A stretch of 64,000 nucleotides of DNA. Source: Dioscorea cayenensis subsp. rotundata (Eukaryota; Streptophyta; Magnoliopsida; Dioscoreales; Dioscoreaceae). The stretch is from NCBI RefSeq assembly GCF_009730915.1, contig NC_052487.1:2542001-2606000 (forward strand), read 5' to 3'. Shown piece by piece: positions 1-64,000 of the stretch (position 1 is the stretch's first letter; each line of letters begins with the position of its first letter). A program made the position numbers and the translations under genes. Under the pieces are notes generated by a model that ran no database searches, was not told where the DNA came from, and saw only the letters and a list, made by a program, of their open reading frames with translations.

Positions 1-234
1 TTCTGGCATAAGATGACCTATGAGATCTTTTTTGTTTGTTTCCATGATCTTTATGGCTATTTTGGTAACCTGAATTACCGAGTTGAAAGTCATAGATTGA
101 TTGATTATTTGGAGAGCACATAACAAATTGTAGGAATGGAATATTGCTTTATAAGATTTGATATTGCTTTAACTGTTTAATGGCTCGTTCGTGAGTTATG
201 TTTTCAATCATATGATATTGGCATTGGTAGAAGT
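1..234. other. Left edge, presumed intron of the KH-domain gene
   Basis: No coding exon is recognisable here. The stretch lies upstream of a LINE remnant and of a KH-gene exon that opens with an acceptor, so it is most simply intron of that gene. Nothing else is seen in it. Confidence 0.4.
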
Positions 235-838
235 AGAAATTTACGATATGTAGGCTCTATCATCCAAGATGACGGGGAACTTGTAGAAGACATCACAAAT
301 AGAATTAAAGTAGGATAGGTAAAATGGAAGGAAGCTTTTGGAGTTTTATTTGATTGTAAAATATCTCTTAGATTGAAAGGTACATTTTATAGAATGGTTA
401 TTACACTAGCGATGATGTATGGGTCAAAATGTTGGGCTATTAAAAATCAACATACTTAAGATGAGCGTGATTGAGATGATAATGTTGAAATGGATGTTAG
501 GCGTTAATTAGGATAGACTGATTAAGGAATGAAGTTATCCGAAATATATTAGGAGTGGCACCTATTAGTGACAAGTTATGAGAGAATCGTTTAAGATGGT
601 ATGGAGATGCCCTAAGGCAACCAGTAGATACCCCATAAAGATAGTGGAAGCGCTTTAGGTGGAGTGTCGGAAAAAAAGATAGAGGTAGACCTAAACGAGG
701 TGCAATAAAAACTTTATGTAAGGATATGTTTGCTCTTGCTTTATTTTGTCTCTTGGATTTTCGTAGAACATCATTCAAGGGAAAGATTCATGTAGCCGAC
801 CACTATTAGTTGGGACTAACGGTTATTGTTGTTGTTAT
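235..838 (+). mobile_element. RTE-clade LINE, decayed 3' end
   Basis: Conceptual translation gives the C-terminal end of a plant RTE-type reverse transcriptase: YVGSIIQDDGE, then KWKEAFGVLFDCKISLRLKG, then a MYGSKCWA motif, then a run like RGRPKRGAIK near 690 and a final HVADP-like segment near 790. Several stops and frame changes interrupt it, so it is dead. The 3' end is a GTT/ATT-rich simple repeat, as is typical of RTE elements. It is strongly 5'-truncated and ends 82 bases before a KH-gene exon, so it probably sits in that gene's intron. I am fairly sure of the clade and less sure of the left boundary. Confidence 0.75.
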
Positions 839-920
839 TCCAGTCCTCTCATGCTGAATGTAGTTATAATTCATTTGTCTAGTCAGGAGCCACTCTGAAT
901 TCAGAACTAATTTTTTTTAG

Positions 921-2098
921 AGGGATTCTGGGCTGCCATATGAATTTCATGAGCGTCCTGGTTCGCTGACACGTGCTGGGTATCCTGGACCTATGGGCGT
1001 GGCTGGGTATCAGAGTTCTGTGAGTGCTGATGGGTATAGAAGTCCTGCCAGTGTATCCAGGTATGCTGGTCCAGCGAGTTCGGTGGGGTATGGTCCTTCA
1101 GGTGCTGCTGGTTACCTGAGTTCTGTGAGTGCTGATGAGCGTCCAGGCCCTGCTAATGTATCTGCATACCCTGGGCCTGCAAATGCCACCAGGTACTCTG
1201 ATCCTGCAAGTGCCACCTGGTACCCTGATCCTGTAAGTGGTGCCAAGTACCCTGATCCTGCAAGTGCCACCTGGTACCCTGATCCTGTAAGTGGTGCCAA
1301 GTACCCTGATCCTGCAAATGCGGCTCGGTACCCTGGTCTGCCAAGTGGAGCTGGATATCATAATGCACCAATTCCTACTGCATATGATGGACCTTTGAGG
1401 AGCACCACCAGGTTGGTTAACTTCTACCATGCAATTAGAACTCTTTTCTGATTTAAGTGTTTTGTGATTGCCCTTCGGTGCATCATCCCAGGTACTCTAC
1501 TATGAACAATTCTGTGGAGATTAAAATTCCTATGGGTGTTGCACCTACGGTTCTTGGAGTGGGTGGGAGCAATATTTCAGAAATCTCTCAGGTAGACGAT
1601 TTATATGTATTTATTGAATGAAAAATTTATTAGTCAGACAAAACGTTAAATGGATAAAGAATGAAGGTGTTCATGACATATATCTAATTCCTAACCGTAG
1701 GTCCGTAACCAAACCATTTTAGCTAGAGAAAATTCAAGTGAGTCATGTTTAACAGCTATAAACAATACTTCTTTCCTCATTCTATTGGAAAGTACATCTT
1801 TTTATTATCTGCTAACTGAAAAACACCCTCTAAGAGGCTCATGTTGTAATTTGTTTAATTCTAATGTTACATTATCAGTAAAAATAATAGCTAAGTCCTT
1901 TTGTGATATCTGTTTTACTTATAGATATCTGGAGCGAGAGTGCAATTACGGGAACCACTTTCTGGTGCATCTGAGTGTGTTATTGAGATATGTGGTTCCT
2001 CTGATCAAATAAAGGCAGCACAAAGTCTCCTTCAGGCCTTCATAGCATCTGGTGGGCGTGATGTGCCTCCACCAACATATGTGCCTCGTTCGTTCTGA
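921..2098 (+). CDS. KH-domain RNA-binding protein, 3' part (exons 921-1411, 1492-1591, 1925-2098)
   Basis: This is the C-terminal end of a multi-KH protein of the plant HEN4/RCF3 kind, which acts in nuclear RNA processing; the rest lies left of the window. The first visible exon follows a T-rich acceptor and encodes RDSGLPYEFHERPGS, then a low-complexity Tyr-Pro-Ala-Ser repeat region. Exons 2 and 3 together make one KH domain split inside the fold: VEIKIPMGVAPTVLGVGGSN supplies the first strand and the GXXG-type loop (GVGG). The domain continues after the intron with ISGARVQL, then IEICGSSDQIKAAQSLLQAF. The protein ends PPTYVPRSF. Junction phases agree at both introns (AG/G, then a whole codon). 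The exact KH subfamily is uncertain. Confidence 0.85.
1201..1308 (+). repeat. Two identical 54-bp tandem copies inside a KH-gene exon
   Basis: The 54 bases at 1201-1254 are repeated without change at 1255-1308, and degenerate copies flank them. Each copy encodes 18 residues built on a Y-P-D-P-(A/V)-S unit. The copy length keeps the reading frame. Perfect identity implies a recent slippage or unequal exchange event, so this is a likely length polymorphism in the protein's disordered linker. Confidence 0.85.
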
Positions 2099-3678
2099 TA
2101 TTTTTTTGGGAACTATGTCTCTCGCGCAACTCAGTTTATGGTGGTTTGGCCATTTGTTCCTATGGCATATTCAGCATTTGATGTCAGCCAACATGTTTAA
2201 TTACCCACAATTGTGTTATTATCTGATCTGCATTGTTTAATGTAGGAAATAACAATCTTTTAGGAATTAAAGTCTGAGTTAAGTTGTGATCACTGTATTT
2301 TTTTTTATTTTATTTGAAATGAATATTGTAACTCTGAAGCAAACTGAAAATTCAAGGATTTGTTGGCAACATTGTAGATGGATGATGTTCTGCTATTCTT
2401 CTGTAGACTGCATCAAAATATTAGCAGTGCCACTAATTGTAGGGTGCTTATTTCATTGTCAACGATGCTAATCATTATTGATGGTGCAGTTGGCATTACT
2501 ATGATCCTTAGCTGCCCTGAGGTATTTTTTCCCTTCCATTGGATTTCATTTTACTTTCATCAACAAATGGGGGCATAATAATCTTACTCTTTCTTTTATG
2601 TCTGGATGCTTAGCTATGCAAAGCTAGTAATACCTGCAAATTTGATTTTATGAATGCAACCATGCAAGAGTGGCTGGTTGATTAATATGATAAATACCAA
2701 TCAGGAGTGGTTATAGTAATTGTAGTTTGCTATTAGTATTTGCTTGTACAGTTTGTTGTACTTGCACAACTTGCTTATATTGCTGTTTGAATTGAGTTCC
2801 ATTGATAATACTGACTGTATGCAGATATGTGACACTAGCGTGTGGTTGCTTCAGAAGAATTCGATGGGCAACTTCTCATGAACATGGAGGTACGCTTACA
2901 CCTATGTTTCCTTGAAAGTACTGTGGTTGTTAACTAGCTTATATCTGTCATTTGTTTGTCCATTGTGTTTGAGCTTTTCTTTTTGTTGAATATATCACAT
3001 GTAAGTTCAATTTCTCTTATACCTTACACATTTTTTTTTGCCTAGTGTGTTTGAAATTCTGTCTTTACTGAGTATATATATAATAATTTCTCTTGTATCT
3101 TACACATATTTGTTTGCTCAGTGTGTTTGGGCTTTTGTTTGTACTGAGAATATCATGTATAAGTGCAACTTCTTTCATATCTTATAGCTTTGTTTGCTCA
3201 GTGCGTTTGCGCTTTTGTTTCTGCTGAATTTATCATATGCTAGTGCAACTTCTATTGGTGGTAATTTTTCCCAAAAATATGGTAAATGCTGCTTGGATTG
3301 TCTTGACATCAATGCTCCACTTTAACTATTGAGTCACTAGTGCATGCAAAACAATAAAGTTGTGACATAGTTTAGTGTACTGTAAGTTGTACCAGATCCT
3401 CAACTTTCACGTAACCCAAGAAAGAAGTCATAATTTGGAATATGTGAATATTGTACTAGTCAATGGTTTTGTAGGGGCGTCTATCATGGCAAAGATATCT
3501 GTTTTTTTTGTGTTGCCAATCTTTCATTATAAACTCATTTAGGATGACAAACTAATTTAGATCTGGACTAAAAGCAATGATAATTTTCATAATAACATTG
3601 ATACTTAGTATTATACAATTGAACTTTGCATAACGAACAAAGGATAATCATATTATTATTAAGCTAATCTTCTTGCAT
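2099..3678. other. 3' flank of the KH gene and spacer to the NAC gene
   Basis: No further coding exon is recognised. Two short stretches flanked by acceptor and donor signals (about 2487-2521 and 2823-2889) could be spliced 3'-UTR exons, but this is weak. The rest is AT-rich spacer between two convergent genes and contains one tandem repeat. Confidence 0.4.
2949..3256 (+). repeat. Degenerate tandem repeat, about four copies of about 75-85 bp
   Basis: Successive blocks share the order: TTTGTTTG-type start, C(T/C)CAGTG(T/C)GTTTG, GCTTTTGTTT, a (C)TGAAT/GATATATCA-like part, then AACTTCT and a TATCTTA(C)A end. The clearest pair is near 3110 and 3190. The copies are diverged, so the repeat is old. 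It lies between the KH gene and the NAC gene and I see no coding potential in it. Confidence 0.65.
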
Positions 3679-4169
3679 TTAGTAGCCTCCTCTCCAGATG
3701 GAATCCTGATGATCAAAAGCCTGTTGTGCAGCGCAATCTGATGCTTTGGAGGAAGTTGCATGATCCTGTGCCATGAAAGAGCTCAAGGTTGCAATGCTAG
3801 GCCATGGCTTCATGACCGTCGGGCTCGATGAAAAGTTCGACCCAAGAAGGTTCGATGACCATGGAAATGGGCTCGAGCTCAAAGCGTCTCTACCAAACCA
3901 ATTCATACACATACTCAGGTCCATCTCCTTGTTGCCATACTTGTGCTTGTTGTTCTCATTAGTTTGCACAGCCTCAAATGAACTAGAATTGTTAACTAGA
4001 TTGTTGAAGATTGACACATCTAGCTCTCCCACATCACTCAGTGAGTTAGTGTTTGTAGGAGACTCAGTCAAGCTTGTAGGTCTCTTGCCATTAGAGTTCT
4101 TTTTGAATACCCTACAAACAACCCATTCTTCCTACAAAGCCATTAAAGGAATGCAATCTTGTTAGAGTA

Positions 4170-4209
<40 letters not shown>

Positions 4210-4640
4210 TACAGACATATATCTTGCACATGAGTAAATATTACCTTTGTAGGTCTATAGGGGAACATATATATATATATAGATAGATATACATTTATCA
4301 TGCGCATGAATAAATATTACCTTTGTAGGTCTGTAGGGGAACTTGGTCTGGTGTCTATACTCATGCATGACCCAATTGGTTTTCTCACCCTTAGGGGCTC
4401 TACCCTTGTAGAACACTAGAGTTTTCTTCATTCCAACCATTGCCCCACAATGAAAGATCTCCTTATCTTTGCCTGTGGTTTTCCAGTAACCAGCATTGGT
4501 TGCTCTATTGGTCCTTAACCCTGTAGGATACTTCCTATCTCTCATGCTAAAGAAGTACCATTCCCTCTCTCCCATATTTGCCTTCTCTGCATTCCAAACA
4601 CACACATTGATCACTTAATATAATTAATGAAGCACCAAAA

Positions 4641-4672
<32 letters not shown>

Positions 4673-4848
4673 TTGCATCTTATTGTGTTGTAACCTGGCA
4701 GATCCCATGGCTCACACTTGTTTAGATCGACTTCGGCAATGGCTCGGGCGATGAAGCCGAAGTCGGACACCTTGTGTGTGAGATAGTAAGTGATGAGCTC
4801 TTCATCAGTAGGATGGAACCTGAATCCTGGAGGAAGAGTGGCCTCCAT
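3679..4848 (-). CDS. NAC-domain transcription factor (exons 4848-4695, 4586-4321, 4131-3679)
   Basis: This is a plant-specific NAC transcription factor, predicted at 290 residues. Residues 1-51 hold [19 protein letters not shown] and [13 protein letters not shown] (subdomains A and B). Exon 2 holds [38 protein letters not shown] and [20 protein letters not shown] (subdomains C and D). Exon 3 opens [11 protein letters not shown] (subdomain E). The C-terminal tail is Ser/Asn-rich and ends DSIWRGGY. The intron positions, after DLP and before EEWVV, are the usual ones for NAC genes. The sequence is closest in feel to the NAM/CUC and NAC100-like group. I see no miR164 complementary site or its VSCFS peptide signature in the tail. 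It is divergent from the DUF1666 gene and convergent with the KH gene. Confidence 0.93.
4190..4342 (-). repeat. Tandem duplication of the NAC exon 2/intron 2 splice junction
   Basis: Bases 4305-4342 hold the last 22 bases of NAC exon 2 plus the donor. A 38-bp copy with only two mismatches lies 76 bases downstream in the gene's sense, at 4229-4266, inside intron 2. The copy keeps an intact GT donor (AAG/GTAATA) and exon-like bases before it. The flanking (TA)n tracts are duplicated too, so slippage across TA repeats is a likely cause. Confidence 0.85.
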
Positions 4849-5333
4849 TGTTAGCTAACTGAATTGAAGGTTGTGTGGTATTAGAGAGTTGGATATTAAT
4901 GGAAGAAGGTAACTGTTCTCTAGAAGCAGTGTTAATCTCATCCAACTCTTTGAAAAAAAAAAAACAAACTATAGTGTATAAACTTTCAAAATTACTTATA
5001 TGTCCATTTGGGTCTAATGTATATGAATGGGAATGGACAAAAGAGGGAAAGGATTTAATGGGTCTGGTTGTAAATATTGGTGGTGGTTTTGGGCAATTTG
5101 GTTGGAAAATTTGGAGTCTTATGGCACACTAGTTTGGGTATCATGTTTGGTCTCACCAAACCACAACAGCTTCTTTCCTACCAGTCAGATGGCCAAAATA
5201 TAAAAACAATGACCCGTTCCAATCTCCACTTTTTTTTAGCAGCCTCTCTCTCAAGCTTTTAATTCTCATTATAAAATTTGGTTGAGTGCAACCATTTCTC
5301 TAGAAAATTCTTCACTCCCATTTAAATACAAAT

Positions 5334-5364
<31 letters not shown>

Positions 5365-6395
5365 ATATATATTATTATATATATATGTATGCATGCATGT
5401 GAATGTATATATGTATGTATGTTTGTATGTATGTATGTATACACACTTATACATATACACATAGATACAGATATGTATGAACTGTAGATTGTGTATAAAC
5501 CATAGATCATAACTGAAATAATTATAACCGCGTAATTCTATTTCTACTAGATTTATAGTGAAACTAAATCCTAAGCTAGAAATAATTTAACAAACTGTTT
5601 GGGGTTGGTACAATACTTAAGGTACTGCTTTGTATATGACTTACATGCATTTATTACATAATATATGTACTGATTTGTTATGAATTAACTAATATTAAAT
5701 AAAGGTTTTTACTTTTTAAGGGGTTAATCTCTTGCTATGTTTAATCCTAGAATGTTGATTACTTCATTAATTAGTAAAATATTAAAATTAATATAATAAT
5801 TATTTTAAGCATGCATGTTACATAGGTTATTAGACAGGATAGCGAGTTGAGCAGGCCTTTTACTGATGTTTACTGTATTGATCAACATGGTTGGGTTCTA
5901 ATTAGAATTGAGGATTGGATCATATACTGGCTCAAAGGATTAAAGCTAATAATTTGAATCTAATTATGTATATATATATATATATATAACCAAGTTTTCT
6001 CATGAAAAAATCAGCATAATAAGAATTGGAAAAGTAAGTGTGTGTATATATAAATAACTAAAATGGTTAATTAATCAGTGGAAAACAAGATTAGTGGTGA
6101 TACTTAGCTTAACCATATAAGCAATCTCCCCCAACATCCATCCACATCACCTATCATTTCTGCTTCATCTTTTCCCCCATTTTCATGAATCACACTTTAT
6201 AATTAACTAAAAAAGGAAGAAGAAATGTACTAGTTTATTCTTTTTGGTGCTTTACTTGAGCTGATGTGTTCCTTGATATCTACTACAAGTATATATATAA
6301 TTTTTTTAAAAAAAAATTATATGAATGTGATTATCTTTAAGCTACTAATAAAAGGTGTCATTGTGTGGTCTCAACCCTGAGAAATTAAAAGCACT
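4849..6395. other. Shared upstream region of the divergent NAC and DUF1666 genes
   Basis: There is no open frame with recognisable content. The region is AT-rich and holds simple repeats and the presumed promoters of both genes. Single promoter elements cannot be assigned with confidence. Confidence 0.5.
5335..5445 (+). repeat. (CT)n followed by (TA)n and (GTAT)n microsatellites
   Basis: A CT run begins near 5335, passes into ATAT at about 5365, then into GCATGCATG and a GTATGTAT run to about 5445. It is a compound simple repeat in the NAC/DUF1666 intergenic region. Confidence 0.9.
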
Positions 6396-8520
6396 ATGAA
6401 CCTTAGAGACATCATCCTGCCATCTTTTTTCTATAATGCAACAACATCAACAACATCATCAACAACAATAAGCTCTCCCACCACCTTTCTCTCATTCTTT
6501 GTTGCCTTCTCATTCCATGGAAACAACATCACAACTACTCTACAATGGAGATCTCATGCCAATCTAATGTTTCTTTTCCTTCTCTTCCTCTTCCAAATCT
6601 CTTCCTTTCTTCTCTGCAAGCTCTTCAACTCTCTCTACTCCAAAAGACTTCTTCTACTCTCTCAAAGGTTTGCATGCATGCATGCATGCATGCATGCATG
6701 AATTTTGTTTCTGTTTCATATATATATATATATATATATGCTAAGTGTTTATTTTTGTAGGGATTTTGTGGAGAAGAATGAGTGTGAAGATGGATACATT
6801 TCTTGTGGTTCAATCTCTGTTGAGGTTATTGGAGAGGAAGACCATGTTTTCTTCTCAGATTTTTCAGAATATGATTCCCCTTTGGATGATCTTGCAGACT
6901 GTGATGCTTTATCCACACCTTCTGCTTGTCCTTCACCAATCATATCCTCATCTGAAAATGCTGCTTTTGATGGTATGTATGTGTTTCCAAAAATTTAAAT
7001 TTGTTTCTTATATATATATATATATTTATATATATGTTTATATATTTTTAAGACTTTAATGGAAACAGTTGAAGAAGTGTTTAATGGAGAAGAAGCTAAT
7101 TCTGATGAGAAGAAGTACATCATAATTGAAGCTCATAAAGAGAAGAAGCAGCAAAACTATGGTGAGTCTCTGAATGGAGATTACTCCACCTCAAAGAGTT
7201 CCATTGAATGGAGAAGTTCAGCTATACTTCGAGACTCCGAAACCGATTACCCCTTCTCCTCTTCGTCGAGACGAAGCTCCTCTCGATGGGAATCGTACAC
7301 AATGTTCCGTAAATACGACGAAGAAATGCTCTTCTTTGATAGGATCAGTGAACAGAAACTCAATGAAACAGGTTCTGCATGCATTACTATTTCTCTTCTT
7401 CAATAATTTAATTTTCTTTTGCTAAATATTATACATATGTTACTCTGCATGCATGAAACTTCACCAGAATATCTTAGGACATTCAAGGTCAAAAGATCAA
7501 TATCTCAAAGAATAGTTCACAAGTTGACACCACTGAGGAAGCACTCACCAGAAGGGAGTATAAGAAACCCATATGAAGAGTTGGAGAGTGCTTATGTGTC
7601 TCAAATTTGCTTAACTTGGGAGGCATTGAATTGGAATTACAGCCATTTTCAGAGATCAATCAATGTTAATCAATGCATGAAGAATTCAGGTTGTCCTGCA
7701 AGAGTTGCTCAACAATTTCAGCAATTCGAAGTCCTTCTTCATCGGTTCATCGAGAACGAGCCTTTCGAGCATGGCCGTCGCCCTGAAGTCTATGCTAGAA
7801 TGAGGATTTGCTCTCCAAAACTACTCCAAGTTCCTGAATTTAAAGGTTAGTTTCATACACACACACACACACACACATATATATATTCCTCTCTTTTTTC
7901 ATTTAAACAATTTTGATCACTAATATATCAATCAATTAATGAATAAATCTTTGCTTGTTTAAAGATTTAGAAGGTGATGAGAGAAAGGAGGAAGTGAGTT
8001 CAAGGGTTTCATATACTGAATTCCTGGTTATTTTAGAAGACTGCATTAAAACATTCATGAGCTTTCTTGAGGCTGATAAAGAGACCCCTTGTGAGATGTT
8101 CAGAGCCTTTATAATCAAGAAAACAATCTCAGTTGATCAAAACCATCTCTTCTTGATCAAGAGAGCACATAGAAAAGTAATTAAACACATCATCTCCTAA
8201 TCATCAGCTTTCTTAGTTGTCTTACTAATTAATCTCTGCCTTAATTAATAGCATGTTGTTATATTGATGTTCAGAAGAAGATGAGGATCAAAGAGCTGGA
8301 AAGAAGCAGGAAATGTTTCAAAAAACGGAAGGCAAAGTATCCACAAGGAATGGAAGCACTGATGGTGCTTATAGACTTGAAAGTGGTGTCCAGAGTGCTA
8401 AGAATGGCAGGAATCAGTGAAGAACAATTGCACTGGTGTGAAGAGAAGTTGAACAAAGTAGAGGTTTTGGATGGCAAAGTTCAAAGAGACTCCTCCCCAC
8501 TGTTTTTCCCTGTACACTGA
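6396..8520 (+). CDS. DUF1666 family protein (six exons)
   Basis: Predicted exons are 6396-6667, 6761-6972, 7069-7371, 7468-7845, 7965-8176 and 8275-8520, giving 540 residues with every junction in phase. Residues about 56-77 form a strongly hydrophobic segment (FLFLLFLFQISSFLLC), a likely membrane anchor. The middle is acidic and Ser-rich. From about residue 260 the conserved DUF1666 region follows, with ESAYVSQICLTWEALNWNY, then ARVAQQFQQFEVLLHRFIE, then KCFKKRKAKYPQ and a final LHWCEEKLNKVEVLDGKVQR. The family's function is unknown; some databases mislabel members as ribosomal L34Ae or DNA ligase. The start was chosen as the first in-frame ATG of a 5' exon, which could be wrong, while the later exons are secure. 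Confidence 0.88.
6670..6740 (+). repeat. (TGCA)n and (TA)n microsatellites in DUF1666 intron 1
   Basis: A perfect ATGC/TGCA run starts two bases after the donor of intron 1 and ends near 6700. A (TA)n run follows at about 6718-6740. Together they make up most of this 93-base intron, so intron length is probably variable. Confidence 0.9.
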
Positions 8521-9850
8521 TCACTAATAATTCACTTAGTTTTTAGAGTTCTTGATGAAAAGATAAAGTGCCAAGGACTTCATCTTTGTATATATATACA
8601 CACACACACACAGACATATATAGTGTAAAAAAGGAAAAGAAAAAGAAAGAAGAGCAAGAGCTATAGATTTTGTTCTTGATAATAAAAAGTAAAAGTTGTG
8701 AGAGAGTAGAGACGAAGACAAGAATAACTTTAGTAGCTTTTGCTTTTTATTATTAGTCTTTATTATATTATATCTAAACTGCATTACTGCATTACTACAT
8801 TAATTAATAATTAACTAGAAGCTTGAACATGTGACTAAGAAAAGATAAGGTATAGCAATTAAAGCATGATGGCTCAAACCAATGAAGCTCTTTACTCTTT
8901 TTAGAACAATTGATAACTCTAAAGTGTAATGGATCTAGCTCATTAGATTTGTTTCATTAAGTCCTCAAATCATTCATCTTTTTAGCTTCATGATCATATT
9001 ATTAATTACTATGTGAGACCAACCAAGGTCTACATCATTTGTATTTTTTAAGCACTGGACCATTCAAACAATAGGGAGCAGAAGATCATATCTATATATA
9101 TATATATATATTTGTATGTACAACAAATTAAAATCATAATAAAAAAAAAAAAGACATAAGTGAAACATGATGAATAAGAGACACATAGTTGCAAACAGGT
9201 CACAAGGATGGTGGGGGTGGACCTGCAAAGATACAGAAACCAAAGGGACACTTGAAAACAACACTTGCATTGCTCCTCTTGCTCTTCTTCTTCCTCCCTC
9301 TTCCTCCATGTCCATGAGCACAAGGGTACTTTCTGATGACCCTAATCATATAGGCCCTTCATCTCATAGACTAGCCCCTAGCATGCCCTTCTCAACTAAA
9401 TATCCGGGCAGCACTTTGTAAGAGGTGCCCTTGTCTTTACTACCCTCAAAGGGATCACCTTCTTCCACCTCCCAACATGTCCTTCTTCATTCACTCTCCC
9501 ATTTATGAATCCAATGCTTCTCTCTCTCTCTCTCTCTCATTCCACTCTTCTTCTCTTATAATTATTCATGCAAAGCTTTCACTTTCACTGTCTTTTAATA
9601 ATAAATTAATTTTCCCTTCAACTCTGTGAGCCAGCTCAGTAAATAAATAATAGACAGAGAAAGAGATACAAGACATAAGAGTGTATTATAGAGTAGGTTT
9701 TGTAGGGTAGAAAAGCAGCAAGGGCACGTCCCTCTCACTCTCCCCCCATCCCAACCAAGTAGCACTAGTACTCCCCCAGAGCCCCTCCCCTCCCCTTCCC
9801 CTCTAACACTCACGGAAACCAATGTCTCTCTTTTCAGTTCATATACACAT

Positions 9851-9884
<34 letters not shown>

Positions 9885-10037
9885 CTATATAAGCTAAGTT
9901 AGTAAGCTAAGTGTTGTTTTGATGAAGATAAAATAATAGTAATATAGATAAGAGAGAGAGAAAGCGACGGCTATGCAGTGAGAACTGATAGAAGGACCTT
10001 GAAAGCCACCCCTCTCCATCTCTCAAACTCTCTTACT

Positions 10038-10068
<31 letters not shown>

Positions 10069-10292
10069 ATCTATTCACATTTCACACCACCCCTTCACCT
10101 CTTAAAGACCATCCCCCAAACTGCAGTCTTTGTGTCTCTTAAACTCTTACTATAACTCTTTCCCTTCCATCCTTTTCTTCTCTCCCAGTTGATTATACAT
10201 TCACAACCAGTTCTCCATTCTCTCTTATTCTTTGTCTTCTATATATATATATATATATATATATCTCTCTTCCTCTCCTAAGAGAAATTATC
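8521..10292. other. DUF1666-JAG spacer with CT-rich leader
   Basis: No gene is recognised. The right part, from about 9490, is very pyrimidine-rich, with (CT)n runs near 9523-9538 and 10037-10068 and a GA run near 9951-9963. It probably holds the promoter and long 5' leader of the JAG-type gene, and CT/GA tracts of this kind are candidate binding sites for plant BPC (GAGA-binding) factors. That role is inference only. Confidence 0.5.
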
Positions 10293-11453
10293 ATGTAAAT
10301 TATATGACTCTTTTCTTTATTCTCTCTTGCTCTCCTATATATATATATGTATAAGTGACTGGATTTGGTGTTGTTGTAGGAGGAGTACACCAGAAGGGAA
10401 CCCTTTGGACCTGAACAACTTGCCTGAGGAGTATGGCAAACAACCCTTGGAAGAGAGCTCCACCACAACTGCTGCTTCCACTGACACTGCCAGTAAATTA
10501 AGCTTTTCTCTTTTTGATCAAACAGTGGTCACTATACCTTCACTTGTTCAAGTTCACTAGCTAAATCTTAACCTCAAAACATTATTTAGGGTTTAAGAAG
10601 AAGAAGGGTTCTGGTAAGGATGATGCCAAGGTTTATGAGTGCCGTTTTTGTTCCTTAAAGTTCTGCAAATCTCAAGCTCTTGGTGGCCACATGAACAGAC
10701 ATCGCCAAGGCAATTAATCCACTCTCTCTCTTTTCATTTCTATATCTCCCACTATATCTATATATATATATATATATATAGATATATATGTATGCATGTA
10801 CTTCATCATATGATATTGTTAATTCTTTGTATAATTCAGAGAGGGAGACTGAGACACTCAACAGAGCTCGCCAACTGGTTTTCAGCACTGATGGAGGCCA
10901 TGGATCTCATATTGGGTATATATATATATATACACACACACAAACATATATATATTATAATTCACTGTGATTTTTTCTTTTCTTTCATTTATAATATATA
11001 TGTTGGTGAAAATAATAATGGATTAGGTTGAGGGAGATGAACATAGGAGGAGGTGGTGGAATGCAAAGTATAAGCCCAGGGAGTTTCCAGCACAGAGGAG
11101 GTGTTGCTGAACAATGTTTGCCTCTCAGGCCAATGTATCCAAGACTACCAACACAACCATATGTTTACCCTTCTTCTTCTTCTTCTTCTTCTTCTTCACA
11201 TCATGTGGCTTATCCTGCTCCTTATCCTCCTCCACCCCATCACCCTCCAGTTGGTGACTATTTCATTGGCCATGTCATTAGTGGCAGTGGAAGTGGGGTA
11301 AACTCACAGAGGCAAGCAGTAAACCCTAACCCTAATTATAGTACTAGTGGTGGGGGTGATCAAACAAACTACACTTGTTATGGAGCTCCACTTCCTCAGA
11401 ACTTTCAGGTTGGAGATAGACTTCCAGTAACTAGAGAAAGTGCAACTACTAGT

Positions 11454-11491
<38 letters not shown>

Positions 11492-11549
11492 CCAAGGAGA
11501 AGGACTAGGAGTGAACTGGAGTACTTCAAACCCAAGCTTTGTTGATTGA
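10293..11549 (+). CDS. JAG: JAGGED-type C2H2 zinc-finger transcription factor (five exons)
   Basis: Orthologues (JAG, rice STAMENLESS1/OPEN BEAK) promote lateral-organ growth. Predicted exons are 10293-10294, 10380-10492, 10590-10709, 10840-10915 and 11027-11549, giving 277 residues. The N-terminus MRSTPEGNPLDLNNLP contains an LDLNNLP EAR-type repression motif at residues 10-16. A basic KKKKGSGK stretch precedes a single zinc finger with C56, C59, H72 and H76 and the plant motif QALGGH at 67-72. RETETLNRARQLVF follows, then a Gly/Ser/Pro-rich tail with poly-Ser and poly-Asn runs and a conserved YTCYGAPL segment. The start ATG must be assembled across an intron (AT/G), because no in-frame ATG lies upstream of the DLNNLP exon. 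The zinc-finger exons are secure; the first exon is inferred. Confidence 0.88.
10295..10379 (+). other. 85-base intron splitting the JAG start codon
   Basis: The donor is CAT/GTAAAT at 10294/10295 and the acceptor TTGTAG/GAGG at 10379/10380. Joining them creates ATG AGG AGT, giving MRS, in frame with DLNNLP. Without splicing the ATG at 10293 is followed at once by TAA. Arabidopsis JAG also begins MR, which supports the join. A transcript would settle it. Confidence 0.65.
10710..10839 (+). other. GC-AG intron directly after the JAG zinc finger
   Basis: Exon 3 ends HMNRHRQ plus a G; the next exon must supply AG AGG GAG to give the conserved QERETETLN. The only donor that fits is CCAAG/GCAATT, a GC donor with the strong AAG/GCAA context known for GC-AG introns. 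The acceptor is TTCAG at 10839. No GT donor near the junction keeps the frame. Confidence 0.85.
11170..11197 (+). repeat. (TTC)n run coding poly-serine in JAG
   Basis: A TTC/TCT trinucleotide run in exon 5, read in the TCT frame, encodes nine serines followed by SHH. It is a coding microsatellite, with likely length variation. Confidence 0.9.
11453..11492 (+). repeat. (AAC)n run coding poly-asparagine in JAG
   Basis: An almost pure AAC run near the end of exon 5 encodes about 13 asparagines before QGEGLG. It is a coding microsatellite in the disordered tail. Confidence 0.92.
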
Positions 11550-13399
11550 TTGATATATAATTAACAAGGTCATTAAAGATTTTGATGATATATGAATGAT
11601 TTCTTGTCTCAAATCTCTTCTTCTTTGATTTTGACTGACTTGTTTTGAATGGATGTGTGGAAATATAGAGAGTATGAGAGAAAAAAATGGACATTAACTG
11701 AAAGATTGTAGGACTTTTTTAAGTGTGTGTTTGTGTGTGTGTGTGTGTGAGTGTGTGGTTCTTTATCTCTCTCTCCAAATTGGGAACCTTTTGAATTAAG
11801 GCAAGTCTGTTTTTTGCAACTTGTGCTGGGACAATAGGAGAAAAGGCCTAGAGAATGAAGGGTGGCTCATGCTCTCTGTGCAAGGGTTTCAACTCCTCCT
11901 GAGTCCTCTCCAAAACACACACACAGCTCACAAACATATATTTAGCTTCTCGAGAATGTCTTGTCAAAAAGTTAAATGCTTTTAATCTTTCTTTTCAGAG
12001 AACTTGACCTTCAAAAAATATATTTATATTTTATTTATTGTTGTTGTTGTTGTTGCTGTTGTTATTATTAGTATATTCATATAATAAGAGCATCTGGATT
12101 CTGAAATAACAAGTTAAATGCATGAATAATGTCCGTTCCTGCATGAGAGAGTGGACGTACCGTGAGGCCAGTTTAGAGGGGCATCTTTATTACCTACTTT
12201 TTATTTATTTATTTTATTCTTTTTTATAAGTAGCATATATATCTGAAGAAAATTGCTCCTGTAACACTAGCTAGTTTCTTATGTATATGTATACCCTTGG
12301 AAAATATTTTACTTTATGTATAAACTTTATGATAAAAAGTCAACTTACATATTAAAAGATTGACCTCTTATTTTCTCAAGATGGAGAAATAAAAAAAAAA
12401 AAAAAAATCTAGTGCCAATAATTTGTAGCGTAAGTGAACATATATGGTGTTTACATATACATATTAATATTTACCCATTTTTATGAAAGATATATAACAC
12501 ACACACAGAAAAAAAAAAATCTAACATAAATGAGATAAATTTCATGGGTCCTGTTAAAACAATATCATATTTATATAAAGTAAATAAAATATAATTACAT
12601 ATCCTAACATGATACTAAAAGCATCATCTGAATCCTTTAAATATGAAGAAATATCACTTGAACTTAGATGATCTTTTAGTATGTACTAGAAAGTACATAT
12701 ATAAATAAATACTATCAATCTTAGTCTTTGTTATACATAGAAAAATAAAATAAAATAAACATAAAATAAAGGATCAATGAGGTAAAATGCAAAGGCGTTG
12801 GTTTTGAGACATGAGAAGAGAGCTGCTCTCGATTCAGTGCTTTCATTGGTACGGCGCTCATGAACAGCCGCTTTTCATCCCTGTCATTTATCACGCATTT
12901 GCGGCTGCTGCTGCTGCTTTTTCTTTTATTTATTTAATTAATTAATTTATTTAAATATATATTAAATAAATAAATAAATAATATGCAACTTTCTTTGTTT
13001 CTTTCTTTTCAAAGAGAACAGAACAGAACAGAGAGAGAAAAAGAGAGAGAGACAAGAACCTGGGATGCTGTGTCTTATGCTGTCCAAGTGTTGGGAGAGA
13101 TGAATCAGATGATCAAGAGAGAATCCTACGGCAGTCTATACACCACCATCACCACCATCCAACATCTCTCTCTCTCTATCTCAAGTCACCATCCTTTTTG
13201 GGTATCTGTGGTTTCCCTTTCCCAGTTACTACTCCTATCTCTATTCTCAAACATCAACATTACATACATGTTTGTTTTACTTTTCTTTCTTTTAATTTTT
13301 TATTATTATTTTTTAAATTTATGTATTTTATTTTATTTTATTTAACAGATGATAACAAAGAAATCAACAAACAATAGCATTATCATCATCATTATCACC
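11550..13399. other. Spacer between the convergent JAG and ESP1 genes
   Basis: Just after JAG there is a (GT)n run near 11730-11750 and then AT-rich DNA with no recognised gene. Around 13056-13141 a short frame reads TWDAVSYAVQVLGEMNQ, with protein-like composition but no family I know and no convincing exon borders. Confidence 0.45.
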
Positions 13400-13671
13400 T
13401 GTGCAGAGGAGAATGAGACTTGTAAGGCTCCAATTTCAAGCTGGGATCAGAAGAACTCTGCCTGCCCTGCCTGGTTTCAAAGTCACACACACACATACTA
13501 GACACTACACACTATCTGGCATTGTATTGGAACATGATCAATTTGACTAAAAGGATTCAAAACAGCTGAATGAAATATAACTTTATCAATCTTTAATCAG
13601 AAGAAGTAGAAGTACTACTACTACTACTACTACAACTACTGCAGAGAAACTTGGGATTATAAATCTCTAAC
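13400..13671 (-). other. ESP1 3'-UTR, homologous to repeat-unit 3' blocks
   Basis: Bases near 13402-13425 (GAGGAGAATGAGACTTGTAA) recur near 26252 beyond the exon-7 remnant of the first type 2 copy, and a CATCAGAAGA-type segment also recurs. This shows that the duplicated unit included the 3'-UTR of ESP1. Confidence 0.6.
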
Positions 13672-16600
13672 TTAGCGATTTCTCACCATTAGCATTTCCT
13701 GCAGTTGTTTTACCTGGTTTCTTTGCTCTGGAGGCAGGAGATTAATCTGATCTGGAGTGAGGCTCATGACTTGCTCAAGGAGATTTCTCTCCATCTCAGA
13801 TGTTAGCTGTAAAAATACAAAAGATAAACCTTCAGCTGAAAATATTATTTTTGGTTTATATTGAATCAGTGAAGTTGACAGAGTGATTGAGATCACCTGA
13901 GGTGGTCGGGGAGGACCACTGACGCCTGGCCCAGGGACCATTTGTCCAGAAGGCAATGGTGGTGGCCCTGGTAATTGAGTTATGGGCATTGGGTTCTCTG
14001 GTAGACCAAGTGCCCACGGTGCTCCTCTGTCTCCTTGCATGGTGTTCCCAACTTGGACTCCAAAGTCAGTACCCATATGTGAACTTCCCTGCAATGATAC
14101 ATTGTCGATCAAACAGTAGCTATCAATAAAACATGCATATCAAGCGACAATGAAAAGGGAGACTGGTTGTTGAAGGCTGATCCTTGTTTAAGTAGTTCAC
14201 TTAAAAACAAGGTACAAGTCAGTCCAAACTCATTGACTTTTATCAGCAAATTTTCAATTAGAGACCACAGAAATTTGTTCCCATATATAAGGGATCAAAT
14301 CCGTGACAGGCTCAAGAATATATATGATAATGTTCACTATGGACCTTTTGGTGCATGATGAACCTGAGGTCAAACCTTTTTAACTTCCAAAATCATGAAA
14401 CATATTTAATAAGATAATATACACGAATGGGAAAAATATTTTTAAAAAAAAATGTGCAACAGAATTGTGTCATGACACAGGATAGTGAATACGAGTTAAA
14501 ATGTGAACTCAATAAAAATTATCTGAACTAGAAAAAAGATTTATAGAAGCCATCAATCAAAAGGAAATGTAAGGTTTTCAATCAAACTATGAATGTGATA
14601 AACGTCAGTCAGCTGTTGAGACACAAACTTGGTCAAACCGAGTGTGAAGTTTCAGGAGAAGAGGAATCTCACACAATGATTCAGGAAAACAGAAAAGTCA
14701 TCTAGGAGAAAGGAGGAGAAGGGATAGAAGATTTAGAAGATCTAAAATGATATGAACCAAAGAAGAAATATGGAAAATTTCAAAACATCAAAAAAGCTTC
14801 ATAAAAATAAATAAATAAATAAATAAGACAAAAGTGAGAGAGAAGGGAAGATCATGAAGTTAGGAACCAGGTAAAGAAAATCATAGGCCATGTGATAGCA
14901 CATAGATAACAGTAATTCTAGCTAATGATCACTAATAGATTTGCTTACTATTAAGATGCCTATAATTCTCTCTAAGATTATAATATGATAAACTAAAATT
15001 TTGTCTTGTTAAAAAGAAATATTTTTCTTTTGATGAATAACTTCTGTTTTTTCTTCAAGTTTTGGCAAATGCAAAGGACATACATTCATAAATTTAAGGG
15101 TTCTAACTCATTGTCCTCAGCCAACTGGAACAAGAATTTTGAGCATTTATTAGATTCTTTGTAAGGCATTATAAAGCTTTATATTTCACAACAATTCCAC
15201 TCCATGGTAAAGATCATGGTAAGGAGAAATGAAATCCTTTATAAATTTTAACTTCATTGACTTCCACACATTCGATGTAAGTGATACAGCCCTACATACT
15301 GACTGACTTCATCTCACAACAAATAAACATAACATAGGGGTAAAACAATCATTTGATTGATCAACAGCTCAACACAAGTACAAAAGATAAGTACATCCAA
15401 TCTTAAGATCATCAAACAATAAGAATAAAATCCATTTAATGAATACGATGATGAACCTACAAAAATTCATAGAAATTTTAGAAAGTAAAACAGAATTGGT
15501 ATAAGATACAAATATGATAATTGTAAGAATGACAGAAATAGAGTCAAGAAGATATCCACTATGAGGAGTGAAAACCATAAAGTAGAAGCAAGAAAAGAAA
15601 CAAGCAAAGTGACCCATCAAATAGAGCCCAATTAAATTTACCATTATGTTACCATTATATATTATTGCAATACCTCTCTTTCCATTCTTTTTCTATTCAT
15701 TAATCAAATATCAAATTGAAAAAATCTACTGCATATGTAGCACAAACAGCATATTGCAGATAAAAATATCACCTGATAAAGCTGTTGAGGCGGTGGATGG
15801 CTTGGTAAAGGAGGTTGCCCTTGTGGAAAGGAAGATGGTAGTGATGGATTGCCCCCAGACTGAATTAACATTAAGAAACATTCTTAAGTGATTTCTTCAT
15901 TTAATGAGTAAAAAAGATCACAAAAAACAAGGCAAAATTTCGAAGCTTCTACAGTTTACTCACATGGAACATAGGCTGTGACAGATGCTGTAGAGGCATA
16001 TTTGATGGTTGATAACCAACATTGTGGGGCATCTGCGGATGAGCTTGATGAGGAAATGGCAGCATGGAAGATGGTCTTGGGTGTTGGGGCAAAGGTGGCT
16101 GCATTGGCTGATGCATTGCACCGGGGATTTGCATAGGTTGTTGGGTCAAACCAGCAGTCATAGGTAAATGAGCTTGAGGAATTGGGTATTGTGGAGCAGG
16201 GGGAGGGGGAAGAGGTGGATTATGAGTAGATATAGAATGTGGAGGAGCTGCTGAAGGAATTTGAGGATTCAAAATGTTCTTAGTTTGCTGAGGTAAGGAT
16301 GGGGGATTTGAAGGCATTGACTGTGACTGAAAGGCCAACGGTGGAATAGAAGCAGATGACATGGACATGGAGGGTTGAGAATGAGTTGGTCTAGCTGGTA
16401 CTAGGGGTTGGGAAGAACCACCTACTCCAGCTTGAACAGAGGAAGATTGAATAGTTTGAGCATTTGGCTGCTGTGCTGTTTGTGCTTGTTGTGGTTGAGA
16501 TGATGGTTGCTATAAATTTGGTAAGTGGAACCAAGCAAATCATTAGATCTTATGCAGGTAACAGAAATCAATTCAGTATGCTGCGAAGTGTTGCTAAGAG

Positions 16601-17714
16601 CAAAAAAATTACCTGTTGGCGCGGACGCACCATTCCCAGCATGATTTGTGCCTGCAACAAATTAAATTAAGACATAACATTATATACTTCAAATAAGAAA
16701 ATTTACCCCTGCTTTCCCACTATTGTCTGTGAGGCATAAATTTTAAATCATCCACCCAACAACAATTGGTAGCAAGAGAAAACTAGAAGAAAGATAATTT
16801 ACTAGTCCTATTAAGGATAGATACTAAGTAGCCATTTGATTTGGTAAAGAAAATACATCTGTCTATCAAATTTTATTCCAAAAGCATGAAATGGGCACAT
16901 TAAGTCAGCAGTACTTTTATAATTTTATTCTATGTAAGCATACCATAGTGCAGTGAGATGTGAGAGCTTGCTGGCCATGATACTCATTAACAATTTGCAT
17001 AATGCATACATTACCACGCTGCTAATACCATATTCAAATGATTATGCTTGCATAACAAATACTGGCAATGAACAGGTCAATTATACATCAAAATTTTTTT
17101 CTCAAACTAGCAATGTTATTCTGTTTTTCTCTAACGGAAAGCACAAATTGAAAAAGTTTTTCCAACTAGAACTCCATCCAATTTATACATCCTCATTCCT
17201 AACTAACAAATCAACATCCAGAATTATTCCATAGCTAGAAAAATTGAATACTTGAAAACCCACAGTTCACATCGGATAACAAACAGAATGATTACAAATT
17301 AAAAAACCCATCTTTGCAGGCAGACAAGCTGCGCCCAGAAAACCCACATTACAATGACCAAAATAAATTCAGGAAGACCAATAACATCACAAAACCAAAA
17401 CCCTAATTAACAGAAAACCCTCATAAAAAAAAAATGAATACCTTAAATACAGTCCTGGTCAGCATAGGGTTGTCGATTAGAATTTGCCTCGCAAGCTGGG
17501 GGTTCTGGTCGATTAGCTCCTGCAACATCGATCACAAAACCATCGGAAATCTTCAAAAAGAGAGCACCAGCCAAGAAGAAGAAGAAGGTTGAGGAGGAGA
17601 AGGTCAAGAGACGAATACCTTCATCTGGTACATGATGTCGAGAAGCTGGTCCCTGGACATTTCTCGAATGTCCAGCGAGGATCCATCGCCGGAGGCCGGC
17701 TGTGACGCCATCAT
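13672..17714 (-). CDS. ESP1: ESP1, CstF-64-like protein without RRM (seven exons, intact)
   Basis: ESP1 (Enhanced Silencing Phenotype 1) belongs to the mRNA 3'-end-processing machinery, and its loss in Arabidopsis enhances RNA silencing. Exons: 17714-17619, 17519-17442, 16651-16613, 16509-15964, 15859-15773, 14088-13897, 13806-13672; all junctions are in phase and give 390 residues. Residues 18-71 are a CstF-64 hinge (RDQLLDIMYQMKELIDQNP, then TRTVFKAQIMLGM), which binds CstF-77/symplekin in the family. Residues 72-346 are Gln/Pro-rich. Residues 349-390 are the CstF-64 C-terminal domain (MERNLLEQVMSLTPDQINLL, then QVKQLQEMLM). There is no RRM, as in Arabidopsis ESP1. The start is the first of two adjacent ATGs. 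This is the intact parent of the array to its right. Confidence 0.93.
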
Positions 17715-17777
17715 CGCAGCTCTGGTTTCTCTTTGAAGCGTCTTCTCTTCCAGCCTTCAGCGTTGGGTAGAACTACT

Positions 17778-17788
17778 AGTTATATGTC
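17778..17788 (-). promoter_or_regulatory. TATA-like element of ESP1
   Basis: On the minus strand an ACATATAACTAG-like sequence lies about 65-75 bases upstream of the ESP1 ATG. The matching site in type 2 copies reads TATATAATT (for example near 31173-31180), so it was copied with the gene. Confidence 0.5.
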
Positions 17789-17829
17789 TCTGCGAGAAAA
17801 CCGTAACGGATCGGATTCACTTCTCGGAG

Positions 17830-18620
17830 CTTCGTTGGCAGCACCCGGATCCGAATCCGTAATAAAAACTTTTTACATTCTTCCCTTCTCGTCCCTGGTT
17901 GAAATATAAAATTACATGATATTAAATGAATTTTTGGTTTATTGACTTGGTCTTCTTCATCCCTATTAAAAAACCAAAACCTAGAATATACTGAGTGCGG
18001 GTTGAGAGATTAACTCTGCCCTATTAGCATATGCAGAGTGCAGGTTGAGAGATTAACTCTGCCCTATTCATGTTATAATTAGGTGATTTACGCACATTTT
18101 GTTAAAAAAAAAAAAAAATCACTGGTTTTTCTTTTTAACTATATTATTAATATATTTATTTATCTATTTATTTATAAAATCTTTATTGTCATTATAAGAT
18201 ATCATTCAATGTGCAAAATTAGTTCGTTAAAAGTACATTTTATTCAGTTAAAATGACAAAATATTCACATTATTAAAACTGCAAGGGTGTTCTTTCACAT
18301 GAGGCGAAAAAGGAAGAAGGTTCTGTCAAAGGTTAAGGGAAAAATATGCCAAGGCATTTAAAAAAAAATAAAAACACTTTAATCAATGATATCGCCTATA
18401 TCGAATATATAGATTAAAATTAGTTTCATTCTAATTTTATAGTTATTATATTCACTATTCACACAACAAATTGATTACTTTGTTTCGAAAATATAAAAAC
18501 GAAACCAATATGAACAGAAACCCATATGATTCTTGATGTCTTTCTATTTATCAAAAGAAACCTAACAAATATAAAAGGGAGAAAACATTTCAAAGTTTTT
18601 GGCGTTGAGATTAAAAATTC
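17830..18620. other. Upstream region of ESP1, joining the first array unit
   Basis: No gene is seen. The stretch resembles 52740-53400 upstream of another copy, with shared segments such as CTTGGTTGAAAT and TATTCACATTRTTAAAA. A 38-bp direct repeat (GAGAGATTAACTCTGCCC...) occurs twice at about 18000-18065. It marks the ancestral promoter side of the ESP1 unit. Confidence 0.5.
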
Positions 18621-19199
18621 TTTACCTGTAGTAATCTATCAGAAAAGTTAAGATTATTTAGTTACCCTATGAGAAGTTGAAAACCAAGTACATACACACT
18701 TCAATTCGCTCCACTCCAGATGATACAAACACAAAAAACCACAGCAGTACAAAAGGGTAAAAATGCTTCTCCTTGGTCAGACCTATCCAATTTACATATA
18801 TGCAGTGACACACACACACAGACTTCAGATCTTCAAGGCTTCAACAAATATATATATATGTATTTATGGTCACAAAACAGAAAATATCTCTCTTACATGA
18901 ATTTAACATTATAAATTAGGAAAACAGATAAAAGAGGAAAATAAAAAAATCAATCTCCAGGAACAAATCTTCTGCAACAATAGAAACATTTCTACTTTGC
19001 CAATCTTTCTCAGATCACAAGTCTATAGCTGCAAGAAAAGAAAAAATACACATTCTTTTTCAATTGATTCTATAGCTAATTTGATTCAACTCAATATGAT
19101 GCTTTGCCAGATGTTCTAAATTATAATGATTTCCCAGCAAAGCTCCGTTGATGAATAATGGCTTGCTGCAACATGCACAAAATCTGGATACTTTCAGTG

Positions 19200-19997
19200 T
19201 GTTCTACAATACACAGCGATATCAATGTGTTTAAAAAATGTCCGTATCACGGTATCACCGGTCATTGGCTGCAGTGTCTACGAAAGCTGCCTGTCCTGCA
19301 TTATTTGAAAATTCATTGTACTTAAATCAATATAAGGTATACAGTTCAACTTACATGAACAAATTTTGTTTGATTTGCTTCAGGACAATATATCTGTCCA
19401 GCAAGTCGGTATCTCTTGCACGATATGTCTCTGCTCGTTACTCCTTGCAGAGCAAAAGACTTGTCTATAGTTTGATTATGGAAATAGCCATTCTTATTCA
19501 ACAGCAAACAAAGGGATCAGCATTTGGGCTCAGACGATTTGGCTGGTTTAAAAATTAAGGTACAGCATCTGGCACTGTTAGACCAGACCATTTCAACAAA
19601 TAGCTTATACAGAGATAACATTCTATCAACCTAATCAGAAGATCTGCATTGATAAAAACACAAAGCTCAACTACAACAACTGCAACAACTACAGAAACCA
19701 AGTGTACAAATCAAACTTTTAATTCAATACCTTACCGAATTCTAACGGCCAGCCAAAGGAGATTTCACTCCTTTTCAGGTGCTATATGCAAAAGCACAAG
19801 GGAATGCATCAGTAAACGAAATTATTTAGCTCAATGAACCTCTGATGCATGGCACTGGTCATCCATCAAGAAAGCATTGGTGGCAGCCCTGGCATGAGTT
19901 AGAAAGCACTGCTTTTTCCTGGAGCCTAGGTGCCATTGGTACTCCTCTATGTTGCAAAGAGTTCCCAAAGTTGCACTCCAAAATTGGACATAAGAAG
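19200..19997 (-). other. 3' block of type 1 unit 1 with ESP1 exon 6/7 remnants
   Basis: Bases 19835-20007 align with ESP1 exon 6, and bases near 19755-19780 with the start of exon 7 (GTGAAATCTCCTT). Both are out of frame and eroded, so they would be 3'-UTR of the short paralogue. Further 3' sequence recurs in the other units near 32560, 38945 and 53993. Confidence 0.6.
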
Positions 19998-22900
19998 TTA
20001 AATTTCCCTGCATGATATAGACAATGTTGAAGGATTTCATTCAAATCCATGGTTATTTGCCAAAAAGATAAGAAGCAACCACTACAGACAAAATACAAGT
20101 CAATTCAAGTTCATCAACCTTTATAACCAAATAAATTTGCTCTCTTACATAATAAATCAAATCAGTGCCAGTTCAAGAATAGCAATTAAAATTAAGGGCC
20201 ACTATGAACGTGGTTAAATGGCAAGAAAATCAGTGAATCCAGGAATTAAACTTGGGCAATAACATATTTGGTAAAACTGTAAAAGACAGATGCACATAAC
20301 AAAGACACTAAAAAAAGAAAAGCTGCGTCATAAGAAAATCTAGGAGTTTAACCTGTTTCTTCGATGGAATTTTATCTCAGTCAAGAGAACTTCTTGTACT
20401 AGAATGTTCAACAAGAAAAAAAAATGAATAAACATGCATGCATTTACAAATTCAGCGGTTGGCTCTCTAGATTTCACAAGTGTAATTTTAAAGTTAGTGA
20501 TTCAAATAACTTTTTTTTTTTTTGGTAACTAAAGCATGTCATTGTTTCTGTATTTCGAATTGTTTGTTGACATAAACAAAAGGAAAACATCTGCCATGAT
20601 TTCACCTCTACAATCATAAGTGGATGAGATAGCTACTGTGTATTAAGAGGCCAGCAACTACCTGTGCAATAAACACAACAAACAAGATTCAAAAAATCAT
20701 GAACATCATAAATAAATAGGGAAGTTTAAAAATACTTACAAAAGTTTAAAAGACTGATGAAGAAGATAAGAAAAGGATGAAAATAATTGATAACTTATAA
20801 ATATGAAAAGAAAATTGAAGAAGTTGGGAAAATGGAAAAGATGAACAACTGACCTCCTAAATCATTCAAAAAGATAAATCAAGAAGTTATCATGAAAAAT
20901 CAATAAGAAAGCGGACAGGACGAATATGATAAATACAACCTTAATCAAGATAAAAACTTACCAAAAATAGGGAAAGAAAAAACAAACAAAAGTTATAGTT
21001 AGAAACTGTGATACACCATCAGTAATGTGAATAAGACAAAAACTCATGGAATCAACTTATCAAGAAAAAAATATAATATTTTTAAATTAAACATCCAGAT
21101 GCATGTTTTAAGGCCCTTTTAACAAATTATCATAATTGAGAAAGCTATTAAAGACAACAAAAAAGAATGAGAAAATCTACATGCAACATAAGAAATCATT
21201 AGAAGAAAGGAAAATTATGTGGTGATATGTCAATAGATGATACCAAACTAATAGCAGATACCTTGAATGGTGCATATTAACTGTCTACTTAGGTATTAAA
21301 CCAGACGTCACAAGTAGATTAGTGGACTTCCAAGATTTATGGTTTTCAATACTTAGCACAGACTACTTCAATCATTAATTAATTAAGAGGGTGTTTGCCC
21401 GTGGTGAATGGTTAACTAAAACAAATCGCAATAAGCAGTTCCATTCCTCTAACTTTTGCCTATTAATGTGTGAGAAACTATTTTCACATTTCTGTTAACT
21501 CCCTAAAAACAAAAAAATATCTAAACTGGGGGAATGAGCATTATTTGAAATTTTTTTTTTTTCCACTTTATAAATATAGCTCACCATAAAATAAAAACAA
21601 GTAACAAAGTCTAAGTTGAGTCCATTTTATAGAAATGGTGCCTAACCCTTGATTTCAACTTCACTCACTGCAACACAGACAAACAAGCAAGACCAAAGAG
21701 CATTTCTATAGCACCACGACTATTCACAAGGTAGTGGTCGATCAGCACAAGTAGTTCTATTCTTAATTTATGTGAACAACATAAATAAATAAATAAATAA
21801 ATAAACATTCAACAAATAAGACGAACAATCTAAAAGAAAATTCAGCCATTTGTTGTTAACTTTGGTTATTGGTTCAAAGTTACTAGTTTTTAAGAAGCTT
21901 CTTCTACTTTCTCGATTGATCTCATTTGTGGTTAACTGACTTCAAACAAAATCCGACTGAACTTGGGGAATGACAATTTTTAAAAAAAATTAAATTCACC
22001 AAATCACAAAACAAACACAAGAAATAACAGTAAGTCTGTCTTAATTCCACTTTATATAAGTGTTTTGCCCTATGTTCACACTACACCAGATTATAAATAA
22101 ACAATTAAAAGAACTCTTTTACACCCAGATAATACTAACAAGTTAATGCTTGATCAGCATAATTACTTCCAATCAACGCTCTGAAAAAAAAAATTAAAAA
22201 ACATTGAACAAATAAGATAACCACCAAAAAGAAAATTCATAGTTATTTTAAAAAGTAAAAATAGCATAACTGGTATACAATTATCATAAGCGGTGTCTTA
22301 GATGCAATTTTGTTCTATTTCAGTCAAGGCAATTTACTGGACTCGAATGTTCAATCAGATAATGGGCAAAGATGGTACTAGCATTGAACATTGTTCGATT
22401 TGCACAATCAAGTCCCTAAATTTCTGAAATATTGCAATACATATATATATAAAGAATCATTACTATTTGACCTGTCCCCATAATCCTATATGATGGTAAT
22501 CATATAACAATCGAGACCAGTCCAAAACGGGCACCATACAGTAAACCTGCCCAACCCAAATGGGGAACCATATGAAAAACTTACTGCCCAATCCCAGAAG
22601 TAAAACCTACAGGAAACCTGCCCAATCACAAACAAGGATAAATATATGGGAAACCTTCGGGTAATGGAGTTAAATGTAAAAAAAAAAAGATTGACAAGAT
22701 CAAAAATAGCGGATAACAAATCAATAAATTATTAAGGAAAGCTTATAAAAAAAATTTAAAAATAAATAAAGATAAGAAAAAGATAAAATCATTTAAAAAA
22801 CAAAATAGGAAAATTAAGAAATGAAAAGAAAAACCATACATCCAATCTTGAGAATCCCTAATAAATCATATAAAAAGATAGATCAAACTCAATAAGAAGA

Positions 22901-25553
22901 TTTGGGAAGAATAAATTATAACTAATTTTTTAAAATTAAAAAATAATTACAAACATAAAATTGAAAAAAGAAAACAAAGAAGTTAGAACTTAGAACCACA
23001 ATACACCGCTGAGCAAGTTATATAGAATTGTCAAAAATAAAAATTTAAAACACACGAGAGTGCGCGCGCACACAAAATTACATGTGAAAAGAATAAAACT
23101 TGGTTGGGGTCTACATTAACCTTGTAATAAACCATTAGCCATTACCCAAGCTTTCCCATTTCCTTCACATCATTATAAACAAACAAGACCTAAGAGCATC
23201 CCTATCACCACAAGATGTAATAATAAGTTAGTGCCTGATCAGCATAAATATTCATCAATCTAAGCTTTGTAGACAACATGAATAAAAAACACTGGACAAA
23301 CAAGATGAACAGTCTAAATGAAAATTCATAGTCATTTCAGAAAGCAAAGATAGCATAACTGGTATCACAACATACACATATCATAAACAGAACGAAAATA
23401 GTCTAGTTATGGTTTTATCAACTGAGATTAGAACAATATGGGGGATCCACATGAATGGCAGCTTGTTCAAAAGGATGCAGATGTACTCCCCCTCACAGCG
23501 AAAGCCTTCATTTCTTTCCACCTCTGTTTATCAATGCAATATCATATGAGAAAAGAAAATTCTTATTAACACAATGCACAACCATATATTGCAAATAGAA
23601 AACATCAACAAAAAGAAATATCACCGAGTGCTCTTGGGTGGTGTCTGGCTAGGTGGTGGAGGCAGTTCTTCCTCAGGGGAAGAAGATGACTCTCCTTGAA
23701 CATTCCCAGCCTGAATATTAATTAACAAAATTTCTTAGTCAATCTCTTCATCTAATAAATGAAAAGAAAAACATAACCGGGAAATAATTTGAAGCTTATA
23801 CAAACTTAACCCACATCAAAGACAGATTCTGCTGCAGCTGCACTTGGTGGCTGAACCTGCGGTGGAGCCCTGGGAGCTGGCCTTGCTGGTGGGCCCAAAG
23901 GTGGCTGCGGCAGTAGCGGAGAATAAGCAGCTACAGGTTGATCATCAACTTCCACAGGCAGGTATGGGGGGAGCCCCACATTGAGCAGCATCGACATTGC
24001 CTGTTATAAAACGAAGACATAACATGAGTTGCTTGTAAATCCATGCTTCAGATGAAAAAATTCCTCCCCTTTTCCTCACTACCGTATGTGAGCCATATGA
24101 CTTTTAAATCATGCAACTTGCCATGAATTCCATGGCAGTACACAGTAACAAAGAAATGGAAGAAAAATACCTTAATGATATATGTTGAGGATAGATACCA
24201 AGCTGGCCTTTTTTTTGTGTGTGGCCAAAGGAAATATAATATATACATATATATATACCAGTTCTATTCTAAAAGAATGAAATAAGAACATTAAGCAAAT
24301 GGTCTTTTGAATGCACTACTAACAGCATAACATATACAGATACTTGAGCGGGGCAATCATATACACAAGCAGGTAAAGATGGTGAAAAACCACAAGAAAA
24401 TAAGATTCAGAACTTCAAAATTATCAACAATTTGCATAATGCTTAGGCCATCAAGTTATCAGCATCAACTTCTGGAATCTTCACACATATATAAAACAGA
24501 TCGGCACTAAAACAGTCATACACAGTTAATAATCTAACAAGATACCAAAGATTGATGCAAAAAATCAAACAGTAAATCCATAGAAATGACTTCTAGATCA
24601 ATAACACCACCAAATAGACCTCCAAAATCACTCCATCAAATAATTGATTTCTTTGTTTAAACAGGATAACAAAAGGCAAGATCACATATTAAAGAAATTA
24701 TCAAACAAGATACCAAAGATTGATGCAAAAAATCAAACAGTAAATCCATAGAAGGGCTTATAGATCAATAACACCACCAAAGCGACCTCCAAAATCACTC
24801 CATCAAATAATTGATTTCTTTGTTCAAACAGGGTAACAAAAGGCAAGATCACAAATTAAAGAAATTATCAAACAAGATACCAAAGATTGATGCAAAAAAT
24901 CAAACAGTAAATCCATAGAAAGGGCTTTTAGATCAATAACACCACCAAATTAACCTCCAAAATCACTCCATCAAATAATTGACTTCTTTGTTCAAACATG
25001 ATAACAAAAGGCAAGATCACAAGTTAAAGAAAATATCAAACAGATACCAAAGATTGATACAAAAAATCAAACAGTAAATTCATAGAAAGGGCTTTTAGAT
25101 CAATAACACCACCAAATTGACCTCCAACATCACTCCATCAAATAATTGATTTCTTTGTTCAAACAGAATAACAAAAGGCGAGATCACAAATTAAAGAAAT
25201 TATCTTTCAAGGCTGAAAATTTCTCCCAAGAAGCAATCAAGAAACCAAACAACATCAAATAACCGAAACCCTAATCAAACTAGAAACGCAAGAGGGAAAA
25301 ATGTATACCCGACAGAAAGCCCTAGCCAACTCAGGGAACGCCCTTAAGATCGACATTGCTTCTTCTGGGTTCTGATTAATTAGCGCCTGCAACATCATAA
25401 TTAAAAAAAAAATATCAAAACTCTTGCAGAAAAGCAACAAAGAAACAGAAGGCTGTGAGGAGAATTGATCAATACCATCAGCTGGCTTGTCACCCGGAGA
25501 AGTTCCATGTACATTTCACGAACGTTGTCACCAGGGGGAGGCTGCGATGCCAT
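19998..25553 (-). CDS. Hinge-only ESP1 paralogue, type 1 copy 1 (five exons, open)
   Basis: Predicted exons are 25553-25476, 25386-25309, 24000-23811, 23694-23625 and 20007-19998, coding 141 residues with all junctions in phase. It starts MASQPPPGDNVREMYMELL, followed by SQLMALINQNPEEAMSILRA and AFPELARAFCR, which align with the ESP1 hinge (exons 1 and 2 there; exon 2 is also 78 bases). Exon 3 gives MLLNVGLPPYLPVEVDD and a Pro/Ala-rich stretch, exon 4 GESSSSPEEELPPPPSQTPP. The frame ends three codons into the remnant of ESP1 exon 6, so the C-terminal domain is lost. The exon 4 acceptor (AAG/GAGAG) was chosen because it keeps the frame; it is a TAG in other copies. A TATA box lies upstream. 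Expression is unproven. Confidence 0.65.
20010..23620 (-). other. Long intron of type 1 copy 1 with three related modules
   Basis: The intron separating the proline-rich exon from the last short exon is about 3.6 kb, against 1.7 kb in ESP1. Related landmarks recur inside it: a GATCAGCAYAA-type anchor near 21740, 22157 and 23236, and an AATTAATTAAGAGGGTG segment near 21375. A GATGCAATTTTGTTCTATTT block near 22300 has a weaker relative near 20360. It looks like repeated internal duplication. No genes are seen in it. Confidence 0.55.
24541..25203 (-). repeat. Four tandem copies of a 167-bp unit in intron 2 of type 1 copy 1
   Basis: The sequence GATACCAAAGATTGATGCAA begins at 24541, 24709 and 24876, with a one-base variant (GATAC instead of GATGC) at 25043, a period of 167-168 bases. 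The copies differ by only a few bases. Units at 36, 46 and 60 kb show one copy or a different expansion, so this one is specific to this unit. Confidence 0.9.
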
Positions 25554-25612
25554 GTTTTTTTGCTCTGGTCTCTTTTGGAAATTTCCCTTCGGACATTAGG
25601 GCCGAGCACTGG

Positions 25613-25620
25613 TATAAATA
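25613..25620 (-). promoter_or_regulatory. TATA box of type 1 copy 1
   Basis: TATTTATA on the minus strand lies 60 bases upstream of the ATG at 25553. The same element and spacing occur in the other open type 1 copies, at 46334-46341 and 60806-60813. It is deleted in the second type 1 copy near 36400. Confidence 0.6.
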
Positions 25621-26439
25621 TCTACGAGAAAAATAAGGTGGGTCGGTTCCAATTCAGAGCTCCGCTAATACTCCAACAATCGGATCCAAATCCGAATCCG
25701 AAACCGAAATTTTTTAAATAGAATCATATATGTAAACAAAATTGATATATATATATATAGACTCAAAATTCATAAGTCAAATTAAATGCAAGGCATTATT
25801 TATAATCAATGCAGAATAAATGAAATACCTTTTCTCTTATATATATATATATATATATTTCTAAATACTTAACATTATCCATACATACCTCTGCACGTGT
25901 TTGTAGAATAAAAAAAAACCAACTTATATTTTCACTCTCTTGGCTTGTTATTTCTCTGTTGTTTTCTGCCAACAAAATCCATCAGTTCTCAAGAAGTTGC
26001 ATCATCTCCAAGAATCAGACTACACAAGTTATCCAGTTCAACTTACCCAACAAGATTTTATATGCTTTGCTTAACGGTGACATATCCTGGGTCCAAGCTC
26101 AATATCCCCCGCAATTCGAGCATCTTTCTTGCTAAGTGTACATGCATCTATCAGCTCTTTACTCTTTGCAGAGAAATCCATTTGTCAGGCAATTTCCTTT
26201 TGGAGATAGCTGTGTTCTTATTCAACAGAAACAGCAACTTCGTCAGCATCTCTACAAGGAGAATGAGACTTGTAAATCAAAATGCGACATCTAACACTGT
26301 AGGGACAGTTCATTTCCACAAATGCATGGAAACATTTTATCATTCTTATCATCAGAAGACTGCATTGATAGAGGAAAAAAACAACCCAACTACAACAACC
26401 ACAAAAGCCAGGTTTACAAAGCAGGATTTGGTGTAATAT

Positions 26440-29400
26440 GTCAATGGATTTCTCACCATCAGCATAAAATGGCTGTTTTACTCAACTGCTTTGTTTAGTT
26501 GGCAGGAAATTGATCTACTCGGTGGTGAGGCTTACTACTTGCTGAAGGAGATTCCCTTCTATCAGTTATTATCTGCATTAAGTACAAGAGAAGACATCAG
26601 TCAAAGAAATCATTTGGTTCAGTGAACCTCAGATGCCTGGCACAGAGGCCATCTTGCTAGAAGGCACTGGTGGTGGCCTTGGCAACCAAGCCAGAAGCAA
26701 TGGCTTTTCCATTAGCCTGAGTGCTTATGTTGCAAGGAGTTCCCAACTAAAACTCTAAAGTCAGCACCCATACTCAAAACGTCCCTGCATATTTGAGACA
26801 TGTTGAAGGGAAGCATCTCATTCAAATCCATAGTGTCATGAGATTAAAAAATAAAAAATAAAAGCCAACCCCACAACTGTTAACCTTTATGACTAAATTT
26901 TCAATAAAACTACAGATATTTGTTCTCATATACAATAAATCAATCTGTGCCAATTTTCAGAAGATTAAGGGGCACCATGGAATTTTCTTGAATGCCAAGA
27001 AAATCTTTAAACCTGGGAGTTGAACATGGATCATACTATATTTGTGATACATTACGAAGAAAATAAAAAATGCAAAACTTTGTGATAAGAAAAGGAGAGC
27101 TTAATCTTGTTTATTGGAAAAGGTGTCTTGGATGCAATTTGTTCTATTTTATTCAAAGAATTTGCTATGTTAAAATGCTCGACACTTAAATGGGATGATG
27201 TTATGATTGCAAATCATGGATTTTATCTGCAAATAACTAAATCATACTACGAAAAGAACATAGGAAGTATTTGGAATTGTTTGTTTTAAATAAGGAAATA
27301 TCTAAATGATTTCACCCTTGCAACCATGTTGGGATGAGAAGGATATTGTGTAATAAGCGTAGAATAATCAAAATTTTTAAAACAAGAAAGACATAAAGAT
27401 AAGGAATATCATCACATAATAAATAAATAAATAAACTGTACAGAAGTGTATAAGAATTAAAAATTTAAAATATAAGTGAAGATAAGCAATGGTAAAAAAA
27501 ATAATTATTATATTCTAAACAAAAAAACACACGTCAGGAAGATAAGGAAGTTAGGAACAAAGAAAAAATCTACTTATCATGTGAGAATGACGCAATTAGA
27601 CTTCTTTAACAATTATCAACCATGAGAAGTTATAAAATTAAAAATAAAAAAGTAAAACATAAATGTAATAAAACAAGATAACGGATGTAGCACATTAAAA
27701 ATGCACTTTAGCATTAAATTTGTCTTTAACCATTAACTTAGACTTTCCAAGTAGGTAGCATTCTTTCCTATGTAGCATTTTTTTCCCATGCTTTATGGTG
27801 CTCAATGCACACCAGATGCTACTACTATCATTAATTAATTAATTAAGAACGTCTGGGTGAAGTAACTGAAAGAGTTAAAGTAGACCGAATCCATCCATGG
27901 GGGATAACATTGGCTACTAGAGTGTGAGAATCATCTCTCACTTCTTCAATTCACTCATGTTCAGCTTCCTTGAATTCAAACAAATCCTATCACAACTAAA
28001 GGAGATGACCATTTTTTTTTAAATTAAATTCATAATATCACCAACCACAAAACAAGCACAAGAAAGTAGCGCAAGACCTAACTTGCTTCTAATTTATACA
28101 AGTGGTGCTTTGGCCCTGTTTTCCCACTTCCTTCACCACATTATAAATAAACAAACCTAAAAGCATTCAAAGACGCCAAGAAGTATTAACGAATTAGTGC
28201 TTGATCAGCTAAATTACTTCCAATATATGTTCCGTAAATAGTATGAATAAAAAATATTGAACAATATAATATCGACAATCTGAGCAAAAATTCATGGTCA
28301 TTTCATAAAGCAAAGATGGCATAATGCTCAATAAGAAAATCGGCAAAGATGTCAATTGATTGGAAATAATTTTTTTTACATCATATCCACATGATCTAGC
28401 TCCTGGGTTTCTAAAACATTGTAATACAATATAAAATTTGTGGTTCAAACAATTACTACTTGACCCAGTTATGTCATCAAAAATTGACATATTTTAAATG
28501 TTTGTTAACACCAGGAAAAGCAAGGGAAAACAATGTCATGTCCACAATCATATAAAGGTAAAATGGCCATTGTTAATACAGATGGCAAGGAAGCAATTTG
28601 ACCAATCTCAAACAAGAAACTATGAGCAAATAAGGTTCAAAGGAAAAGTAAAATCACATAATAAATAAATGAATTAATCAGTAAAACTAAAAAGAAAAAA
28701 AAAACATAAAAACTTAAAGATCAATGAAGATAAGAAAATGACAATATAATTTATAGCCTAATACTGAAAATTAAACAGTTAGGAAAACATCCACTCCCCC
28801 ACTCAAGCTATACAATAAACTATTGAAAAACTTAATCAAGAAGTTATCTAGGAAAATCAATAAGACGAATAAAACATCATTTAAAAAAAGAACAATAAGT
28901 AATTTGAGAATCATTGTGCACCACCATTTGTGAGGTGAATAAGATAAAGACTTGCATAATCTAGTCATAAAGAAAAGGATATGATTAGGCATGCCTAAAC
29001 AAATTACCAACATTGAAAACACTATAAATTAAAAACAAAAAGAATTGTAAAATACATATGTCTACAGAGAATCATAAGAAAAGAACCATAAAAAAATATT
29101 CCGAATAGGGCATATTACTTCGACCGCGGCACATTAACCCCCACTAAACCATTTACCTTGTTCTTGAGCATTAATCCACAATTCACAAGCAGGTAGCATT
29201 TTCTTCCACAATTTACAGTGTTCAGCATAGCAAATACTGCTGCCATCACTGTCTAATTAAGCGGCATTAGCTCATCGCTAATGGTTAGGCAAAAGAATTC
29301 AAAAAGCAGACCCACTCCTCTAACTATTGGCTGATAATGTCTCAGAAACTTCTTCCGCTTCTTCATTTTCTCCTATTCCCTCATTGATTGTAACTCAACT

Positions 29401-31090
29401 CAACAAACCTTTATAAACAGGACCAAATGGCCATCCTTTAAAAAATTTCAATTCATAAAAATCACTAATTCACGAAACAAATACAACAACTAACACTAAA
29501 CCTAATTTGTTCCACTTGACAGAAGTTGGGATTTACCCATTCTTTCCTACTTCCTTCACCGCATTATCAATCTAAGAGCATTCCTACTGCACCTAGATGT
29601 ATTAAAAAGTTAGTTCTTGATCAGCATAAATACTTCTATTCTAAGCACTGTAAACAACACGAACAAAAAACATTTAATAAATAAGATGCACGATCTACGA
29701 GAAATGTCATAGTCATTTCAGAAAGCGCACATAGCATTGTCAGTATCACACCATACATATAACATAAACAAAACAAAATAGGCCTTAGTTCATTATTTAA
29801 CAACTGAGACAAGAACAACATTGGGGGTCCACATCAGTTGCAACTTCTTCAGAAGGATGCAGATGTAGTCCCTCACAAGCAAAAGACTTCACTTCTTATC
29901 TCCTCTGCTTTTTCATGCAACATCAAGTGAAAAAAGAAAATTACTTATAAACACAAACCACAACAATATATTGCAGATAAAAAATAAATATCAACAGACA
30001 GCAATATCACCTAGTGCTGTTGGGTGGTGTCTGGCTAGGCGGTCGAGTTTCTTCTTCCTCAGAGGGTGAAGATGGCTCTCCTAGATGATTCCCACCATGA
30101 ATATGCATTAACAAAATTTCTTAGCTGTACTCTTATTCTAATAACAGAAAAGACAAACATAAAGACTGGGAAAAACTTTCAAGCTTATATAAGCTTAACC
30201 CACATCAAATGCAGGTTGTGCTTAGGGTGCAGTTGATGGCTGAACCTGAGGTGGAAAATGAAGCAAGGGAGTTGGCCGTGGTGGTGGGCTCAAATGTGGC
30301 TGCGTCAGCTTGATCAACAAAATTATCATCCCCATCCACATCATCATCCATAGAAGCATCAGTTTCCAGAGACAGGCATGGGGGAAGCCCCACCCTCCGC
30401 AACAACAATTCTGCCTGTCAGGAAACAAAATAAAACAAAGCATTAGTTGCATGCAGATCCATACTTCAGTTGACAAATGTCTCAAAAAATTTTCTGAGGC
30501 AAGAATTTTCCATCAATCATGCAACTTGTAATAAATTTCATGGCAAAATTTGGACACAATAATGGAAGAAAGACAACTAACAGGTATGTGTTCACAATAG
30601 ACACCAGTCAGGGCATTTTTTTGCCAAAGGAAATAAATGAAATATTAAAAAAAAACCCCAGTTACCAAATCAAGAAAGCACATACAAATCATCAAACTCA
30701 ATTGGTCAAAAAATCAAATGACAAAATGAAACCAAAACCCTAACCTAAAAATAAAAAAAGATAATTTCACATTAAGATCATTAAACTCGTCAGATCAAGA
30801 AGACAAATAATAACACAAAACAAAAACCCTAACGACAAAAAATATTAATAATAATAATACTCTAAAGAGAGATCACATCAAATCAAGATTGGCGTGGAGC
30901 ATCTCCCTGCCAGCCTCCAGGTTCTCGTCAACGATAGCCTGCAAAACCGATTCCCAAATCATCAGAAATCTTAACGAAGAGAGCATTAAAAAAAAAAAAA
31001 AAATGGAAGAAATGAGAACCTTGACACTGTGCATCATCTCCATGAGCTGACCTAGGGATGGAAGTCAAGCAGGAAATCATTGCCGGAGCC
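26440..31090 (-). pseudogene. ESP1 type 2 copy 1, broken
   Basis: This copy retains an ESP1-like promoter (GAAGCGTCTTCTCTTCC near 31132), but the ATGATGGCG start is degenerate. Exon 1 (about 31085-31020) and exon 2 (about 30940-30890) survive as fragments: the hinge reads AIVDENLEAGREMLHANLDL, then hits a stop where ESP1 exon 2 would continue, and the usual donor is lost. Exon 3 (about 30420-30200) gives AELLLRRVGLPPCLSLETD, but the proline-rich part lies in another frame. An exon-4 equivalent lies near 30092-30012, exon 6 near 26795-26600 and exon 7 near 26575-26440 (QEMLM region). No continuous protein can be read. Confidence 0.8.
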
Positions 31091-31429
31091 CGGGGGAACG
31101 CTAGGCCGGCACCTTCTCGTTTCTCTTTGAAGCGTCTTCTCTTCCGGCGTTCAACGGGGAGTTGAACTACTAATTATATATCTCTGTCAGAAAACTGTTA
31201 ACGGATCGGGTCCACTTCGGAGCTTCGCTGGGCGCAGCATATAGACCCGAATCCGAAATGACAACGTTTTACATCCTGCCCTACATTTACGAATCGGGTC
31301 TACATATATTTTTTTTTTTTTTGTTAAAAATTGTCCAACAAAATGATAAATTGGTTTCTAAGATATAAAAAAAAATTTCGGAAAAAACTCCCCACATAAA
31401 GATGTTCTTATGATTCCGGATGCATTTTA

Positions 31430-31693
31430 TTGGAAATAGTTTATTACCGTATTTAGTTGTCATAGTAATTAATTTGTTAAAATATAAAAAATTATAAGAT
31501 TACTATAGTAATTCAAAATAGACACCAAATTTGATGGTAATAGAATTACCACTTTCTTGGTAATTTTTATAAGTTGGTAATGTGATATTACCATTCACAT
31601 TACCACCGGTGCAATGCCAAACGTGATAATATTTTCAGATTACCACGTAACACGAGTTATCTTTCTACATTACTGAAAACCAAACGCCCCTTA
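31430..31693. mobile_element. Tourist-like MITE in the upstream region of type 2 copy 1
   Basis: The block is absent at the same place near 38065 (and 53130). It is flanked by TTA on each side (31427-31429 and 31691-31693), and its right end, read inward on the minus strand, begins GGGGCGTTTGGTTTTC, with a weaker inverted match near 31446 on the left. A TTA target duplication and a GTTTGGTT-type terminus fit PIF/Harbinger (Tourist) MITEs. The left boundary is approximate. Confidence 0.55.
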
Positions 31694-31959
31694 AACCTAA
31701 CAAATATAAAATTGAAAGAAAATTTCAAATTTATTGACGTAAAAATTAAAAAAAAAATCTTCAAAAGATTCTATTTTGTTTTTAAAATTTATTTTAGAAC
31801 AAGTAAAACTTTAAATATATTTTTAAATTTTAAAAAGAGTTTTATGAGGCAAAGTGATAAAAAAACAGTTGTAATGCATGGTTGAAATAAAATAATAAAT
31901 ATTATATAAAAATAAATAAATAATTTTTTACAAAAATATTCTTGGCGCACATTTTACCT

Positions 31960-33146
31960 GTAGTAATCAATCCGAAAAGTAGTAATTATTTAGATACCCT
32001 ACGAAAACCAAAAATATATATACTTGGATCCGTTTCAAAATGATATAAGCACAAAAGCCATAGCAGAACATAAGGGTAAAAATGCTTCTCCATGGTAAAG
32101 TTTATCCAAATTTATCCAAATCCAATTACATAATCACAGAGACGTCAGACCTTCAAGGCTTCAACAAATAAATATATATTTGTGGTCACAAAAACAGAAG
32201 ATATCTCTCTTACATGAATTGCACAGTATAAAATAGGAAACCTGATAAAAGGGGGTTAAAAATAAAATAAAATCTCCAGGAACAAATCTTCTTCAACAAT
32301 ACAAACATTTATGCTTTGCCAATCTTTCTAAGATCATAAGACCGATAGACGCAATAAAAGAATAAATACACATTCATTTTCAACTAATTTATAGCTAATA
32401 TAATATGAGTTTCAATATGATACTTTGCCAGATGGTCTAAATTCTCATGATATCCCAGCCAAGCTCGGTTGATGAATAATGGCTTGCTGCGACATGTACA
32501 AAAACCTGGACATTTTCAGTGTTCTACACAATACAGAGAGAGATTAACAAGTTTTCGAAATGTCCACAACACCAATCACCGGCTGCATTGTTGATGAAAG
32601 TTGTCTACCTGCATTATTTGAAGATTCATTGTACTTAAATCAATTCAAGGTATCCAGTTCAACTTACCTGAACAGATTTTGTTCAATTTGCTTCAGGGCG
32701 ATATATCTGTCCACGACGTCAGTTTCTTTTGCAATTCCAGCACATTTCTTGCAATATGTCCGTCCATGCATCTCTCAGTACATTACTCTTTGCAGAGCAA
32801 TCCACTTGTCTGTAGTTTGATTTTGGAAATAGTGGCTCTTATTCAAGGGCAGACACAGCAGGATCAGCATTTTTTATCGTCAGAAATTTGGCTAGTTTAA
32901 AAATCAAGCTACAGCATCTGGCATTGTTAGACCAGATCATTTCAACAAAAAAGCTTGATAGAGATAACATTCTATCAACCTCATCAGAAGATCTGCATTG
33001 ATAAAAACACGAAGATCAACATCAACAAATACAGAAACCAAGTGTACAAATCAAGCTTTAGTTCAATAACTTACTGATTACTATTTGACATGTCCCCATA
33101 ATCCTATATGATGGTAATCATATAACAATCGAGACCAATCCAAAAC
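31960..33146 (-). other. 3' block of type 1 unit 2, near-identical to 38330-39490
   Basis: The block matches the 3' block of the third type 1 unit almost base for base (compare 32557-32880 with 38942-39265), while the fourth unit (53993 onward) is clearly more diverged. About 2.3 kb present in the third unit, including the exon 6/7 remnants, is missing at about 33080. Confidence 0.7.
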
Positions 33147-34659
33147 ATTCCTTTATGGCAAAAAATGTCTTAAAGTTCCTTAACTTTGATAATGCCATTG
33201 GGGTGGACATTGCGCACAGTAAGTATGGCAATCTGAATTTCTGGTTGGATTCTGCTCCTCCCAATTGCTCACGGGCTTTTCGTAGTCTCTGCAGAACCGC
33301 TTCTATCTTGAAACCTTTTTGTTGGATCAATACTGTTAACCCTTTCCATACCTCTTTTCTTTTTGATCCATGGCTTTTTGATGTGCCCGTTGCTTTTAAA
33401 CCAACCTTTCTGAATGTAAACTCTGATTTCCAAACTATCAATATGATTGATTTGATCTATGATGGCATTTTGAACATACAGAATATAAGATCTTTCTTTG
33501 GTGATAACTTGAACCACCTGATCTCCACTCTTGGTTCTATTGATGTCGAAGGCACTAATCACTGGGTTTCAAGCCCTAAATCTTCCTGCATCAGTATCTC
33601 TTCAGTGGTTTTTCTCCGCTTAAATCATAACGCCTTCTTGTCTGAGCATTGGTTGGGTTGGAGCAAACTCTGGAAAATTGAAGTCACCCCTTGTATCAAG
33701 CACTTTATCTGGCTTCTCCTCCATGGCAAAATCTCTACTACTGATTATCTCAGCAGCAGCATCAACCTGGGTCCCAGAAGTTTGTGTATCCTTTGTAATA
33801 TTGAAATGGAATCTGCTGACCATATGTTTTACCATTGCAGCAAAGCTCAAATTGCTTGGAGTATTCTTAGGGCCAATATTGGTCTGAGCCTTTACTTCTC
33901 TGACAGCATTAGCTCTGGAGCTTGGATAAGTGATTACAATCTTCCTATATTTACTGTTTCTCTTATTTCTGCAATTATATGGTTTCTGTGGAAAGCTCGT
34001 TGTGAAGCCATCTTCAAAAACATCACCCATAATTTCCCCCTGATTATTAACAGAGCTATTGCTCATGCTGAATTCATTCAAGAAGATACAAACCTTTGTG
34101 AAAAGCGCCCACTCCTCACCAACTTCAATCATTCCGAAGGCCTCTTCCTTTTCTCCACTGCAAATTGGAACTCTGTCAGAGAGATAGGGTATACTGTTTT
34201 TTTATTTCAAACTCCAATTGCCACGTTTCCATTGCAGGTTGCTCTGCTTTCCCTGCTGACTCAACTCTTGCTGCTGAGCTCCATGCCATAGCAATTTCTT
34301 TGCGCACTGTTGCTGAAAGGCAGTTAAAACATTCAGTACATTTTCACCAGCAATCCGGAAATCCCCAACTTGATTAAATCCAACAGAAATCTGATCCTAT
34401 GACGATTGTCTCATGTGATTCTGAGTGTCAAGCTTCTCATTGAGAATGCGGGAAACCAAAACATCATTGGCATACCCAGAAATTGGATGGATCCTAACAC
34501 TAAGCTTGTTGTTTCAGGAGCCAACATTCATGCTCTTAATCTATTCTTGTCTGGTCGCGATCTCCTTAGATGGGTCATGAAGAGCTTTTGTAATTTTGGT
34601 TTCATCTTTTAGTTTAGCTTTCCTGTTGTTTTTGTGTATTTGTACTTTCTTTCAATAAA
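33147..34659 (+). mobile_element. L1-type LINE, 5'-truncated, in type 1 unit 2
   Basis: A 378-codon open stretch (33155-34291) encodes the region after the reverse transcriptase of a plant L1-like LINE. It has an FLFDPWLFDVP motif, then a reverse-transcriptase zinc-binding domain with KHFIWLLLHGKISTTDYL and CILCNIEMESADHMFYHC (a C-x2-C-x8-H-x4-C pattern). An RNase H-like part (ADSTLAAELHAIAISL, about 34240) follows in a shifted frame. The RT core and the endonuclease are missing. The left junction, after ATCCAAAAC, is the same as in the copy at 41900, so both derive from one insertion. The right end abuts the LPPYLPV exon of the ESP1 copy, a secondary rearrangement. Confidence 0.85.
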
Positions 34660-36383
34660 GCAGCTACAGCTTGATCATTACTTTCCACAGGCAGGTATGG
34701 GGGGAGCCCCACACAGATCAGCATCAACATTGCCTGTGATAAAACAAAGACATAACATGAGTTGCTTATGAATCCATGCTTCAGATGAGAAATTCCTCCC
34801 CTTTTCCTCACTACTATATGTGAACCATATGACTTTTAAATCATGCAACTTGTCCTGAATTTCAGGCAGAACACAACAAAAAAGAAATGGAAGAAAAATA
34901 CCTTAATGGCCTATGTTCAAGATAGATACCAAGCAGCAGTTCTATTCTAACAGAATGAAATGGGAACATTAAGCAAATGGTATTTTGCATGCGCTACTCT
35001 ATAACAGCATTATATATACAGAAACTTGAGCGGGCCAATCATATACACATGCAAGCAAATATGGTGGAAACCCACAACAAGAAACTTCAAAATTATCAAC
35101 AATTTGCATAATGCTTAGGTCATCAAGTTATCAACATCAACTTCTGGAATCTTCATGCCTAAATGAAACAGATCGGGCCTAAAATAGTCATACACAGTTA
35201 AATATCAAACAAGCTACCCAAGATTGATGCAAAAAATCAAACAGTATATCCATAGGAAGGGTTTCTACATCATAGTTACCAGAAACCCGATCCAAGTAGC
35301 TAGACAGGTAGGGATACAAGAAACTTCTATTGTATTGATACCATCAGTTATATAAAATATGTATTGTATCGATACTTATATAAAATATATACAAAATTAT
35401 AAAACTTTAATATTAATTCGAAAGAAAAAGATGTTCTTAGATTACTAAATAGATCCAGAAGCGCATAAGCATAACATTTAATAACAAACGACTATTATAA
35501 TTAAAGTTATAAAAATAATTAAGCAAACTTCAAAGAACTAATTTTATTGCAATTTTGAAGTATATATAGATTATAATTTTATGTAATAAAATTTTATATT
35601 AGATAATAATTTAAAAACTTATACTAGATTTAAAAAAAAATAGCAATTTTATCTATAACAACTTTTAAAACCTAATCAATTATAGCATTATCTATAACTA
35701 TTTAAAAAAACAAATTAGATAGATTTTTATAAAATGTATGGTTAATTAATTTTGATACGCCCCCTTTCATCGTCTCAGGTCGATCAATCCGGAACAAACT
35801 CTGATTGAGTACAAGCGATCGAAGATCTATGGGAGCCTTAACGAATCTGGTAACCATGTTCTGCATCAATAACACCTCCAAATCGACCTCCAAAATCACT
35901 CCATCAAAAAATTGATTTTTTTGTTCACACAAGATAACAAAAGGAAAGATCACAAATTAAAGAAATTATCTTTCAAAGCTGAAAACTTTCCCCAAGAAGC
36001 AATCAAAAAATCAAACAAAAAAAGATAACAGAAACACTAATCAAACAAGAAACGCAAGAGGAAAAACGTATACCCGACTGAAAGACCTAGCCAACTCAGG
36101 GAACGCTCCGAAGATCTCCATTGCTTCTTGCGGGTTTTGATCAATTAGCACCTGCAACATCATCTAAAAAAATCAAAACTCTTGCAGAGAATCAACAAAG
36201 AAGCAGAAGGTGGTGAGGGGAATTGATCAATATAAAAAAAAAATCAAAACTCTTCCAGAGAATCAAAAAAAAAAGCAGAAGGCGATGAGGGGAATTGATC
36301 AATACCTTAAGCTGGCTGGTCACCCGGAAAAGTAGCAAGAACATTTCACGAACATCGTCGCCTAGGGGAGGCTGCGATGCCAT
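34614..36383 (-). pseudogene. ESP1 type 1 copy 2, truncated by rearrangement at the LINE
   Basis: Exon 1 (36383-36306, MASQPPLGDDVREMF) and exon 2 (36151-36074, VLIDQNPQEAMEIFGAF) are intact and 78 bases each. Exon 3 starts at 34733 with MLICVGLPPYLPVESND, but after about 24 codons it runs into LINE sequence, which adds LLKESTNTQKQQES and a stop at 34614. The predicted product is 91 residues. The later exons are gone. About 48 bases upstream of the ATG, including the TATA box of the other type 1 copies, are deleted (junction near 36402). Both hits suggest a dead copy, though the remaining frame is still open. Confidence 0.75.
35273..35859. mobile_element. Insertion of unknown class, 0.6 kb, shared with 59657-60288
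   Basis: The block is bounded by near-identical 9-base direct repeats (TCTACATCA at 35264-35272, TCTGCATCA at 35860-35868). It is missing from the same intron in the units at 24 and 45 kb. Imperfect inverted ends share TTACCAGA. A 9-base target duplication with short inverted ends fits a Mutator-like non-autonomous element, but no coding part exists to confirm this. Confidence 0.55.
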
Positions 36384-37279
36384 GCTTGCTGCTTTGGTCT
36401 CTCTACGAGAACAATGAGGTGGGTCGGTTCATACTCGGGGTAATACACCAACAACCCCGGATCCAAATCTGAATCCAAAACCAAATTTTTTAAATAAAAT
36501 CATATAAGTAAACAAAATTGAGATTTATATATATAGATTCAAAACTCACAAGTCAAATTAAATGCAAGGCATTACTTTATAATCAATGTAGAATAAATGA
36601 AATACTTTTTCTCTCTTATAAATAAATTAATAAATAAACATATATTTATATATTCTAAATAACTAACATTATCCATACATACTTTTGCATGTGTTTGTAG
36701 AATTAAAAAACCCACTTATATTTCACTCTCTTGGCTTGTTATTTCTCTGTTGTTTTCTGCCCACAGAAACACATAATTTCAAACATGCCAACAAAATCCA
36801 TCAGTTTCTCATGAAGTTGCATCATATCCAAGAATCAGACTACACAAGTTATCAAGTTCAACTTACCAAACGAGATTTTATATGCTTTGCTTAATGGTGA
36901 CATATCTGGGGTCCAAGCCCAATATCCCCCGCAATTCCAGCGCCTTTCTTGGTATGTGTACATGCATCTATAAGCTCTTTACTCTTTGCAGAGGAATCCA
37001 TTTGTCAGGCAATTTCATTTTGGAGATAGCTGTGTTCTTATTTAACAGCAAAACACACAGAAGATTACAAGATTTGAAACAGTAACTTCGTCAGCATCTC
37101 TACAAGGAGAATGAAAATTGTAAATCAAAATGCAACATCTACCACAGTTCATTTCAACAAATGCATGGAAACATTTTATCAACCTTATCAACAGAAGATC
37201 TGCATTGATAGAAAGAATGCTCAACTACAACAACCACAAAAGCCAGGTTTACAAAGCAGGGTTTCGTGTAATATGTCAT

Positions 37280-37770
37280 ATGGATTTCTCACCATCAGCA
37301 TAAAATGGCTGTTTTACCTAACTCCTTTGTTAAGTTGGCAGGAGATTGATCTACTCCAGTTACCAAATCAAAAAAGCACATACCAATCATCAAACTCAAT
37401 TGGTCAAAAAATCAAATGACAAAATGAAACCAAAACCCTAACCTAAAAAAAAAAGATAATTTCACATTAAGATCATTAAACTCATCAGATCAAGAAAAAT
37501 AATAACACAAAACAAAAACCCTAACGACAAAAAATATTAATAATAATAATAACCTAAAGAGAGATCACATCAAATCAAGATTGGCGCAGACTAGCATCTC
37601 CCAACGATAGCCTGCAAAACCGATCCCCAAATCATCAGAAATCTTAACGAAGAGAGCATTAAAAAAGAAAAAAAATTGGAAGAAATGAGAACCTTGACAC
37701 TGTGCATCATCTCCATGAGCTGACCTAGGGATGGAAGTCAAGCAGGAAGTCATTGCCGGAGGCCGGGGGA
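37280..37770 (-). pseudogene. ESP1 type 2 copy 2, reduced to its ends
   Basis: The 3' part (exon 7 fragment, about 37355-37280) is joined directly to intron sequence that in type 2 copy 1 lies near 30660. About 4 kb, with the proline-rich, LPP and exon 6 parts, is missing. Exon 2 (about 37612-37578, shortened) and exon 1 (about 37765-37690) remnants and the ESP1-like promoter near 37800-37850 follow. Nothing coding survives. Confidence 0.8.
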
Positions 37771-39747
37771 ACGCTAGCCGGCGCCTTCTCGTTTCTCTTT
37801 GAAGCGTCTTCTCTTCCGGCGTTCGACGGCGAGTTGAACTACTAATTATATATCTCTGTCAGAAAACTGTTTAACGGATCGGGTCCACTTCCGAGCTTCG
37901 CCATCCGAATCCGAAATGACAACTTTTTGCATTCTGCCCCCTCCCACCCATTTACGGATCGGGTCTACAATGTTAAAAATTGTTTAACAAAATAATAAAT
38001 TTGTTTCTGAGATATAAAAAAATTTAGATAAAAACTCTCCATATGAAGATGTTCTTATGATTCCTGAAGCATTTTAAACCCAACAAATGTAAAAGGGAAA
38101 GAAAATTTCAAATTTATTTACGTTGAAATTAAAAAAAAATTTCTTCAAAGGATTCAATTTTGTTTTTAAAATTTATTTTAGAGCAAGTAAAACATCAAAT
38201 ATATTTTTAAATTTTAAAAAGAGTTTTATGTGGCAAAGCAATAAAAAATAACAGTTGTAATACATGGCTGAGATAAAATAATAAATATTATATAAAAATA
38301 AATAATTATATATATATATATATATATTCGTGGCACACATTTTACCTGTAGTAATCAATCTGAAGAGTAGTAATTATTTAGATACCCTATGAAAACCAAA
38401 AAACATATATACTTGGATCCATTTCAAAATGATATAAGCACAAAAGCCATAGCAGAACATAAGGGTAAAAATGCTTCACATGGTATGGTTTATCCAAATT
38501 TATCCAATCCAATTAAATAATCACAGAGACGTCAGACCTTCAAGGCTTCAACAAATAAATATATATTTGTGGTCACAAAAACAGAAGATATCTCTCTTAC
38601 ATGAATTGCACAGTATAAAATAGGAAACCTGATAAAAGGGGGGTAAAAAAAATAAAATCTCCAGGCACAAATCTTCTTCAACAATACAAACATTTATGCT
38701 TTGCCAATCTTTCTAAGATCATAAGACCGATAGACGCAATAAAAGAATAAATACACATTCATTTTCAACTAATTTATAGCTAATATAATATGAGTTTCAA
38801 TATGATACTTTGCCAGATGGTCTAAATTCTCATGATATCCCAGCCAAGCTCGGTTGTTGAATAATGGCTTGCTGCGACATGTACAAGAACCTGGACATTT
38901 TCAGTGTTCTACACGATACAGAGAGAGATTAACAAGTTTTCGAAATGTCCACAACACCAATCACCGGCTGCATTGTTGATGAAAGTTGTCTACCTGCATT
39001 ATTTGAAGATTCATTGTACTTGAATCAATTCAAGGTATCCAGTTCAACTTACCTGAACAGATTTTGTTCAATTTGCTTCAGGGCGATATATCTGTCCGCC
39101 ACCTCAGTTTCTTTTGCAATTCCAGCACATTTCTTGCAATATGTCCGTCCATGCATCTCTCAGTACGTTACTCTTTGCAGAGCAATCGACTTGTCTGTAG
39201 TTTGATTTTGGAAATTGTGGCTCTAATTCAAAGACAAACACAACAGGATCAGCATTTTTTATCATCAGAAATTTGGCTAGTTTAAAAATCAAGCTACAGC
39301 ATCTAGCATTGTTAGACCAGATCTTTTCAACAAAAAAGCTTGATAGAGATAACATTCTATCAACCTCATCAGAAGATCTGCATTGATAAAAACACGAAGA
39401 TCAACATCAACAAATACAGAAACCTTTATTAAAAACAAATACAGAAACCAAGTGTACAAATCAAGCTTTTAGTTCAATACCTTGTTGATTTCTAACAGCG
39501 AGCGAAAGAAGATTTCACTCTTTTTCAGGTGATATATGCAAAAGCACAAGAGAATGCATCAGTAAACGAAGTTATTTAGCTCAATGAACCACTGATGCAT
39601 GCCACTGGTCATCTGTCAAGAAAGCATTGGTGGCAGCCCTGGCATAAGTTAGAAAGCACTGTTTTTTCCTGGAGCCTAGGTGCCCATGGTGATCTTCTAT
39701 GTTGCAAGGAGTTCGTAAAGTTGAACTTCAAAGTTGGATGTATGGAG

Positions 39748-42700
39748 TTACACTTGCCTGCATGATACATACATGTTGAAGTAAGGAGTTCATTCAAATC
39801 CATGGTTATTTGCCAAAAAGATAAAAAGCCACCACTACAGACAAAATACAAGTCAGTTCAAGTTCATCAACCATTATAACCAAACAAATTTGTTCGCTTA
39901 CATAATAAAACTAATCCATGCCGGTTAATGAATAGAAATTAAAAATTAAGGGTCACTATGAATGTTGTTAAATGCCAAGAAAACCAGTGAATCCGCGAAT
40001 TAAACTTAAGCCATAACATATTGGTAAGAGACAGATAAATATAAACAAAAATACTAAAGACAGAAAAACTACGTCATAAGAAAACCTGGGAGTTTAACCT
40101 GTTTCTTAGATGGAATTTTATCTCAGTCAATAGAACTTCTTGTACTAGAATGTTCAACAAGAAAAAAATGCATAAACATGCATATACATTTACAAATCCA
40201 GAGGTTAGCTCTCTAGATTTCACAAGTGTAATTTTAAAGTTAGTGATTCAAATAATTGTTTTTTTTTTAACTAAAGCATGTTTTTAAAATAATCAAAATG
40301 TTTCTGCATTTCGAATTGTTTGATGACATGAACAAAGGGAAATATCTGCCATGATTTCACCTCTACAATCAAAAGTAGATGAGATATGTACTGTGTATTA
40401 AGAGGCCAGTGACTAACTGTGAAATAAACACAATGAACAAGATTCAAAAATCATGAACATCATAAATAAATAACTTAGTGGAGTTTAAAAAGACTTCAAA
40501 AAGTTTAAAAGATTGCCGGAGAAGATAAGAAAAGGACAAAAACAATATATAGCTTAAAAATATGAAAAGAAAAATGAAGAAGTTGGGAAAATGGAAAAGA
40601 TGAACAATTGACCCTCCTAAATCATTCAAAAAGATCAATCAAGAAGTTAACATGGACATCAATATGAAAGCGGACAAGATGAATATGATAAATACAAGTA
40701 ACCTAAATCAAGACAATAACTTACACAAAATAGGGAAAACAAACAAACAAACAAAAGAAACAGTTAGGAACAGTGAGTATCAGTAATGTGAACAAGACAA
40801 AAACTCATAATTGAAATTAAACATCTAGATGCATTTTTTAGGCCCTTTAAACAAATGATCATAATTGAGAAAACTATTAAAGACAATCAAAAAAGAATTA
40901 CAAAATCTACATGCAAACCAAAATAGTAAAATATCATTAGAAGAAAGGAAAATTATGTGGCCATATGGTAATAGAAGATACCAAACGAATAGCAGATACA
41001 TTGAATGGAGCATATTAACCATGTACTTAGGTGCTTCCAAGATTTGTCGTTTTCAATTCTTAGCATAGACTACTTTAGTCATTAATTAATTAAGGGGGTG
41101 TTTGCCCATGGTGAATTGTTAACTAAAATAATTTTCAATAAGCAGATCCACTCTAAAAAATTTTGCCTATTAATTTGTGAGAAAGTATTTCCACATTTCT
41201 GTTAACTCCCTAAAAACAAAAAAAATTTGAACTGGGGGAATGAGCATTCTTTGAAAAAAAAATTTTCATTTTATAAATATAGCTCACCGTAAAATAAAAA
41301 AAAGTAACACAGCCTAAGTCGAGTCCATTTTATAGAAATGGCGCCTTACCCTTGATTTCAACTTCCCTCACTGCATCACAGATAAACAAGCAAGACCAAA
41401 GAGCATTTCTATAGCACCACGACTATTCGCAAGGTAGTGGTCGTTCAGCACAAGTAATTCTATTCTAAATTTACGTGAACAACATAAATAAATAAATAAA
41501 TAAACATTCAACAAATAAGACGAACAATCGAAAAGAAAATTCAGCCATTTGTTGTTAACTTTTGGTTCAAAGTTATAAATTTTTAAGAAACTTCTTCTAC
41601 TTCTCGATTGGTCTCATTTGTGGTTGACTGACTTCAAACAAAACCCGACTAAACTCGGGGAATGTCAACTTTAAAAATTTGTTCTATTTCCGTAAAGGCA
41701 ATTTACTGGACTAGAATGTTCAATCAGAAAATGGGCAAAGATGGTACTAGCATTGGACATTGTTTTATTTGCACAATCAAGTCCCTAGATTTCTGAAATA
41801 TTGCAATATATATATATATATATAGAATCATTACTATTTGACATGTCCCCATAATCCTATATGATGGTAATCATATAACAATCGAGACCAATCCAAAACA
41901 TTCTTTTATGGCCAAAAATGACTTTAAGTTCCTTAACATCGATAATGCCATTGAGGTGGACATTGCACACAATAAGTATGGCAATCTAAATTTCTGGTTA
42001 GATTCTGCTCCTCCCAATTGCTCATGAGCTCTTTGTGGTCTCTGCAGAACCACTTCTATCTTGAAACCTTTTTGTTGAACCTTTCTGAATGTAAACTCTG
42101 ATTTCGAAACTATCAATATGATTGATTTGATCTCTGATGGCATTTGGAACATACAGAATATATGATCTTTCTTTGGTGATAACTTTAACCACCTGATCTC
42201 CACTCTTGGTTCTATTGATGTCAAAGGCACTAATCATTGGGTTTCAAACCCTAATTCTTCCTGCATCAGTATCTCTTCCGTTTAAATCATAATGCCTTCT
42301 TGTCTGAGCATTGGTTGGGTTGGAGCAAACTCTCGAAAATTAAAGTCACCCCTCGTATTAAGCACTTCATCTGGCTTCTCCTCCATGGCAAAATCTATAC
42401 TACTGATTATCTCAGCAGCATCAACCTAGGTCCCAGAAGTTTGTGTATCCTTTGTAATATTGAATTGGAATCTGCTGACCATCTGTTTTACCATTGCAGC
42501 AAAGCTCAAATTGCTTGGAGTATTCTTAGGGCCAATATTGGTCTGAGCCTTTACTACCCTAACAGCATTAACTCTGGAGCTTGGATCAGTGATTACAATC
42601 TTCCAATGTTTACTGTTTCTCTTATTTCTGCAATTATATGGTTTCTGTGGAAAACTCTTTGTGAAGCCATCTTCAAAAACATCATCCCTAATTTCCCCCT

Positions 42701-45700
42701 GATTGTTAACAGAGCTATTGCTAATAAAGAATTCATGCAGGAAGATACATACCCTAGTGAAAAGCTCCTACTCCTCACCAACTTCAATCATTCCGAAGGC
42801 GTCTTCCTTTTCTCCACTGCAAATTGGAACTCTGTCAGAGAAATAGGGTATACTGGTTTTTTTTATTTCAAACTCCAATTGCCACGTTTCCATTGCAGGT
42901 TGCTCTGCTTTCCTTGCTGACTCAACTCTTGCTGCTGAGCTCAATGCCATGGCAATTTCTTTGTGCACTGTTGTTGAAAGACAGTTAAAACATTCAGTAC
43001 ATTTTCACCAGCAATCCCCAACTTGGTTAAATCCAACAGTAATCCGATCCTATGGCGATTGTCTCCTATGATTCTGAGCGTCAAGCTTCTCATTGAGAAT
43101 GAGGGAAACCCAAACATCATTGGCATACCCAGAAATTGGATGGATCCTGCCACTAAGCTGTACTTTCTTTATTTCAAACAAAAGAGGGCACCATACAGAA
43201 AACCTGCCCAACACAAATGGGGGACGGTATGAAAAACCTACAGAAACCTGCCTAATCACTAACGAGGATAAACATATGGCAAACCTTCGGGTAATTGAGC
43301 CCGAGGTAAAAATAAGATTGACAAGATCTAAAAAAGGGGATAACAAATCAATAAATTATTAAGCAAAGCTTATAAAAGAAATTTAAAAATAAATAAAGAT
43401 AAGAAAAAGATAAAATCATTTAAAAAACAAAATAGAAAAATTAAAAAACAAAAAACAAAAACAAAAGCAATACACTCTATCTTGAGACTCCCTAATAAAA
43501 CATATAAAAAGATAGATCAAACTCAATAAAAAGAATTGGGAAGAATGAATTATAACTATTTTTTTAAAATTAAAAAATAAGTACGAACATAAAATTGGCA
43601 AAAACCAAAGAAGCTAGATCTTAGAACCACAATATACACCACTGAGCAAGCTATATAGAATTGTCAAAAAAAAAACAAAATCACAAAACACACACGAGAG
43701 TGCGCGCACACACAAAATTACATCCAGATAAAACTTGGTTGCTACACATTAACCAAGTAATAAACCATTAGCCTTGCCCTTCAGCATTAACAAAGACTTC
43801 ACCAGCAGGTAGCATTATTTTCCAAAATTTAAGGGTGTTCAACGCTTAGCACAGACAACCTCCAATGATTAATTAATTAAGAGGGTGTTTGCTAATATTG
43901 AAAGGTAAACTAACTTAAGGCATTCAATAAGCAAAACCACTCATTACCTTTCGGCTATTGGCAAGTGGCACGCTTCATCTCCCTCTTTAACAAAACCAAT
44001 CTAACCCAAATATCACTAATCCCTAAACAAACACAGGTAACAACACCAAGCCTCATCTATTTCCGCTTTATAGAAGTTGGGATTTACCCAAGCTTTCCCA
44101 TTTCCTTCACATCATTAAAAACTAACAAGACCTAAGGGCATCCCTATCACCACAAGATGTAATAATAAGTTAGTGCCTCATCAGCATAAATATTTATCAA
44201 TCTAAGCTCTGTAGACAACATGAATAAAAAACACTGAACAAACAAGATGAACAGTCTAAACGAAAATTCATAGTCATTTCAGAAAGCAAAGATAGCATAA
44301 CTGGTATCACAACATACACATATCATAAACAGAACGAAAATAGTCTAGTTATGGTTTTATTAACTGAGATTAGAACAATATGGGGGATCCACATGAATGG
44401 CAGCTTGTTCAAAAGGATGCAGATGCACTCCCCCTCACAGTCAAAACCTTCATTTCTTTCCACCTCTGTTTGTCAATGCAATGTCAGATGAGAAAAGAAA
44501 ATTCTTATTAACACAATGCACAACCATATATTGCAAATAGAAAACATCAACAAAAAGAAATATCACCGAGTGCTCTTGGGTGGTGTCTGGCTAGGTGGTG
44601 GAGGCAGTTCTTCCTCAAGGGAAGAAGATGACTCTCCTAGATCATTCCCAGCCTGAATATTAATTAACAAAATTTCTTAGTCAATCTCTTCTTCTAATAA
44701 ATGAAAAGAAAAACATAACCAGGAAATCATTTGAAGCTTATACAAACTTAACCCACATCAAAGACAGGTTCTGCTGCAGCTGCTCTTGGTGGCCGAACCT
44801 GTGGTCGAGCCATGGGAGCTGGCCTTGCTGGTAGGCCCAAAGGTGGCCGCGGCAGTAGCGGAGGATAAGCAGCTACAGCTCGATCATCAATTTCCACAGG
44901 CAGGTAAGGGGGGAGCCCCACACTGTGCAGCATCGACATTGCCTGTGATAAAATGAAGACACAAGTCACATAACATGAGTTGCTTGTAAATCCATGCTTC
45001 AGATGAGAAATTCCTCCACTTTTCCTGCCATATGACTTTTAAATCATGCAACTTGCCATGAATTCCATGGCAGATTGGAAGAATGATCTATGTTCAGGAT
45101 AGATACCAAGCTGCCTTTTTGTGGCCAAAGGAAATATAATATATATATATATAACAGTTCTATTCGAAAAGAATGAAATGGGAACATTAAGCAAATGGTC
45201 TTTTGAATGCACTACTATATAACAGCATAACCTATACAGATACTTGAGCAGGGCAATCATATACACAAGCAGGTAAAGATGGTGAAAAGCCACAACAAGA
45301 AAATAAGATTCAGAACTTCAAAATTATCAACAATTTGCCCATCAAGTTATCAACATCAACTTCTGGAATCTTCACACATATATAAAACAGATCGGCACTA
45401 AAACAGTCATGCACAGTTAATAATCAAACAAGATACCATAGATTGATGAAAAAATCAAATAGTAAATCCATAGAAAGGACTTCTAGATCAATAGCACCAC
45501 TGATTTCTTTGTTTAAACAGGATAACAAAAGGCAAGATCACAAATTAAAGAAATTAGCTTTCCAGGCAGAAAATTTCCCCCAAGAAGCAATCAAGAAACC
45601 AAACAACATCAGATAACCCAAACCCTAATCCATAGAAAGGACTTCTACATCAATAACACCACCAAATTGACCTCCAAAATCACTCTATCAAATAATTGAT

Positions 45701-46275
45701 TTCTTTGTTTAAACAGGATAACAAAAGGCAAGATCACAAATTAAAGAAATTAGCTTTTCAGGCAGAAAATTTCCCCCAAGAAGCAATCAAGAAACCAAAT
45801 AACATCAGATAACCCAAACCCTAATCCAAAGAAAGGACTTCTAGATCAATAACACCACCAAATTGACCTCCAAAATCACTCCATCAAATAATTGATTTCT
45901 TTGTTTAAACAGGATAACAAAAGGCAAGATCACAAATTAAAGAAATTAGCTTTCCAGGCTGAAAATTTCCCCCAAAAAGCAATCAAGAAACCAAACCCTA
46001 ATCAAACTAGAAACACATGAGGGAAAATATACCCGACAGAGAGACCTAGCGATCTCAGGGAACGCCATTAAGATAGATATTGCTCTTTGTGGGTTCTGAT
46101 TAATTAGCCCCTGCAACATCATCAAAAAAAAAAAAATCAAAACCCTTGAAGAAAAGCAACAAAGAAGCAAGAGGCGGCGAGGAGAATTGATCAATACCAT
46201 CAGCTGGCTTGTCAACTGGAGAAGTTCCATGTACAATTCACGAAGGTTGTCACCGGGGGGAGGCCGCGATGCCAT
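39748..46275 (-). CDS. Hinge-only ESP1 paralogue, type 1 copy 3 (five exons, open)
   Basis: Predicted exons are 46275-46198, 46110-46033, 44942-44753, 44636-44567 and 39757-39748, with lengths 78/78/190/70/10, identical to copy 1, and coding 141 residues. It starts MASRPPPGDNLRELYMELL; the hinge continues GLINQNPQRAISILMAFP and EIARSLCR; exon 3 gives MLHSVGLPPYLPVEIDDRAV and a Pro/Arg/Ala-rich run; exon 4 gives GESSSSLEEELPPPPSQTPP. The last exon adds a few residues and a stop at the same place as in copy 1, despite different bases. The exon 4 acceptor is a clear TAG. The last intron holds a truncated LINE in opposite orientation. Many amino-acid changes from copy 1 but no frame damage suggest selection. 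Confidence 0.65.
41900..43185 (+). mobile_element. L1-type LINE, second copy of the same insertion
   Basis: This has the same left junction and the same parts as the LINE at 33147 (KHFIWLLLHGKI, CILCNIELESADHLFYHC, RNase H-like tail). The first part carries extra frame damage and a deletion near 42080; the zinc-binding region is open from 42300 to 42920. It ends in a TTTCTTTATTTC tail and then resumes host sequence (GGGCACCATACAG) that is continuous in the unfilled site near 22529. An internal deletion near 43160 shortens its 3' end relative to the other copy. Confidence 0.85.
45467..46000 (-). repeat. Three tandem copies (about 165-196 bp) in intron 2 of type 1 copy 3
   Basis: TCCATAGAAAGGACTTCTA begins at 45467 and 45629, and a one-base variant at 45825. 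Each copy runs through GATTTCTTTGTTTAAACAGG and ends near CCCAAACCCTAATC. The repeat frame differs from the 167-bp expansion in type 1 copy 1, so the two arose independently. Confidence 0.85.
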
Positions 46276-46333
46276 GCTTTCCGCTTGTCTCTCTTGGAAA
46301 TCTCTCTTCGGACATTGGGGGCCGCGCACTGAG

Positions 46334-46341
46334 TATAAATA
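46334..46341 (-). promoter_or_regulatory. TATA box of type 1 copy 3
   Basis: TATTTATA on the minus strand lies 59 bases upstream of the ATG, at the same place as in copies 1 and 4. Confidence 0.6.
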
Positions 46342-46479
46342 CCTACAAGAAAACCGAGGTGGGTCGGTTCCAACACTTGGAGATTCGCTAATACATCAAC
46401 AATCGGATCCAAATCCGAATCCGAAACCAAAATTTTTTAAATAGAATCATATATGTAAACAAAATTGAAATATATATAT

Positions 46480-46966
46480 GAGCGATGCTATTTTTACAGA
46501 ATAAATTTACCGAATAAGTTTCCCGAATGACGTGGATGCCCAACTTGTCATCCACATCCTCATCCACATCATTATTTTTTTTATATAAACTTCAAATCTG
46601 AACTTTAAAAATTCTTAAATACTTAAAATTTTTAAAAAAATTTAAAACTATATCTAAAAGCATAAACCCAAATACTACAAAATCTATACTCTAAAAATCT
46701 AAAAATTTAAACACTAAATAATAAATATTAAACCCTAAACTATAAACCCTAAACCTTAAATCCTATGCCCTAAACCCTAAACAAGACATCACAAACCCCC
46801 TTGTGATTTTTAGTTTAGGGTTTAGGGAGGGGTTTTCGGTTTATCATTTACATGTTTATCTTTTACGATTAAATGTTTAAATTTAAGATTTAGATAATAA
46901 AGAGAAATTAAATTTTTCTTTAAAAAAAATATAAAGAAAGAATGACTCGATAAAATATCATTACTC
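46480..46966. mobile_element. MITE-like element with telomere-like motifs, copy a
   Basis: The left end GAGCGATGCTATTTTTAC is matched by an imperfect inverted right end (GAGTAATGATATTTTATC read inward). It lies inside a (TA)n tract that is uninterrupted in the other unit junctions. The interior has runs of AAACCCTAAA-type motifs near 46730-46790 and TTTAGGG near 46815-46826. No coding capacity. Superfamily is uncertain; a TA target site is possible. Confidence 0.65.
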
Positions 46967-47009
46967 TATATATATATATAGATCCAAAACTCACAAGTCA
47001 TTATTTTAT

Positions 47010-47615
47010 GAGTGATGCTATTTTTACCGAATAGATTTCTCGAATGACGTGATGCCAACTTCCCATCCACGTCATTATTTTTTTATATAAACATCAAATT
47101 TAAAGCTTAAAATCCTTAAATTCTTAAAATTTTAAAAAAAAATTATAAAACTATATCTAAAATCTTAAACTCAAATACTACAAAATCTATATCTAAAAAT
47201 TTAAAAACTTAAATTCTAAATAATAAACTTAAACCCTAAAATCATAAACCCTAATTCTTAAGCCCTAAACCCTAAAATCCTATGCCCTAAACCCCTAAAC
47301 AATAAATCACAAGATTTACACTTTAGGGGTTTAGAGAGGAAGTTTTCGGTATATCATTTACGGATTTATTATTTATGATTAAATGTTTAAATTTAATATT
47401 TAGATAACAAAGAGATTAATTTTAAAAAAATAAAGAATGAATGACGTGGATGTTGACATGGATGCCAACTTGACATCCACGTCATTCGGGTATTAAATTT
47501 TTTTTTTTAAAAAAGAGATAAGTCAAAAAGGGCGTAAATACTTACATGGATGTCAACTTAACATCTACGTCATTCGGGATTCGGGAAACTTACTCGGGAA
47601 ATCTATTCGGTATTT
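47010..47615. mobile_element. MITE-like element with telomere-like motifs, copy b
   Basis: Same family as the element at 46480: it starts GAGTGATGCTATTTTTACCG and carries AAACCCTAAA-type motifs near 47230-47290 and a GGTTTAGAGAGG segment. The right part has inverted matches to the left (GAAATCTATTCGG and ATGACGT segments), but the outermost bases of the right end are missing. It interrupts a block that is continuous near 25795 (GCATTATTTATAATCAATG). Confidence 0.65.
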
Positions 47616-48309
47616 ATAATCAATGTACAATAAATGAAACACTTTTTCCCCTTTTATAAATATATATATATATATATAAATACTTAACATTATTCATACA
47701 TACCTTTGCCAGTTCTTGTAGAATAAAAAAAAAACCCACTTATATTTGAACTCTCTTGGCTTGTTATTTCTCTGTTGTTTTCTGTCCACAGAACTGCACA
47801 ATTTCAAACATGCCAACAAAATCCATCAGTTACTCAAGAAGTTGCATCAACTCCAAGAATCAGACTACACAAGTTACCAAGTTCAACTTACCCAACAACA
47901 TTTTATATGCTTCGCTTAATAGTGACATATCCGGGGTCCAGGCTCAATATTCCCCGCAATTCCAGCACCTTTCTATGTGTACATTCTATCAGCTCTTTAC
48001 TCTTTGCAGAGGAATCCATTTGTCAGGCAATTTCCTTTTGGAGATAGCTGTGTTCTTATTTAACACCAAAACACACAGATGATTACAAGAATCAAAACAG
48101 CAACTTCACCAGCATCTCTACAAGGAGAATGAGAATTGTAGATCAAAATGCGACATCTACCACTGTGGGAACACTTCATTTCAACAAATGCATGGAAACA
48201 TTTTAACAATCTTATCATCAGAAGATCTGCATTGATAGAAAAAAAAAACTCAACTACAACAACCACAAAAGCCAGGTTTGTAAAGCAGGATTTGGTGTAA
48301 TATGTCAAT

Positions 48310-51300
48310 GGATTTCTCACCATCAGCATAAAATGGCTGTTTTACCCAATTTCTTTGTTTAGTTGGCAGGAGATAGATCAACCCGGTGGTGAGGCTTACG
48401 ACTTGCTGAAGGAGATTCCCCTCTATCAGTTATTATCTGCAATAAGTACAAGTGAAGACATCAGTCAAAGAAATCATTTGGTTCAATGAACCTCAGATGC
48501 CTGGCACAGAGGCCATCTTGCTAGAAGGCAGTGATGGTGGCCTTGGAAACCAAGCCAGAAGCAATGGTTTTTCCAATAGCCTGAATGCTCAGGTTCCAAG
48601 GAGTTCCCAGCTGAAACGCAAAAGTTGGCACCTATACTCAAAACTTCCCTGCATATTTGAGACATGTTGAAGGGAAGCATCTCACTCAAATCCATAGTGT
48701 CTTGAGACTACAAAATAAAAAATAAAAGCAAACCCACAATTGTTACCTTAATGATTAAATTTTCAATATAACTACAGATATTTGTTCCCATATACAATAA
48801 ATCAATATGTGCCAATTGTCAGAAGATTAAGGAGCACCATGGAATTTTCTAGAATGCCAAGAAAATCTTTAAACCTGGGAGTTGAACATGGATAATAATA
48901 TATTTGTGATACATATAAATGAAGAAAATAAAAAATGCATTACTTTGTGATAAGAAAAAGAGAGCTTAGTATTGTTTATTGGAAAAAGGTGTCTTCGATG
49001 CAATTTGTTCTATTTTATTCAAAGAATTTGCTATGTTAAAATGCTCGACATTTAAATGGGTAAAGATGATGTTATGATTGCAAATCATAGATTTTATATG
49101 CAAATAACTAATCATACTACGAGAAAGAACATAGGAAGTATTTGGAACTGTTTGTTTTAAAACAAGGAAATATGTAAATAATTTCACCCTTGCAACCATG
49201 CTCGGATGAGAAGGATAGTGTAATAATAAAAAAATTAAAACAAAAAAGACTCAAAAGATGAGGAATATCATCACATAATTAATAAAAATATATATATATA
49301 TATATAAATAAAATAAAAGAATTAAAAATTTAAAATATAAATGAAGATAAGCAATGGTAAAAAAAATTATTATTATTATATTCTAAAAAAAAACAAATGT
49401 CAGGAAGATAAGGAAGTTAGGAACTAAGAAAGAATTATCATGTGAGAATGATGCAATTAGACTTCTTTAACAATTATCAAAATAAAAATAAAAATAAAGA
49501 GGTAAAACATAGATGTAACAAACAAGATAACGGAAATAGCACATTAACAATGCACTTCAGCATTAAATTTGTCTTTAACCATTAACTTAGACTTTCCAAG
49601 TAGGTAGCATTCTTTCCCATGTAGCATTTTTCCCCATGCTTTATAGTGCCCAATGCACACAGGAGGAAGTATTAAAAAATTAGTGCTTTGAACAACTAAA
49701 TTACTTCCAATATATGTTCCGTAAATAGTATGAATAGAAAATGTTGAACAATATAATATCAACAATATGAGGGAAAATTCATGGTCATTTCATAAAGCAA
49801 AGATGGCATAATGCTCAATCAGAAAATCGGCAAAGATGCCAATTAATTGGAAATAACTTTTTTAGCATCATATCCACATGATCAAGCTCCTGGGTTTCTC
49901 AAACATTGCAATACAATATAATTTGTGGTTCAAACAATTACTACTTGACACAGTTACGTCATCAAAAATTGACATATTTTAAATGTTTGTTAACATGGGG
50001 AAAAGCAAGGGAAAACAATGTCATCTCCACAATCATATACAGGTAAGATGGTTATTGTGAATACCGATGGCAAGGAAGCGATTTGACCAATCTCAAACAA
50101 GAAACTATGAGCAAATATGTTTCAAAGGAAAAGTAATATCACATAATAAATAAATAAATTATTCAGTAAAACTAAAAAGAAAAATAAAATATAAAATATA
50201 TAAACTTAAAGATCAATGAAGATAAGAAAATGAGAATATTAATTATAATCTTAGACAGAAAATTAAAAAGCTAGGAAAACAACCAATCCCCCACTCAAGC
50301 TATACAATAAACTATTGAAAAAGCTTAATCAAGAAGTTATCTAGGAAAATCGATAAGAAAAATAAAACATTATTTGTAAAAAGAACAATAATTTTTTGAG
50401 AATCATTGTGCACCACCATTTGCGAGGTGAATAAGATAAAAACTCGCATAATCTAGTCATCAAACAGAAAAAGATATGATTAGGCAGGCCTAAACAAATT
50501 ACCAACATTGAGAAGACTATAAATTAAAAAAAAAAAAGAATTGTAAAATACATGTCCATAGAGAATCATAAGAAAAGAACCATAAAAAAGTATTCCGAAT
50601 AGGGCATATTACTTTGACCGCGGCACATTAACCCCGCACTAAACCATTTACCTTGTTCTTGAGCATTAATCCACACTTCACAAGCAGGTAGCGTTTTCTT
50701 CCATAACTTACTGTGTTCAGCATAGCACAGACTGCTACCATCACTGACTAATTAAGCGGGCATTAGCTCATAGTTAACGGTTAGGCAAAAGAATTCAAAA
50801 AGCAGACCCACTCCTCTAACTATTGGCTGATAATGTCTCAGAAACTTCTTGCACTTCTTCATTTATTCCTTTTCCCTCATTGATTGTTAACTCAACTCAA
50901 CTCAACAAAACCTTTATAAACAGGACCAAATGGCCATCCTTTAAAAAATTTCAATTCATAAAAATCACTAATTCACGAAACAAATACAACTAAAACAAAA
51001 CCTAATTTGTTCCACTTGACAGAAGTTGGGATTTACCCATTCTTTCCAACTTCCTTCATTGCATTATCAATCTAAGAGCATTCCTACTGCACCTAGATGT
51101 ATTAAAAAGTTAGTTCTTGATCATCATAAATACTTTTATTCTAAGCACTGTAAACAACATGAACAAAAAACATTTAATAAATAAGATGCACGATCTAAAA
51201 GAAATGTCATAGTCATTTCAGAAAGCGCGCATAGCATTGTCGGTATCACACCATCCATATAACATAAACGAAACGAAATAAGTCTTAGTTCATTATTTAA

Positions 51301-52560
51301 CGACCGGGACAAGAACAACATTGGGGGTCCACATCAGTTGCAGCTTCTTCAGAAGGATGCAGATGTAGTCCCTCACAGGCAAAAGACTTCACTTCTTATC
51401 TCCTCTGCTTATTCATGCAACATCAAGTGAAAAAAGAAGATTTCTTATAAACACAAACCACAACAACAATATATTGCAGATAAAAAATAAACATCAACAG
51501 ACAGCAATATCACCTAGTGCTGTTGGGTGGTGTCTGGCTAGGTGGTGGAGTTTCTTCATCCTCAGACGGTGAAGATGGCTCTCCTAGATGATTCCCACCC
51601 TGAATATTCATTAACAAAATTTCTTAGCTATACTCTTATTCTAATAACAGAAAAGATAAAGATAAACACTGGGAAAATCTTTCAAGCTTATATAAGCTTT
51701 CAACCACATCAAAGGCAAGTTGTGATTGGGGTGCAGTTGATGGCTGAACCTGAGGTGGAAAACTCAGCGAGCAAGCTGGGCTTGGTGGTGGGCTCAAATG
51801 TGGCTGCAGCAGTTCCCGAGAATAAGTAGCTTTAGCTTGATCATCAAAAATATCATCCACGTCATCATCCATAGAAGCATCCGCAGCAACAATTCTGCCT
51901 GTCAGGAAACAAAATAAAACAAAGCATTAGTTGCATGTAGATCCATACTTCAGTTGAGAAATGTCTCAAAAAATTTTCTGAGGCGAGACTTTTCCATCAA
52001 TCATGCAACTTGTAATAAATTATGTGGCAAAATTTGGACACAATAATGGAAGAAAGACAACTAACAGGTATGTGTTCACAATGGACACCAGTCAGGCCAT
52101 TTTTTTTTTGTCAAAGTAAATAAATGAAATATAAAAAACCTCAGTTACCGAAATCAAGAAACCACATACAAATCATCAAACTCAATTCGTCAACAAATCA
52201 AATGACAAAATGAAAACAAAACCCTAATCCAAAAATTAATTCACATTAAGATCATTAAAGTCGTCAGATCAAGAAGCCAAATGACAACAAAAAAAAACCC
52301 TAACGACAAAAAATAATAATAATACCCTAAAGAGAGATCACATCAAATCAAGATTGGCGCGGAGCATCTCCCTGCCAGCCTGCATGTTCTCGTCAACGAT
52401 AGCCTGCAAAACCGATCCCAAAATCATCAGAAATCTTAACAAAGAGAGCATAAAAAAAGAAAAGAAATGGAAGAAATGAAAACCTTGAGACTGTGCATCA
52501 TCTCCATGAGCTGGCCTAGGGATGGAAATCAAGCAGGAAGCCATTGCCGGAGGCCGGAGA
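48310..52560 (-). pseudogene. ESP1 type 2 copy 3, broken
   Basis: The layout is as in type 2 copy 1: exon 1 about 52556-52486, exon 2 about 52404-52338 (AIVDENMQAGREMLRANLDL, then stop), exon 3 about 51900-51695, exon 4 about 51600-51515, exon 6 about 48655-48505, exon 7 about 48436-48310. Exon 3 has lost about 37 bases that coded VGLPPCLSLET, which shifts the frame. The proline-rich part survives in one frame (PHLSPPPSPACSLSFPPQVQ). The ESP1-like promoter is at about 52580-52680. No continuous protein can be read. Confidence 0.8.
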
Positions 52561-52739
52561 AACGCTAGGCCGGCGCCTTCTCGTTTCTCTTTGAAGCGTC
52601 TTCTCTACCGGCCTTCAACGGCGAGTTGAACTACTAATTATATATCTCTGCCGGAAAACTGTTAACGGATCGGGTCCACTTCGGAGCTTCGCTAAATAGA
52701 CCCGAATCCGAAATGTCAACTTTTTTGCATTCTGCCCCC

Positions 52740-53430
52740 TCTCGGTCCTTGGTTGAAATGTAGAATTACATATTACTAGCTTTTTTCTATTTTAAGGTTT
52801 TCTTTTTAAGATAATTTCATGATTGGCAGTACATTTTATTCAATTGAAATGTCAAAATATTCACATTGTTAAAATTGAAACAATGTTCTTTTAAAAAATT
52901 AATATGCCAAAGGCATTTAAAGCAACACACATTTTAATCAATTATGTCAAAAGGACTACTGAAACACATTGCCTACATCGAATACATGGATCAAAACTAG
53001 TTTTATTCTAAATTTATATAGTTATTGCATTGTCAATTAGTACAATAAGTTTAAGTTGATTAACAAAATAATAAATTTATTTCAAAGACTACAAACAAAA
53101 TAAAATCTAAATATGAAGATGTTCTTATAATTCCTGATGTATTATAAAGCTAACAAAATATATACGATAAAGAAGATTTCAAATTTTTCGGTGTTGAGAT
53201 TAAAAGCTTTTTCTTCAAAAAAATCTATTTTGCTTTTCAAAATTTATAATTCTATTTTAGAGCAAGTAAAACTTGAAATATACATTTTTATACTTTAAAA
53301 AAAGTTCACCAAGGCAAAGCAATAAAAAATGCTCTTCCAATGCATAACTGAAGGAAAATAATTATTATTATAATAAATAAATTAATTAATTAATTAATTT
53401 AAAAAATTATTTTTGACAAATGTTTTACCT
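52740..53430. other. Spacer between type 2 copy 3 and type 1 unit 4
   Basis: AT-rich, with no gene. It resembles the region upstream of the parent ESP1 gene (17880-18500) and parts of 31700-31960 and 38090-38330, so it is the promoter-side flank carried with each type 2 unit. Confidence 0.5.
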
Positions 53431-54722
53431 GTAATAATCAATTAGAAAAGTAATAATTATTTTGATACTCTATGAAAACACCAAAGAAAATATGTACTTA
53501 GCTCCACACCAAATGATATAAGCAGAGAAAAAACATAGCAGAATATAAGGGTAAAAATGCTTCTCCATGCTCAAGTTTATCCAATTTTATCCGGTTGCAA
53601 TTACAATTTACACACACAGAGAGACACAGACACAGACATCAGACCTTCAAGACTTCAACAACAATTTATCGTCACAAAACAGAAGATATATCTCTTACAT
53701 GAATTGAAAATAGTTAAGCAGGTAAAAAGGGGGAAAAATTACAATCACTTGGAACAAATCTTCTGCAACAATAGAAACATTTCTACTTTGCCAATCTTTC
53801 TCAGATCACAAGCCTATAGATTCAAGAAAAGAATAAATACACATTCATTTTCAACTAATTTATAATAGCTAATTTAATATGAGTTCCAATATGATGCTTT
53901 GCCAGATGTTCTAAATTCTCATGACTTCCCGGCCAAGCTTGGTTCATGAAGAGTGACTTGCCGCAGCATGTACAAAAACCTGGATATTTTCAGTGTTCTC
54001 CACAATACAGAGAGATATCAACAAAATTTCAAAATGTCCAGTGTCTAAGAAAGTTGCCTGTCCTGCATTATTCGAAGATTCATTGTACTTAAATCAATTC
54101 AAGGTATACAGTTCAACTTACCTGAACAGATTTTGTTCAATCTGCAGTGTCCATGCATCTCTCAGTTTGTTACTCTTTGCAGAGCAATTCACTTGTCTGT
54201 AGGTTGATTTTCGAAATAGTGGCTCTTATTCGAGGGCGAACAGCAGGATCAGCATTTTTTTATCAGAAGAACTTTGGCTAGTTTAAACATCAAGCCACAG
54301 CATCCGGCACTGTTAGACCAGAACATTTCAACAAAATGGCTTGATTCAGATAACATTCTATCAACCTCATCAGAAGATTTGCATTGATAAGAAGACGAAG
54401 CTCAACTGCAACGACGACAGAAACCTAGAGTACAAATCAAGATTTTAGTTCAATACCTTACTGATTTCTAACGGCTAGCCAAAGGAGATTTCACTCTTTT
54501 TCAGGTGCTATATGCAAAAGTACAAGAAATGCATCAGTAAACGAAATTAGTTAGCTCAATGAACCTCTGATGCATGGCACTGATCATCCGTCAAGAAAGC
54601 ATTGGCGGCAGCCCTGGCATGAGTTAGAAAGAACTGCTTTTTCCTGGAGCCTAGGTGCCCATGGTGCTCCTCTATGTTGCAAAGGATTCCCAAAGTTGAA
54701 CTCCAAAATTAGACGTAAGAAG

Positions 54723-57700
54723 TTAAACTTGCCTGCATGATATAGACATGTAGAAGTAAGGAGTTCATTCAAATCCATGGTTATTTGCCACAAAGATAAG
54801 AAGCAACCACTACAGACAAAATACAAGTCAGTTCAAGTTCATCAGCCAAACAAATTTGTTCTCTTACGTAATAAAACAAATCAGTGCAAGTTCAAGAATG
54901 GAAATTAAAATTAAGGGCCACTATGAACGTTGTTAAATGCCAAGAAAACAAGTGAATCCGCGAATTAAACTTGGGCCATAACATATTTCGTAAGAGACAG
55001 ATAAATATAAACAAGAAAACTAAAAAAAGGAGAACTACATCATACGAAAATCTGGAAGTTTAACCAGTTTCTTAGTCAAGAGAACTTCCCATTCTAGAAT
55101 GTTCAACAAGAAAAAAAATGCATAAACATGCATGCATTTACAAATCTATAGGTTGGCTCACTAGATTTCACAAGTGTAATTTTAAAGTAGTGATTCAAAT
55201 AACTGTTTTTTTTTTTTCAACTAAAACATACTATTAAAAAAACCAAAACTTTTCGGTATTTCAAATTGTTTGTTGAAATCAACAAAGGGAAAATATTTGC
55301 CATGATTTCACACCTCTACAATCATAAGTAGATGAGATAGGTACTGTGTATAAAGAGGCCAGCGGCTAATTGTGCACTAAGCGCAATGAACAATATTCAA
55401 AAAATCATGAACAACATAAATAAATAACCTAAGAAAGCTTAAAAATACTTGCAAAAGTTTAAAAGATTCATGACAAAAATAAGAAAAGGGTAAAAATAAT
55501 TGATAATTTAAAAATACAAAAAGAAAAATGAAGAAATAACCAAAATAGAAAAGAGTAATGACCAACCCTCCTAAATAACTTAAAAAGATCAATCAAGAAG
55601 TTATCATGGAAGATCATATGATAAATACAACACTAATCAAGATAATAACTTACCAAAAATAGGGAAAAAAAAACAAACAGACAAACAAAACAGTTCGGAA
55701 CTGTGAAAAACCATCAGTAATGTGAATAAGACAAAAACTCTTGGAATCAACTTATCAAAGAAAAAATATAATATTTTTTAATTAAACAACTAAATGCACT
55801 TTTTAGACCCTTTTAACAAATTATCATAATTGAGAAAGCTATCAAAGACAATAAAAAGCAATAAGAAAATCTACATGTACTATAATCATTAGAAGAAAGG
55901 AAAATTATATCGCAACATGGTAATAGATGGTACCACATGAATAGCAGATACCTTGAATGGTGCACATTAACCATGTACTTAGGTATTAATTAAACCAGGC
56001 GTCACAACTAGATGGGTTGATTTCCAAGATTTATGGTTTTCAATGCTTAGCACAGAATACTTCAATTATTAATTAATTAAGAGGGTGCTTGCCCTTGGTG
56101 AATGCTTAACTAAAAAAATTCTCAATAAGCAGATCCACTCCTCTAACTTTTGCCTAATAATTTGTGAGAAACTTCTTCCACATTTCCGTTAACTCCCTTC
56201 AAAAAAAAAAATATCTTAACTTGGGGAATGAGCATTCTTTTAAAAAAAAAATCATTTTATATATATCGGCAATATCGCTCACCATAAAATAATACAAGTA
56301 ACAAAATCTAACTATAGGCCATTTCAAAGAAGTGGTGCCTTAACCTTAATTACCACTTCCCTCACTACATCACAGACAAATAAACGAGACCAAAGACCAT
56401 TTCTATAGGACCAAGACTATCAGCAAGGTAGTGGTCAATCAGCAAAAATAATTCTATTTTTAAGTTATGTAAACAACATAAATAAAAAAAGAATTCAACA
56501 AATAAGACGAAAGCTAAAAGAAAATTCAGCCATTTGTAGTTAACATTGGTTATTGGTTCAACGTTATTAGTTTTTATAAGAAGCTTCTTCTACTACTCGA
56601 GTGGTCTCATTTGTGGTTCACTGACTTCAAACAAAACCTACATAAACTTGGGGAAATGACAATTTTTAAAAAAATTTAAATTCACAAAATCACAAAAACC
56701 AAGAAATAACAGTAAGTCTAACTTGCCTCCACTTTTTATAATTGTTTTGCCCTACTTTCACACTCACTTCACCACATTATAAATAAACAAGAACCAAGAG
56801 AATTCCATTACAAGTTAGTGCTTGATCAACATAATTGCTTTGAATCTAAGCTCTGAAATAAAAATGAATGAAAACAAAAATTGAACAAATAAGATGAACA
56901 ACCAAAAAGACAATCCATAGTCATTTTCGAAAGCAAAAATAGCATAAATTGGTATCACCATATACAAATATCATACGAGGTGCCTTAGTTGCAATTTTGT
57001 TCCATTTCAATCAAGGCAATTTATTTCACTGGAATGATCAACCAGAAAATGGGCAAAGATGTTACTAGCATTGGAAATTATTCAAATTACATAATCAAGT
57101 CTGTAGTTTTCCTGAAATATTGCAATTAAACAAAATGATTGGAATCATCACTATTTGACATGTCTCTACAATCATATGAGATGGTAATCTTGAATTGATA
57201 TAACAATCAAGACATATCCAAAACTGGAACCATATAGAAAACCTGCCCAACCCAAATGGAGACCATATGGAAAACCTACCGCCAACACCAGAAGAAAAAC
57301 CTAAGTAAATCTGCCCAATCACAAATGAGGATAAACATATGGGAAACCAATGGAGCGAGATGTACCAATAAGATTCACAAAAAGCAGCAAACAACAAACC
57401 TATACATTATTTAGGAAAGCCGATATAAAAATTTTAAAAATAAATAAAGATAAGAAAAGGATAGAATCATTTAAAGAAAAAGAAAGAAAGAAAAGAAAAT
57501 TAAAAAGAAACAAGAAAAACAATAAATCCTATCTTGAGACTCCCTAATTTATCATTTAAAAAAATCGATCAAACTCAATAAGAAGATTTGGGAAGAATGA
57601 ATTATAACTGAATTTTAAAAATTAAAAAAATAAAGATGAAAAAGTTAGAAACAACTGTACAGAACTGAGAAAGCTATATAGAATTGTGAAACCTATAATA

Positions 57701-60700
57701 CACCACTGAGCAAGCTATATAGAATTGTAAAAAAAAAAGAAATTAAAACACACACACAATAGTACGCGCACACACAAAATTACGTCCAGATACTAGTGAA
57801 TAGGATATAACTTGGTTGGGGTCCACATTAACCTTGTAATAAACCATTAGCCATGCCCTTCAGCATTCACAAAGACTTCACCAGCAGGTAGCATTTTTTC
57901 CCAAAATTTATGGGTGTTCAATGCTTAGCACAGACAAAAACCAATGATTAATTAATTAAGAGGGAATTTGCTAATACTGCACGGTCAACTAACTTAAGGC
58001 ATTCAATGAGCAAAACCACTCGTTAACTTTCCGCTACTGGCAAGTGACAAGCTCCATCCACTTCTTCATCTCCCTCCTTAACAAAACTGCTCTAAGCAAG
58101 AGAAAAATGGCCATCCTCTAGAAAAATCAATTTGCAAATATCACTAATCCCTAAACAAACAAAGGTAACAACACTAAGCCTCGCTTGCTTCCACTTTACA
58201 GGAGTTGGGATTTACCCAAGCTTTCCCATTTCCTTCCTACATTACAAATAAACAAGACCTAAAGAGCATTCCTATCGCAACAAGATGTGATAAGTTAGTG
58301 CCCAATCAGCATAAATATTTCTAATCTAAGCTCTGCAGACAACATGAATAAAAAACACTGAACAAACAAAATGAACAGTCTAAACGAAAATTCATAGTCA
58401 TATCAAAAAGCAAAGATAGCATTACTGGCAACACAACATACACATATCATAAACATAAAGAAAATAGTCTAGTTAATGGTTTTATCAACTGAGATTATAA
58501 CAATATTGGGGATCCACATGAAGGGCAGCTTGTTCAAAAGGATGCAGATATACTCCCTCACAGCGAAAGCCTTCATTTCTTTTCGCCTCTGTTTATTGAT
58601 GCAATATCAAATGAGAAAAGAAAATTCTTATAAACACAATGCACAGCCCTATATTGCAAATAGAAAACATCAACAAAAAGAAATATCACCGAGCGCTCTT
58701 GGGTGGTGTCTGACTAGGTGGTGGAGGTTGTTCTTCTGATGACTCTCCTAGATCATTCCCAGCCTGAATATCAATTAACAAAATTTCTTAGTCAATCTCT
58801 TCTTCTAATACATGAAAAGAATGACACGCAAAACCAGGAAATCATTTCAAACTTATACAAGCTTAACCCACATCAAAGACAGGTTCTGATGCAGGTGCAC
58901 TTAATGGCTGAATCAGAGGTGGAGCCACGACAGTTGCGCTTGCTGGTGGGCTCAAAGGTGGCTGCGGCAGTTGCGGAGAATAAGCAGCTACAGCTTGATC
59001 ATTAGTTTCCACAGGCAGGTACGGGGGCAGCCCCACACAGATCAGCATCAACATTGCCTGTGATAAAACAAAGGCATAACATGAGTTGCTTATGAATCCA
59101 TGCTTCAGATGAGAAATTCCTCCTCTTTTCCTCACTACCATATGTGAGCCATATGACTTCTAAATCATGCAACTTGCCGTGAATTTCATGACAAAACACA
59201 ACAAAAAAGAAATTGAAGAAAAATACCTTAATGGCCTATGTTCAGAATAAATCCAAGCAGCTTTTTTTTTTTTCCCTTTTTTGCAAAAGTAAATATAAAA
59301 TAAACACCAGTTCTATTCTAACAGAATGAAATGGGAACATTAAGCAAATGGTATTTTGAATGCACTACTCTATAACAGCATTACATAAACAGAAACTTGT
59401 GCAGGGCAATTATATACACACACAGGCAAAGATGGTGGAAACCCACAACAAGAAAATAAGATTCAGTACTTCAAAATTATCAACAATTTGCATAATGCTT
59501 AGGTCATCAAGTTATCAACATCAACTTCTGGAATCTTCATGCATAAATAGAACAGATCGGGGCTAAAATAGTCATACACAGTAAAATATCGAATAAGCTA
59601 CCCAAGATTGATGCAAAAAATCAAACAGTATATCCATAGAAAGGGTTTCTACATCATAGTTACCAAAAACACGATACGATCCAAGTAGCGAGGCACACAG
59701 GGATACAAGAAACTTGTATTGTATCGATACAAGAAACTTGTACTGTATCGATACAAGAAACTTGTACTGTATCGATACAATTGGTTATATAAAATACATA
59801 CAAAATTATAAAACTTTAATATTAATTCAAAAGGAAAAGATGTTCTTAGATTACTAAATAGATCCTAAAGTGCATAAGCATAACTTTTAATATGAAAAGA
59901 CTATTATAATTAAAGTTATAAAAATAATTAAGCAAACTTTAAAGAACTAATTTTATTGCAATTTTGAAGTAAATATAGATTATAATTTTATGTAATAAAA
60001 TTTTATATTAGATAATAATTTAAAAACTTATACTAGATTTAAAAATAAATAGCAATTTTATCTATAACAACTTTTAAAACCTAATAAATTGTAGCGTTAT
60101 CTATAACTATTTAAAAAAACAACTTAGATAGATTTTTATAAAATGTATCGTTAATTAATTTTGATAAGGCCCCTTTCATCGTTTCAGATCGCGTACCCAA
60201 TCAATCCAGAAAGAAAACAAACTCTGATTGAGTACAAGCGATCTAGATTGAAGATCTGTGGCGGCCTTAGCAAATCTGGTAATGATGTTCTACATCAATA
60301 ACACCACCAAATCGACCTCCAAAATCACTCCATCAAAAAATTGATTTCTTTGTTCACATGGGATAACAAAAGGAAAGATCACAAATTAAAGAAATTTTCT
60401 TTCAAAACTAAAAATTTCCCCCAAAAAGCAATCAAAAAACCAAACAACATAAGATAACCGAAACCCTAATCAAACTAGAAACTCAAGAGGGAAAATTGTA
60501 TACCCGAGGGAAAGACCTGGCCAACTCAGGGAACGCCCTGAAGATCTCCATTGCTTCTTGCGGGTTTCGATCAATTAGCACCTGCAACATCATAAAAAAA
60601 AAAAAAATCAAAACTCTTCTAGAGAATCAACAAAGAAGTAGAAGGCAGTGAGGGGAATTGATCAATACCTTCAGCTGGCTTGTCACCCAGAGAAGTTCCA

Positions 60701-60746
60701 TGTACATTTCACGAACGTTGTCGCCAGGGGGCGGCTGCGATGCCAT
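54723..60746 (-). CDS. Hinge-only ESP1 paralogue, type 1 copy 4 (five exons, open)
   Basis: Predicted exons are 60746-60669, 60581-60504, 59057-58868, 58747-58690 and 54732-54723, coding 137 residues. It starts MASQPPPGDNVREMYMELLW; the hinge continues VLIDRNPQEAMEIFRAFP and ELARSFPR; exon 3 gives MLICVGLPPYLPVETNDQAV and a Pro-rich run; exon 4 gives GESSEEQPPPPSQTPP. Exon 4 is exactly 12 bases shorter than in copies 1 and 3, an in-frame loss, and the frame stops at the same relative place. The acceptor of exon 4 is TAG/GAGAG. Intron 2 holds the 0.6 kb insertion shared with copy 2. TATA box at 60806. Confidence 0.65.
55000..58680 (-). other. Long intron of type 1 copy 4 with three related modules
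   Basis: As in type 1 copy 1, GATCARCA/AATCAGCA-type anchors occur near 56437, 56821 and 58306, with AATTAATTAAGAGGG segments near 56072 and 57951. The LINE seen at the matching place in copies 2 and 3 is absent: the sequence near 57226 is uninterrupted. No genes are seen. Confidence 0.55.
59657..60288. mobile_element. Insertion of unknown class, 0.6 kb, second copy
   Basis: Flanked by perfect 9-base repeats TCTACATCA (59648-59656, 60289-60297). It matches 35273-35859 along its length apart from a small internal repeat expansion. The inward ends share TTACCA. It is non-coding and specific to these two units. Confidence 0.6.
59721..59778. repeat. 24-bp repeat carrying the palindrome GTATCGATAC, three copies
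   Basis: The perfect 10-base palindrome GTATCGATAC begins at 59721, 59745 and 59769, with AAGAAACTTGTACT between copies. The related insertion at 35.3 kb has only scattered single versions, so this is a recent local expansion. Confidence 0.9.
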
Positions 60747-60805
60747 GCTTTCTGCTCTAGTTTCTCTTGGAAATTTCTCTTTGGACATTGGGGGCCGAGC
60801 ACTGG

Positions 60806-60813
60806 TATAAATA
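60806..60813 (-). promoter_or_regulatory. TATA box of type 1 copy 4
   Basis: TATTTATA on the minus strand lies 60 bases upstream of the ATG at 60746, as in copies 1 and 3. Confidence 0.6.
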
Positions 60814-61689
60814 TCTACGGGAAAACCAAGGTGGCTCGGTTCCAATTCGGAGCTTCGCTAATACTCCAACAATCATATCTAAATCCGAATCTGAAACCAA
60901 AATCTTTTAACTAGAATTATATATGTAAACAAAATTGAGATATATATATATATATATATAGACTCAAAACTCATAAGTAAAATTAAATGTAAGGCATAAT
61001 TTATAATCAATGTAGAATAAATGAAATACCTTTTTCTCTTATATATATATATATATATTTCTAGATACTTAACATTATTCATACATACCTTTGCACGTGT
61101 TTGTAGAATAAAAAAACCAACTTATATTCACTCTCTTGGCTTGTTATTTCTCTGTTGTTTTCTGCCCACAGAAACACATAATTTCAAACATGGCAACAAA
61201 ATCCATCAGTTTCTCAGGAAGTTGCATCATCTCCAAGAATCAGACTACACAGGTTATCAAGTTCAACTTACCAAACGATATTTTATATTCTTTGCTTAAT
61301 GGTGACATATCTGGGGTCCAAGCTCAATATCCACCGCAATTCCAGCGCCTTTCTTGGCATGTGTACATGCATCTATAAGCTCTTTACTCTTTGCAGAGGA
61401 ATCCATTTGTCAGGCAATTTCAATTTGGGGAGATAGCTGTGTTCTTATTCAACAGCAAAACACACAGATGATTACAAGAATCGAAACAGCAACTTCGTCA
61501 GCATCTCTACAAGGAGAATGAGAATTGTAAATCAAAATGCGACATCTACCATTGTGGGAACACTTCATTTCAGATGAAACATTTTATCAACCTTATCAAC
61601 AGAAGATCTGCATTGATAGGAACAAAAAAAAAGGCTCAACTACAACAACCACAAAAGCCAGGTTTACAAAGCAGGGCTTGGTGTAATAT

Positions 61690-64000
61690 GTCAATGGATT
61701 TCTCACCATCAGCATAAAATGGCTGTTCTACCTAACTCCTTTGTTTAGTTGGCAGGAGATTGATCTACTCGGTGGTGAGGCTTACAACTTGCTGAAGGAG
61801 ATACCCCTCTATCAGTTATTATCTGCAGTTAAGTACAAGAGAAGACATCAGTGAAATAAATCATTTGGTTCAGTGAACCTCAGATGCCTGGCACAGAGGC
61901 CATCTTGCCAAAAGGCAGTGGTGGTGGCCATGGCCATCAAGCCAATAGGTAGCATTCTTTCCCATGTAGCATTTTTCCCAATGCTTTATGGTGCTCAATG
62001 CACACCAGAGGCTCATACTATCATTAATTAATTAATTAATTAAGAGCATTGTATCCTTGCCCAGGGGTTAAGTAACTGAAAGAGTTCAAGTGGATCGAAT
62101 CCATCAACTGGGGATAGCATTGGCTACTGGAGTGTGAGAAACATTTCTCACTTCTTCAATTCACTCATGTTCAGCTTCCTCGAATTCAAAACATATCCTA
62201 TCAAAACTAAAGGAGATGACTATTTTTTTAAAAAATTAAATTCATAATATCACCAAGCACAAGAAAGTAGCGCAAAACCTAATTTGCATCTAATTTATAC
62301 AAGTGGTGCTTTGGCCCTGTTTTCCCACTTCCTTCACCGCATTATAAATAAACAAACCTAAAAGCATTCTAAGATGCCAAGAAGTATTAACAAATTAGTG
62401 CTTGATCAGCAAAATTACTTCCAATATATGTTTTTACGTATGAATAAAAAATATTGAACAATATAATATCGACAATTTGAGGGAAAATTCATGGTCATTT
62501 CATAAAGCAAAGATGGCATAATGCTCAATCAGAAAATCGGCAAAGATGTCAATTGATTGGAAATAATTTTTTTTACATCATATCCACATGATCTAGCTCC
62601 TGGGTTTTTCAAACATTGTAATCCAATATAAAATTTGTAGTTCAAACAATTACTACTTGACCCGGTTATGTCATCAAAAATTGACATATTTTAAATGTTT
62701 GTTAACACCGGGAAAAGCAAGGGAAAACAATGTCATCTCCTAAGATGGCTATTGTGAATACAGATGGCAAGGAAGTGATTCGACCAATCTCAAACAAAAA
62801 ACTATGAGCAAATAAGGTTCAAAGGAAAAGTAACATCACATAATAAATAAATGAATTATTCAGTAAAACTAAAAAGAAAAATAAAATAGAAAATAGAAAA
62901 CGTAAAAACTTAAAGATCAATGAAGATAAGAAAATGACAATATAATTTATAATCTAATACAGAGGAAAACATCCACTCCCCCACTCAAGCTATACAATAA
63001 ACTATTGAAAAATCTTAATCAAGATTTTATCTAGGAAAATCGATAAGAAGAATAAAACATCATTTAAAAAAACAATAAGTAATTTGAGAATCATTGTGCA
63101 CCACCATTTGTGGGGTGAATAAGATAAAGACTTGCATAATCTAGTCATCAAACAGGAAAGGATATGATTAGGCAGGCCTAAACAAATTACCAACATTGAA
63201 AAGACTTTAAATTAAAAACAAAAAGAATTGTAAAATCCATATGTCTACAGAGAATCATAAGAAAAGAACCATAAAAAAGTATTCTGAACAGGGCATATTA
63301 CTTCAACCGCGGCACATTAACCCCGCACTAAACCATTTACCTTGTTCTTGAGCATTAATCCACACTTCACAAGCAGGTAGCATTTTTTCCATAATTTACA
63401 GTGTTCAGCATAGCACAGACAGCTACCATCACTAACTAATTAAGCTGCCATTAGCTCATAGTTAATGGTTAGGCAAAAGAATTCAAAAAGCAGACCCACT
63501 CCTCTAACTATTGGCTGATAATGTCTCAGAAACTTCTTCCACTTCTTCATTTTCTCCTATTCCCTCATTGATTGTAACTCAACTCAACAAAACCTTTATA
63601 AACAGGACCAAATGGCCATCCTTTAAAAAATTTCAATTCATAAAAATCACTAATTCACGAAACAAATACAACAACTAACACTAAACCTAATTTGTTCCAC
63701 TTGACAGAAGTTGGGATTTACCCATTCTTTCCTACTTCCTTCACCGCATTATCAATCTAAGAGCATTCCTACTGCACCTAGATGTATTAAAAAGTTAGTT
63801 CTTGATCAGCATAAATACTAGTTAGTTTTTTATCAGCATAAATACTTCTATTCTAAGCACTGTAAACAACATGAACAAAAAACTTTTAATATATAAGATG
63901 CACGATCTAAAAGAAATGTCAGTCATTTCAGAAAGCGCACATAGCATAGTCAGTATCACACCATACATATAACATAAACAATATGAAATAGGCCTTAGTT
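61690..64000 (-). pseudogene. ESP1 type 2 copy 4, 3' part only, runs off the right edge
   Basis: The exon 7 remnant (about 61825-61700) and a short piece of exon 6 (about 61940-61870) are present. About 1.07 kb that lies at 26690-27755 in type 2 copy 1 is deleted, joining exon 6 to the GGTAGCATTCTTTCCCATG block near 61945. The rest, to 64000, matches 27755-29800 and 49600-51290 as intron sequence. Any hinge exons lie outside the window. Confidence 0.75.

Follow-up and report, generated by a model that had tools for sequence, protein, structure and literature searches.

The closest described relatives of the locus reported here are the ESP1-like proteins, in which, according to excerpts of two papers (PMC3538716, PMC7457121), the RRM is absent and the part that meets CstF-77 is kept; one to three ESP1-like genes are counted in higher plants in the same excerpts. 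Part of PMC8795450 refers to ESP1/RSR1 as suppressing transgene silencing, and part of PMC12354759 counts it as an auxiliary member of the cleavage stimulatory factor complex. The hinge of CstF-64, as put in a portion of PMC6294498, binds either CstF-77 or symplekin, the one contact excluding the other. Among the matches listed, hinge-only copies of ESP1 were named neither in titles nor in abstract openings.

Birth-and-death evolution of tandem duplicates yields one intact gene, several broken ones and some that stay open. The row of ESP1 copies analysed here has the same make-up, one intact, several broken and some open; it differs from such arrays in that its repeat unit carries two dissimilar derivatives of one gene. 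The derivative called type 1 is related to ESP1/RSR1 (At1g73840-like) by common descent, and neither has an RRM match; unlike ESP1/RSR1, type 1 has neither the C-terminal domain nor most of the large central exon. It is like the CstF-64/CSTF2 hinge (PF14327) in matching positions 29-70 of the 81 in the profile, and unlike CstF-64 in its score (22.4-26.0 bits, cut-off 27) and in the lack of RRM and CSTF_C matches.

The window, that is, the whole stretch of DNA that was analysed, comprises 64,000 nt (NC_052487.1, 2,542,001-2,606,000) of Dioscorea cayenensis subsp. rotundata, and all coordinates are window-based. An intact gene for ESP1, an RRM-less CstF-64-like protein and the parent of the copies, lies on the minus strand at 13672..17711. 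Its seven coding exons (17711-17619, 17519-17442, 16651-16613, 16509-15964, 15859-15773, 14088-13897 and 13806-13672) encode 389 aa, with GT/AG at 6/6 introns and two Pfam domains, CSTF2_hinge (48.6 bits) and CSTF_C (36.6 bits). A further in-frame ATG is found at 17714. When the matches of an assembly search were combined (best 12 matches scored), near-complete cover of the ESP1 protein was obtained at this locus only.

Nine derived copies lie upstream of intact ESP1, all in the same direction (minus strand), so that ESP1 stands at the end of the array, in the same window as copies of it. Counted from ESP1, the order is A, T1, D, T2, B, T3, C, T4, E, with 5' ends at 25553 (A), about 31.3 kb (T1), 36383 (D), 37.9 kb (T2), 46275 (B), 52.8 kb (T3) and 60746 (C). 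The repeat unit pairs a broken ESP1-like copy with a type 1 copy; type 1 starts are spaced by 10.8, 9.9 and 14.5 kb. The upstream sequence of ESP1 (18.6-19.9 kb) and those of T1, T2 and T3 match at 76-78%; read from this layout, intact ESP1 together with A is the last member of the repeat series. Copy E (69.3-73.8 kb, minus strand) lies outside the window and belongs to the same array, whose matches stop at about 73.8 kb when the next 60 kb past the window are compared. Furthermore, copy A (23600-25560), used as a DNA query against the 584 Mb assembly, gave 12 matches, all inside this array. The Pfam hinge family, run against the whole genome, gave no match at E 0.001 (4 candidates scored), probably because the domain is divided among short exons.

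An earlier note on this DNA had described type 1 as three tandem copies of a preserved protein family. The three frames on the minus strand, starting at 25553 (A), 46275 (B) and 60746 (C), are indeed open across their five coding pieces, and each of the four introns has GT/AG borders. In copy A, these pieces are exon 1 (25476..25553), exon 2 (25309..25386), exon 3 (23815..24000), exon 4 (23625..23710) and the last 10 coding bases, including the TAA (19998..20007). In copy B, which rests on the same frame and splice-site evidence, they lie at 46198..46275, 46033..46110, 44757..44942, 44567..44652 and 39748..39757, and in copy C at 60669..60746, 60504..60581, 58872..59057, 58690..58763 and 54723..54732. 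The only length difference of C from A and B was rightly given as 12 bases, in frame, and the stop falls at an identical position in all three copies in spite of differing bases.

Two elements of the earlier gene model had to be replaced. The junction between exons 3 and 4, formerly drawn at 190/70 (so that exon 3 of copy A ended at 23811), keeps the frame, but its splice sites are not homologous to those of ESP1. Since the junction at 186/86 (186/74 in C), which is also in frame, uses sites homologous to those of intact ESP1, it was chosen instead. At this junction, the exon 3 donor (slash at the splice point) is GAT/GTGGGT in the copies and CAT/GTGAGT in ESP1; the exon 4 acceptor ATTCAG is common to the copies and ESP1, and the exon 4 donor /GTGATAT is that of ESP1 exon 5. 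The corrected piece lengths are thus 78/78/186/86/10 nt for A and B, with 74 nt for piece 4 in C, and the products measure 145, 145 and 141 aa in place of 141, 141 and 137 residues.

The second element was the 10-base last exon, which is in fact the initial 10 bases of a block with homology to the penultimate exon of ESP1, read in a shifted frame. ESP1 positions 13915-14064 (or 14066) match 19838-19982, 39588-39734 and 54563-54707 in A, B and C. This exon is entered in phase 0 by ESP1 and in phase 2 by the copies, which therefore meet a stop within four codons; the relic of the exon runs for about 160 bases past the stop (19838..19997 in A). If intron 4 were retained, a TGA would be read from the second intron base (CTCG/GTGATAT) in 3/3 copies. 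Farther upstream, exon 3 of the copies resembles ESP1 exon 3 at its start, and its end coincides with the donor of ESP1 exon 4, a large exon of 546 nt; the copies have no counterpart of most of that exon or of ESP1 intron 3. The four introns of type 1 thus correspond to ESP1 introns 1, 2, 4 and 5; type 1 does not show the intron loss of a processed pseudogene.

The exon blocks, splice sites and hinge homology shared with intact ESP1 bear out the proposed descent of type 1 from this gene. As regards domain content, the hinge-like character of the N-terminal half was upheld: the likeness is real (E-values 1.3e-5 to 1.7e-4) but weak, all scores lying below the Pfam cut-off of 27 bits. CSTF2_hinge scored 23.9 bits in A (for the protein with the earlier 190/70 junction), 22.8 in B, 22.4 in C and 26.0 in the partial D. 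On these profile matches, the type 1 hinge is probably homologous but degraded. The absence of the C-terminal domain was upheld, as no CSTF_C match was obtained in A, B or C; clear C-terminal relics, detected with a translated query at E 0.14 or better, occur in the T units only (26562, 37350, 48426 and 61812). No RRM family matched A, B, C, the partial D or the parent ESP1 at E up to 1. In addition, sequence searches of the PDB with the hinges of the parent and of A gave a best E of 0.57, under unrelated names.

The count of three type 1 copies was too low, because the window holds a fourth, D, at 34658..36383 (minus strand). In D, exons 1 and 2 (36383-36306, 36151-36074) and 76 nt of exon 3 (34733-34658) are open, to the 77th codon, after which the copy is cut at 34658. 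Likeness to the other copies picks up again near 33077, and the interval holds a LINE-like open frame (33155-34291), so named by its likeness to one in B.

The type 2 neighbours are broken, as had been claimed: in T1, T2 and T3 the ATG is missing and exon 1 has a gap of 7 bases. T1 (26447..31282, minus strand, as are all the T units) has a TGA in exon 2 and a relic exon of the C-terminal domain (26473-26562) that contains stops. T2 (37283..37939) is mostly deleted. In T3 (48311..52771), exon 2 contains a TGA and exon 3 has lost 37 bases; its C-terminal relic exon is at 48337-48426. The exon 2 TGA, in the frame of ESP1, is common to T1 and T3; the exon 3 deletions of these two units are separate. 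T4 (61697..64000, continuing to about 65.9 kb past the window) is broken by stops in exon 3.

The reading that we consider rather probable is that A, B and C are ESP1 duplicates which once coded for protein and are now under relaxed constraint, possibly still expressed. An ESP1 gene would have been duplicated in tandem. In one derivative, type 1, the large central exon would have been mostly lost and the reading frame shifted ahead of the penultimate exon, leaving a coding capacity for no more than the hinge part and a short proline-rich tail. A unit of one ESP1-like and one type 1 copy would then have been amplified. Of this, the anatomy and order of the copies, their descent from a common source, the open frames of A, B and C and the losses in D and the type 2 units are shown by the sequence. 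Type 1 was probably coding at first, because in exons 1-2 the comparison of ESP1 with A, B, C and D gave dN/dS values of 0.21-0.39 (synonymous sites near saturation), with gaps of 12 and 3 bases only. After this early translation, constraint would have been relaxed, and A, B and C would be the duplicates not yet hit, perhaps still transcribed; putative effects, such as occupation of CstF-77 or symplekin by the hinge, would be a by-product or a residual function.

To judge the intactness of the frames, indels were counted. Among A, B and C, the coding sequence holds a single indel, of 12 bases. Frame-breaking indels were absent from 0.30-0.35 of non-coding windows of 78 bases and from 0.03-0.11 of those of 186 bases. 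Dead exons (type 2 exons and post-stop relics) are the fairer control; they held 5 indels per 120 substitutions, a sum over seven alignments from which T2 exon 2, with its further gap, was left out. In the relic of the penultimate exon, 0 indels were found in 158 columns.

Neutral evolution was simulated from the majority consensus, and a run counted as intact when A, B and C all kept the start and the eight splice sites and were free of stops and frameshifts. The joint probability was 0.0009 at the dead-exon rate and 0.0004 at 6 indels per 120 substitutions (about 7 and 3 of 8000 runs), and 0/8000 with each of two intron indel rates. As these values are uncorrected for the choice of three intact copies from four type 1 or nine derived copies, they must be discounted at least a few-fold. 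By substitutions alone, 0 stop codons were seen for 2.84 expected (P=0.056). One observed change, taken alone, would count as a stop, and a second change in the same codon prevents it. The open frames thus go beyond chance barely when substitutions alone are considered, and moderately when all features are taken together.

These figures bear on the proposal that A, B and C are pure pseudogenes, untranslated since amplification, whose open frames are due to luck, to the choice of the intact three and to gene conversion. The neutral rate throughout, the value of P 0.056 for the lack of stops alone, the post-stop relic that is equally free of indels over 158 columns and the shifts of A-B and A-C closeness along the copies, suggestive of conversion, are all consistent with it. 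The joint probability of 0.0004-0.0009, before multiplicity, argues against it, and we consider it unlikely. Under relaxed constraint, the reading preferred here, the surplus of intact features would allow for some residual translation.

Selection on residues was examined by several counts. The earlier note had asked for dN/dS among the copies and had set a value near 1 as one half of its case against preservation; the ratios now available are above 1 for A, B and C by counting, and 1.15 by codon maximum likelihood (ML) on four copies. With the Nei-Gojobori method on the whole coding sequence, dN/dS was 2.71 for A-B (bootstrap 1.2-10.1), 1.34 for A-C (0.7-3.1) and 1.38 for B-C (0.8-2.9). Over 76 codons, D gave 0.95, 1.21 and 0.41 against A, B and C, respectively, and the four-copy ML on codons 1-76 gave omega 1.15 (grid 0.73-1.98). 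In exons 1-2, C and D differ at 19/156 sites, as compared with 340/4451 overall for the dead T1-T3 pair, a rough comparison since base composition differs.

Because the coding DNA is richer in G+C and CpG here, a context-aware null was used, in which substitution classes were taken from well-aligned introns and 3' relics. Under this non-coding null, 80 coding substitutions were seen for 81.5 expected, of which 32 (31.3 expected) fell in the hinge exons 1-2, 37 (34.0) in exon 3 and 8 (15.1) in exon 4. The adjoining intron 3 is also slow between A and B (3/104). Measured from the inferred type 1 ancestor, hinge replacements matched neutral ones in severity (P 0.39-0.45); in B and D, hinge residues lean slightly towards ESP1 (four-copy sum P 0.025-0.055). 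In this small sample of four copies, purifying selection on residues, hinge included, cannot be seen.

A simulation of Pfam scores was rejected as a measure of constraint. In it, one of 19 neutral variants of the A/B/C consensus (24.0 bits) reached the 22.4 bits of C, with 22.7, and 6/19 had no hinge match, an outcome that had the look of constraint. Its starting point was wrong: the majority consensus is not the ancestor, because ESP1-like states, LK.LID for example, are common to C and D. A rerun with a parsimony ancestor and BLOSUM scores showed no constraint relative to that ancestor.

Thus, the claim that the copies are preserved as proteins was not supported: the coding sequence drifts at about the non-coding rate, dN/dS is 1.34-2.71 among A, B and C, and a preserved family is weakly supported. 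Against relaxed decay, in turn, count the unlikely joint intactness, the deficit of substitutions in exon 4 and the C-D dN/dS of 0.41, as well as the rarity of indel-free non-coding windows and the summed likeness to the ESP1 hinge.

A simple codon ML for A, B and C gave omega 2.17 (grid 1.33-3.61), for which twice the log-likelihood gain over omega 1 was 7.7; by part, it gave 1.25 for the hinge exons, 4.2 for exon 3 and 1.06 for exons 4-5. Short proteins under diversifying (positive) selection, chiefly in the proline-rich exon 3, would give values such as the overall 2.17 and the 4.2 of exon 3. The naive estimate was rejected as proof of positive selection, since the context-aware null removes most of the excess. 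Other counts point the same way as the naive estimate. Variable columns of exon 3 are distributed as 16/14/5 by codon position, and its synonymous changes number 5 for 10.4 expected (P 0.03). Fixed differences between type 1 and the T units in exons 3-4 are 10/45, 6/46 and 3/53 by codon position, and T3 against A, B and C, over part of exon 3 and exon 4, gave dN/dS of 2.8-3.3. However, the whole coding sequence, corrected for base composition and CpG, departs from the null without significance (16 synonymous changes for 21.4 expected, P 0.10), the exon 3 test is one of three made on parts in addition to that on the whole, and the total rate equals the neutral expectation. Furthermore, dead T copies compared with type 1 give a similar pattern, and closeness between copies varies along their length, so that recombination can distort the counts. 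Diversifying selection is, in our estimate, quite improbable.

The proposal that A, B and C are working hinge-only decoys for CstF-77 or symplekin, acting in 3'-end processing or silencing, would require constraint on length and helix character only, and would dispense with RNA-binding and C-terminal functions. It would account for a joint intactness that is unlikely under neutrality and for a hinge profile match that persists in 4/4 type 1 copies. It also agrees with the retention of the CstF-77-interacting domain by ESP1 despite the lack of an RRM (excerpts of PMC3538716 and PMC7457121) and with the mutually exclusive contacts of the CstF-64 hinge with CstF-77 and symplekin (part of PMC6294498). 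No amino-acid constraint is visible in the hinge exons, and the hinge scores lie below the Pfam cut-off; working decoys, as judged from sequence, are doubtful. Still bolder is the idea of lineage-specific, fast-changing hinge-only ESP1 proteins, held open by selection as they diversify in sequence, that would titrate CstF-77/symplekin away from CstF-64/ESP1, which we would hold to be a long shot. The confidences behind these rival readings overlap and do not sum to one.

If the copies are expressed, they would provide natural fragments, hinge only, of a factor in 3'-end processing beside the intact gene, a dominant-negative tool made by evolution. If they are not, the array is a clear case of side-by-side decay of ESP1 duplicates, in which the dead sisters serve as internal controls, and it warns against taking open, spliced frames by themselves as proof of a preserved protein.

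A last point concerns the region past the stop. A stop far upstream of a splice junction favours nonsense-mediated decay. The mRNA of A and C could be subject to such decay if the intron about 160 nt after the stop were spliced, and this spliceable-looking intron would then weigh against working decoys. Candidate splice signals of the old last intron (GTTCAT ... ATATAG) are left in A and C; in B, its AG is gone.

When the three type 1 truncated ESP1 copies with open frames, A, B and C, were compared along their length (19.5-25.9, 39.2-46.6 and 54.2-61.1 kb of the window, respectively), the closeness of A to B relative to that of A to C was seen to shift. Near 25.9 kb, A differed from B at 83 and from C at 26 of 300 shared columns, whereas near 24.5 kb the corresponding values were 14 and 39. 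Such a pattern resembles the outcome of gene conversion or unequal exchange.

Intron 4 of copy B contains a LINE-type open frame (42300-42920, plus strand), which resembles one located in copy D, the fourth type 1 copy (33155-34291, plus strand). A profile scan carried out on the B frame alone gave a zf-RVT match of 53.6 bits. The insertion may predate the split of these two copies.

Direct repeats, with spacings of about 167 and 196 bases, were observed within the second intron of both A (24528-25209) and B (45501-46088). Because they differ in number between the two copies, this region of the intron aligned poorly.

Elsewhere in the assembly, partial ESP1-like matches with 61-80% identity were located outside the array at G000:C14:9549169-9549397 and G000:C17:2943434-2943586 (assembly coordinates), one of the two containing a stop. 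The window also carries, on the plus strand, a partial DUF1666 gene (7419-7850; profile match of 128.9 bits) and an ORF of repeated proline/tyrosine-rich units (GYRSPASVSRYAGPASS...; 993-1451).
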